DNA from: Candidatus Altimarinota bacterium
Lineage (GTDB): Bacteria; Patescibacteriota; Gracilibacteria; BD1-5; UBA6164
NCBI GenBank assembly: GCA_030683605.1
Contig: JAUXPL010000037.1
Location: 1 to 48,194, forward strand
Direction of reading: 5' to 3'
Length of the DNA stretch: 48,194 nucleotides
Shown here: positions 1 to 48,194 of the stretch, in pieces
How positions within the stretch are numbered: the stretch's first letter is position 1
Layout of the letters: the number at the start of each line of letters is the position of its first letter
Program-made: the position numbers and the translations under genes
The notes under the pieces: generated by a model
Databases searched by the model: none
What the model was told of the DNA's origin: nothing
What the model saw: only the letters and a program-made list of their open reading frames with translations

Positions 1-74
1 TATTAGAATATTATAATAGATTTTTTTGCTTGTTTTAAATTTGTTATTTATCAATTTTTTACTACAATTTAAAC

Positions 75-165
75 ATAAAAAATACCATTTAAGCTTAACT
101 TAATGGCATTGCGCTAAAGACGGGACTCGTAGCTGGAAGGGAGAATTGAGATGGTTTTGTTTTTT
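75..165 (-). other. GC-richer stretch with terminator-like hairpin
   Basis: This stretch stands out from its AT-rich surroundings. Read on the minus strand, 98-165 is GC-richer, and 77-110 can fold as AATGCCATTAAG / CTTAAATGGTATT followed by a run of T, which looks like an intrinsic terminator. No start codon, Shine-Dalgarno or convincing ORF is present, and it does not fold as a tRNA. It could be the 3' end of a small RNA or a relic of inserted DNA. The identity is unknown. Confidence 0.35.
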
Positions 166-234
166 GTTTATTCATATGAAAATATTAATATTTATAGTAA
201 CATTATTATATTTATTTAATAATTATTGCAATAA

Positions 235-262
235 AAAAAGTACTTTTTAAAAAGTACTTTTT
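235..262 (-). terminator. Terminator of the lysozyme-like gene
   Basis: Two tandem copies of AAAAAGTACTTTTT form a hairpin that overlaps the stop codon at 261 and is followed on the minus strand by T-rich sequence. It should end the transcript of the gene at 261-1193. Confidence 0.6.
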
Positions 263-1193
263 ACCTATCAATTCTCCACTTCAATATTTTTAAAAATCTA
301 GTAACAAGTCAATCAAATGGTCATTCTACTTCTTTGTTTAGATTAGTATTAGCAAATGTATTTTTATCTAGAGTAGTATCTTTCTTGATTCAGTTGTATA
401 GTATTGAATTCAGTCTCAATTCCCTAAGAGTATAATTATCATAAGTTATTTCTATATTTCATGATCAATATCTAGTTTTGTAATCGTGATATTTGTTTGT
501 ATTGAAATAATTCCACTTATTTCTAGAAAAATCTATAAAATCTTGTATAGATAAAGCAAATTGTTCTAGAGTAATATCTCAAGGTGTATAAAATTTGCTT
601 GTTATTTGAAATGGTCAAAATCAGTTTGCTGGATTTCATAAATTACAATTATATTCAATACTCCATGTTGCTATTATTAATTCTACAGGAAAATCGTTCT
701 TAATAGCAATATCATTAACGAAATCGAAATATTTAGTACATTTTTGATTTACTTTTAGTTCTGTTGTTATATCTTTTCAATTAATATTAAAAAACTCTAT
801 TGCTTTAGGTAAATATTTTATTTCTATTTGTTTTTTTTCTAATTCAAATTTTGCTTTTTTTAATTCCTCTTCTTTAGTAATTTGTTCTATTCTTTTTAGT
901 TCTATTTCTCTTTTCAAATTATCTTCTATTATTAAGTTTTCTAAAATTATTTTTCTATCATTAATTATATATGTTAATAAAAATTTTATTCTTTCATCTT
1001 TTGTACTAATTAATGATTTTTCGAGAGAAATCAATTCTTTTTTAAGCCATAATTGTCATTTTATTTTTGATTTTGTAACTGCTCTTTCTTTTATTATTCA
1101 TAAAAGCCTTAATTCATTATCAGTAGGAGTATATGAATATGCATTTGTAATTGTAATAATAAATAAAATAAAAATTATTATAACTTTTTTCAT
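261..1193 (-). CDS. Secreted lysozyme/transglycosylase-like protein
   Basis: The 310-residue protein starts MKKVIIIFILFIIT, a clear signal peptide, so it should be exported. Residues about 50-140 are a Lys/Glu-rich probable coiled coil. From about residue 170 the text IATWSIEYNC followed by NGFGPFQIT resembles the lysozyme-like (SLT) fold, in which the Glu after the first helix is catalytic and G-x-(G/M)-(P/Q)-(F/Q)-QI follows. This resemblance was judged by eye. TGA codes for Gly at several places, including this motif, and the gene ends in TAA. A secreted peptidoglycan-cleaving enzyme would fit wall remodelling or attack on a host cell wall. The exact family is uncertain. Confidence 0.55.
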
Positions 1194-1309
1194 AAATTGC
1201 TTTAATATTTAAAAAATGTTAAGTAATTTTATACAAAAAAAACTAAAAGTAAAATTTACGACTATTTACATTTAGTATTTTTAATGATATATATAAATGA
1301 ATAAAAAAA

Positions 1310-1336
1310 TTGACTTAAATTTTAATTTTATATAAT
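1310..1336 (+). promoter_or_regulatory. Candidate promoter of the 32-residue ORF
   Basis: TTGACT at 1310-1315 and TATAAT at 1331-1336 are near-consensus boxes, though the 15-base spacer is short. The small ORF at 1377 follows. Confidence 0.4.
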
Positions 1337-1376
1337 AAAATTTCTTACATAAATTTTATATAAAAAAGGAGTAAAA

Positions 1377-1475
1377 ATGTGTAATGAAAATAATTCGGAT
1401 CAGAGTATAAAATTAACACAAAATAATGAAAATACTGATTTTGAAAGAGAGATTAAAAAAAATGCTTATTATTAA
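1377..1475 (+). CDS. Small acidic ORF, possibly cut short by a TAA
   Basis: This 32-residue ORF (MCNENNSDQS...IKKNAYY) starts eight bases after AAAGGAG, a strong Shine-Dalgarno that most genes here lack. It ends at TAA 1473-1475, but the same frame runs on for 16 protein-like codons (HEKDPDEWHCYVKSID) to TAA at 1524-1526, just before a strong terminator. It may therefore be a 49-codon gene carrying a nonsense change, or a real 32-residue peptide. It has no Gly codon. No family is recognised. Confidence 0.4.
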   Translation: MCNENNSDQSIKLTQNNENTDFEREIKKNAYY

Positions 1476-1536
1476 CATGAAAAAGATCCAGATGAATGGC
1501 ATTGTTACGTAAAATCAATTGATTAATTCTTTTTTT

Positions 1537-1570
1537 AAACCCAGTAAATCCTTAAGGATTTACTGGGTTT
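1537..1570 (+). terminator. Intrinsic terminator
   Basis: A perfect 15-bp stem, AAACCCAGTAAATCC with its complement around a TTAA loop, lies 11 bases after the TAA at 1524-1526. It closes the small transcription unit of the ORF at 1377. Confidence 0.75.
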
Positions 1571-1588
1571 ATAATTCAAACAATGTAT

Positions 1589-1711
1589 TTATTTATTACT
1601 TTTAATTACATTGTTTTCTATATTTTCATAATAATTGTATGAAAATACAATTTCTGAGTTAACTGATACACTATATAAAAAAAGTAGAATAGTTAACAAT
1701 AATCGTCTCAT
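1589..1711 (-). CDS. Short secreted or membrane peptide
   Basis: This 40-residue ORF begins MRRLLLTILLFLYSVSVNSE, a typical signal peptide, and then has a short polar tail rich in Asn and Tyr. It ends in TAA and has no Shine-Dalgarno, as is usual here. It lies between a terminator and the femAB-like gene. No family is recognised, and the ORF is short enough that it could be chance. Confidence 0.35.
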   Translation of the reverse strand: MRRLLLTILLFLYSVSVNSEIVFSYNYYENIENNVIKSNK

Positions 1712-1808
1712 AATTTTAATTATTAAAATAATAGTTTCTAAATTATAATTAAAAAAAATCATAAAGCAATACTTTTTTTGCTTAACTACTTTTTATAATA
1801 TTTATATT

Positions 1809-2855
1809 TTATTCAGGCTTTTTATAATAATATCATCTATTTATTCTTCTGAATGTCTCAATAGTCCAGTTAAAATAATATATTGGTGATAATACTAAGT
1901 CTTGTGCATGTAATAAGCTATAATCATATCCTGCAAACTTTCTCTTGAATTGAGATACTCATGCTATCGGATGTTTTGGATTATCATCTGGAGATACTCA
2001 CCAGAAATTATACAATGTGCATCAGTCTCTTTTAGCTTTCAAAATTGCTTCCCATTGACATAAATAATTAGGTGAAAATTTAGGATTCATTATATCTGAG
2101 GCAGCTATATAATATACACAAGTATTTCAGAATTTAATCGTCATTAGAATTGATTCTGTTTTTCAATTATATGAAGCTGATATAGTAGATATTGCATTTC
2201 AAAATACTTTGTATAGATTTTTGATGAACTCAGATGAAAATGCTGAATATGTTTTTTTGCCATTTATTCTTTTTGCATGGTTTTGGTGCATTTGAATTAA
2301 TTGTTCTATATGCTCAATACTATTATTTATTTTTATTTCTACTCACTCTTTTATTGCTCTGTTTATATAATATCTATCTTTTTTCTTGATATTATTTAGT
2401 AATTCTTCTTCTGATTTACTTAGGTCAAGTAAATGCGTATCTTCAGCATGTTCATGCATAGGTGCATTATTAAATCATAGTTTTTTAAACTGTTTTTTAT
2501 TTTCTATAGTATTTCTTACTGCTGAATTAATTCTAATAAAACTCATTCATTCTAAAGTTGCTAATACTTTTAAATCCTCTATTATAGCTTTAAAAATATC
2601 AAAATAATCTCATCTGATAAGTGGTCAGTGAGGTATAAAATAATAACTAGCTCTTTTAGCTTTTATTTTTATTAGTAAAAATACTCATACTAAAGTAATA
2701 TCTTTGTATATACCATATCTAATTATTTTTTTTCATGATAACTCTTGGAATTCTCACCACTCCCATGATTGTAGAAAACTATAGAATTCAAAATCTGATT
2801 TTATAATAAAACTATCCCATGTTTCTTTTATAAGTATTTCTTTTAATTTATACAT
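1809..2855 (-). CDS. FemAB/FemX-type peptidoglycan aminoacyltransferase
   Basis: The 348-residue protein matches the FemAB family, whose members use aminoacyl-tRNA to add residues to the peptide of lipid II on the inner face of the membrane. Recognisable stretches are SFLQSWEWGEFQ near the N-terminus, LDLSKSEEELLNNIKKKDRYYINRA in the middle (here in pieces: LDLSKSEEEL, RYYINRA), and C-terminal YLCQWEAI and YNFWGVSPDDNP, typical of the second GNAT-like domain. TGA-coded Gly occurs throughout. It is the last gene of the four-gene operon and its start overlaps the end of the aminotransferase gene by 8 bases. The amino acid it adds cannot be read from sequence. Confidence 0.88.
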
Positions 2856-4122
2856 TATTTTTAAAATTATTTAATAATTGGATTATTTTGTCAGCATCTT
2901 CTATTGTTATAAGAGTATGATTTGGAAGATTTAATATCCTCTTACTAATATCTTCTGATACTGGACAAGATCAAGCTATATATTTAGCATCATCTAGATT
3001 AGTTCCATATGGTACTATGTTTGTTTTACTCCAAGTATTTCACAGTAAAATATTATTTTTTTTCATATAGATATACAATTCTTCTTTTACTTCTTCTGAT
3101 TCTAGTATTATTGGATATCTGAAATAATTATTATTTTCAGATTTTATTATAGTAAATAATGGTTTAAAATATTTATTGTTTATATTTTTATCATAATAAT
3201 CAGACAAAGCAATTCTATGATTATTTATATCATTAATTTTGTGTAATTGTTTTTTAGCTAAGTATGCTAAACTATTAGGTAATTTGTAATTGAAATCTGT
3301 GAAACTACATTTTTTTTCATTTACTGTAAGTATTTCTGTTATGAATTTGAATTTTCTTGATAAGTATATAATCATCTTTCATAAACCGAAAAAATCATAT
3401 AGTTTATAAGATTTATAAGCAGAAATATTATATAATAAATTTTGAAAAGTTAGAATAATACTTGGCATTATTTGTATTGATTTAACTTGTTCTAATTTAT
3501 CAATATATCTATTGTTATTAATAATTAAAAATCATCCAGTTACTCAGGAAATAACTTTGTCCCTACCAGTAGAAAATACAGAAAAATCACCAAAAGATCA
3601 TAATTTAACTCAATCTATACTGCTTCAAAGACTATGAGCACAATCTTCTATTATTAATATATTTTTATTTCTAGCTAGTGCTACTATTTCTTTTATATTT
3701 GCAGGTTTTCAAAATGTGTGTTGAACAATTATAGCTTTTGTATTTAGTGTTATATTTTTTTCTAAACTATCTATACATAATCATAGATTTGTTTCATCTA
3801 TATCACTATATATAATTTTTGCTCATGATTGAATAACAACATTGGATACTGATACACAATTGTATCCTGAAACTATTACTTCATCTGTATTTTTTAAATC
3901 AATTATTTTTAAGGCATGATAAATAGCACTTCTAGCATTATAAAAAGAAATAATTTTTGAGTTTGGATTTCATATGTATGATAATAATTCATTTTCTAAT
4001 TCTGCTACATTATTTCCATATCTAATAAATGGCAGTTTATATGTCAGAAATCATATAGTTTGTAAAAATATAGTAAAATTCACAGTAGTGAAAAATTCTG
4101 ATATTATTGTATTTTTGAGCAT
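2848..4122 (-). CDS. DegT/DnrJ/EryC1-type PLP aminotransferase
   Basis: This 424-residue protein belongs to the DegT/DnrJ/EryC1/StrS aminotransferases. Visible marks are AIIVQHTFG and IEDCAHSLGS (PLP-binding Asp region) and FSTGRDKVISGVTGG, where the Lys of RDK should carry the PLP Schiff base. Family members usually aminate nucleotide-bound keto sugars. The start ATG lies 3 bases after the TAA of the MurF-like gene, and the end overlaps the FemAB-like gene, so the genes are co-transcribed. In this setting it may make an amino sugar or amino acid for the cell wall; the substrate is inferred, not seen. Confidence 0.88.
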
Positions 4123-4125
4123 TAT

Positions 4126-5817
4126 TTATTTTTTAAATAATAGTAGTTTATCTATATATTTTCAAGCATTTCTTCATTCAAATAATATTATTTCATCATT
4201 TAATTCACTAGATAATTTGTTTAATAAATTATTCTTATCAAATCATCATTTAATTAATCATTTGATAATATCTGATTTATAATTTACTCAAACATACATT
4301 ATTTTGTCTACATATTTTCATTTCGCTATTTTTTCTCATATTTCATAATGAATTTTTGATGCATTTGCTCATAATTCTAGAATATCATCTAATAGTAATA
4401 TTTTAATTCAATCAAAACTACTTAAAGCTTCTAGTCATGCAAATAATCAATCTTCAGATAAATTATAAGTATCATCTATAAGTGTTAAATTATTATGTTT
4501 TACAATAGATAAAGTATTATTGGGTGATTTTATATTTTTTAAGTATTTTATCAAATCTGAAGTTTTAAATGACATATCATAACAAAAAGCAAGTACTCAC
4601 GAAATATTTATTATGTTATGTTCTCATATAAGAGGTACATAAAATATACTTTTTACTCATTTGTATTCAAAGTTAAACTTTGTAATTCATTCTTTTACTG
4701 ATAATATCTCAAAATTTGTATCAGATCAATTATAGCTTCAATATTTTATAATGTTTAATTTATTTCAAAAAATAATATCACGTATTCATTCATTATTCCA
4801 ATTAATATATAGAGTTCATTTATTTTTGATAACTGAATTAATTATTTCTGATTTTCATTTTTTAATATTATCTATTGAACCAAAAAGTCATAAATGCTGG
4901 TTTCATATTGCTGTTAAAAATCAATACTTGTGATTTACAATTTTTCATAACAAATCTATTTCTCATATTCTGTATGCTCACATTTCAGCAATAAAGTATT
5001 TATATGTATTATTCAGATTTTTAATAATAAGCTCAGCTACTCACATCTCAGTATTTACGTTTTCAGGAGTTTTTAGAGTAGTTCAATCTTGCTCCAATAT
5101 AGATGATAAGTACTCTTTTACAGACGATTTTCCATAACTTCATGTTATTCATACTTTTATTGAATTATTGTAGGTATTAGAAAGTTCAATTGCCTTATTT
5201 ATTATATTATTTTTTTTCTTGTTAACTATTGGAATAGTTAAAGTATTGAAAACAAATAGTATAAAAGGTAAAATTATATAAGTAATTAAAGTATATGAAT
5301 ATATATAATTTGCTTTATTAAAATATACAATACAAAATAATCATAATAAATATGTAAATATAAATATTGATTTTATCATTAATATTCTTGAAGTATATTT
5401 TGGTTTTAAAATCTTATGCTTTATTAATTTTCTTAAGACAAAAATACTTTGAATGATTAAAAAATAATATACTACTGGATAAACAAGTATCTCAAAAATA
5501 GGATCAAAATATAAATAAACAGAAAATAATAGTATAATAAATTCAAGTATTGACCACATATTTATAAGTGCAGAATTTCATTGATTTGTAGATATATATT
5601 CCTTAAATCTATCCCATCTATATTCTTTTAATTGTATTACATATAACCAAAAATTGAGCTTGTTAAATAATGGTAAGAATGAAAATAGTAACAATAAGTA
5701 ATGATCAAATAACATATTATTTGGATAAATAAAAGTATTTCTATTCTCTATAAATAGTTTTTGAAATATATCTATTCCATTTGTTATTGTTTGTATAATA
5801 TTTGTAAAAAAATCCAT
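4126..5817 (-). CDS. MurF-like ligase with N-terminal membrane domain
   Basis: The 563-residue protein has about 170 N-terminal residues of hydrophobic segments (for example YLLLLFSFLPLF, ILEFIILLFSVYLY, YTLITYIILPFILF), then a Mur ligase. GITGSYGKSSVKEYL (about residue 198-213) is the ATP-binding loop. EMGAYRIGEIDLL and AIGNQHLWLFGSI match the MurF central domain. LTLIDDTYNLSEDG and ILLLDDILELG match the MurF C-terminal domain. MurF adds D-Ala-D-Ala to the UDP-MurNAc peptide in the cytoplasm. A membrane-anchored form suggests a ligase working on a lipid-linked substrate or held near the membrane steps; that is inference. The start is 2 bases after the hydrolase stop. Confidence 0.85.
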
Positions 5818-5819
5818 GA

Positions 5820-6635
5820 TTATATATTATTTAAAAAAGTATTTACAAGTTTTTCTGGACTTGTTAAGTGAATACCATGTTTTTCATTTTCTAGTATAAT
5901 TATTTTTGAATTCACTATTTTAGTTCTCATATACATTCAGTCTGACATTGGTGTATAGCTATCATTTTGTCACCGTATAAGTAATGTATCTTGACTAATA
6001 CTAGCTATTGAATCTGATAAATCAGACTTGATCATATTTAAGTAGGTTTCTTTTAAATATGGATTATTTTCAGCATTTAAATAATCTTGTCATCAAATTG
6101 CTCTATAGAATAATTTTCTCAGTGTTTTGATAAATTTGTTTCATGTTTCCCAATTCTTACGAGGAGGAATAATTGTTAATAATTTTTTTATTATTTTTGT
6201 GAATTTATTTAACACTTTCCTCTTTATATTTCTTTTTCTATCATTTCTTATTCAAGCTGAATTATTTAGTATCAGTCTTGATATATCTATCTTTCATCTA
6301 TTTGCTAATTTTATACTTATAGCACCACCATTACTATGTCACCATAGGATAATATTTTTAAGTCACAGTTCATGTATGAATTCTTCAATTACTAATACAT
6401 AATCATCCAGCTCAAATACATGATTAATGGATGTTTTTCAAAAACCAGGTAAATCAGGTATTATTACATTAAATCATGCTTGAAATAGTAGTTCTCATAC
6501 TTGTAACCAACTTTGGCTATTTCATCACCATCAATGTAGTATTAAAATAGTATTTTCATTTGTTTCTTCTATGAAATCTTCGTAATGTATTTCTATTTTT
6601 GTTCTATTCAATGTTAAATCTTCAGTCTTGTACAT
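5820..6635 (-). CDS. Alpha/beta hydrolase
   Basis: A 271-residue alpha/beta hydrolase. LILHGWGGNSQSW is the oxyanion-hole strand, IPDLPGFGKT follows, GHSNGG carries the nucleophile Ser at the elbow, LLIRGQNDSYTP supplies the acidic residue and NEKHGIHL the catalytic His. Most of the Gly in these motifs are TGA. It heads the four-gene cell-wall operon and its ATG lies 5 bases after a perfect hairpin (6641-6670). The substrate is unknown; the neighbours suggest an ester or amide in the cell envelope. Confidence 0.87.
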
Positions 6636-6640
6636 ATAAA

Positions 6641-6670
6641 AAATAAGAAGTAATTAATTACTTCTTATTT
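6641..6670 (-). terminator. Perfect palindrome between surface-protein gene and operon
   Basis: AAATAAGAAGTAATT and its exact complement form a 30-base palindrome flanked by T on both sides. On the minus strand it lies 58 bases after the SBBP-protein stop and 5 bases before the hydrolase ATG. It is probably the terminator of the upstream gene, but its closeness to the ATG could make it an attenuator of the operon. Confidence 0.6.
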
Positions 6671-6727
6671 TAGGGATTTTTTGATTAAAATAAAGTTTAT
6701 TTTAAATTATTTTTACTTAATTTATAA

Positions 6728-9322
6728 TTAATATGTTCAATCATTGCTCATCTTTCATAAAAAAATATCATATGATGAACTACTTCTTGCAAATCAAATT
6801 CCAAATAAATTAAACCAACTAGATAAAAAATTTCATCAAACATATAGATTTCAATCACTATCAATATTTAATCATATAGCATTTTCTCATCCAGTTCATC
6901 AAGCTCTTTTTCACCATGTTAAATTTCAATTACTATCTAGTTTTATTAAAAATATATCATTTGATCAAAATGTAGTTAAACTATGTCCAAATACGGTTAC
7001 AGGATCATAATACTCTCAAAATATGAACACATTTCAGTTATCATCAACTTTAACAGATTTTCATGATTCACTTTGTCATGAAACAGATTGTTTTCACCAT
7101 ATTGCAGTTCATGATGAATTCAATTTTACTACATATGAGTTATAATAACTTCATGCATTAGTTAAATTTACTCACATAAAATCAGCATTTAATTGGTATC
7201 ATCATGTTATATATATATTTCAATCATTGTCTGTTGTAATAGATTCTCAAGTATCATATCAAGTACTTCATCAAGCTCTTTTTGACCAAACTCCAGATCA
7301 ACTAGTAGGATTTAATTTGCTTACATATATATCTGTAGCACTTGAATTTCAAGTCAAACTAAATCAAAATATATTAGCAGTTTGAGCAAAAGTACCTATA
7401 GCATACAAATTTCAATCATTATCTAAAGCTAAGTCATTAATATATTCACTTAATCAACCTGTTGTTTGTTTAAGCCATATTATATTTCAGTCTGAGTCTA
7501 GCTTTGCGATAAAACTACATGTATATCATCAAGGATTATAACTTGTTCAAAATAATGTTGCCCAAGCTGAAGTTCAACCAAATTCTCAAGCAAAATAAAT
7601 ATATCAATCATCTGAAATCTTAATTGCTTTTCATGTTTCTCATGTTGAACTAGAATTAGAACCTCACTTTTGTACCCAAATAAGATTTCAATCACTATCT
7701 AATTTTGCTATAAATAGATCACTACCTCATCATCAATAAGTAGTCATACTTTGTCAGAAGAAATCAGCTGTTCATACAAACTTTCATGTTAAATATACAT
7801 TTCAATCAGTATCTACTGCTACAGCTGTTCACTCGTCATGCCCTGTTCATCAGAATTTCTTAGCCCAAACCAAATCTCAATTAGGATTAATTTTTGCCAC
7901 AAATCAATCGTTATAATTTATATTTGTTGTTAATACTTGTCATAATATGTTTGTTGATTCTAAAAATTGTCAAGTAATATAAATATTTCAATTATTATCT
8001 ATAGTTTGTCAAAATATTCTGTCACTTCTTGTATCTCATATTTTTTTAGCAAAATATTTAACACATTTGTTTCAAACCTTTGAGAATCAACTATTACATG
8101 TAATATTAGTTAATTCATTATTTAAAAAAACACTTCAGTTACTGCATAATAATGTTCAACTAGATGTTTGATTTCAATTTGTTATACTTCAAGTTTTTGT
8201 TACTAGTATTGTATTTCAATGAAGTAGATCATTATAACTATATCAATTATTATTTCAGCTAGCACAATTTAAGTTGTTTATATTGTCTAAAGGAATACTT
8301 CATGCTAAATTATTATTTACGAAATTTGCTGCATATTTAATAGCTTCAGCTGAAGGTGCGTTAGTATTAATGTTTATTAATACCAAATTGGCTATTTCTC
8401 ATTTGTTATCAATTAATGATCAACTATAAGCATCTTGTAGTCATTTAATTAATTCAATTCTTGCACTTGAATCTATTTTGTTAGTTAAATTATTGCATGA
8501 TCAAGTATCAGAATAAGCAAGTAATTTACTTGTACTGAAATCAAATCATCAATCATATTTGAATTTGCTTGTTCTGAATGAAGATGGTAGATTTTTGTAA
8601 CCATTGTATACTAATCTTTTTTCATTAATAATTTGCTCTAAGTCGTTAATGTTAGTATCATTTGTAATAATAGTTGGCACAGTTAACATATTACAAGTAT
8701 TACCACTTAAACTTTTTGCAGTTAATCAATTATAGTTTCAAGTCACATATGCAGTCGCTTCAGTTGTTGCTGCATTAGCTACTATACCTATAAACTCAAG
8801 CCCTCACTCAGTCTCTCCCAAAGGGAGAGAAGAAGCTACATTATTCATTATTCATTTTTCATTATTCATTGATATAGTATCCCCTTCTATTATTCCTCAT
8901 ATTTCATATTCATTTTTATTATTTATAACTGAGTAAGTATATTCTTTATTAGTAGAAGGATCTAACGGTATTTTATTTAGTTTAGATAAATTAGCATGAA
9001 CAGTTTCTCAAATAGTTCATTGATTCCAAACTATTGCTCAACTATAAGTAATATTTACTCAAGCAGTAGGATTTGGATATTTTCCAGCTTCAAGATTAAA
9101 TAATTCTAGACTTGTTTTGATGCTTGATATATCACTTATTCTTGTACTGTCTCTAGCATCACTACTATATCATTGCAAACTAATAAATGCAATTGTTCAA
9201 AGAATTGCTAGGATTGTTATTACTACTATTAGCTCTACTAGGGTAAATCCTTTATTATTCTTCCCTTTTCAAGGGAAGTGCCTGAAAGGCGATGGGTTAC
9301 TTTGTATTTTTCTTTTATTCAT
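6728..9322 (-). CDS. Pilin-like surface protein with SBBP beta-propeller repeats
   Basis: This 864-residue protein starts with a prepilin leader followed by KGFTLVELIVVITILAIL, the type IV pilin/pseudopilin methylation motif and hydrophobic helix; cleavage is expected between G and F. A pilin-like head follows (about residues 45-300). The C-terminal half (about 430-864) has about nine SBBP-type repeats of the form DGNVYLTGKF...DLFIAKLDSDGNLIW, probably a beta-propeller. Nearly every Gly of DGN is TGA. The leader (about residues 8-21) and residues about 159-174 are encoded by palindromic elements. It is probably assembled with the type IV pilus machinery (PilT at 15055) and acts at the cell surface, perhaps in attachment. 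Confidence 0.85.
8799..8875. repeat. Palindromic element inside the pilin/SBBP gene
   Basis: The core TCTCTCCCAAAGGGAGAGA (8812-8830) is a GC-rich palindrome followed by GAAGCTACA, as in other copies, and by repeated ATTCATTATT units. It is read in frame and adds about 15-25 residues to the pilin-like head. Confidence 0.7.
9260..9299. repeat. Palindromic element inside the prepilin leader
   Basis: CTTCCCTTTTCAAGGGAAG (9260-9278) plus the tail GCCTGAAAGGCGATGGGTTA has the form of copies at 27866 and 30590. It encodes leader residues about 8-21 just before the pilin cleavage motif. Confidence 0.75.
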
Positions 9323-9360
9323 AATATTTAGTTTTATTAAAACAGATTTATTATACAAAA

Positions 9361-9393
9361 AAAACTAAAATATAAAAAATATATTTTAGTTTT
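9361..9393 (-). terminator. Intrinsic terminator
   Basis: AAAACTAAAATATA pairs with TATATTTTAGTTTT, flanked by T on the minus strand. It lies 18 bases past the stop of the gene at 9411-9923. Confidence 0.65.
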
Positions 9394-9410
9394 TTGATTG
9401 ACAGTTGATA

Positions 9411-9923
9411 TTAATTATCTTTTATAAGTTTATTAATTATTTGAACTATAAGTTTTTCTCATTCTTCTGAATTATTAGAAAAAAATGTTGTTCCAGGTGT
9501 TTTAATCTTATCTCAATAAAATTCTATCTGATAGTTCTTATTATCTTTACATATGAATATTAATCTTTTATAACTAATAGTAGGAATAAAGCTTCTAAAT
9601 TCTTCTCAATCTTCAGGTAATTTATTTAATAAACTAGACAAACTATTTATAATTTCACTATCTTTAATTATAAATTCTTTATTTACATTATCATCATTAG
9701 AATGTTTATATTCTTGAATAATTAACTCTTCACAATTAGAAATTCTAAAGCTTGTTTCTGTTTGAATACTTTTAACTCTTTTTTCTAATTCACTATATAT
9801 TATTTCTTTATTTGTATTATTGTTATTCATATATTTTTCTTGAATACTTTTAGATTTGTAATACATAAAACACGACACTAAAACAAAATTTATTACTAAT
9901 ATTATTATTACTTTCCAAAACAT
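9411..9923 (-). CDS. Single-pass membrane protein, unknown
   Basis: The 170-residue protein has one N-terminal membrane segment (VIIILVINFVLVSCFMYY), with a Cys that could only loosely be a lipobox, and then a soluble domain. A charged, probably helical stretch at residues 25-75 is followed by a compact region ending LIVQIINKLIKDN. Only three TGA Gly codons occur. The soluble part presumably faces outside. It is monocistronic, with a terminator after it. No family is recognised. Confidence 0.6.
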
Positions 9924-10004
9924 AATGTGTAAAATTAATTTATATTATAATGCATTATAAGTATTAATTATAATTGTAAAGATTTTTTGTTTAATTTATA
10001 ACAA

Positions 10005-12314
10005 CTATACTTTTCTAACAGGAGCAATTTTTATATTCATTTTTACTACTCATTTTCAGCTAAATGCAATTTCTGCCAATTCTCAGTTTAGTGATGTGAT
10101 TATTCAATTACCAAATTTAGGATGACTGACTCTATCTCCTCTTGCAAACATTGAAACATCATTATTTGCTTTCACTATTACTTTTGGTTTACCTGTAAAT
10201 CATCAACTAGTACTTCAGAAACTAAATGAATCACTACTTGAATCTGAACTTGTTCAAAATGAAAATCATCATTTATTCAAATATTCTCACAAATCATAGT
10301 TTACTAAGTATTCTAGAGGTATTTCTTTTAAAAATCTTGATTCAGGATTTCTCACAAAATCTCAGAAATTGAATCTCTCTTTTGCTCTAGATATGTATAA
10401 TTCTTCTCTCGCTCTAGTCATAGCTACATACATAAGTCTTCTTTCTTCTTCCAATGCTGCTTGTTCTCATATAGACCTAAAACTAGGGAAAAGTCATTCT
10501 TCTAATCATGTAACAAATACTCTTTTTTCTTCTAATCATTTAGATGTATGAATAGTCATCAATGTAACATAATCACTTCGCTCATCATTTTTATCCATAT
10601 CTGTTATCAAAGCCACTTCTTCTAGGAAAATTGCCAAACTCTCTCTTGGTTCCATTCAGTTATATTGTGTCGCTACATTTACTAGCTCATCAATATTTTC
10701 TAGTTTTGATTCTTTTTCCTCTTTACTTAGTCATTCTCATATGTATTCTTCATATTTTGTTAATTTTACTATTTCTCTAATTAGCTCAGCTACGATTTTT
10801 TTATGTGAAAAATGAACCAAGTCTTCAAATATTATATTGAAATTTTTGATTGCATTTTTAGCTCAGTTGTTTAGTTCTTCAACTTCATCTATATTCTCAA
10901 TAATTTGTGGGTAAGATAAGCCAAAATTATCTCTGTAATTATCCATTGTTTCAATTGATTTAGCTCATATTTTTCTAGTTGGTGTATTGATTATTCTCTT
11001 CATTGCTATTACATCATTTGGATTGTGGATTACTTTTAAATAACTTAATAAATCTTTTATTTCTTTTCTATCGTAGAATTTTTGACCTCATATTACTCTA
11101 TATGGTATATTTGCTATCATCAAGGCTTCTTCTATTTTTCTAGATTGAGCATTTGTACGGTACAATATTAAATTATCTTTGTAATTATTAATTACAGGAC
11201 ACCCACAAGGGGCATCCCTACATTTATCACATTGTAGGGGTTTCCCTTGTGGTAACCCTGAACTGGATTTATTTTTAATTATATTTACTATAATACTAGC
11301 TTCAGTTTTATCATCTGGTGCTTCTATATAACTAATATGTTCTCACTCACCATTATCTGTCCATAACTCTTTTTTGATACCTGATTTATTATTATTTATT
11401 ACTGCATTTGCTCATGCTATAATTTTTTTTGTTGATCTATAGTTTTGTTCTAGTTTTACTATTAATGCATCGTTGTAATCTTTTCTGAAATTTATTATAT
11501 TTCTCATATCTGCTCATCTCCAAGAATATATTGATTGGCTATCGTCTCATACAACAGCTAGATTATTATATTTACTTGCTAATAATTTCACTATTTCATA
11601 TTGTGGAGCATTTGTATCCTGATACTCATCCACCATCAGATATTTATATCTTTCTTGATACTCATTAAGTATTTTTGGAATTCTTAGTACTGCTAACGTT
11701 TTCACTAATATATCATCAAAATCCATAGCATTGTTTAAAGCTAAATCTTTTTCATATTCAATATAAGCTTTGTAGACTACTTCTTTTATACTAGAATCTA
11801 CTTCTGCCTCGTATCATTTTGCTGTTATTAAATTATTTTTTGCATTGCTTATAAAAAAAGCTATTTGTCTTGCGGGAAACTCTTTTTCATCTAGGTTAAA
11901 TCTATTTTTGAGAATATTTTTTAGTACTGATAATTTGTCTGATTCATCATATATTACGAAATCTTTTTTTAATCAGATAGCTAATTCATCTGATAAATAT
12001 CTAGATAATACGTCTTTTAGTACAAATATTCCTATCGAGTGAAAAGTACCAATAAGTGGAAAATTTGCTTTAGTATATACACTTCTAGGTGCTTCTACTC
12101 ATAGTGTTTTAGCTACTCTTTCCCTCATTTCTCATGCTGCTTTATTTGTAAATGTTACCATCATTATTTCTGACTGATTTATTCACTTATCTCTTATCAT
12201 ATAATTTACTCTAGCTGTAAGTGTAGCTGTTTTTCAACTACCAGCTCAAGCTATAATCAAAAGAGGTCAATCTATTTTGTTTTTTGCTTCTTCTTGTTTT
12301 GGGTTTAAATTCAT
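10005..12314 (-). CDS. pcrA: UvrD/PcrA-type superfamily 1 DNA helicase
   Basis: The 769-residue 3'-5' DNA helicase acts in repair and replication-fork upkeep. Helicase motifs in order: LIIAGAGSGKTATL (Walker A, about residue 21-34), [11 protein letters not shown] (Ia), VDEYQDTN (II), [15 protein letters not shown] (III), VKLEQNYRS (IV), [11 protein letters not shown] (V) and [10 protein letters not shown] (VI). Residues about 347-373 are encoded by a palindromic element (11195-11275) that sits in a loop just before [13 protein letters not shown]. The C-terminal tail is Ser/Gly-rich and then has a short [16 protein letters not shown] end like the PcrA/UvrD tail domain. The length is normal for the family apart from the insertion. 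Confidence 0.94.
11195..11275. repeat. Palindromic element inside pcrA
   Basis: CCACAAGGGGCATCCCTACA (11202-11221) is nearly complementary to the stretch ending at 11252, with a short AT-rich loop. It is far GC-richer than the surrounding gene. In frame it encodes a segment containing [13 protein letters not shown] and DAPCGCP that has no place in ordinary PcrA. Confidence 0.8.
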
Positions 12315-12401
12315 TTAACTTTTATTAATTATAATTTATATATAAAAGATATACATTTTTTTTGTTTATACAAAATTTTTTGAATTTTTATGTTAATAAA
12401 T

Positions 12402-12427
12402 AAAAGCCAAACATATGTTTAGCTTTT
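12402..12427 (-). terminator. Intrinsic terminator
   Basis: AAAAGC-C-AAACATATGTTT-A-GCTTTT forms a hairpin between the small membrane gene at 12464 and pcrA. Confidence 0.55.
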
Positions 12428-12463
12428 AAAATGAATAATTGAAATATAATAAATATTATTAAA

Positions 12464-12604
12464 CTATTTATTGTTTATCAATCTGACTAGGAATAATATA
12501 ATAGCAATAACAAGCAGAATATGTATAAAACCACCAATAGTATAAGAAGAGACAAGTCACAATACCCAAAGTATAATCAATATAATGGCAATAGTTTCTA
12601 GCAT
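12464..12604 (-). CDS. Small membrane protein, lmo0937 family
   Basis: The 46-residue protein MLETIAIILIILWVLG...GGFIHILLVIAIILFLVR has two membrane segments joined by a short loop with GGFIHILLV. This matches the lmo0937-type small membrane proteins, often linked to stress, whose role is unknown. One in-frame TGA codes for the Gly of VLGLV. It ends in TAG and is followed by a terminator. Confidence 0.75.
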
Positions 12605-12818
12605 AATAATAAAATTAGAAAATAAACCTGGACTTATATTATAATGATATATACTAAATAGCAATTAAATAATATAATTTTCTTATATTCCATAAAATTA
12701 TTTTAAAGGCATAATCTAATTTATAATTAAGAAATTTTGTATTTTAATTAATAATTTGACTTTAATAATTTTTTTATAATATTATTTCTCGCAAAAACAA
12801 ATACAAAAGGATTATATT

Positions 12819-13298
12819 ATGGTCGCAGTATTATTAAAAAAGACTGAGGTTAGAAATTATTTTAATTATTTTTTGGTTACTGGTTTGATATTTGCAGAAA
12901 TATCTAATATATTTTATTGGGGAATTATTCCATTACCAGAATTTTATGATATTTTTCTACTTGTAACACTTATATTGATAATTTTTGAACAATTAAATTT
13001 TTTTAAAACTAATAAATATTTTGCTAAATTATTATATTTAGGTTGTTTTAATAATTTTTTGTTTACATTTTTCTTTTTCGTTTGGGGTTATTTTGAACCT
13101 GAAAAAGATTTAAATTTTTTGTCTTTATTTGGTATACCAGTTGAAATACAAATGATTCTTGATGCATTATCTTTATACTCTTTGGCTTATGTAAGTAAAA
13201 GTTATGCAAAGATAATTGAATTAAGATTTATAAAACCATTTTATTTAAAAGTAATCTTGATGGAAACTCTATTGATGATTGCTGTTTATATATTATGA
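12819..13298 (+). CDS. Four-helix membrane protein that may stop at TGA
   Basis: The first 159 codons encode about four membrane segments and have no internal TGA; all six Gly are GGN. AAAGGA lies upstream as a Shine-Dalgarno, unusual in this window. TGA at 13296-13298 is followed within 9 bases by a terminator hairpin (13307-13334). If TGA is Gly here, as elsewhere, the frame continues 22 codons through the hairpin to TAG at 13365-13367, giving 182 residues. Either the gene came from a standard-code organism and has kept its stop, or the tail is translated. No family is recognised. Confidence 0.6.
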   Translation: MVAVLLKKTEVRNYFNYFLVTGLIFAEISNIFYWGIIPLPEFYDIFLLVTLILIIFEQLNFFKTNKYFAKLLYLGCFNNFLFTFFFFVWGYFEPEKDLNFLSLFGIPVEIQMILDALSLYSLAYVSKSYAKIIELRFIKPFYLKVILMETLLMIAVYIL

Positions 13299-13306
13299 AA
13301 AAATTT

Positions 13307-13334
13307 AGAAGTCCAAGAATTTTCTTGGACTTCT
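13307..13334 (+). terminator. Terminator after the four-helix membrane protein
   Basis: AGAAGTCCAAGA and its exact complement around a four-base loop, followed by ATTTTG. It lies inside the frame if the TGA at 13296 is read as Gly. Confidence 0.7.
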
Positions 13335-13411
13335 ATTTTGTATATTTATTATATTTGATTTTGTTAGCTTTTTTTATATACTGACACAAATTTAAAATTA
13401 ATAATTATTAG

Positions 13412-14965
13412 ATGATACAAATGTGAATTAAAAAAAATGATATATTAGAAAATATTTTAGTTGAAAAACTAGTTTTTTGAGGTAAATGATTTGCTAAGTT
13501 GAAACATGATAATCCAGATCTAGACTGAAGAGTAATATTTATTACAGGATGAGCAATACCTTGATCGATTGTTAATCTGAGAGTGATAAATAAAAAAAAA
13601 TCATATATTGAAACTCAAATTCTAGAAATAGTACATAAATCAGAAATTGAAATAGAAAATATAAATAATAAATATTGAATGTCTGGTGGATGGAAATGGA
13701 TAAATATTCCTTATGAAGAACAATTAAAAATAAAACAAGAACAAATAAAAGAATCACTAAATGTATTAAAAAATAAAATAAATCCTAAAATAACAGAAGA
13801 AAATCCAGAGTTAGCTGATATAAATTTATATGATGATTTATTTTTGCCTATTGAAACTTCGCCGGTAATTAATTGATACAGAAATAAAGTAGAATTTAGT
13901 TTTTGAAAATATTTATCATTCAAAAATGGGATAGAACAACATTTCAATGTAGGTTTTCATAAGCAGTGAGAATTCTCAAAAGTAGAAGATTATGACTGAG
14001 CTCCACTTATAGATGAGGAACAAAATGAAATATATAGAGAAATAAAAAAATTTAGTAAGACAGTATGATTGCCAGTATACGATCAAATGAAACAAGAGTG
14101 ATTTTTTAGACATATACTTATTAGAAAGACTCATTTTACTCAAGAAATGATGATACTTTTAAGTTTTAATCCTGAATATTTTGAAAAAAATACTAGTTTA
14201 GATAAAGATGAAAAATTAGCAATAATTAAATTTTTCTTAATTTGATTAGCGAGTAAATATCCAGTAATAAAATCTATTTATTTGTCTCATAATCCTAATA
14301 AAGCTGATGTTTGTATATGAGATCTAGAATTAATATATGGTGAAGCAACTATAAAAGAAAAAATACTTGATTTGACATTTAATATCTCTCCTACTTCATT
14401 TTTTCAAACTAATTCTAGCTGAGCTGAAAAATTGTATTCAATAGTTTTAGATTTTGCAAAAAATAAAACTAATTCTACAATACCTTTCTTTAGTAGAACG
14501 AAAGAAGATTTCAAAGATATGACAGTACTTGATTTGTATGGAGGGACATGAACTATATGAATGATATTTGCAAATGCGTGAGCCCAAAAAGTAATATCAG
14601 TAGAAATGGTTAATTCATCTAGTAAGGATTGAGAAGAAAATGCAAACCTGAATTGTTTAACTAATATAGAATTTGTAAATGCTAAAGTAGAAAAATTCTT
14701 AGAACAATATTTAGCAGAGTGAAATAAAGCTGATTTATTGGTAATAGATCCTCCAAGAGCTTGAATGCACCCTGACTCATTACCTAATATTTTGAAATTT
14801 GATACAAATCAAATAATTTATGTAAGTTGTAATCCAGCTACATTAGCAAGAGATTTATGATATATATTGGATAATTCTAATTATAAAATAGAAAAAATTC
14901 AAGCAATGGATATGTTTCCACATACTCATCATATAGAGACTGTTGTGAGTTTAATAAAGAGATAA
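13412..14965 (+). CDS. TrmA/RlmC/RlmD-family uracil-5 methyltransferase
   Basis: The 517-residue protein uses S-adenosylmethionine to methylate C5 of a uridine, most likely in 23S rRNA. An N-terminal TRAM-like segment (GGKGFAKL, GAIPGSIVNLRV) precedes INGYRNKVEFSFG. SPTSFFQTNSSGAEKLY, VLDLYGGTGTIG (SAM site), VIDPPRAGMHPD and IYVSCNPATLARDL follow; the Cys of YVSCNP is the nucleophile and the Glu near the end (HHIETVVSL) is the base. The usual Cys cluster for an iron-sulfur centre after the TRAM domain is absent. A second ATG at 13421 is also possible. The tRNA form (TrmA) cannot be ruled out. Confidence 0.9.
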
Positions 14966-15054
14966 TATACTCTTTATTTTTTTATCAATTATTTTACTTA
15001 TTAAAAATTATATGTTATAATATAATAAATATATATTTAATAATCATTATTTTA

Positions 15055-16152
15055 ATGAATACTAAAGAACTAATTAATAGTGTTTTAGCTTATACTACTC
15101 AAGAACATTATTCTGATATACATTTAAATACTAATAATAAAATAATAATTAGAGATAGGTCTGGAGATATTATAACTCTAGATAGTATTAATATTGATTG
15201 AAATAATATAAAACTACCAATACTCGATAAAGAATCTATAAAATCAATAATAATAGATATAATATGAGAATCATGATATGATGTATTTATAAAAAATATG
15301 GAATATGATAGTTCTTATATGATAAAATGATGAGATAGATATAGAGTGAATTGTTATATGGATACAGAATGATATTCTGTAGCTCTTAGAAGAATCCCAA
15401 ACAAAATACCTACACTAGAAGAATTATGATTATGAGAACAAATTGAAATAATGTGTAATAAATCAAAATGATTAATACTTGTTACATGACCAACTGGTTC
15501 AGGTAAATCCACAAATCTAGCTGCAATGATAGACTATATAAACAAAAATCATAAAAAACATATTATTACAATAGAGGATCCTGTAGAATTTTCATTTAAA
15601 TCTGATAAATCTCTAATTAATCAAAGAGAAGTTTGAAGTCATACCAAGTGATTTGAACCAGCAATAAGAGCTACTCTAAGAGAAGACCCTAATGTGATAA
15701 TGGTATGAGAAATGAGAGATCCTGAAACAATTAAAGCTGCTATTACTTTAGCTGAAACTGGTCATTTAGTATTATCTACGTTACATACTAATGACTCAGT
15801 ACAAACAATTGATAGAATTGTTGATATATTTCCAGGTAATCAACAAAATCAAATCAGAATGCAACTAGCAATGAACTTGGTATGAGTTGTGTCTCAGAGA
15901 TTAGTTACTAGATCTGATATGGAATGAAGAATTGCAGCTAGAGAGATACTTATAGCAAATGATGCAGTTAGAAATTTAATAATTACATGAAAAACACATC
16001 AATTGTATAGCGTACTTGAAATATGACATAAACAATGAATGATATTAATGGATAAATATTTATTGGCTTTGTATAAGAAGCAAATGATATCAAAGGCAAC
16101 TTTAATAAGTTATGCTAGAGATAAAGAATGAATTGAAATGATGCTGAATTAA
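15055..16152 (+). CDS. pilT: PilT-type retraction ATPase of type IV pili
   Basis: The 365-residue hexameric ATPase powers pilus retraction or twitching at the inner membrane. [11 protein letters not shown] (about residue 143-153) is Walker A, with the first Gly encoded by [12 protein letters not shown] is the Asp box, [18 protein letters not shown] is Walker B with the following conserved arm, [18 protein letters not shown] is the His box, and AAREILI the AIRNLI-like region. The length is normal. It is followed, after a palindromic-repeat block, by a cyclic-nucleotide-binding protein that may regulate it. The pilin-like protein at 6728 is a possible partner. Confidence 0.93.
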
Positions 16153-16159
16153 TTCCACC

Positions 16160-16273
16160 CCATAGTAAGGATTTAAGCCACCCCCTACCCCTCCTTAATA
16201 TTAGGGATGTAATAGCTAAAATCTTTTTTACCCAATCCCCCATTCTGGGACTTCCCCTTAATAAAGGGGGAAG
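16160..16273. repeat. Palindromic elements between pilT and the cNMP gene
   Basis: A block of GC-rich sequence with CCACCCCCTACCCCTCCTTA near its start and a final hairpin CTTCCCCTTAATAAAGGGGG (16251-16270) plus AAG. The stretch CCACCCCCTA...CCTCCTTA is repeated at 27190-27215 and, inverted, in the Trm11-like gene. Confidence 0.75.
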
Positions 16274-16294
16274 AAATAATAATGAATAATAAAT

Positions 16295-17131
16295 ATGTTA
16301 GATATAAATAAATTAAAAAATTCATGATTCTTCAAAGAAGTAATTCTCGAAAAATGAGAAGTACTTTTTCGTGAGTGAGATTTTGACGAAAATATTTATA
16401 TTGTACTTGCTTGAGAATTATCTGTTTCAAAATATACTAGTCAAACTAAAGATGAGGCAAAAATCTTAGCATATTTATCTACAAATGATGTATTTTGAGA
16501 AGCAGCATTGAATAGTAGTAATAAAAAAGAAGTAAACATAATAGCAAATAGAAAAACAATATTATTATCTATAAATGCCAAGCAATGATTAAATGAATTT
16601 TGACTTAAATATCAAGAAGATGCTATAAATTTACTAAAATATATTATCTATTTATCAAATAAGAGATTATCTGAAGCAAATTATTTAATAACTGCTTCAT
16701 ATAAAATAAGTAAAGAAATACTTGAATTACAAGATATAAATAATAAAAATATATTTCTATTAATAGAAAAAATAAAAGAAATAATAACGGTAGATCATAT
16801 AATGTATTATGAAAACAGTCCAGTAATGGAGAATTACATTATATTAAAATATGATACAAGAATAAAGTGAAAATTATTAAATGAAGTAAAAGAGTTAACT
16901 AATAATAAATTAGATTTGCTTGATTTAAAAGTTGATAATTATGAAATTCACTCACAAAAATTATCTATCTGAAAAAATAATTTATGATATCTAGTATTTT
17001 TGAAGAAAGATTATAAATTCAATGAAAGTGATAAAAAAGTCCTAGTAGTAGCTGCTACTTCAATATCATGATTAATAAAACAAAAGCAATTGTTAGATGA
17101 ACAAAGAGATAAAGATTATATGAACAACTAA
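16295..17131 (+). CDS. Cyclic-nucleotide-binding domain protein
   Basis: Of 278 residues, about 1-110 form a CNBD like that of CRP: FFKEVILEKGEVLFREGDFDENIY, YIVLAGELSVSK and VFGEAALNSSNKKEVNIIA (each in pieces of the beta roll). The phosphate-binding cassette has GEAAL, but no Arg where cAMP-binding proteins have one, so the ligand is unsure. The rest has helices and a possible GAF-like end (LGYLVFLKKDYKFNESDKKVL). No DNA-binding helix-turn-helix is obvious. Located downstream of pilT, it may tune pilus activity. Confidence 0.75.
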
Positions 17132-17158
17132 AAAATCACACTTAGTGTGATTTTTTTT
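17132..17158 (+). terminator. Intrinsic terminator
   Basis: AAAATCACAC, loop TTA, GTGTGATTTT and a run of eight T directly after the CNBD gene. Confidence 0.85.
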
Positions 17159-17192
17159 GTAAATTATACTTTAGTTATTAGATTGACTATTA

Positions 17193-18185
17193 CTAGTTGT
17201 ATTTCTTCAGTAAATTAACAATTTCATATTCTTTTTTGACTCATTTATACATAGATTTGATACTCGGAGTACCACTTGCCAAAATCAGTTTATTTCAATG
17301 TAATTCTGTTATTTTTTCTGCTACTTCTATAGTATTATATCTAGGAGCTGAGTCTGAAATATATGAATTATCATGTTCTTCATCTATTATAATCAGTCAC
17401 AAATCATTGTATGGATAAAATATTGCAGATCTAGTTCATACGACGATTTTTGCATTAGAACTATTTATTTCTAGCCAATATTTAGTCTTGGTAGCATCTG
17501 TTATTGTAGAATTTAATATATATACATTATTTCAAAATACATCTTTTATTTTTGCTGCAAGTTGATTAGTTAATATTATTTCAGGTATCAAAAACAGAGT
17601 TTGTTTTCATTTATCTAGAGTCTCTTTTATCAACTTAATATATATTTCTGTCTTACCACTACCTGTTAAACCATATAATAATATTTTCTTGTTTTCTGTA
17701 GTTAGTATATTATTTAATACTTCATTTTGCTCACTAGAAAGAGTAATTTTATGATTAAATGTATACTCCATTTTTATACCAATTAAATTTTTCCCTTTTC
17801 CAAATGGAATCCCCACAGAGGGAGGGATTAATGAAATTTTGTCTTTTAAAATTCTATCTCTTAAATTTTTAGGAAAAAATAAATTTATACTATTATGAAT
17901 AGCAGTGAAATAATAACTAGCAATCCATCTAGCTAAATCGATTCTATATCAAGATAAAAAGATATTAGGGTTTTTGATACTTACTATAGATTTGATTTTT
18001 GATTCATCATATTCTCATCTAGGACTATCTGAAATATCTATAACGACTCATATTTCTATGAATTCTCTAATAGGTATTTCTATTATTTGTCATACTTTTA
18101 TATCAGCTACTAAAAAATCAGGAACAATATATGTAAGTCCTATATCATCAAAAGTCTTGGAAAATGGTGAAACTAATACATACAT
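17193..18185 (-). CDS. priA: PriA-like primosomal protein lacking the C-terminal half
   Basis: PriA restarts stalled forks. The 330-residue product has the N-terminal DNA-binding region (VSPFSKTFDDIGLTY, GQIIEIPIREFIEIG) and the first helicase domain: LLYGLTGSGKTEIY (Walker A, about 155-168), LIPEIILTNQLA, IVVGTRSAIFYPY, LIIIDEEHDNSYISD (DEEH box, Walker B) and ILASGTPSIKSM. It ends in TAG soon after, so the zinc-binding Cys and the second helicase domain are missing; normal PriA has about 700 residues. Residues about 118-132 come from a palindromic element. It follows dnaX by 6 bases. It may be a loader without helicase activity, or a decaying gene. Confidence 0.85.
17790..17832. repeat. Palindromic element inside priA
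   Basis: A GC-rich run (TTCCCTTTTCCAAATGGAAT, then CCCCACAGAGGGAGGGATTA) shares its start with TTCCCTTTCCAAGGGAAG copies. It encodes LIPPSVGIPFGKGKN between the N-terminal and helicase domains. It is more degenerate than other copies. Confidence 0.55.
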
Positions 18186-18191
18186 TTAAAT

Positions 18192-19631
18192 CTAATTAAG
18201 TTTAATATTTACATTTTGTATTCACATATCAGCTAGTGATTTCAATATTATATTTTGATTATCTATATTTTCGAATTGTCATTTTTGAATTTTAGTAGTT
18301 GTTCAAATACTTAAAGTAGTTCAATAAAGCTCAATTTTTGCAGCAGGCAGAGCAAGAACTAATCATCATTTTGCTCAATTATCTTTCAATTTTTGTCTAA
18401 AAGTAGCTAAATCAAAATTGCTCTTATTTCAGTTATTTTCAGAACTATTATTTTCTTTGCTTGTAGAATTATTCACAACTTCATCATCATCTCATCAAAA
18501 TATATCACTTAAATCATCAGGGGAAATAGCGATTTCTTCTACTATATTTTCTTTTGTATTATTAGTTGGAATTGTACTAGTTTGTATATTATTCACTTGT
18601 ACTGTTTCTATTACTTTTTTTGTATTATACGAATTCAATATTTTTAATATACCTATCAAAAATGTAGTATTTTCATCTAGAGAATTCTTAGTTTTGGAAT
18701 ATGTTTCATCTAGAGTATCTAGAATCTCGATATATTTAGTTACATCATTGCTGAGTCTGATTTCATTTAGTGTTTTTGCTTTTGTGAAATATATCAATTC
18801 CTTGAAAAATAGCTTAATATTTTTACCATCATCAATACTTTTATCAAATATATCTATTACTTTTGCATCTTTGTTTATTAATTTTTCTAAAAATGTAGAT
18901 ATAATATCTTCATCTACTATTTCTAGTTTTTTTACTATATTTTCATAGCTTAGTTCAGAATCAAAAATCAATTGTTCAAATAGTGAAATAGCATTTCTCA
19001 GTCATCCTGCACTATTTTTTATTATGTATTCTATAGATTTTTCGTCAATTTTTATTCATTCAGCATTAGCTATATATTCGAGTCTCTCTTTTACATCTGT
19101 ATTTGATATTCTTTTGAAATCATATCTCTGACAACGAGATATGATTGTTTCTGGTACTTTATGTGTTTCAGTTGTTGCTAGGATAAATTTCACATGACTC
19201 GGTGGTTCTTCTAATATTTTCAATAGTGCATTAAATGCTCATTTACTCAGCATATGCACCTCATCAATAATATATATCTTGTACTTAGTTTTACTAGGTT
19301 GGAATTGTGCTCTCTCTATTATTTCTCTTATATTATCTACTCAAGTATTACTTGCAGCATCTATTTCTATAATATCCATAAGTCTCTCATCTGCAAAATC
19401 TCTACAAATACTACACTGCAAACAAGGATTTCAATTTTGTGGATTCTCACAATTAATAGCTTTTGCTATAATTCTAGCTGTAGAAGTCTTACCTGTTCAT
19501 CTAGGTCAGCATAATAAATATGCTCATACAGTTTTGTTATCAGATACTGCTTTTTGCAAAGTATCTTTTACAAATGATTGTCATACTAAGTTTTTAAAAT
19601 CGGCTGGTCTATATTTTAGATATAATGACAT
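18192..19631 (-). CDS. dnaX: DNA polymerase III gamma/tau subunit (clamp loader)
   Basis: The 479-residue AAA+ subunit drives the clamp loader of the replicase. [18 protein letters not shown] is the typical start, [18 protein letters not shown] the Walker [11 protein letters not shown] part of the zinc-binding Cys set, [20 protein letters not shown] Walker B, and [21 protein letters not shown] (in part) sensor 1 and SRC. A short variable tail follows an acidic/Ser-Asn linker ([16 protein letters not shown]), so it is closer to gamma than to a long tau. It lies directly upstream of the priA-like gene. Confidence 0.94.
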
Positions 19632-19653
19632 GGGCTATGGTTAATTAATATTT

Positions 19654-19700
19654 TAACCCTATCCTGAATCCTTTCCCTTAGATAAGGGCAAGGGGCTACA
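19654..19700. repeat. Palindromic element upstream of dnaX
   Basis: AACCCTATCCTGAATCCTTT then CCCTTA-GATAAGGGCAAGGGGCTACA. It is the reverse complement of the copies at 26470 and 33887. Confidence 0.8.
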
Positions 19701-19713
19701 ATTATTCTAAATG

Positions 19714-19787
19714 CAGCCTTCCTCCCTAATTTTAGGGAGGAAATTTATGACCGTAGGGTGGTATCCTGTGGACAAAGGTGGGTTATT
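19714..19787. repeat. Palindromic element between dnaX and murE
   Basis: The hairpin CTTCCTCCCTAATTTTAGGG/AGG is followed by CCGTAGGGTGGTATCCTGTG and GACAAAGGTGGGTTA. It matches, inverted, the long form at 25845 and 33805 that carries TTGTCCACAGGATAC. Confidence 0.8.
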
Positions 19788-19799
19788 TAGCTTTATACT

Positions 19800-21110
19800 C
19801 TATACTATTTTATTATCATCGATTCATTTAAGAATTTCTGTTATTACTTCTTTATCATTCCATTTTACTAGTCAGTTATTAGTTACCATAACATGTTCAT
19901 CTCATTTTCATGCTACGAGTACTACATCTCATTTGTTAGCCATCAATAATGCTGTTTGAATAGCTTCTCTTCTGGTTGGAATTATCCAGAAATCATCTCA
20001 CTGTTTTCTCTCTATTCATGGTAATACATCTTTTATTATTTGTTCTATTTTCTCACTATAATCATCATCTTGAGTCAATATTACTACATCTGACAATCTA
20101 GATACTATTTCTCACATGATTGGTCTTTTTGTTCTATCTCTATCTCAAGTAGCTCAAAAAACAGTGATGATTCTAGATACACTTGTGAATCACCTAATTG
20201 TTTCTAATACTTTTTCTAGTGCATCGGGTGTATGAGCATAGTCTACAATTACTTCAAATCATTCATTATTTTCAATTGTTTCCATCCTACCTGGTACTCA
20301 ATTTATCAATTTAATTATTCTAGTTATTTCTTCTCACTTAATTCATAGACTAATAAATACTCATATTGCAGCAAGTATATTTTGAATATTGAAATCTCCT
20401 ATCAACTTAGTTTCTACTTGTATTTTATCTGATGGAACAGTTACTTCAAATTTAGTTATTAGTCATGAATTTTTTATATTTTTTGCTTCTAAATTAGCAT
20501 TTTTTCAAATACCATAAGAGTAAAGACTATCAAATGTTTCAGCCATAAATAAATCTGAATATTGACTATTTAGATTTATTATTGCTGTTTTTTTGATACC
20601 TGGTTTTCTTTTATTTGTAATAAGTTTTTTGAATAATAGTAATTTTGTATTTACATAATCTTTCATAGTTCTATGCAAATCTAGATGATCTTGAGTAATA
20701 TTTGTTAATACTGCAATATCATAATCTAGTCCCCAAATCCTATTCATCTTTATTCCATGACTTGCTGTTTCTATAACTGCTATTTCACATCACTCTTTTT
20801 TTGCTATTTTTAATAATCTTTGTAATTCAAATACATCTGGAGAAGTCATTTTTGTATCATTTTGATACTCTTTATCACCTATAATAATATTTACAGTAGA
20901 AAACATAAATACTTTTTTTCATGTTCATCTCAATCATTTCGCTATTATATTACAAGTAGTTGTTTTACCATTTGTTCAAGTAACTCATATAATAGTCATA
21001 GCTCTACTAGGAAAACCATAATAATAGTTAGCAATTATAGCTCTCACTTTGTGATATAATAATCTAGCAGGATTATCTAAAGCAAATATTTTTTTCAAAT
21101 CTTGTAACAT
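19800..21110 (-). CDS. murE: MurE-like UDP-MurNAc-tripeptide synthetase
   Basis: This 436-residue Mur ligase adds the third amino acid to UDP-MurNAc-L-Ala-D-Glu in the cytoplasm. IIGVTGTNGKTTT (residues about 40-52) is the ATP loop; VIETASHGIKMNRIWG and VLTNITQDHLDLHRTM are MurE central-domain motifs; GRMETIENN, VDYAHTPDALEKVL and FGATGDRDRTKRPIMGEI are the C-terminal ones. Only about 40 residues precede the P-loop, so the usual uridine-binding N-terminal domain is largely missing. TQDDDY replaces the DNPR motif of meso-diaminopimelate enzymes, so another third residue is likely. Confidence 0.9.
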
Positions 21111-21256
21111 ATTTGTAATATAAATTGTAAATTTTTATATTTATACTTATTTTATTAGTTTTTACAATAGAAAGTACTTAAGTTATGAAAATATTAACTA
21201 TGAGTAAGTAGATGAAACAAAAAAACTTTTCTTTTTTAAAATATTATTTATAATAC

Positions 21257-21280
21257 AATAGTTTGAATACTCAAACTATT
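21257..21280. terminator. Hairpin in the murE / 21364 divergent region
   Basis: AATAGTTTGA, loop ATAC, TCAAACTATT followed by TTATTTTA on the plus strand. It lies in the 250-base region between the divergent murE and the ORF at 21364. It could be a terminator or an attenuator for that ORF. Confidence 0.45.
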
Positions 21281-21363
21281 TTATTTTATCTATTGATAAT
21301 AATAATGATATTTCATCTATTTATTAATCTTTTAACCATTGTATAAAATTATAGGAGGTTAAA

Positions 21364-21549
21364 ATGAAAAACAAAAAAAAATCGTTACATCATAGTACTC
21401 ATAGATTAGCAAGAATTCGTAAAAAGATAGAAAATCATGGTTATGATCAACTATCCGAGAACGACCTACTGTTCATATCAAATGAGATTGAATCAAAGCA
21501 TATACCATTAGAGGAGGTGCAAACATGGATGAACTCGAAACGTTCATGA
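21364..21549 (+). CDS. 61-residue basic protein that may stop at TGA
   Basis: MKNKKKSLHHSTHRLARIRK... is a small basic, helical protein starting 7 bases after TAGGAGG, the strongest Shine-Dalgarno in the window. Codons such as CGT, CTC, CGA and TCG are unlike the AGA/TTA-rich neighbours, suggesting transfer. TGA at 21547-21549 is followed by a perfect terminator. Read as Gly, the frame would go through the hairpin to TAA at 21595-21597 (77 residues). Inside its 3' end, GAGGAGG precedes a 9-codon ORF (21525-21554, MDELETFMI). It resembles small plasmid or phage regulators in style only; no family is recognised. Confidence 0.6.
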   Translation: MKNKKKSLHHSTHRLARIRKKIENHGYDQLSENDLLFISNEIESKHIPLEEVQTWMNSKRS

Positions 21550-21554
21550 TATAA

Positions 21555-21586
21555 AAAAACCAATATTCGGATGAATATTGGTTTTT
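21555..21586 (+). terminator. Intrinsic terminator
   Basis: AAAAACCAATATTC, loop GGAT, GAATATTGGTTTTT; it starts 5 bases after the TGA of the ORF at 21364. Confidence 0.85.
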
Positions 21587-21678
21587 GAATTTCCTAAGAT
21601 TTTTTATTAATATCATCAATTGTAATAATATTAATAATTCTATTTTCTTCTTGTGTATTAAATATGTAATTCAAATTA

Positions 21679-23979
21679 TTAATACACATAATCCCCCTCG
21701 ATATCCTCTTCTCTAAATGTATTATCTTTATCATTTATTTCTAAATCATAAGTCCTTATACCTGGTTGTTTGTATATCTTGAATTTGTAGTTTTCACATT
21801 TTGAATTTGGTATCTTGTATTTTATATCAAAATTCTTTATTTCTAGCAATCTAGTATCGTGATAATAATCTACCATTTGATATGTTTCTGATTGAATTAT
21901 ATTCATTCACTCATTTTGTTCTATTATTGCTTCTTTTGGTAATAGTACTCTTACATATGCTTTATTTTCTCCTCTTCATTGAATATTTATTACATCTACT
22001 TTATCAGTTACAGAATGATTATCTAGAAGTTCATTTACTTTTTGTTCTTCTTCTTTTGAAAACTCATGAGATCTTATAATATTCAAATTTGTATCTATAC
22101 TACAATCTGGATTTCTTATAATATTTTTTGTATATTTTAATTGTATATATCTGTCAGATTTATTTCATCATACTGATGTGTAAACAGGATATGCGAAATC
22201 CATAGTAGACATGTAATTAATTTTTCAATTCAATCACAACTTCCATAAAAGATTATTTTCTTCTGGATTAAATGAATAAATTACCAAATCTCTAGATTTA
22301 ATATTTTTTAATATTATATCAATATAAGCATAATAATCTTTTTTTTCTTTTAATATTCAAAAAAATACATTAGCAAAATCAAATAATATTTGTTTAGGTG
22401 TTCATAATGCTCAGACTTTGAATACTTTTGCTTCTACAAGAGTAGAAATAATAAGTGAAAAATTTTGCTCAGTAATAGTTTCATTTATTTGTTCAAATTT
22501 TACTCATCAAGTATACTTTAAAAAGTCCAAGATTGTATTTTGATTTATGTAAATTATTCAATCTATATCTCTATTTATTCTATCTAAAAATGACTTAATA
22601 CTATTAGAACTATCTTCAAAACTTACAAAATAATTTGAATCTCTAAATCAAAACGTTTTAGTTATTTTATTCAATCATTCAGGTGCAGGATCTTTTATAG
22701 TCATTACTTTGTTTATATCCCATTCATATGAATACACATCCTCTTTTACTAAATCTATCACTTTTCAACTTCTAAGAGTTAGAGTTGCAACACTTCATAT
22801 AAATCATCATGTAGGTCTTATTTCATCATTGTTTTGGAAAACTAATAAATATTTTTTGTCTTTAGTTTGTCATAATAAATTTAAAAATACATCAAAATCC
22901 TTGTTTAGTATATTTAATAATTTATACGATTTTTTTAACTTATCTTTAGCAATTATAAATTTATTATTCAGATCTTTATTTGGTAATTCACTTATATTAT
23001 CATAATAAACAATAGTTTTATATAATAATATCATTATTTTATTAAAATCATTTCTCAAGTCTAATAATAAACTTGTTATTTTAATATTCTCAACTCATCA
23101 ATTATCTACTATATATTTATTTGTATTATCAAATATTTCTAGTCAAATAGTTAGTATTTTTGATAATTCTCTTCATCATATAAGAACATAGTATCAATTA
23201 TTTATATCATCTAAAGGTAATAATAAAAATGGAGTGAATAATATTACTCATATCTTGAAATCATCTTGAGATTGTTTTACTTGTTTTTTAATAAAATCTA
23301 TATCTCATGAATTATCTTTGATTGATAATAATTTTTCATATCATGAATTTATTTTATTTTCAATAATATATTTATTAAAAAATGCTAAAGCAAATATTAT
23401 TAGTAGTATTATTGATGCTTTTTTGAAAAATTTTTTCGTAAATATATAATGTTTATCAAAAAAATCTACAGTATTAATTATAGGATTATTATTTAAATCA
23501 ATTATTTTATCTGTGTTATCTAAATTTATTGGTTTAGTATGAATAAAATTATTCTTAAATCTACTAAATTTAGAAGCTACTTTTAAATATTTATTTAGAT
23601 TATTAAATAATCTATTAGAATACTTATAACTATTATTTAGTTTTTTATCAGATAAATCTATATCATTACTTGTTTCTTTTTCATTTTTTAAATCACTATA
23701 AAAACTACTTAAAGATATTTTTTTATCTTTAGTATCTTTATTCAAATCAATATCTTCTAAATCATCAAATGTAAAAGAATCAAAATTGTAAGTATTTGTC
23801 GGATACAATTTTATATACTTATCTCAAGAGACATCAGCATCATTTTTATATCATTTTTTTATATCTTTTACTGTGTTTCATACTACAACAAAAGCTTTGA
23901 TTTTTTTTGGTATATATGTATGTCTTAAATCAACATTTTTATCTAGTTCACTCAATATGTCATTTATTTTGTTTTCCAT
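21679..23979 (-). CDS. DUF4012 membrane protein
   Basis: The 766-residue protein has a cytoplasmic N-terminal part of about 195 residues (charged, Asp/Lys/Asn-rich), one membrane segment (ASIILLIIFALAFFNKYI, about residue 200) and a large outer domain. YLLVFQNNDEIRPTGGFIGS (about residue 380-400) followed by GKVIDLVKEDVYSYEW is the hallmark of DUF4012, found in many Gram-positive and CPR bacteria, often near surface-polysaccharide genes. The function is unknown. It lies downstream of dnaA on the same strand, 77 bases after a palindromic element and dnaA stop, but a shared role is not evident. Confidence 0.85.
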
Positions 23980-24008
23980 TTTTAATAATTTCCTTTAATT
24001 AATAAAAA

Positions 24009-24042
24009 TTCCTCCCCTGACAAGGGGAGGTAAGGAGGGGTT
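24009..24042. repeat. Palindromic element between dnaA and the DUF4012 gene
   Basis: CTCCCCTGACAAGGGGAG followed by GTAAGGAGGGGTTTTTA. With its T-rich end it could also terminate dnaA. Confidence 0.75.
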
Positions 24043-24056
24043 TTTAAATATATTTT

Positions 24057-25481
24057 TTATATTCACATACTATCTCTAATAACATTTACATCATGTAATA
24101 ATCCTTGGTCTTTCTTCAATAATCATTCTAATTTATTGCAAGAATATAATACAGCAGCATGATTTCTACCAGAGAATATATTACCGATTCTTTCGTATGT
24201 ATAATGCATTTTTGTTTTTAATAAATACATAGATACTTGTCTAGGGATCATGAATTCTTTTTTTCTATTTTGACCTACAATTCATTCAAATTCTATACCG
24301 AAATGTTCACCTACTTTTCTAATAATATCTTCATAAGATTTGATTGTAGTTTTTTGTGGTACTTTTACACTTCCTAAAATATCAGTTGTAAAACTTAATT
24401 TTTTTAATTTTTCAGCTATTCTTGGCAATGTAGGAGTATTTCATGATAATTCATATTCAGCTATCATTTGATTTAATACTCATTCTAATTCTCTTACATT
24501 TTCAGTTACATTTGCAGCTACAAATTCAGCTACATCTTGAGGAATCATAAATTCATTATTTCTAGCTTTTTCTTGTAATATTGCAAGTCTAGTTTCAAAA
24601 TCAGGTCTACCTATATCAACAGTTATTCACCATTCAAATCTACTTCTTAGTCTTGGTTCTAGATTTTCTAATTCTTTTGGAGCCCTATCTCATGATATAA
24701 TTATTTGTTTACTTGATTCATATAATATATTGAAAATATTATATAATTCATTTTGAGTTTGTTCTTTTTTAGCTAGAAATTGTACATCGTCTATTATTAA
24801 CACATCTACTTCTCTATATTTTTGTCTAAGTCTTTCTATACTTCTTTTTTTAACTGCAGATACATATTCTGTAATGAATTTATCAGCTGTAGTATACACT
24901 ATTTTTTTATCTTTAAATTTTTTGATTATTTCATTTCAAGCTCATTGTAATAAGTGAGTTTTACCCAATCATACATCACCATAAATATATAGTGGATTGT
25001 ATGATTTACCTGGATTTCTACATACAGCTTCACAAGCAGAGTATGCTAATTGGTTATCAGATCATACGATGAAATTTGATAAATTGTATCTATCATTTAC
25101 TGATTTAGTACTTGTAATTTCTTGATGGTGAGAATCTTCATCATTTTCACCAGTTTTTTTAGATTTTTTAGTTTTAGCTATTTCATTTAAGAATTTAGCA
25201 CAATCAACAACATCAGTATTAGAAGGATTATCAATATTTTGATCTACTACGAAAGATATTTTTTCTAAATCTCTAACTTCTAATTTAGCAGCGTTAAAAA
25301 TATCGTTGTAAAATTTAGCTTCTAGATTATCTTTCATAAATGAAGAAACAACTCAAAAAACTATTTCTTTTTCATTTATTTCAGTAATTGTGATTTTTCT
25401 AAAATATACCAAGAAGTCTTGTTTTTTTACTGTATCGATAATATTTATTACAATATTTTTAAGTTTAAATTGTTTTTGCAT
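24057..25481 (-). CDS. dnaA: Chromosomal replication initiator DnaA
   Basis: The 474-residue initiator opens the origin by binding DnaA boxes with ATP. Domain I is at 1-90. A charged linker ([15 protein letters not shown]) precedes domain III, which has [32 protein letters not shown] (Walker A, about 163-172; the common GGVG is GDVG), [16 protein letters not shown] (Walker B), [20 protein letters not shown] (sensor/box VII) and NVRELEGVLNQ. Domain IV ends with [11 protein letters not shown] and [20 protein letters not shown], the DNA-binding signature, slightly diverged. It has no Shine-Dalgarno; a promoter lies close upstream. Confidence 0.96.
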
Positions 25482-25844
25482 TTTTAGATTATTAAATGTA
25501 TTATAAAATATTTTCTAGATTAGTCATTATATCAGTTGTTTTTCTGTTTACTCAGCTTGTATTATTTGTATTTTTCTCTTGTTTAACTATAAATAGTTTA
25601 GTTAAATAAAAACATTAGTCAAAGTATAATTTCCCCTTGACTGCTTTTTATGTTTAAAAAATGTAAACAACATAGTAGTTGCTTTACTATACATACACTA
25701 AAATGACTTTTTAACATTTTAAGTAAAAACTTTATATTAAATTTTATTATTCAATTAATATGTTTTTAATAAATAATTTATAACTATAATTTACTAAATA
25801 GCAATAGTTTCTTGTACAATTAATTGGCACAATAAGAAGTTTTT
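25482..25844. other. AT-rich intergenic region upstream of dnaA
   Basis: This gene-free stretch between the divergent dnaA and rnpB is extremely AT-rich and has small inverted repeats (for example TTTAACTA/TAGTT..TTAAA near 25582 and TGTTTA/TGTAAACA near 25650). A region next to dnaA is a common place for oriC. However, no cluster of TTATCCACA boxes is visible; the only close match is TTGTCCACA inside the repeat at 25845. The origin assignment is therefore weak. Confidence 0.3.
25500..25527 (-). promoter_or_regulatory. Candidate dnaA promoter
   Basis: On the minus strand, ATGACT (25522-25527) and TATAAT (25500-25505) are 16 bases apart and point to a start about 10 bases before the dnaA ATG, giving a very short leader. 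A second TATAAT lies at 25526-25531. Confidence 0.45.
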
Positions 25845-25915
25845 TAACCTCTCACTTGTCCACAGGATACACCTTCGGCTAAATTCCCTTCTCCTTATCA
25901 GGAGAAAGAGGCTCA
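25845..25915. repeat. Palindromic element upstream of rnpB, long form
   Basis: ACCTCTCACTTGTCCACAGG then ATACACCTTCGGCTAAATTC and the hairpin CTTCTCCTTATCAGGAGAAA, ending GAGGCT. The same sequence occurs inverted inside miaB (29620-29691). TTGTCCACA differs by one base from the DnaA box TTATCCACA. Confidence 0.85.
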
Positions 25916-25963
25916 TTAGATTATTTTTTTTAAAAATAAATTAGAAAAAAAAAGATTTTTATG

Positions 25964-25969
25964 TATAAT
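25964..25969 (+). promoter_or_regulatory. -10 box of rnpB
   Basis: TATAAT sits 6-8 bases before the expected 5' end of the RNase P RNA; TTAGAA at 25941 is a weak -35. Confidence 0.6.
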
Positions 25970-25972
25970 ACA

Positions 25973-26390
25973 TTTTGTGAGAGCAGGTATCTACCCTTCG
26001 TAGCTTTATGCGAAGAAGGGAGGAAAGTCTGGACATCATGAGGAAAGCACAGAAGATAACGACTTCGGTTTAAGTATATAATAAATAAAACTTGAATACC
26101 ACTAGTGCCACAGAAACTATACTATCCCGCTTTAGCGGGAGAAAGATGAAAAGTCATTTGGTGTTTATTATATTTACTGCATTGTTTACAGTGTGTGAAT
26201 ATAATCAAGCTACAGATGATTACACTACGGTGTGATGGTAAACTGTGTGTGATGCAATGGGAATGGTCGCGCATTAAAGTTAATACCTCTATTGCTATAA
26301 TGCGGGATACTCAGCTCGAGCCTATGAGTGATTGTAGGCCTAGATAGATTGATACCTAGATACAGAATCCGGCTTATTACTCTCACAAAA
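25973..26390 (+). ncRNA. rnpB: RNase P RNA (bacterial type A)
   Basis: This catalytic RNA trims the 5' leader of pre-tRNA. The ends TTTTGTGAGAG and CTCTCACAAAA pair as P1. The conserved core is plain: GAGGAAAGTCTGGAC (CR-I, one or two changes from GAGGAAAGTCCGGGC), CCACAGAAAC (CR-II/III region), GATGGTAAACTG, and the final ACAGAATCCGGCTTA (CR-V). An extra GC-rich hairpin, TCCCGCTTTAGCGGGA, lies in the P12 region. The total of about 418 bases is at the long end of the usual size. It is GC-richer than the flanking DNA, as expected for structured RNA. Confidence 0.96.
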
Positions 26391-26409
26391 TATAATTAAA
26401 ACACTTTAC

Positions 26410-26520
26410 TATTCCATCCTTGAATTCCTTCCTTTTATCAAAAAGGAAGGAGGCTACAATTAATTTATTGAGCCCCTTTCCTTTATGTAAAGGAAAGGAT
26501 TCAGGATAGGAATAGCATAA
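26410..26520. repeat. Inverted pair of palindromic elements
   Basis: Copy one: CCATCCTTGAATTCCTTCCT...AAGGAAGGAGGCTACAA. Copy two in reverse: TTGAGCCCCTTTCCTTTATG...AAAGGAAAGGATTCAGGATAG. The two copies are about 12 bases apart and together could form a long cruciform between rnpB and adk. Confidence 0.85.
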
Positions 26521-26539
26521 TTAAACTTAACAATATAAA

Positions 26540-27157
26540 ATGAAAATAGTTTTTACATGAATCCAATGATGTGGTAAATGAACACAAGCTAGATTATTGG
26601 TAGAAAAATATGGTTTTACATTACTTGAAATGTGAAACGAATTCAGAAAATTAGTTGCATCATGATCAGAGCTTTGAAACAAAGTGAAACAAATAATTGA
26701 ATCATGAGCTCAAGTTGATTCAGATTTATGAAAAGAAATAATGGAAAATGTCCTAAAAAATCAAACATCAGAAAAAATAATATATGATTGATTTATTAGA
26801 AACGAATGGAATAAAGCAATATTTGATAGAATATTACCAGACTATAAAGTATTATTCTTTGACTTATCAGTAGAAAAAGCAAAAGCAAGACTTTTAGGTA
26901 GAATGTTTGATAAAACTACTGGTGAAACATTTATATCTTGAACTACTCATAATCCAAAAACGGGAGAAGAATTAGTAAAAAGAGAAGATGATAAAGATGA
27001 AAAAGCAGTTATTAAAAGAATACAAGAATACGAAGATAAAACTCTTCCAATAGTAGAAATACAAAAAAAAGAATGAAAAATAATAGAAGTATCAGCAAAT
27101 GATACTATAGAAAATATTCATAGTGTGATTGTTGAAAAATTAGGTCTAAATAACTAA
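26540..27157 (+). CDS. adk: Adenylate kinase
   Basis: The 205-residue enzyme converts AMP and ATP to two ADP in the cytoplasm. MKIVFTGIQGCGKGTQARLL is the P-loop start, with three of its Gly encoded by TGA. MGNEFRKLVASGSELG is the AMP-binding lid region, IIYDGFIRN replaces the usual LDGFPR, RLLGRMFDKTTGE opens the LID, and KREDDKDEKAVIKRIQEYEDKTLPI closes it. The Phe/Ile changes in GFIRN are unusual (Pro lost). No zinc Cys are present in the LID. Confidence 0.9.
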
Positions 27158-27162
27158 GTCAA

Positions 27163-27228
27163 CTTATCCTCCAGCTTATCAAGGCAACAGACCACCCCCT
27201 AACCCCCTCCTTAGTAAGGAGGGGGGAA
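27163..27228. repeat. Palindromic element between adk and the Trm11-like gene
   Basis: CCACCCCCTAACCCCCTCCT then TAGTAAGGAGGGGGGAATA, very like the copy inside the next gene (27661) but inverted. Confidence 0.85.
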
Positions 27229-27250
27229 TAATACACTATAAGGATAAAAT

Positions 27251-28525
27251 ATGATTTGATTTCAATTGGGTAGAGAATATAAACTAAGTGTTGCAGAAAT
27301 ATTAGTAGTTTTTCCACTTGGGAAGACTGTTTATTTAAGTAATGATTTTTTAATATTAGAAAATTTAGATAAAGAAGAAGTTTTAAAAAAAGCTAACAAT
27401 CTATGATGAACTATCAAAGTAGTAGAAATAGTTAACTCAAGTGTAGCTAGTGAAGCTGAATGATATGAATGAAAATTTAAGTACTGAATAAGTATTTTTT
27501 GAGAAAAGAAAAATCTGAAATCAATATTAGTATGAATTAAAAAAGAACTAAAAGAATTGTGAGTATCATCTAGATTTATTAACAAGGATTTTCAAAATCT
27601 AAGCTCAGCACAAATACTATGAGAAAAATTATTGAAATCTCAAACAGATTACAACCTTATATTCCCCCGCCTTACTAAGGAGGGGGCTAGGGGGTGGTCT
27701 AATATTAGGGAAGAAAAATTAGGGAATTATTTTTTCTGAAAAACTATTTGGATACAAGATATATTCAACTATTCAAAAAGAGACTATGAAAAAGACAGAG
27801 ATATGCAGACTGGTATGCTACCTCCAAAATTGTGTCAAATGATGATAAACATTGCATCTTTTACTCTTCCCTTTTTATCCGAAGGTGTATCCTTTAGGGC
27901 AAGGGAAGTACCCGAAGGAGGATGGGTTAAAACCGACAATCAACATGTAATATACGACCCATTTGTATGATTATGAACGGTATTGATAGAATCTATTTTG
28001 ATGTGAAATAAGTCAGTTTATGGTAGTGATTTGAATGAAAAAATGGTAGAACATACGAAAAATAATATAATTAATTTTTGTAATAATGAAGATATTAAAT
28101 TAGAAAATCTAGAAATAGTCAAATTGAATGCAAAATTTATAGAAGAATCAGAATTTTTCAAAAAAGGAGTTGACTCAATAGTAACAGAGTGATATTTGTG
28201 AGAAGTAATGACTCAAAATAATATCTCACTAGATAGAATAGACAAACAAAAAAAATCATTACTAGAATTGTATGATAGATTCTTTGAATGATTAAAAAAG
28301 ATAAAATATTCATGAAATCTGGTAATATGTTTTCCTTTCTGGGAAATGAAATGAAAATACATATATTTTATTGAAATATATGATTTGCTAAAAAAATATT
28401 GTAATATCGAATCAATGTATCCAGCATATTATTCAGAAATATCTGCTACTAAAGCTGGAAGTTTACTATATAAAAGGGATAAACAATTAGTATGAAGAGA
28501 AATATTCAAACTAACTATAAAATAA
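27251..28525 (+). CDS. Trm11/THUMP-like RNA guanine-N2 methyltransferase
   Basis: The 424-residue SAM enzyme has the layout of Trm11-type methyltransferases. A degraded N-terminal domain (MIGFQLGREYKLSVAEI; SSRFINKDFQNLSSAQI) is followed by IWIQDIFNYSKRDYEKDRD and QTGMLPPKLCQMMINIA, the linker typical of the group, then YDPFVGLGTVLIESILMG (SAM loop) and GSDLNEKMVEHT. The catalytic (D/N)-P-P-Y place reads DSIVTEGYLGE, a TEPYLG-like motif with Gly (TGA) for Pro. Two palindromic elements encode residues about 137-152 and 205-227. The substrate is probably tRNA. It shares a terminator with the convergent gene at 28568. Confidence 0.82.
27661..27700. repeat. Palindromic element 1 inside the Trm11-like gene
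   Basis: ATTCCCCCGCCTTACTAAGG then AGGGGGCTAGGGGGTGGTCT. It encodes FPRLTKEGARGW just before the conserved QDIFNYSKRD block. It is almost the same sequence as the intergenic copy at 27190. Confidence 0.85.
27866..27932. repeat. Palindromic element 2 inside the Trm11-like gene
   Basis: CTTCCCTTTTTATCCGAAGG, TGTATCCTTTAGGGCAAGGG, AAGTACCCGAAGGAGGATGG. It encodes LPFLSEGVSFRAREVPEGGW between MINIA and the SAM loop. Its tail matches the copies at 9260 and 30590. Confidence 0.85.
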
Positions 28526-28549
28526 AAGTGTAGAAATTTCTACACTTTT
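28524..28549. terminator. Bidirectional terminator
   Basis: AAAAGTGTAGAAA and its exact complement, with T runs outward on both strands; shared by the convergent genes ending at 28525 and 28568. Confidence 0.85.
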
Positions 28550-28567
28550 ATTTTATTTGAAAAAATT

Positions 28568-28840
28568 TTATCTACCATCCATTCAATCTAAATCTCTTTG
28601 TAATTCTCTTGATCTGTTTTTGGTATTTGACCCTACTCAGTCAATCAAACTATCAGTATCTCATTTTATTCATGATACACCGTTTAAAACATCATCTGAT
28701 TTTAATAATACATTTTTATTAAAATTAGTTCATGTTAATTCATCTATTGAAGTTCATATATTTGGATACACTTTTACTAAAGCAACATAAAAAACAACAA
28801 TCATTAATAGAGTAGCTAGTATTTTTATTAATTTTATCAT
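28568..28840 (-). CDS. Small single-pass membrane protein, unknown
   Basis: The 90-residue protein MIKLIKILATLLMIVVFYVALV has one N-terminal membrane segment or uncleaved signal, then a polar tail rich in Asp, Ser and Gly (mostly TGA) ending RELQRDLDGMDGR. It lies 89 bases downstream of miaB and may be co-transcribed with it. No family is recognised. Confidence 0.55.
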
Positions 28841-28929
28841 AGCTTGATATTATATATTAAACTTTACAATTCTATCTATTTTTTAGATTATGCAAAAAAA
28901 AATGACTTTACAAATTATGTATAATCATT

Positions 28930-30456
28930 TTAAATATCAATATATTCTCCTAAAAGTACATATCTGTGTAACTCTGTTATTTTTACATCTACTAAATCTC
29001 ATATATTTACTCATTTTACTTTTGGAAAATATATTTCTTTGAAATTCCTAGTTCTTCAGAAATATTCTTCATCTTTTTCTCATGAAATAAGTATTTTTTC
29101 TACACTTCATATCATTGCAGTATTTCTTTTAGTTACAGATTCTAATAATAAATCATTTAATTTATGCCATCTTTCAGCTTTTGTATCATTACTTATATCA
29201 TCTGGATATATTTTTTCAGCGATTGTTCATTTCCTCACACTATATCTAGCATTGAAAACAAAATCAAATTCACATTCTTCAAATGCTTTTACAGTTTCTA
29301 GAAACATTTCCTCTGTTTCTCATGAATATCAAACGATTATATCAGTAGAAATAGAAAAATATGGATCTCTAGTTCTTAAGTATTCAATCATTTTCTTGAA
29401 ATCATTGTAACTATGTTTTCTGTTCATTCTTTTAAGCATTTTATCAGAACCAGATTGTAATGCAAAGTGTAAGTAATTACACATCTTATCCAATTCAAAA
29501 TGAGCATCCAATATATCTTGAGTCATATCATGAGGATTAGAACTAGTAAATCTGATTCTATCCAATCATTCTATTTTATTTATTTCATCCAAAAGTTGCC
29601 TAAATGGTGATTTAAAACATGTAGCCTCTTTCTCCTGATAAGGAGAAGGGAATTTAGCCGAAGGTGTATCCTGTGGACAAGAGAGAGGTTTTATATTCCA
29701 CTTTCCTTTTTCTTCATTCCAATATTTTCTATCTACCCATTGTTTACCGTATGAATTTACATTTTGACCTACTAAAGTAATCTCTTTTGCACCATTTTTT
29801 ACAGCTTCTTTTGCTTCATTTACTATATCTTCTATACTTCTACTATTTTCTTTTCATCTCGTGTAAGGCACAATACAAAATGTACAATAATTATCACATC
29901 CAGTTTGAATTATGATTGTAGCTTGTGCTGGATTTTCTCTAAGTTGTTTTGATTTCAAATAGTCATCAAATGATGAATCATTTCAAATAGCTTCTTTTAA
30001 TATATGAGTCAATATTAATGGTAAATATTTAGTATCCTCTATTCTAAGTGTGAAATCTAGTTTTCATTCTGATCTAGGAAATAATTTATCATCATTATTA
30101 AAAATTGCACTATCATTATTTACTAGTGTAATATTCTTAGCTTTGTTTTTATCTCTTTTGTAATCATTTAAATATTTAGCATCAATTCAAGTCTTTCTCA
30201 CCATACAACCTGTAATTCAAACTAGAATATTTTTTTTATTTTTTTTATTTTCTCTACTGATATCTGTAAGCATACCAAAAACTCTATCTTCTCATTTTTG
30301 TCTAACTGAACATGTATTAAAAATCACTAAATCTGCATCTTTCCAATCATTTATTTTCACAAAACCTGACTGTAGTAAAATCATATTGATTTTTTCGCTA
30401 TCAGCTTGATTCATAGCACATCCAAATGTCTGTATATAATATTTTCTAAGTGTCAT
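28930..30456 (-). CDS. miaB: tRNA-2-methylthio-N6-isopentenyladenosine synthase MiaB
   Basis: The 508-residue radical-SAM methylthiotransferase modifies A37 of t[23 protein letters not shown] is the MTTase N-terminal domain with its first Cys; further Cys lie at NTCSVR and [19 protein letters not shown] holds the CxxxCxxC that binds the radical-SAM cluster. [41 protein letters not shown] and TDIIVGYSGETEEMF are typical MiaB blocks, and the end ([15 protein letters not shown]) is a TRAM domain. Residues about 256-279 come from a palindromic element between NSYG and the SPFRQLL helix, which explains part of the length above the usual 440-480. Confidence 0.94.
29620..29691. repeat. Palindromic element inside miaB, long form
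   Basis: Reverse complement of the rnpB-upstream copy (25845-25915), identical over most of its length, including TTGTCCACAGGATACACC. In frame it encodes a stretch containing [20 protein letters not shown]. Confidence 0.9.
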
Positions 30457-30480
30457 TATTTATTTTTCTATATAAGTATT

Positions 30481-30644
30481 TCAAAGGGTTAAAACCCTTT
30501 GTTGAAATGTATCTACCCCTACCCCCCTGCGGGGTATACCCCAAGAGTACTTCCTTCGGGGCGCCCCCCCTGAAAGGGGCAGAAAATTTTCTTCCCTTTC
30601 CAAGGGAAGTACTCGTAACGCTGTGAAGAGGGATGGGTTAGAAC
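30481..30644. repeat. Cluster of palindromic elements upstream of miaB
   Basis: Three hairpins: CAAAGGGTTAAAACCCTTTG (30483-30502); a CG-rich block with CCCCTGCGGGG and TTCCTTCGGGGCGCCCCCCC (30520-30590); and CTTCCCTTTCCAAGGGAAGT (30591-30610) plus the tail AGGGATGGGTTA. This fills most of the 280 bases between miaB and the deaminase gene. Confidence 0.8.
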
Positions 30645-30706
30645 CAAAGTACACATGTGTTAAGAAAAATCAGAAAGCTAAATAATTCTTTTGATTTGTA
30701 TGTTCA

Positions 30707-30730
30707 ACAGAGGGCTTCAGCCCTTTGTTT
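30707..30730. repeat. Short GCTTCAGC-type hairpin
   Basis: AACAGAGGGCTTCAGCCCTT then TGTT, six bases from the deaminase stop. It resembles the copies at 39200 and 39249 and may serve as its terminator. Confidence 0.65.
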
Positions 30731-30735
30731 TGTGG

Positions 30736-31170
30736 TTAATGTATTTGTATTGATTCTCATCCACAATCTTTTATAAATTTTTCTGCTTCTTCTCATGTAT
30801 AGTGTTTGTATTTTTCTTTATAAACTATTCTTTTTATTCAAGCAGCAATTATAGCTCTAGTACAGTCAAAACATGGCTGATAAGTGGAATACAGAGTTGC
30901 TCATTCTATTTTAATACCATTTCTAGCTGCCCAAATAAGAGCATTCATTTCAGCATGTATTTCGTATTTATAAGACCAGTCATGATGGTCTTTTGTATAT
31001 TCTCACTTCCAATAATCACAACAATTTATATATCAAGCTGGAGTGCCATTGTAACCTGTAGACAATATTCTATTTTCTTTTACAATTACAGCTCAAGTAT
31101 GTTTTGATACGCATTTTGATCAAGTTGCAATCTCATATGCGATATTCATAAAATTAATATCATTTAGCAT
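30736..31170 (-). CDS. dCMP deaminase / cytidine-deoxycytidylate deaminase family
   Basis: The 144-residue zinc deaminase converts dCMP to dUMP, the route to dTMP. EIHAEMNAL carries the zinc His and catalytic Glu; YQPCFDCTRAIIAAGIKRIVY has the two zinc Cys. SKCVSKHTGAVIVKENRILSTGYNGTP is the standard N-terminal part. Overlapping TGA-coded Gly include TGAV and PAGY. The ATG is 2 bases downstream of the TAA of the membrane coiled-coil gene, so they form an operon. Confidence 0.92.
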
Positions 31171-31172
31171 AA

Positions 31173-31592
31173 TTAATAATTAGTTATTCAAGTATTTGTA
31201 ATAGTTCCAGTATTTGTAAAATTTTCTGTTATTTCATTAATACCTTCTATTATATTCCTTGTAGTATTTATTGCTCATGTTGCTTTATCTATTGTTTGTT
31301 TAGTCTCATCTATTGTAGTCTTAATTTCTTCATAAGTAGTTTTGACTTCTTCATATCAATTTTTTACTTCTTCATATGTTTTTTTTGTCTTAAATAAAGT
31401 CTCTCTAATTGAATCTATTTTTGCTTTTGTTATATGTAATCAATGAATAAAATGTTCAGAAAAATCATTTATTCAATCAAATTTTGAGAACGATTCATTA
31501 GATACATTATATCTGTATTTTGATTTATTATTAATATATACATAAAGTATAATAATCAATAATATCAAAATAATAAATATTTTTTTAATCAT
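31173..31592 (-). CDS. Membrane-anchored coiled-coil protein
   Basis: The 139-residue protein starts MIKKIFIILILLIIILYVYI (membrane anchor) and then has a long helical part with imperfect heptads and a 7-residue repeat YEEVKNG-YEEVKTT-YEEIKTT (residues about 72-95), likely a coiled coil, ending in a Thr/Asn-rich tail. It precedes the deaminase gene by 2 bases. No family is recognised. Confidence 0.6.
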
Positions 31593-31602
31593 GAAACAAA
31601 TT

Positions 31603-31642
31603 AAAAAATAAAGTATATTTTTGTAAATATACTTTATTTTTT
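31603..31642 (-). terminator. Intrinsic terminator
   Basis: AAAAAATAAAGTATATTT pairs with AAATATACTTTATTTTTT. On the minus strand it follows the zinc-ribbon gene stop by 14 bases. Confidence 0.75.
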
Positions 31643-31655
31643 AAAATAATCAATT

Positions 31656-32027
31656 TTAATTATTATCTCAGAATAAATCAGTAACATTAAATTGCTCTTT
31701 TTTTAAATCTTTATTTAGATTAACAATAATATCATCCTTTATAATAGACTGTTTAGATATTAAATTTGCATTCAATGCAATAAGAGATTTTTTTATTTTT
31801 TCTATATTTTCTTGATTCAATCATTTATTTGATAATTCTAGAGATAATATCTCTGTTTTTATCATAGAATGTTTACCACAATTAAAACATTCTATATCTA
31901 TATTAATTGTAGATCAAGCTGCTCAAATAATATCTATATTAGTTTCATTTACTTCGCTTGAACATTCTGGACATTTATAAGATACTATGATTGATTCAAT
32001 CATTCATTTAAGTGATTGGAAATTCAT
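31656..32027 (-). CDS. Zinc-ribbon protein, unknown
   Basis: The 123-residue protein has YKCPECSSEVNET and, 25 residues later, ECFNCGKHSM, i.e. two CxxC pairs that should bind one zinc. The C-terminal 70 residues are helical and charged (KIKKSLIALNANLISKQ). It lies downstream of gltX on the same strand. No family is recognised; a nucleic-acid-binding or protein-binding role is plausible only. Confidence 0.6.
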
Positions 32028-32120
32028 CTTTTTCTAAATTATATTTTAAAATCATTCTAATTATACTATAAAATACTATAAATTTCAAGATTAAATGTTA
32101 AAAATATATTGACAATTATA

Positions 32121-33719
32121 TTATATATATTTTAATACTTTTTCTATTCTGTTTATTGATTTTTCAATTCACAATATATAAATTAATTCTAAAGCTCATG
32201 GGGAAAATAGTTCTCCACTAAGTGCACATCTAACTGGCCATAATACTTGACCATTTTTCATATCTGCTTCAATTATTTTTTCTACAAATATATCTTTTAC
32301 ATCATTTATAGATTCAAAATCACTTGTTCTAGATTTCAAAATATCGATTGCAATATTTAATGCTTTGTTAACAGTATCTAAATCTGTTATTTTCATCTTT
32401 TCGTTTAAAAGCATCTCATGAGTTGGAATATTAGAATCTGTATAAAAGAAAAATGAGTTTTCATTGAATTCATCAAATTTTCTAATCTTTGTTTTTAATT
32501 CACCTAGAATTCTTTTATTATATTCTTCAGGGTAATAAGATAATTTTGATAATAAATCTACATCATAATTTTCCAAATATCTGATAAATTTTTCATACAA
32601 TTTATCTGTTTCCATATTTTTTATTATGACTGAGTTAACCCAGTTCAATTTATCCATATCAACTAATGCTCACGCAGTATTTATCTTTTCAAACTTGAAA
32701 TCATAATCTAAATATGAAGTATTTAGGTTTTGTTTTCTCCAGTCTTCAAATCCTGAATTGATAATATTTGATAAGAAATCAAGAATAGATTCAATCAAGT
32801 ATCATGCTTTGAAATAGTATTCTACATCAGCTTCTGGATCTTTTCTCTTTGAGAGTTTTCTTTTACCATTTCAATCTAGTTTCACAAGCGGTCAGTAATG
32901 TGCATATTTAGGTGCTTGCCAAGACATCATATTGAATAATTCTAGATGCAATGGAAGTGATGCAAACCATTCGTCTCATCTGATTACATGAGTAGTTCAC
33001 ATCAAATAGTCATCTATCAAATGTGCAAAATGATAAGTAGGGATACCTGTACTTTTGCATATAACAATATCTAGGAAATTTTCTCAACTAGTTATCCTTC
33101 ATTTTATAATATCTAGCAAATCTATTTTTCTAGATATTTCTCATTTTGATTTAAGTCTAATAACAAATTCTTTTTTCTCATCTAAAGCTTTTATTATTTC
33201 ATCATCTGTAGCAAATCTCCATGGAGAATATTCTTTGTAAATACCTGTTGGTAATTTTGATGCTTCTTGTATTTCTCTTGTTTGAGTAATTTCTTGCTCA
33301 GTTAAAAAACAAGGATATGCAAGTCATTTTTTTACTAAATCTTTTATAAATACTTTATAAATATTTTCTCTTTGAGACTGAGTATATGGTCAATAATTTC
33401 ATACATCTTTATAATCTTCCCCTACTGGTCCCTCATCAAAAATTAATCAAAATTGTTTAAGTATATCTACATATTTATGTGCAGCTCATTCTACTTCTCT
33501 TTTTTGATCAGTATCTTCTATTCTTAAAAAAAATACTCAATTATTCTTATATGCAATTATCTTATCTAGCATAGCAGAATATACTGCTCAAATATGCAAA
33601 AATCCTGTAGGAGAAGGAGCTATTCTAGTCACAACAGTTAGGGGATTTCTTCTAGGATATTTACTTATAATATCTTCTGGTGTCTCATTTATATCTGGGA
33701 ATAATAAATTTTCTATCAT
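32121..33719 (-). CDS. gltX: Glutamyl-tRNA synthetase
   Basis: The 532-residue class I synthetase charges tRNA-Glu. TRIAPSPTGFLHIGAVYSAM contains the HIGH-type motif, FLRIEDTDQKREVEGA the Glu-binding strand, [23 protein letters not shown] the specificity region, and GNGKRKLSKRKDPEADVEYY the KLSKR (KMSKS-type) loop. The C-terminal anticodon domain ends EKVLKYI. The extra residues 18-30 before the active-site strand (DIISKYPRRNPL) are typical of some CPR versions. It may also charge tRNA-Gln if no GlnRS exists; this cannot be told here. Confidence 0.94.
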
Positions 33720-33804
33720 AACAATTTTAATTTTTATTGGTTAATATTTAGCTATAATAATTATATTTTACATAATTACAAGAAAAAATAAATCATATTT
33801 ACAT

Positions 33805-33930
33805 AACTCACCCTTGTCCACAGGATACACATTCGGATAAATTCCCTCTCTTACTTTATAGAGGGAGGACCAATAAATTATTATTTGTAGCCCCTTTCTC
33901 TTAAGTAAGAGAAAGGATACAGGATAGAGT
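33805..33930. repeat. Pair of palindromic elements between gltX and clpP
   Basis: Copy one (33805-33872): CTCACCCTTGTCCACAGGAT, ACACATTCGGATAAATTCCC, TCTCTTACTTTATAGAGGGA. Copy two, inverted (33887-33930): TTGTAGCCCCTTTCTCTTAA, GTAAGAGAAAGGATACAGGA, TAG. The rest of this 290-base intergenic region is plain AT-rich sequence. Confidence 0.88.
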
Positions 33931-34011
33931 TATGAAAAATTCACAAAAAATTTGATATAATTATATATACATATATAATTGACATATATTTTAAAATATT
34001 AAATACAAAAT

Positions 34012-34632
34012 ATGTTTTACTGAAAGAAAAATGTTAATAAAATTATTACTGATACATTAATTCCTACTGTTATTGATAAAACTCCAAGTTGAGAAAGAGC
34101 TTATGATATATATTCTAGATTACTTGAAGATAGAATTGTATTTTTGTGAGATGCTATTGATAGTATAGTAGCAAATACTGTAATTGCTCAATTATTATTC
34201 TTGGAAAAAGCAGATTCAAAAGCTCCAATCACTCTTTATGTAAATTCTCCTGGATGACATGTAACTGCATGACTAGCTATATATGATGTAATGCAATACT
34301 TATCTTGTCCTATACATACTGTATCTATTTGATTATCTGCATCTATGTGATCAATTATATTAGCATGATGAACAAAATGAAAGAGATTTGCTCTACCACA
34401 TAGTGAAATAATGATTCATCAACCATTATGATGAGCAGAATGACAAGCTACTGACATCAGAATTGCAGCTGAACATATAATCAGAACCTGAGATAGACTA
34501 TACAGAATACTTGCAAAACACACTGGTAAAACAGTAGAACAAGTAGAAAAAGACTGTGATAGAGATAATTTTATGACTGCTGAAGAAGCACTAGAATATG
34601 GTTTGATAGATAAAATAATAAAAAATAAGTAA
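34012..34632 (+). CDS. clpP: ATP-dependent Clp protease proteolytic subunit
   Basis: The 206-residue serine protease forms the chamber of Clp proteases. VNSPGGHVTAGLAIYD, VSIGLSASMGSIILAGG (Ser nucleophile in SASMG), [22 protein letters not shown] (catalytic His) and [21 protein letters not shown] (catalytic Asp) give the full triad. TGA encodes the second Gly of SPGG and both Gly of LAGG. It has no Shine-Dalgarno. It is transcribed alone, ending at a bidirectional terminator. Confidence 0.95.
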
Positions 34633-34640
34633 ATAAATAA

Positions 34641-34670
34641 AAAAATGATTTCATAAATGAAATCATTTTT
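34641..34670. terminator. Bidirectional terminator
   Basis: AAAAATGATTTCA, loop TAAA, TGAAATCATTTTT with T runs on both sides, between the convergent clpP and prenyl synthase genes. Confidence 0.85.
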
Positions 34671-35564
<894 letters not shown>

Positions 35565-35662
35565 ATTTATGTAGATTGCAGATAAGCTTGTTTTAAACTG
35601 GTTAAAATAGATTGGATTTTAATTATTTTTAATAATATATCAAATAAAAGTAAAAAATTATA

Positions 35663-36340
35663 TTATTTACCGAAATTTCTCTTTGATTTATTATAATAAT
35701 CTATCGCTAAATTAAGCTCTTTATCATTAAATTCTGGCCAAGTTTTATTAGTAAAATAGTATTCACTATATTCAGAATCATATAATAAAAAACCTGAATG
35801 TCTTATATCTCAACCTGTTCTAATAATCAGATCAGGAATAGGAAAATTAGCTGTATCCAAATATTTTCTAAATTCTTCTCTAGTTAAAGTATCTGGATTT
35901 ATTCATGCTTTAATTATTTGTTTAGTTGCTCTTACTATTTCATCTTGTCAACCATAAATAAGTCCTATAACAAGAGTAATTCACTTATTATTTTTTGTAT
36001 TATCTTTTACTCTTTTAAGAATTACTTGTGATTCTTCTGGTAATTCTTCTATATTTCAAATAGTTTCAAATCTCAAATCCAAATCTACCATTTCAGCTAA
36101 AAACGACTCTATGTTATTTATAAGTTTTATTATTCATTCTACCTCATCTTTATCTCTTTTCTTTAGATTATCAGTCGATAATGCCCAAAGAGTCAAGTAT
36201 TTTATTCAATGATCTGAAACTAATTCTGTAATTTTTCTGACATTATCAGCTCATGCTTTGTGTCATGCTATAGATGGAAGAAATTTGCTACTTGCCCATC
36301 TACGATTTCAATCCATAATTATTCATAGATGTTTAATCAT
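35663..36340 (-). CDS. uppS: Undecaprenyl diphosphate synthase
   Basis: The 225-residue cis-prenyltransferase makes the C55 carrier for peptidoglycan. IMDGNRRWASSKF holds the catalytic Asp and structural Gly-Asn-Arg; GHKAGADNVRKI, LTLWALSTDNLKKR, and LIIRTGGDIRHSGFLLYDSEYSEYYF (here as IIRTGGDIR and YSEYYF) are the other family blocks, ending WPEFNDKELNLAI. The length is typical. It precedes the prenyl synthase and follows the ABC exporter by 6 bases, so SecF, exporter and UppS probably share an operon. Confidence 0.95.
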
Positions 36341-36346
36341 AAAGTA

Positions 36347-38095
36347 TTAATTTAATATTAAATGTTCAGGATTAGATAATTCATAAAACCTGGATTTTTT
36401 TTCTACTAATTGAGTATAAGTTCATTGCTCTACTATCTTACCATTTTCTATCATAAATATTTTATCGGCATTTTGTATTGTAGATAATCTGTGAGCTATT
36501 ACTATAGATGTTCTTCATTTCATTAGATTATCTAGTGCTTTTTGTATTAGTTTTTCTGTTTTATTATCCAAAGCACTTGTAGCTTCATCAAGTATCAAAA
36601 TCTCAGGATTTTTCAAGAATAATCTAGCTATACTAAGTCTCTGTTTTTCTCATCAACTTAGTTTCAATCATCTTTCTCATATAAGAGTATCTAATCAATC
36701 ATTGAATTCATATACAAAACTTGCTTCTGCTAATTTTAAACATTTTTCCAATTGTTTATCTGTTGCATTTGGATTAACAAAAAGTAAATTATTTTTAATA
36801 GTATCATTAAATAAACTAACATCTTGAGTAACAATTCATATGTGACTTCTCAGCGATTTTTTTGATATTTTGTTAATATTTATTCAATCAAGTAGTATTT
36901 CTCAATTCTCCAAATCCCAAAATCTAAGTAATAAATTAACAATAGTTGATTTACCTGCTCATGTATTTCAAACAAAAGCTATTTTTTCTCATGAATTAAT
37001 TTTAAAATTCAAGTCCTTAAATATATTTTTTTTACCAGAATACTTAAAAGCTACATTATTATATTCTATATTTCAAACAACATTACTTATTTTTATTCCT
37101 ACTAATAATTCCTCAGATTCTAAATCATCAAATTCTTCATGTAATTTTTCAATTCATACTAAATATTCTGTTGCTTCTTTAAATCTAGAAAAAATATATC
37201 AAAGTGGGAAATAGATCCATCAAATATAAGAAAAAAACAAAAATAATTCAGAAAAAGATAATGTTTGATTTATAACAAAAAAAACACCAAATCATAATAC
37301 TAAAATTCTAGATATCATAACAACCATATTTGTATAAATAGTTGAAATACTCCAATATTTATTTATTTTAAGCTGTTTATGTAATATATTTGTAAGTCTA
37401 TTTTGTAAATTCTTTATAAATGTATATTCTAATGTTAATGCCTTGGTTAACATAAATCAACTAAGTAAATTTCATATCGTAGAAAATATAGTGTCCCATT
37501 TATCATTTAATTCTTTTTGATGAGGTGAAACTTTTTTGATAAAAAATATTCATAAAAAAGTCATAACTGGCAACATACTTAAAACAATTAATGTCATAAG
37601 CCAGTTAATATAAAACAAAATTGTAATAATTATTATAATTCAAGTCATACTTTTTAATATATCTTGAAAGAAAAAATATAAAAATTTAACTTGACTATCC
37701 GTTCCTCTATCAAAAATCTTATATAATCATCACTGTTTTTTTAATAAAAAATCTGAGTAATTCATAAGAATTATTTTTTTTGTATATTTATTACATTCAT
37801 CTACATAATTTTTATTAGCTGTATGTCATATTAAATAATAATCATAAATGAATTGGATAATAATTGATAAAAGAATAAATAGTGCCCGAAAAATAATTAA
37901 TTTAATGGTAGAATCAGAATCAAATAATCAAGTACGGTAATATTCTTCTATTTTTGAAATTATTTTTGTAAAAATTATAGGTTCATATACTCCTATAAAA
38001 GAGGCAAATACTCAAAAAAACAGTATAAAAATGAATTTACTTTTTCATACTGTTTCAATATAACTCAAATATATTTTTTTGATAGTTTTATTCAT
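36347..38095 (-). CDS. ABC exporter, fused membrane and ATPase half-transporter
   Basis: The 582-residue half-transporter has about six membrane segments in the first 330 residues, then the ATPase. [15 protein letters not shown] is Walker [18 protein letters not shown] the Q-loop, [15 protein letters not shown] the signature (both Gly as TGA), [15 protein letters not shown] Walker B and VIAHRLSTI the H-loop. It resembles lipid/multidrug exporters of the MsbA/BmrA type; the substrate is not evident. The ATG is 6 bases after the secF stop. Confidence 0.92.
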
Positions 38096-38101
38096 GGTAT
38101 A

Positions 38102-39121
38102 TTATACTACTATTTTATCATCTGGATTATATTCTATTTTTTTATAAACAGATAATGTTTTGTTTTTATTAGCTTCATATAAAAGTGGAGAAGCAATAAA
38201 AATTGAACTATATGTACCAAATATGGTACCAAATAATAATGCTAAGATAAATCAATTAATTGACTCAGGTCAAAAAATAAAAATAGTTAAAAGAACAAAA
38301 AACAAAGTTAAACTTGTATATATACTTCTAACAATTGTTTCAGATATTGATAAATTAATTATTTCATAAAGATTTTTTGAATTCTTTCATGTTTTACCAA
38401 CATATTTATCCAAATTACTTCTAATTCTATCAAAAACTACTATTGTATCATTTATTGAATAACCCAAAATAGTTAAAAGTGCAGTGATAAAAAAAGTATC
38501 TATTTGAAACTCCGGTAAAAAAAATGATACAAAAATAAAAGCTCAAGTAGAAATTATTATATCATGAAATAATGTTAAAATAGTAATTACAGCAAATGAA
38601 TATGTAGAAACTCATGATGCTATTCATGAAAATGCATAAGCAACATACAATGATATTGTAACTAAAGCAATTGCCAAAGTGATGTATGCTGTTTTTTTTA
38701 TATAATCACCAAAAGTTTTACCAATATTTATGTATTTAGCTTCTATAACAGTATTATCTTGAGATTTAACTATATCAAAAATTTGTGATTTAAATGTTTT
38801 TTTTAATTCATCCAATTTTATATCATCGGATATATTATGAAATCATACAACAACTGCTATAGTTTTTTCTCAAGTAACTGAATAAACATTTACACTATTT
38901 ATAACTTCCTTATTATCAGATAATAATGACTTTCTCTTAAGCTCCAATTCTGATGCAACTTTATCTAAATCTACTGAATTAGTATAATCGTATTCTAATT
39001 GTATTCATCAAGTCATATCAATTCACAGATTTAATTCAGAAAATATTAATAAAAATAAAGAAACTACAAATAAAACAGCTGAAACTCAAATATATATGTA
39101 CCTATGCTTTAAAATATCCAT
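38102..39121 (-). CDS. secF: Protein translocase subunit SecF
   Basis: The 339-residue membrane protein helps SecYEG export proteins using the proton gradient. An N-terminal membrane segment is followed by LGIDMTGGIQLEY, the SecF/SecD D1 signature. [20 protein letters not shown] opens the transmembrane block, [11 protein letters not shown] and [20 protein letters not shown] are the SecF hallmarks, and [17 protein letters not shown] follows. Six membrane segments are expected. SecD is not next to it in this window. Confidence 0.93.
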
Positions 39122-39199
39122 AAAAAAATATATTAATTAAATATTATACAACTATAATATGAAAATAATCAAAATTGCAAGAAAATATATATTAATATC

Positions 39200-39272
39200 C
39201 ACAGAAAGCTAAAGCATTCTGTGAAAAGTAGTAATAATAAATATATTCACCAGATGGCTTCAGCCATCTGTG
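39200..39272. repeat. Two short GCTTCAGC-type hairpins
   Basis: CACAGAAAGCTAAAGCATTC-TGTG (39200-39223) and CACCAGATGGCTTCAGCCAT-CTGTGT (39249-39274). They share a layout with the hairpin at 30707 (ACAGA-stem-GGCTTCAGCC). AATATCCACAG at 39195 is also close to a DnaA box. They fill the gap between secF and the gene at 39299. Confidence 0.65.
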
Positions 39273-39298
39273 TATTAAGATAAATTATTAATAATAAA

Positions 39299-40153
39299 TT
39301 ATTTATTTCCTAATTTATTTAAATCAAAAATACTCCTAGTAATTATAATTGAATCATCTATAGGTGCATCCCAATATACCATACCTCACTTTTTTTTGTA
39401 TCAATGAAGAGAATAAATAATTATTTTTTTATCTATATCATTTTCTACAGAAAAGGCTTTTATTGCTGTTATTCATGCTGATTTGACTTTATGATTAGTT
39501 CAATCAAATTCTTGCTCTAACTCGATTGGAAAATCATAACTACATTGTGGTTTTCAAAATTTTATTAAATCTTGTTGAATAGCATAGAATCTATCTACTC
39601 AGTGTTTATTTTTTGTATTTAGTTTATCTCATAATCTATCAGAATTGTATTTAATAATCTTATGATTATATCATTCTTTATTAATACTTATAGATTTTGA
39701 ATCCTCCAATCTATACATATTTTCTACATCTTTTAATGGTAAACATGCGACAATCTCAGAAGCTACAATATTATTATGTATATCTGTTATTTTAATGCAA
39801 TGTGATTCTCAAATAACAGACATCTCTAATTTATATCAAAATAGAGTTTCTAATATAACTGTTCTATATTTTAGCAATCATTCAACAACATCAAATTCTC
39901 ATGAGTCTAAAAAATATCATTCCAAATGATATGGATCTCAAGTAGTAGTATTTTCATCAATATCTCAGTTAAGTGAAATTATTCACCCAACTTTTTTAGA
40001 ATGTTCTTCTATACATTCATCTATATCCAGTGGTATTTGATTATCAAACTCGTGAATATTTCTATCACTTAATAAAAGGAAATCTGATACTCATTTATCT
40101 GAAAATATTAAATTATTATGATTCAATCACAAAGGTTTGTTATCTATAGCCAT
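39299..40153 (-). CDS. Hypothetical cytoplasmic protein
   Basis: The 284-residue soluble protein has no signal peptide or membrane segment and about twenty TGA Gly codons. Visible parts are SLNGDIDENTTTGDPYHLEGYFLDSG and YKLEMSVIGESHCIKITDIHNN (quoted in part), beta-rich stretches, and IIIYSLHGYKKKGGMVYWDAP near the end. It is a single gene upstream of the short hairpins and divergent from dedA. No family is recognised. Confidence 0.65.
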
Positions 40154-40243
40154 CAATTTTCGAATTTAAAAAAATAAATTTTGTGTAATTTGCTAATTTT
40201 ATTTATTTTTTAAAAAAATCAAATAAATTAAAATATTATTTGA

Positions 40244-40249
40244 TATAAT
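40244..40249 (+). promoter_or_regulatory. Candidate -10 box for dedA
   Basis: TATAAT in the 150-base divergent region, 54 bases before the dedA start; no good -35 box is seen. Confidence 0.3.
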
Positions 40250-40303
40250 AGCAAAAAAACATATATTTAATAATATTTTAATTATAAAATAATTATTTAA
40301 TTG

Positions 40304-41080
40304 ATGCTACAAAAAACTATAAAAAAAATTATAAAATTATTATTCCAAATAATTAATTTTTTATTAATTGCTCTGACTCTTGTTTTGACTTTGATATCTA
40401 TTTTTAAAAAAGAATGGATAGAAGCATTTATAGAGTGGATGAAAATAATTATATGATGAATGTGATTTTGGAACTATGTAATTGCTTGAACCAGTAGTTT
40501 GATAGAGGCATTTCCAGTATTATGAATAGTAGTTCCTGGTCAAAATATCCTGTTAATTGTATGATGATTTTTCTGAAATATAAGTAATACTAATTTGATT
40601 TACGTAGCTATAATTGCTTCTGTGTGAGCAATCATCTGAAACTATATATGATATATACTATGAAAACATTATTGAGATGATTTTTTTAAAAAATATTGAA
40701 ATCGGTTTGGTGTTTGACTTACTGAAGTAAAGTATATCAAAAAATGAATACATAAATGGTGAGCTTGGTGAATTATATTTGGTAAATTTCATCCAATGAC
40801 CAGAGCTTTTCTTCCATTTATAGCCTGAAGTATGTGAATGAAAAGCACAAAATTTATGTTATATAACATTATATGATCGATAGTTCGGTCAATTACTATA
40901 ATATTACTATGAGTTATATTTGTAGAATATTATAAAATAATTCTTGAATATATATGAACGATTATGATGATAATTTTTATATGAGTTTGAATATATATTT
41001 ATAAATATAAGAGAAAAGAATTTGTTCAATATTTAAAAGAAAAAAATGAAGAATTAGAGGAATTAAATAATAAAAAATAA
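40304..41080 (+). CDS. DedA-family membrane protein
   Basis: The 258-residue protein has about five membrane segments. LIEAFPVLGIVVPGQNILLIVGGFFG, WAIIGNYIGYILGKH (SVGAIIGNYIGY) and FGKFHPMTRAFLPFIAGSMGM contain the DedA signatures: E-x3-P-x3-PG, G-D/N-x-x-G-Y, and FxRF-x-P-x3-R-x4-P-x2-AG. Family members flip or scan polyprenyl phosphates and phospholipids, which suits the UppS nearby. Gly is mostly TGA. The next gene starts 2 bases after its TAA. Confidence 0.88.
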
Positions 41081-41082
41081 TA

Positions 41083-42042
41083 ATGAATAATAAATTACCA
41101 AAAGAATTAATAGATAGATTAAATGAGATTTATAATAAAGAAGAAATGGAAATAATTCAAGCATGATTTGAATGTGATGATAGAAAAACTAGTTTCAGAG
41201 TAAATACTTTAAAATCTAATGACAGAGAAATAATAGAAGTTTTAAAAAATATTGGATTAGAAACAAAAAAAGTAGAATTTTTAAAACATGGTTATATATT
41301 AGATAATGCAGTAGAAAAAGACTTATGGGAACTAGATATATATAAACAATGAAAGATATATGTTCAGTCTATTTCTAGCCAAATACCTGTAGATTTATTA
41401 GATATAAGAGATTTTGATAAAATACTTGATATCACAGCAGCCCCAGGTGGTAAGACATCTCAAGCAAGTGCATTTCTAAAAAATACATGAGAAATAGTAG
41501 CAGTAGATAATAATCAAATAAGAATAGATAAACTAAACTTTACTCTAAAAAGGCAATGATGTAGAAATGTAGCAGTAATAAAATCTGATGCAAAACTTAT
41601 ATGAAATAAAAATGAAGATTTCAGATGATATTTCGATCATATAATAGCTGATTTACCATGTAGTGCAGAATGAAAAATAAATATAAATAGAGAAAAATCT
41701 TACTGATTTTGGAGTAAATGAAATATAAATAAAAATTATTATATTCAAAAAGATATTCTAAATTCAGTTTTACCTCTTCTAAAAAATAACTGAACTCTGA
41801 TATACTCTACTTGCACACTAGCACCAGAAGAAAATGAAGCAGTAGTTCATATGCTATTATCTAATTATCCAGAATTACAAATACAAGAAATAAATCTAGA
41901 TTACAAATACTCAAAGAAATGATTAGCATGATTTTGAAAACATGTTTATAGAAAAGATGTAAGTAAAACTATTAGAATATTACCTAGTGTAGAATCTGAA
42001 TGATTCTTTGTAGCGAAATTTAAGAAAATAAAAAAAGATTAG
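41083..42042 (+). CDS. NOL1/NOP2/RsmB-family RNA cytosine-C5 methyltransferase
   Basis: The 319-residue SAM enzyme makes m5C in rRNA or tRNA. FRVNTLKSNDREI is the N-terminal motif, YVQSISSQIPVDLLD, DITAAPGGKTSQASAF (SAM loop) and AVDNNQIRIDKL follow. DLPCSAEGKINI (motif IV, release Cys) and LIYSTCTLAPEENEAVV (motif VI, nucleophilic Cys) hold the two catalytic Cys. The N-terminal NusB-like domain of RsmB is absent, so the target could be like that of RsmF or YebU-type enzymes. It is in an operon with dedA. Confidence 0.92.
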
Positions 42043-42065
42043 AATATTAATTTCTAGTCTTTTTT
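42031..42065 (+). terminator. Intrinsic terminator
   Basis: AAAAAAGATTAGAA pairs with TTCTAGTCTTTTTT (one G-T pair), overlapping the end of the methyltransferase gene; T run follows. Confidence 0.75.
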
Positions 42066-42083
42066 GTTTAAGTAATATAAAAA

Positions 42084-43037
42084 TTATAAAAAGTATGACA
42101 AATATCATATATATCATACATATATTAAAACAAGTAAACTTCATTCAAATCTTGTTAATATATTTTTTTGATAACTAAAAGCAGCAATTAATATAAGTAT
42201 AGTAGATAATAATTCCATACTTAAATCCAATTTCATTCAATTATATCAATTTAATGGATTAATTAATCCTGAAATTCATAATATCCATAGAATATTAAAT
42301 ATATTTGATCATATAATTCAACCAATTGCCATATCAGTATTTTTTTTGATTGCAGCCATTATACTTGCAGCCAATTCTGGTAAACTTGTTCATATAGCAA
42401 CAATTGTAACTCAAATAAATGACATTGGTAGTCATAAATTTGTAGCTATATTAACAGCTGCATCAACTATAAGTTTTCAACCAAATATTAATCACATTAA
42501 TCAAAGTACAATATATATTATTGATTTTAATTTTGAATATTCAATAATAGTATCTCATTCTTTTTTGATTTCTTTTATTTCATCAACATCATTTATATCT
42601 CTAGAAATTGAATAAGTATAATAAAGAAAAAATACAAAAAATAAAACTAATATCATAGAATCTATAGTAGATAATACTCAATCAAATAATAATCAAAATA
42701 ATAAAGCAGATACAAAAATAAGAAAAGGTACTTCTTTTTTTACAGTAGAAGTTGGCATTGATATAGGATATATTATTGATGTTAATCATAATATCAATAA
42801 TATATTAGATATATTACTTCATAATATATTAGATATAGCTAAATCAGTTTTTCAAGAAAGTGATGACATAATATTTACTACCAATTCAGGTGCACTAGTT
42901 CAAAATGCTACAACTGTTAATCATATAACTAAAGATGATATTCATAATTTTTTTGCAAAAGATGAAGCTCAGTCAACAAGTAAATCTGCTCACTTAATAA
43001 GTAAAACAAATCATATAAGCATAAATAAATAATCCAT
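42084..43037 (-). CDS. Calcium/sodium antiporter (CaCA, YrbG/CaxA type)
   Basis: The 317-residue inner-membrane antiporter has ten or so hydrophobic segments and two inverted alpha repeats: VVAFGTSAPELVVNIMSSL (about 44-62) and VTIVAIGTSLPELAASIMAA (about 208-227), each with the GTSxPE motif that binds the ion; SNILGSNISNILLILG and GGIIGSNIFNILWILG follow each repeat. Many Gly are TGA. It is a single gene with no evident partner. Confidence 0.93.
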
Positions 43038-43092
43038 ATTTTTAATTTTTTATATAGTAAAATATTTTTTGTACTTGATTATATTCATTTTC

Positions 43093-44175
43093 TTAGTTAT
43101 TAAACTTAAATAACATTACATCACCATCTTGTACTATGTAATCTTTACCTTGAAGTGATACTTTTCATACTTCTCTAGCTCATGCCCATCATTTGTATTC
43201 TGTAATATCTTTCCAGTTTACTACATCTGCTTTTATAAATCATTTTTCGAAATCTGTGTGTATTACTCCGGCAGCTTTTGGAGCTGTATCTCATTTATGA
43301 ATAGTCCAAGCTCTTACCTCTTGTACTCAAGCAGTAAAATAATACATAAGACCTAATGCATCGTAAGAAGCTTTGATTAAATCATCTAATCAAGTAGTTT
43401 TTAGTCACATTTCATCCAAGAATTCATTTTTTTCTTCTATTGTCATATCAATCATATCTGCTTCTAGCTTAGCACATATTGGAACAACTTTTTTATTTGA
43501 TCCTAGTCATAACAATTGTTGTAATTCTAGTTCTGAACTATCCATCATATCTTCAGATACATTACAAGCGTATACGAACTCTTTATTTGTAAGTAAGTGT
43601 AAATCTTTAAGTGATAATAATTCTTCGTCTTTTAATCACATATCGTGAACTAATACTCATTTATTTAATTCTTCTAATACTCTGTTATACACTTCTACTG
43701 CAAAAGCTACATCTTTATCAGTTCTAGCTTTTTTTCAATCACTGTATATTCTCTTTGTAACTGTTTCTATATCTGCTAATATTAGCTCTGCATTTATTAT
43801 TTCAATATCAAATTTTGGGTCTACTTTTCAAGCTACATGGATGATATCACTATTTTCAAATACTCTTACTACTTGCAATATAGCATCTGCTTCTCTAATA
43901 TTTGCAAGAAATTTATTTCAAAGTCATTCACCTTTTGATGCTCATTCTACTATCCCTGCAATATCTATAAATTCACAATTTGCTGGAATAATTTTTTGTC
44001 AATCTACTGATACTCTGATTTTTTCTAATCTATCATCGTGTACATTAACTATTCATACATTTGGCTCTATTGTACAAAAAGGGAAGTTTTGAGCATCTGC
44101 TGAATAATTTCTAGTCAATGCATTAAACAATGTAGATTTTCAAACATTTGGTAATCATACTATACCTATTTTCAT
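43093..44175 (-). CDS. ychF: Ribosome-binding ATPase/GTPase YchF
   Basis: The 360-residue OBG-family protein binds ribosomes and ATP and acts in stress control. MKIGIVGLPNVGKSTLFNAL is the P-loop start with both key Gly encoded by TGA, the best proof of the code here. FPFCTIEPNVGIVNVHDDR, IDIAGIVEGASKGEGLGNKFL (G3/G2 region), HVACKVDPKF-type switch replaced by IHVAGKVDPKFDIE, and the TGS-domain end [26 protein letters not shown] are all typical. The length is normal. Confidence 0.96.
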
Positions 44176-44287
44176 ATTTTTGTAATTTAAAATATATATT
44201 TATCAAATTAAATCATTTATAATAACTTAAAAAGTAGTTTGCGATATTATATTAAAAAGTTTGTTTAAAGCAAAAAAAAGAAGTTTT

Positions 44288-44596
44288 TTAATAAACTCCT
44301 CTATTTTTTAGCATATATGTAACATAATCTAGCTCTTCTTGCTTCTTTACAGCAAATAAGTCTCAACAAATAGCATTTTCTATTTCGCTATATTCTCTTC
44401 TTCTAGTAGCTTCTAAATATACTTGTTCACAATACCTATCAGATTCATCTACTATTTCATACAAATCATCTTGATCTGGTGAATTTATAAAAGCATTAAT
44501 ACTTTCTTTATAATAATTATTGTAAAAGTATCAATAAGAAGATAAACTACTAAATAGTAATGCAAAATATATAGATAATATAATTAGATTTTTCAT
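44288..44596 (-). CDS. Small secreted protein, unknown
   Basis: The 102-residue protein begins MKNLIILSIYFALLFSSLSSY, a signal peptide or anchor, then an acidic, helical domain with two Cys (DRYCEQVY and NAICGDL) that could form a disulfide. It is on the same strand as valS, 105 bases downstream of its stop. No family is recognised. Confidence 0.55.
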
Positions 44597-44701
44597 AGTA
44601 TTGTTTTTAATTTTAACTACTGTATTTATATTCTTTTTAATAAAAATATCAAGTAAAAAATTAAAAAAGTATATACTGAAATTATACTTTTTTAAAATTA
44701 A

Positions 44702-47380
44702 TTAATTCTTTAATTTTATCAACTTTTCTTCTAATTTTTCTAGTTTATTTTTTGCTTGTTCTTTTTTCTCCATTTCTGATCTAACTAATTTTTCAGGAGC
44801 TTTATTTACAAATGATTCATTTAGTAATTTTGTATCTAATATTGATATATATTCTTTTGTATCAGTTATTTGCTCTTTTAATCTAGAAATTTCTAAATCT
44901 AAATCTAATGCATTAGTAGTGTCTACATAAACTTCAACTCAAGCTTTTATTACTCAAAATGCCAAATTTATATCATCAGGTTTTTTATCCACTAAATAGT
45001 ATTCATCAGATTTAACAATTCATGCAATCAAGTCTATTACTTCTTTAATTAATTCAGCGTTTTTTCATTTTGCATATATTTTTAAGCCAATAGTTTTGTT
45101 TGGTAATATATTATTATTTGTTCTTATAGCTCTTATTTCTTTAATAATATCAAGCACCAGTTTATTATCTCTTTCTATATTATTATTTCTATCTATTGAA
45201 ACATATCACCAATCAGCACTAATTAAATCTCATTCAAATCATAATTTTTGGTATATTTCTTCTGTTACAAATGGTATATATGGATGCCATAGTTTAAGTA
45301 ATTTATTTATTACATATGTAATTACTCTATCTCAATATTTAGAAACATCTTTAGTTAACTTAAATTCTTCTATATAATAATCACAAAACTCATTTTTTGT
45401 AAAAGTCTGTAATTCTATTCATACTTCTGAAAAATCATAATTTTCCATTCACTCAGTTACTAAATCTGAGAGGTCTCTTATTCTAGATAAAATCCATTTT
45501 TCATGAAACATTAATTGATTATAGTTTGATTTTATTTCTTTTTCCAAACTATCAATATCTGTCCTAATATTATCTAAATTAGTAGATACAAACCTAGAAG
45601 CATTCCATAATTTATTTACAAAAAACATATTATTCTCTACACTTTCTTCATCAAATTTTAAATCATTTCAAGGAGTATTTCAAATAGAAAGTGTTAATCT
45701 AAGAGCATCTGTACCATATTTATCTATCATATCTAGTGGATCAGTTCAATTTCATAATGATTTACTCATTTTTCTACCCAACTTATCTCTTACCAAACCA
45801 TGTAAATATACAGTTTTGAATGGTGTTTCTCCTGTGAATTCATATCAGAATAATAACATTCTAATAACCCAGAAAAAAATTATATCATGTCCTGTTTCAA
45901 TTACTTGAGCAGGATAAAATTTATTAATTAAATCATTTTGTTCATTTGAATCAATATCATAACCTAAAACAGCAAAAGGCCATAATCAAGAACTAAACCA
46001 AGTATCAAGAGCATCACTATCTCTAATAAGCAATTTATCTTCTCAATAATGCTCTCTAGCAGTTTCTTTTGCTAATTCCTCTGACTGTGCACAAAACATT
46101 TCTCAATCAGGTCAATACCACACTGGAATTTGATGTCACCATAATAATTGTCTAGATATACACCAATCTCTTAGATTATATATCCAATCTTCAAACACTT
46201 TATTATATCTTTTAGGGATTATTTCAAATTCTCTAGCTTTGTATCATTTGATTACTTTTTTTACTATTGGATCAATTTTCACAAACCATTGTGTTGAAAT
46301 AATTGTTTCTATTTTTGCATGAGATCTTTCACCATATCATACTTTTGAAGTATGATCTTCAATCTTTACTAAATTACCTTTTGATTTTAATAATTCTACT
46401 ATATTTTCTCTTGCTGTTTTATAGTTTTGTCCTGCAAATATTCAGGCTATTTCTGTCATATTTCCATCTTTTCAAAGTACTACCTTATTCAGAGGTAAAT
46501 CATGTCTTTTACCTACTTCAAAATCATTTGCATCATGTGCTGGAGTAATCTTTACTGCTCATGTTCAAAAATCCATATCAACCATTTCATCGGCAATAAG
46601 AGGAATTTCTTTATTAACAATAGGTAAAATTAGTTTTTTACCAGCTTTTAATAATTTCTTATATCTTTTATCTTTTGGATGAACTGCAACAGCAACATCT
46701 CATAGTAAAGTTTCAGGTCTAGTTGTAGCTACAATTACTTCATTATCACTTCCTGAAACAAAATAAGTAATAAAATATAGTTTTGATTTTTCTTCTTTAT
46801 AAATAACTTCTTGGTCAGAAACTACAGTATCCAAAACTGGATCATAGTTTACCATATATTCTCATTTATAAATCAATCATTTATTATATAAGTCAACAAA
46901 TGCTTTATTTACAGTTACATTCATATCATCATCCATAGTAAATTTTTCTTTTGACCAATCACATGAAGTTCACATTTTTCTGAATTGTGATTGAATTTGT
47001 CATCAACAAATTTTTGTCCAATCCCAACAAGCATCCAAAAATTCATCTCTAGAAATGTTATGTTTATTTTTTCATTCTTTAGCCAATTGTTCTTCTACTT
47101 TTACTTGAGTAGATATTCAAGCATGATCAGTACCAGGTAATAGTAAAGTTTCATCTCCTATCATTCTATGATATCTTGTCATAATATCTTGTAAAGTAAG
47201 CATAGAAGAATGTCATATATGTAGTTTACTTGTTACATTTGGTGGAGGCATAGGAATATAAAAAGATTTTTTAGTTTTTCATCCTCTAGGTAAAAAACTA
47301 CCATTTTCTTCCCAACTCTTGTATAGTTTATCTTCGAATTCTTTTGGAGAATATTTTTTTGGAAACTCAATATTTGTCAT
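44702..47380 (-). CDS. valS: Valyl-tRNA synthetase
   Basis: The 892-residue class I synthetase charges tRNA-Val. [21 protein letters not shown] carries the ValRS version of HIGH (about residues 38-58, quoted in part), [18 protein letters not shown] follows, [30 protein letters not shown] (about 530-560) is the KMSKS loop, and the end is the ValRS coiled coil ([16 protein letters not shown]). The editing domain is present between them by length. It has no Shine-Dalgarno. Confidence 0.96.
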
Positions 47381-47482
47381 ATATAATTATTATTGTTAAA
47401 ATTTAAAAATTGCCTGTTATTAATTTTTAACGACTCGTACTATTAAATAATATGTTGTCATATTACTATTTAATTAAAAAAT

Positions 47483-47511
47483 AAGCTTGTTACTATTATA
47501 GTAACAAGCTT
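47483..47511 (-). terminator. Intrinsic terminator
   Basis: AAGCTTGTTACTA, loop TTA, TAGTAACAAGCTT, with T on the minus strand, 26 bases after the stop of the gene at 47537. Confidence 0.75.
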
Positions 47512-47536
47512 AAAAAATCAAAATTTTTCTTTTTAA

Positions 47537-47725
47537 TTATCTAAAAAACAAATACCCTGAATTCACCAATGTAGAAAATTGTGCAATTTCTGGATTTCTA
47601 ATTATTAATTGTAAACTATTGTAAGCAGCAGCTTCAGCTATACTTATTCCCATTGTAAGAGCAGCCATACAAAATACTGACCATCTAAGAACTTGAGCTG
47701 CTTGTTTTTTTGTAATTTTTTTCAT
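47537..47725 (-). CDS. Small membrane protein, unknown
   Basis: The 62-residue protein has a basic N-terminus (MKKITKKQAAQVLRW) followed by one membrane segment (SVFCMAALTMGISIAEAAAY) and a short tail ending YLFFR. No TGA occurs within the coding region and it ends in TAG. It has its own terminator, so it is a separate transcript. No family is recognised. Confidence 0.55.
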   Translation of the reverse strand: MKKITKKQAAQVLRWSVFCMAALTMGISIAEAAAYNSLQLIIRNPEIAQFSTLVNSGYLFFR

Positions 47726-47786
47726 GTAAAATATTATTAAAAGTTAAAATACATATATATTAAAACATACTTTAAATTTTATGTCA

Positions 47787-47816
47787 AAAAAAAGAGCATT
47801 TTTTTGCTCTTTTTTT
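47787..47816 (-). terminator. Intrinsic terminator
   Basis: AAAAAAAGAGCA, T-rich loop, TGCTCTTTTTTT, 12 bases past the stop of the Cys-rich gene. Confidence 0.8.
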
Positions 47817-47827
47817 AAAAAATTATA

Positions 47828-48194
47828 TTACGATCAAAAATTACAATTTCAAAATGTTGAAGAACCAAATGTACAAGTCTCTACAACACAAGATGATCAA
47901 TTCCATTGATATCCAGTATTACAAGCATAAGTACAAGTTCAAGGAGTAGTATTATAATTCCATGTTCATCATGCTATGCTAATAGCATTTGCAACAGATG
48001 ATGTTCAATCAGGTGTTGTTCAACTACAGTTTTCACTTACACACTCTTCTCACAACAATACTTTTCACAATCAACATGTCCAATAACATGCTTCGTTTTC
48101 ATTTGTTGATTGCCATGATTGATTTACAAGTGTTGCTGTTCATACATTGTAAGTTGCTCATGAATAACTTGGTTGAGTAGCACATCATTTTGAT
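47828..48194 (-). CDS. C-terminal part of a Cys-rich surface protein (partial)
   Basis: Only the last 121 residues are in the window; the gene begins beyond 48194. The text has about twelve Cys in repeats such as CSGTTPDGTSSVANAIS, GGTWNYNTTPGTCTYACN and TGYQWNGSSCVVETC, a Thr/Ser/Gly/Asn-rich pattern of secreted, disulfide-linked repeats. Many Gly are TGA and the stop is TAA. It is probably a large adhesin-like or surface protein. A family name is not given because the N-terminus is missing. Confidence 0.7.

Follow-up and report, generated by a model that had tools for sequence, protein, structure and literature searches.

GC-rich palindromes inserted in frame in conserved genes of a Candidatus Altimarinota bacterium and their association with DUF559 nuclease genes

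Mobile GC-rich palindromes in AT-rich genomes are known from fungal mitochondria, both as the GC clusters of yeast, some of which lie in var1, and as fungal double-hairpin elements. Some of these mitochondrial palindromes are located in frame in a gene and some near homing endonuclease frames. In bacteria, Rickettsia palindromic elements (RPEs) of about 150 bp are described as dispersed palindromes found in genes and spacers, in frame and tolerated by housekeeping proteins (PMC10969869, PMC3733652). REPs are described as short hairpins, also present as dimers with facing tags, more than 90% of the members of most families carrying the GTAG tag; intragenic copies, including those in helicase genes, were reported in 2013, and different REPs occupy approximately the same site in Xanthomonas recB (PMC3733652). 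The same source describes some gene-entering palindromes, e.g., Rickettsia CGTC repeats, as having no dedicated transposase (PMC3733652). A DUF559 gene has been placed in the EDxHD family (PMC9403480).

The palindromes described here belong to Candidatus Altimarinota bacterium (GCA_030683605.1, contig JAUXPL010000037.1); the window is the whole stretch of 48,194 nucleotides that was analysed. The elements resemble RPEs in occurring in coding and non-coding DNA and in forming in-frame inserts missing from orthologues, a likeness of description. However, they are about 40–130 bp long, consist of exchangeable hairpin modules and are tied to DUF559. In contrast to GTAG- or CGTC-tagged REPs, their partner appears to be an EDxHD/Vsr-type nuclease and not a Y1 transposase, and the tag is far from constant; the GTAG REP unit is 20–40 bp, whereas family A is longer (47 or about 70 nt) and modular. 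The sequence relation and the repeated occupation of the same conserved-gene site are shared with EDxHD (I-Bth0305I) systems. Unlike EDxHD or intein invasion, the nuclease frame lies inside the host protein, the palindromes act as linkers, nuclease-free copies abound and neither an intron nor an intein was found. The fungal mitochondrial elements differ from the present ones, which reside on a bacterial chromosome, comprise many families and carry a nuclease gene between the ends. The initial annotation of the window considered the palindromes mobile and RPE-like; this remains a fair analogy for dispersed, in-frame elements, but it missed the DUF559 partner, the paired ends, the nested modules and the likeness to REPs. 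We regard it as probable that the palindromes derive from a DUF559-bearing mobile unit that inserts itself in frame into conserved genes, and that they represent either its terminal inverted repeats or MITE-like copies with internal deletions.

In 348 kb sampled from the genome, hairpins with stems of at least 6 bp and a GC-content of at least 65% numbered 61, versus a single one in every run of the three Markov controls; at a stem length of at least 9, the numbers were 23 and 0. GC-rich hairpins are present between genes and in frame within them at the positions reported initially (Table 1). Tandem spacers contained 37 elements, divergent ones 6 and convergent ones 3, over 30, 11 and 3 kb, respectively, with no clear bias beyond fewer elements in divergent spacers.

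Table 1. Palindromic elements of the window and the miaB host gene.
Feature	Position	Strand	Remarks
Palindrome, in frame in pilin/SBBP gene (ORF 6728-9358)	8799..8845	−	Matches DUF559 flank L317
D-type palindrome, start of pilin/SBBP ORF, 5′ of prepilin signal	9240..9290	−	Matches DUF559 flank L344
Multi-stem palindrome, in frame in pcrA (ORF 10005-12314)	11190..11268	−	Fold far below shuffles, z −4.3
Intergenic palindromes	16180..16275		Weaker DUF559-flank matches, E 0.003 and 5e-5
D-type element, in frame in priA (ORF 17193-18185)	17784..17831	−	Matches 20 DUF559 flanks
Paired-end element	19654..19785		Outer ends TAACCC..GGGTTA; matches DUF559 flanks L353 and L348
Intergenic palindrome	24005..24046		Matches 10 DUF559 flanks
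Intergenic family A palindrome	25846..25916	+	Missing from G001, the sole relative aligned there
Paired-end element adjoining RNase P RNA	26400..26520		Outer ends CTATTCC..GGAATAG
Intergenic family C palindrome	27185..27230	+	DUF559 flank L318, 91% over 46 nt
Family C palindrome, in frame in Trm11-like methyltransferase (ORF 27251-28525)	27655..27705	+	Matches DUF559 flank L318
Family D-type palindrome, in frame in Trm11-like methyltransferase (ORF 27251-28525)	27870..27930	+	Matches DUF559 flank L344
miaB host gene	28930..30456	−	508 aa under code 25; Pfam and TIGR00089/TIGR01574 matches
Family A palindrome, in frame in miaB	29620..29690	−	99% identical to intergenic copy
Intergenic cluster, D-type palindromes	30500..30640		Missing from G004 and G001; matches DUF559 flank L356
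Paired-end (MITE-like) element	33804..33932	A end 33804-33873 (+), B end 33886-33932 (−)	Outer ends TAACTC..GAGTTA

In pcrA, priA, miaB and at both sites of the Trm11-like methyltransferase gene, an in-frame segment is accompanied by an orthologue lacking it. Empty sites were observed in congeners for pcrA, miaB, the two methyltransferase sites and TatD, and the net length of the insert relative to the empty site is a multiple of three: 75 nt for pcrA and 51 and 81 nt for the methyltransferase compared with G004, and 69 nt (compared with G002) or 72 nt (G014) for miaB. Matches to miaB were found in all 59 genomes searched, a few of them to a fragment or paralogue only. G002 lacks the miaB insert, as do most of the 30 aligned loci, and G004 and G001 have other palindromes at this position. 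The initial annotation had named distant orthologues with the same residues as evidence against insertion; this did not prove true, most of the aligned MiaB orthologues being devoid of these residues. The pcrA insert, a strong palindrome, is situated where the alignment to the solved PcrA structure 1pjr lacks 21 residues; the site is empty in G004 and G001, while G002 has another palindrome there. In priA, the inserted palindrome is weak and faces a 14-residue gap in G004. The family C insert of the methyltransferase is missing from G004, G001 and G019, with a decayed copy in G002, and the D-type insert is missing from G004 and G001. In the pilin/SBBP gene, the ORF encloses the element at 8799, which has a related but altered counterpart at this place in G004; the element at about 9260 is putatively coding, and the true start codon may be located downstream of it. 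An assembly artefact is unlikely because several genomes display the same pattern.

The claim that coding and intergenic copies match almost base for base holds for miaB, where the copy at 29623-29690 is 99% identical over 68 nt to the intergenic copy at 25846-25913. Further copies, whose absence would have spoken against dispersal, were obtained with a covariance model of family A, which yielded at least 73 in the genome, a lower bound derived from 85 scored candidates. By eye, each of the 23 copies of a nested module of 20–21 nt was located in a hairpin loop. All 12 intragenic family A copies with E-values of 1.3e-7 or better have one orientation; of two weak partial intragenic copies, one is in the opposite orientation. 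Without one N-terminal copy, the count is 11 of 11, with a chance of about 0.002 given the open frames, some of the hosts being related. Frames through family A are open in 237 of 468 cases under code 25 versus 198 under code 11, and the reading of UGA as glycine provides extra open frames through family A in this lineage.

DUF559 (PF04480) was found in 34 of the 59 genomes searched, including this one. For the clade, the best match from each of 30 genomes was taken, so that the set is not random, and the flanks were viewed by eye before the scored count. Palindromes were present on both sides at 17 of these 30 loci (6 of 138 control ORFs and 1 of 300 random positions) and on at least one side at 28 (58 of 138 and 28 of 300, respectively). 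In a second set of 30 loci, obtained by way of other genomes, both sides were occupied at 21, versus 5 of 234 controls, and at 18 of the 27 loci outside Gracilibacteria. At 42 of 49 loci, the two flanks resembled each other more in inverted than in direct orientation. DUF559 flanks were matched by 18 of the 19 window palindromes, and 64 of 98 flanks matched a window palindrome, versus 0–4 of 98 random segments in 20 draws. The halves of the element adjoining RNase P RNA agree fully (100% over 53 and 46 nt) with the upstream DUF559 flank L353 of G002, and G004 has different stems at this locus. Both ends of the element at 33804..33932, which is missing from G004 and G002, match DUF559 flanks. 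Matches also occur within single genomes, between the miaB insert of G001 and one of the DUF559 flanks there (92% over 53 nt) and, in the present genome, between the RecG insert and the left flank of the DUF559 gene in RecQ (85% over 92 nt). The existence of a unit consisting of a hairpin end, a DUF559 gene and a second hairpin end is well supported both for this clade and for other phyla. A link between DUF559 and palindromes was not found in the titles and abstract openings of 14 open-access papers on DUF559.

Several observations count against the proposed unit. Palindromes flanked one side only at 11 clade loci and at 7 of the second set, with neither side flanked at 2 loci in each; at 7 of the 49 loci, the flanks were more alike direct than inverted. 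The pcrA palindrome had no match among the DUF559 flanks. The first methyltransferase insert is homologous in this genome and G002 and missing from the closer G004, which requires loss or transfer. Congener G003 (81% complete) gave one weak family A match, and DUF559 was not found in it.

The DUF559 unit is located in frame in the conserved genes for RecG, MiaB, MnmA, TsaD, RarA, RsmB, a QueH-type protein and RecQ. A single site of RecG, aligned in 15 genomes, exists in three states: it is empty in G002, G004 and five more genomes, filled by palindrome-DUF559-palindrome in frame in G001 and six more (7 of 15), and occupied by palindromes without the nuclease in the present genome. In MiaB, DUF559 lies in the loop in G036, G053 and G054; a HAD-type domain that G043, G005 and G024 carry in this loop has no palindrome at its ends and is a separate matter. 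The RecG DUF559 sequences do not form one clade. The tree implies 6 host changes, at least two of them forced by supported branches, and 0 of 200 bootstrap trees had one change, meaning several entries into RecG or moves out of it. Invariant R, E, RQ, DF and ExDGxxH residues were found across 18 DUF559 sequences, and the profile matched 3hrl (E 3.7e-32) and 3r3p, “Mobile intron protein” (E 2.2e-5). By sequence, DUF559 is related to a solved mobile-intron endonuclease and is predicted to be a homing endonuclease of the Vsr/EDxHD type. No Pfam splicing domain was detected in seven host proteins or RecQ, and no group I or II intron reached the Rfam gathering score at 20 loci. Self-splicing was rejected on these grounds, and splicing seems not to be involved.

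We infer that the nuclease drives the movement. The putative nuclease would nick or cut DNA at an empty target or hairpin, and repair would then copy the unit into the cut DNA. In needed genes, only frame-keeping insertions in tolerant loops would survive, and for that reason the palindromes would be read as linkers, such as PHPNPLLKGEG.. Once the nuclease gene is lost, paired ends would remain, and additional loss would reduce these to a single hairpin, as in miaB.

DUF559 could also be a passenger on palindromes moved by something else, or the palindromes could be older than the units. It is unlikely that pre-existing palindromes are mere landing sites of DUF559 units, even though the module in the loops of 23 of 23 copies and a DUF559 copy of G002 (L350) inside a family A element mean that hairpins do attract insertions: the DUF559 flanks are two hairpins, mostly inverted, and not halves of one, and the RecG and MiaB sites are empty and non-palindromic in many relatives.

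Mobilisation in trans by RAYT, a Y1 HUH transposase, of REP elements with DUF559 as an occasional passenger would involve single-stranded pick-up and no target duplication. Family A ends are often TGTAGC, a GTAG-like tag, and the GCTACA ends of neighbouring copies face each other in 7 of 7 pairs within 100 nt. In 57 family A copies, no target duplication was detected, the direct repeats averaging 3.28 versus 3.19 in the control, and Y1 transposases exceeded the cut-off in 17 of the 59 genomes. Nevertheless, we find this mode of transfer improbable. The tag is intact in at least 39 and at most 45 of 78 distinct family A copies, well short of most and far below 90%. Y1 (PF01797) was not found in this genome, a 96.6% complete draft, nor in G002, G003 and G004, with a sub-threshold fragment in G001. 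Among 25 Y1 loci of relatives, a family C hairpin lay near one and a family A or B end near none, so that no RAYT gene flanked by these repeats was found and RAYT was rejected as the mover.

A derivation from an ordinary DDE insertion sequence, the palindromes being its MITEs and DUF559 its cargo, is quite doubtful, family A copies being devoid of target duplications. Seven DUF559 copies of G002 lie by eye within a further 23-bp terminal inverted repeat (TIR), GGCATAATCTAAATTTTGGTGGA, and five of them, L350 included, have exact 8-bp direct repeats, so a transposase may do the moving there; however, this TIR lies outside the palindromes, and with its duplications it was confined to the G002 copies among the DUF559 flanks displayed. 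Finally, hairpins selected by the host as terminators, mRNA stabilisers or recombination signals, with in-gene copies as rare accidents, would agree with the location of elements closer to 3′ gene ends (median 51 nt) than to 5′ ends (110 nt) and with the strong covariation in the main stem (paired in 96.5% of cells, with 120 double changes versus 32 in shuffles), but this is very improbable, since intergenic elements turn over fast between congeners in the same spacers, 16 of 68 hairpin elements lie within ORFs, and 13 one-sided versus 120 two-sided changes agree better with the copying of arms or the swapping of modules than with selection on RNA in steps.

The new feature of the DUF559-bearing unit is a nuclease partner between palindromes across phyla, a candidate driver of their movement. 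If true, this would explain PHPNPLLKGEG-type inserts in helicases and RNA-modifying enzymes, would represent an intein-like strategy without splicing and would provide a natural record of protein loops that accept new peptides. We see about an even chance that hairpin-DUF559-hairpin units form a pan-bacterial mobile class, invading in frame within the host protein without a splicing device, with nuclease-free hairpins as peptide linkers and many orphan REP and MITE palindromes as its remains. The elements occur in a UGA-Gly genome; one palindrome family is found in many phyla and is not lineage-specific. Carriage by phages was considered and set aside after two exact patterns gave no match among viral contigs. 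A family C-like stretch is present in two Campylobacter phage records.

The draft genome comprises 1.54 Mb in 57 contigs and is 96.6% complete; the window is its contig C25. In the window genes UGA is read as glycine, e.g., at G23 and G27 of the PcrA ATP-binding loop, which an alignment places opposite glycines of the solved PcrA. The background GC-content is about 24%, against which the GC-rich hairpins are conspicuous. The window and the starts of 20 contigs picked blind to the elements (348 kb together) contained 68 merged hairpin elements, 16 of them within ORFs of at least 100 aa. Hairpin family A, to which the miaB copy belongs, gave 42 BLAST matches and 73 covariance-model matches in the source genome; covariance-model matches in congeners numbered 62, 58 and 37 in three of them, with a single weak one in G003 (81% complete). 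Of the 59 genomes searched, 22 have family A matches, one of these 22 coming from outside the taxonomic family.

Coordinates of features discussed here
Feature	Position in the window	Remark
Incomplete 20-nt nested hairpin module	104-150	Near the contig start
PriA gene	17193-18185	About 330 aa, 3'BD and DEAD part
Intergenic family A copy	25846-25916	
Trm11-like methyltransferase ORF	27251-28525	
First palindrome site in this ORF	27655-27705	Common to the source genome and G002, absent from G004, the closer relative along most of the window

Three genomes of the same genus (G004, G001 and G002) are collinear with the window, and site alignments revealed empty or differently occupied insertion sites. 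The pcrA insert is missing from G004 and G001, and a different palindrome stands there in G002; both methyltransferase inserts are missing from G004 and G001, and in G002 the first site holds a decayed copy and the second unrelated sequence. In miaB, G002 has no insert, and G004 and G001 carry two other palindromes instead. The reverse case is also represented: a TrmA-like gene carries an insert in G002, as does a DUF4012 gene in G004. Outside the window, an insert in TatD is missing from ten relatives, and Tex has two sites, at one of which at least four different palindromes were seen by eye across genomes, and none in others. At the second Tex site (L107; L154 in G002) a 47-nt element is identical in the source genome and G002 amid differing flanking codons, a hint that the element itself was transferred or converted. 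Further hairpin-bearing ORFs elsewhere, known without orthologue comparison, include Thr, Met and Cys tRNA synthetase types, NAD-dependent DNA ligase, pyruvate formate lyase and UDP-glucose dehydrogenase. PriA is similarly short in G004, G001 and G002, and thus a common short form, not a frameshift in the source genome, accounts for its length.

The source-genome RecQ contains an in-frame DUF559 nuclease domain flanked by two palindromes. DUF559 was found in 34 of the 59 genomes, with 5 copies in the source genome and 15 in G002. The flanks were tested at 30 loci, the best one from each of 30 genomes, with a palindrome threshold fixed in the script before the counts were seen, but after the flanks had been read. 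Palindromes lay within 140 bp on both sides of 17 loci and on one side of 11; the respective values were 6 and 52 for 138 control ORFs and 1 and 27 for 300 random positions. Twenty loci were then added and L341, truncated by a contig end, was excluded, giving a total of 49; inverted likeness of the flanks exceeded direct likeness at 42 of these. Counting two-hairpin sites as separate hairpins, 18 of the 19 window palindromes matched DUF559 flanks at E 0.01 and 13 at 1e-5, the pcrA palindrome being the sole window element without a link to the 49 loci. Random segments from relatives, equal in number and nearly equal in total length, matched 0–7 of the 19, with the reservation that 5 of the 49 loci came from the source genome and the random pool included none of it. 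Six more inserts were compared with the DUF559 flanks, namely those in miaB of G001 and G004, pcrA and trmA of G002, DUF4012 of G004 and recG of the source genome, and every one had a match.

An open frame runs from a host gene into DUF559 at 20 of 30 loci and continues through the host at 19. The hosts are RecG (eight loci, one broken; by tblastn, one also by Pfam), MnmA (four loci, one by Pfam and three that we take to be MnmA from their motifs), MiaB (three loci), RecQ, TsaD, RsmB and genes of the RarA and QueH types. The MiaB site is the same loop that holds the window palindrome. In other genera (L056, L059 and L060 of G043, G005 and G024) this loop contains a domain of about 200 residues, judged by eye from its motif to be presumably HAD-phosphatase-like; palindromes are absent from its ends in all three genomes.

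RecG displays three states at one site, which we place between helicase motifs I and Ia. Seven genomes (G002, G004, G007, G016, G021, G032 and G044) have no insert, seven (G001, G012, G014, G019, G022, G026 and G047) carry DUF559 between palindromes, and in the source genome an insert of about 60 residues contains the two palindromes but no nuclease. In a sixteenth genome, G025, the frame is broken shortly after DUF559. At the right edge, host sequence restarts at the same bases in the source genome and G002. The DUF559s in RecG are not monophyletic: six host changes appear on the tree, supported branches forcing at least two, and some RecG copies adjoin those of RecQ, TsaD or RarA, which means several entries into RecG or moves out of it.

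In 18 DUF559 sequences, drawn from within and outside this clade, the residues R, T, E, W, F, RQ, DF, E-D-G-H, D and R are invariant. The profile matches 3hrl, which is endonuclease-like, and 3r3p, a structure deposited under the name of mobile intron protein (presumably I-Bth0305I); one of five members gave a sub-threshold NCBIfam Vsr match. Intein domains were not found in seven host proteins or RecQ, nor intron RNA at 20 loci. These pieces fit one model, that of a nuclease unit with hairpin ends. Such a unit would enter genes, survive where frame and loop permit, and decay to paired and later to single hairpins; which protein moves it is something we infer.

Family A is modular. The short form, AACCTCTCTCT-TGAATTC.., coexists with long forms, in which a further hairpin separates TTG from AATTC. 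Copies of a 20-nt hairpin module, CCNGCTAAAGACNGGACNCG, number 16 in the source genome and 7 in G002, and 37 other genomes have none. By eye, all 23 copies sit in the loop of another hairpin, mostly at TT^A or TT^G, and in nine that hairpin is the same module. Such nesting suggests that the loops of hairpins are targets in their own right. Changes in the main stem were two-sided in 120 cells and one-sided in 13, so the arms change together; in one spacer common to the source genome and G004 both stems differ and the surrounding boxes are unchanged. All seven neighbouring pairs of family A copies (no more than 100 nt apart) whose sequence was examined face each other via the same end, as if the unit had lost its gene. 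The DUF559 gene of G030, its flanks read by eye, lies between a family A end and a family B end. An extra 23-bp terminal inverted repeat, GGCATAATCTAAATTTTGGTGGA, encloses seven near-identical DUF559 units of G002 (L349, L350, L351, L352, L355, L356 and L357). Exact 8-bp direct repeats accompany five of them, one of these five being inserted in a family A element. This shows that other vehicles can pick up the unit.

The family C pattern (29 fixed bases) occurs in at least 113 bacterial genome stretches, assigned by record title to CPR lineages, Cyanobacteria, Bacteroidota, Zixibacteria, Chloroflexi and Proteobacteria. The first 80 loci gave 83 matches, 14 of them within ORFs of at least 100 aa, all in one orientation and 12 in the frame PHPNPLL. 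Ten host ORFs were scanned, including exonuclease VII, MiaB-type, GAPDH and GidA-type genes and, in Gracilibacteria, RsmB and KsgA-type genes. DUF559 was present in 25 of 30 family C-bearing genomes, hand-picked from these loci for breadth, versus 2 of 14 control genomes. Palindromes lay within 160 bp on both sides of 21 of the 30 DUF559 loci in those genomes and on one side of 7; for the 234 control placements within these loci the counts were 5 and 58. Gracilibacteria account for three of the 30, one of which (L383) repeats L324, and 18 of the 27 others have palindromes on both sides. DUF559 shares a stretch with family C in 15 of the 113 stretches listed, lying within 260 bp of the palindrome in 13, one a weak fragment. 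In a Gastranaerophilales genome, a UvrD-type ORF (L204) contains a PHPNPLLKERE insert alongside a DUF559 domain.

Follow-up and report, generated by a model that had tools for sequence, protein, structure and literature searches.

Two palindromic element families inserted in frame in a Trm11-like methyltransferase gene, at sites re-used by other families in related genomes

The Trm11-like gene at positions 27251-28525 (+ strand) of the window, that is, the whole 48,194-nt stretch of DNA analyzed here, contains two inserts which, with a probability of approximately 85%, represent copies from two mobile families of non-coding palindromes, inserted in frame at two permissive loops of a tRNA methyltransferase gene that still works. 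Multi-copy dispersal of the elements, insertion at sites that are empty in relatives, retention of the reading frame and re-use of the same sites by other families were all observed. The window is contig 25 of a 1.54-Mb genome (97% complete) in which TGA encodes glycine, and its GC content was found to be 24.6%.

Two inserts in a Trm11-like methyltransferase gene

Under genetic code 25, the gene encodes 424 aa, and the coordinates given for it in the sequence-only reading are correct. Its product matched PF01170 (Trm11-like/UPF0020 methyltransferase; E 1e-7) and TIGR01177 (E 4e-13), and a search with the family profile returned the archaeal Trm11 structures 5e71 (E 9e-10) and 5e72 as the closest solved structures. 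The match to TIGR01177 (tRNA (G10-N2) methyltransferase) amounted to 49 bits compared to a curated cut-off of 317, and the name was therefore kept at Trm11-like.

The first insert is a copy of element A at 27660-27701 (+ strand; 65.6 bits), covering residues approximately 137-150 and encoding a peptide that begins with FPRLTKEGARGW. In element A, an almost perfect hairpin of 10 bp, CCCCCGCCTT-ACT-AAGGAGGGGG, precedes a CTAGGGGGTGGTC tail, and the insert runs on to about position 27712, where it resembles a second repeat (CTAATATTAGGGA..). The second insert is a copy of element B2 at 27863-27932 (+ strand; 72.2 bits), covering residues approximately 205-228, which contains CTTCCCTTTTTATCCGAAGGTGTATCCTTTAGGGCAAGGGAAG and encodes a peptide that includes LPFLSEGVSFRAREVPEGGW. 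The net lengths of the two inserts, as taken from the 424-aa window protein versus the 380-aa orthologue of genome G004, were 51 bp (17 aa) and 81 bp (27 aa), respectively. Their GC contents were 53% and 46%, respectively, compared to 25% in the remainder of the gene. Two insertions of different kinds had been proposed at about these residues from the sequence, and this was borne out, A and B2 being separate families. The upstream near-copy of A described in the same reading is also present, between the adenylate-kinase and methyltransferase genes at 27188-27229 (69 bits), where 36 of 42 aligned bases match; it lies on the - strand, an inverted orientation that had gone unmentioned. An Rfam search of the neighborhood found the RNase P RNA alone (bacterial class A, RF00010), at 25975-26392, immediately upstream of the adenylate-kinase gene.

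As had been suggested, conserved blocks adjoin both sites, and site 2 lies between the GMLPPKL..MIN helix and the IYDPFVGLGT motif. Both sites are predicted from the alignment to be physical loops; an AlphaFold2 model built from five sequences had a pLDDT of 38.5, which was too low for use. The SAM-binding motifs flanking the inserts had been described as intact, and they are. Because of these intact motifs and of the purifying selection on the flanks (97 synonymous and 41 non-synonymous codon differences between the window and genome G002), the methyltransferase carrying both inserts probably works.

Dispersal of the element families

When the 1.54-Mb genome was searched with the 23-nt core of A at up to 3 mismatches, 28 places were found, and the B core was found in 36 places; the reversed control patterns gave 0 in both cases. 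Covariance-model matches (E up to 0.01) numbered at least 85 for A, at least 83 for B1 and at least 125 for B2, the B1 and B2 models overlapping in that each also detects related families. Similar element loads were found in G002 and G004, which belong to the same genus, and in G012 of another genus, and matches were near zero in G003, G007, G037 and G045. Among 287 genomes of the phylum, the A pattern was found in the window genome (G000) and, as weak matches, in two others, and nowhere else. Neither the A nor the B1 pattern was found in viral contigs, and the A pattern was not found in plasmids.

Elsewhere in the window, a B1 copy lies in frame inside the MiaB gene at 29620-29691 (+ strand, with the gene on the - strand; 90 bits), and the B1 model matched intergenic copies at 25845-25916 and 33803-33873 (both - strand) as well as an intergenic B1-like element at 19712-19786 (+ strand). 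The PriA-like ORF at 17193-18185 contains a B2-like element (17785-17831, + strand) that matches 5 other loci of its own genome, and the pilin-like ORF at 6728-9358 contains a GTAG-ended element (8800-8840, + strand).

Between MiaB and a dCMP-deaminase-like gene, GC-rich palindromic elements form a compound cluster of approximately 150 bp (30493-30644). Pilin-like paralogues are very numerous per genome in G002 and G004, and several A-model matches lie inside them, for example on G002 contig 11. The UvrD-like ORF at 10005-12314 has an odd cysteine-rich stretch around 11150, which may be a further insert.

Absence of the inserts from orthologues

Orthologue alignment showed that neither insert is ancestral in the family, in agreement with the sequence-only reading of these residues as insertions. 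Among 31 aligned proteins, insert 1 was present in the window and G002 only; G012 holds a different insert at that position, and the site is empty in the remainder. Insert 2 is missing from most of the 31 proteins, among them the orthologues of G001, G004 and G007. The DNA of G004 and G001 likewise shows an empty site at each of the two positions.

It could be argued that the two sites merely reflect the loop variation usual in the family and that their resemblance to repeats is incidental, and the length of site 2 does vary in the family, including in Peregrinibacteria-like relatives with long non-repeat loops. This explanation is scarcely credible, since the scores of the inserts against multi-copy families reach 65.6 and 72.2 bits, their GC content is twice that of the gene, and the corresponding sites of the nearest relatives are cleanly empty. 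For the window copies it is refuted by the core counts (28 and 36 compared to 0 in the controls) together with the empty sites.

The copies of insert 1 in the window and G002 are homologous, their alignment scoring 43 compared to -1 for the best shuffle. For insert 2, homology between these two genomes was not supported, the score being equal to that of the shuffles; loop 2 of G002 is long. The intergenic A copy (27188-27229) is common to the window, G002 and G004, and is absent from G001. In a tree of the flanking DNA, the window and G004 were grouped with 100% support, and the 5' part of the gene showed no grouping preference (5:6:6 informative sites). Insert 1 is common to the window and G002 despite the grouping of the window with G004, which calls for a further event, either its loss from G004 or the sorting of lineages or an exchange of genes.

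In-gene copies and their codons

When 57 copies were sampled, 15 were found inside ORFs of at least 200 aa (11 of 28 for A, 3 of 14 for B1 and 1 of 15 for B2), these fractions referring to the sampled loci and not to a full enumeration. All 15 were in frame and stop-free. The host genes, whose names outside the window were taken from HMM matches or sequence reading, include those of CysS, an NrnA-like DHH protein, MiaB, TatD, a spore-photoproduct-lyase-like (SPL-like) radical SAM protein, ABC-F, a PBP1C-like protein, Mfd, an AGOG-like glycosylase, an RNase-R-like OB/cold-shock protein and DnaE. The number of stop-free frames was 4 of 6 in A, 3 of 6 in B1 and 1 of 6 in B2, and the in-gene fraction ranks in the same order (A > B1 > B2). 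Code 11 and code 25 gave identical numbers of stop-free frames, so that the tolerability of the elements does not stem from TGA recoding.

The byp elements of yeast mitochondria are bypassed during translation. The hairpins described here could similarly be skipped in translation or removed from the RNA, so that the mature protein would be formed without them, and their GC-rich composition in an AT-rich genome, in genes such as DnaE and CysS, would suit such an explanation. It is nevertheless very unlikely, since bypassing would permit out-of-frame copies, whereas all of the sampled in-gene copies kept the frame and no frame-broken gene was seen among them.

Element A encodes the same peptide, P-L-x-x-K-E-G-x-R-G-W, repeatedly in unrelated genes, as might be expected if the inserted peptides had been domesticated and were useful to the enzyme, for example as an RNA-binding or regulatory loop. 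Codon comparisons point the other way. In insert 1, the window and G002 differ by 8 non-synonymous and 0 synonymous changes compared to 41 and 97, respectively, in the flanks (Fisher p 1e-4), and the hairpin is broken in G002. In nine comparisons of other shared in-gene A copies, pooled, 31 non-synonymous and 13 synonymous changes were found compared to 498 and 911 (p 4e-6). The reading frame was kept throughout the shared copies compared. One older shared copy has lost both amino-acid constraint and palindrome. This non-synonymous excess relative to the flanks, together with the occupation of the same sites by unrelated peptides of other families, makes domestication quite unlikely. Tolerated selfish DNA is the best reading because the element codons are free of amino-acid constraint while the flanks are conserved, and the inserts, if translated, would be neutral filler in the protein.

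In the ABC-F orthologue of G002, the A-derived peptide HPLTPSIQSDDNSYLVET has expanded to about four tandem in-gene copies.

Re-use of insertion sites

Loop 2 of the Trm11-like protein is occupied by B2 in the window, by A in G012, by a GTAG-ended family in G034 and by an A-like family in G026, the last two also being dispersed families, which amounts to four element families in four genera. Loop 1 carries different elements in two genera: in the window and G002 it holds A together with the second repeat, and in G012 it is occupied by a further dispersed family. The MiaB site is occupied by B1 in the window, by an A/D-type element in G004 and by one of B2 type in G001; G002 has no element there. 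At the site in the SPL-like gene, A was found in the window, B2-type elements in G004 and G002, and an apparently decayed element in G001, with the site empty in G012. The CysS site holds A in the window and G004 and a B2-type element in G002. In a reciprocal test starting from G012, a CCA-adding-like gene (identified by sequence) was found to carry A at the same loop in G012 and G002 and not in the window genome, and no counterpart was found for an RlmD-like gene or the AGOG gene.

At least three sites shared between genera were seen, compared to a uniform expectation that we roughly estimate at well below 0.1. By a similarly rough estimate, the expectation climbs to about one shared site if only 5% of codons tolerate inserts, and a selection filter alone could therefore give similar numbers. 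Instead of a small number of tolerated positions, the shared landing sites may reflect one targeting machinery, or recombination that swaps resident elements. The differing occupants of single sites among sister species (MiaB, SPL-like and CysS) would fit such a process, as would the independent between-genera hits at both Trm11 loops and in the CCA-adding-like gene. The sufficiency of a selection filter at about 5% tolerant codons argues against it, as does the fact that no common target sequence of the re-used sites was found, and it is regarded as possible but rather unlikely. More doubtful still is the proposal that one mobility system common to several unrelated palindrome families targets or swaps elements at fixed sites in housekeeping genes, the loops being exchanged like cassettes between species.

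If the inserts are mobile palindromes tolerated in permissive loops, the elements would move as short hairpin DNA mobilized in trans by an enzyme encoded outside them, and selection would remove most in-gene insertions. The survivors would be those of multiple-of-three length that are stop-free and lie in a surface loop, where they would decay neutrally as extra peptide. Few positions would tolerate inserts, and the same loops would thus be struck again by other families in other species.

A search for Y1_Tnp (RAYT/IS200 type) in G000, G002 and G004 found none. The Y1_Tnp genes of G012, G034, G015 and G019 resemble IS200 TnpA, and the G012 copy adjoins an unrelated hairpin. Mobilization by RAYT was therefore not supported. 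No target-site duplication was visible in the empty-site alignments. These two negative results, together with the sharing of insert 1 with G002 and not with G004, weigh against the reading of the inserts as mobile palindromes. The GTAG hairpin end is present in B1 and in the related 'GGCTACA' family/C-type family (TGTAGCC..) and absent in A and B2; short terminal inverted repeats (AGCCTCT...AGAGGTT) were found in B1 only.

Significance and comparison with known systems

The best-known case of in-gene palindromic elements is that of Rickettsia. The elements described here add a second, apparently unrelated case, from an uncultured group of bacteria in which TGA encodes glycine. Sister species offer empty sites as well as fresh and decayed ones, and how proteins absorb selfish DNA thereby becomes directly testable. 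The loops re-used by unrelated families form a natural map of where essential enzymes can accommodate 15-30 additional residues. Such re-use may point to strong filtering by selection or else to mobility directed at particular sites. For annotation, these results carry the warning that element-derived peptides are not conserved protein sequence.

In a search of the open-access literature, nothing relevant to palindromic elements in Gracilibacteria was found, most subscription papers being outside its scope. According to PMC10969869, Rickettsia palindromic elements (RPE; Ogata 2000, 2002) form several families of approximately 150 bp that occur in frame in unrelated housekeeping genes and in intergenic DNA. 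The elements described here resemble RPEs in their mode of insertion, being dispersed multi-copy palindromes that lie in frame in unrelated functional genes and are absent from orthologues, and element A, like the Rickettsia elements, encodes the same peptide repeatedly in unrelated genes. In contrast, they are about 40-75 bp long compared to the approximately 150 bp given for RPEs (PMC10969869), and they belong to another phylum, to a genome in which TGA encodes glycine, and to sites that are re-used by different families.

GTAG-/CGTC-tagged REPs are hairpins of 20-40 bp present in many copies, some of them in genes and sometimes two per gene (di Nocera et al. 2013, PMC3733652), and the recB genes of two Xanthomonas species carry different REPs at about the same site (PMC3733652). 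B1 and the related 'GGCTACA' family share the GTAG end with these REPs, whereas A and B2 have neither a GTAG nor a CGTC tag, and no REP-type tyrosine transposase was found in the window genome. As with MITEs, the elements are small, non-autonomous, inverted-repeat mobile DNA, and B1 has short terminal inverted repeats; unlike in MITEs, neither a parent transposon, as searched for with Y1_Tnp, nor a target-site duplication was found. The mode of insertion is thus like that of RPEs and intragenic REPs, a likeness by analogy that makes no claim to membership in their sequence families. The new part compared to these known systems is the re-use of the same sites by different families.
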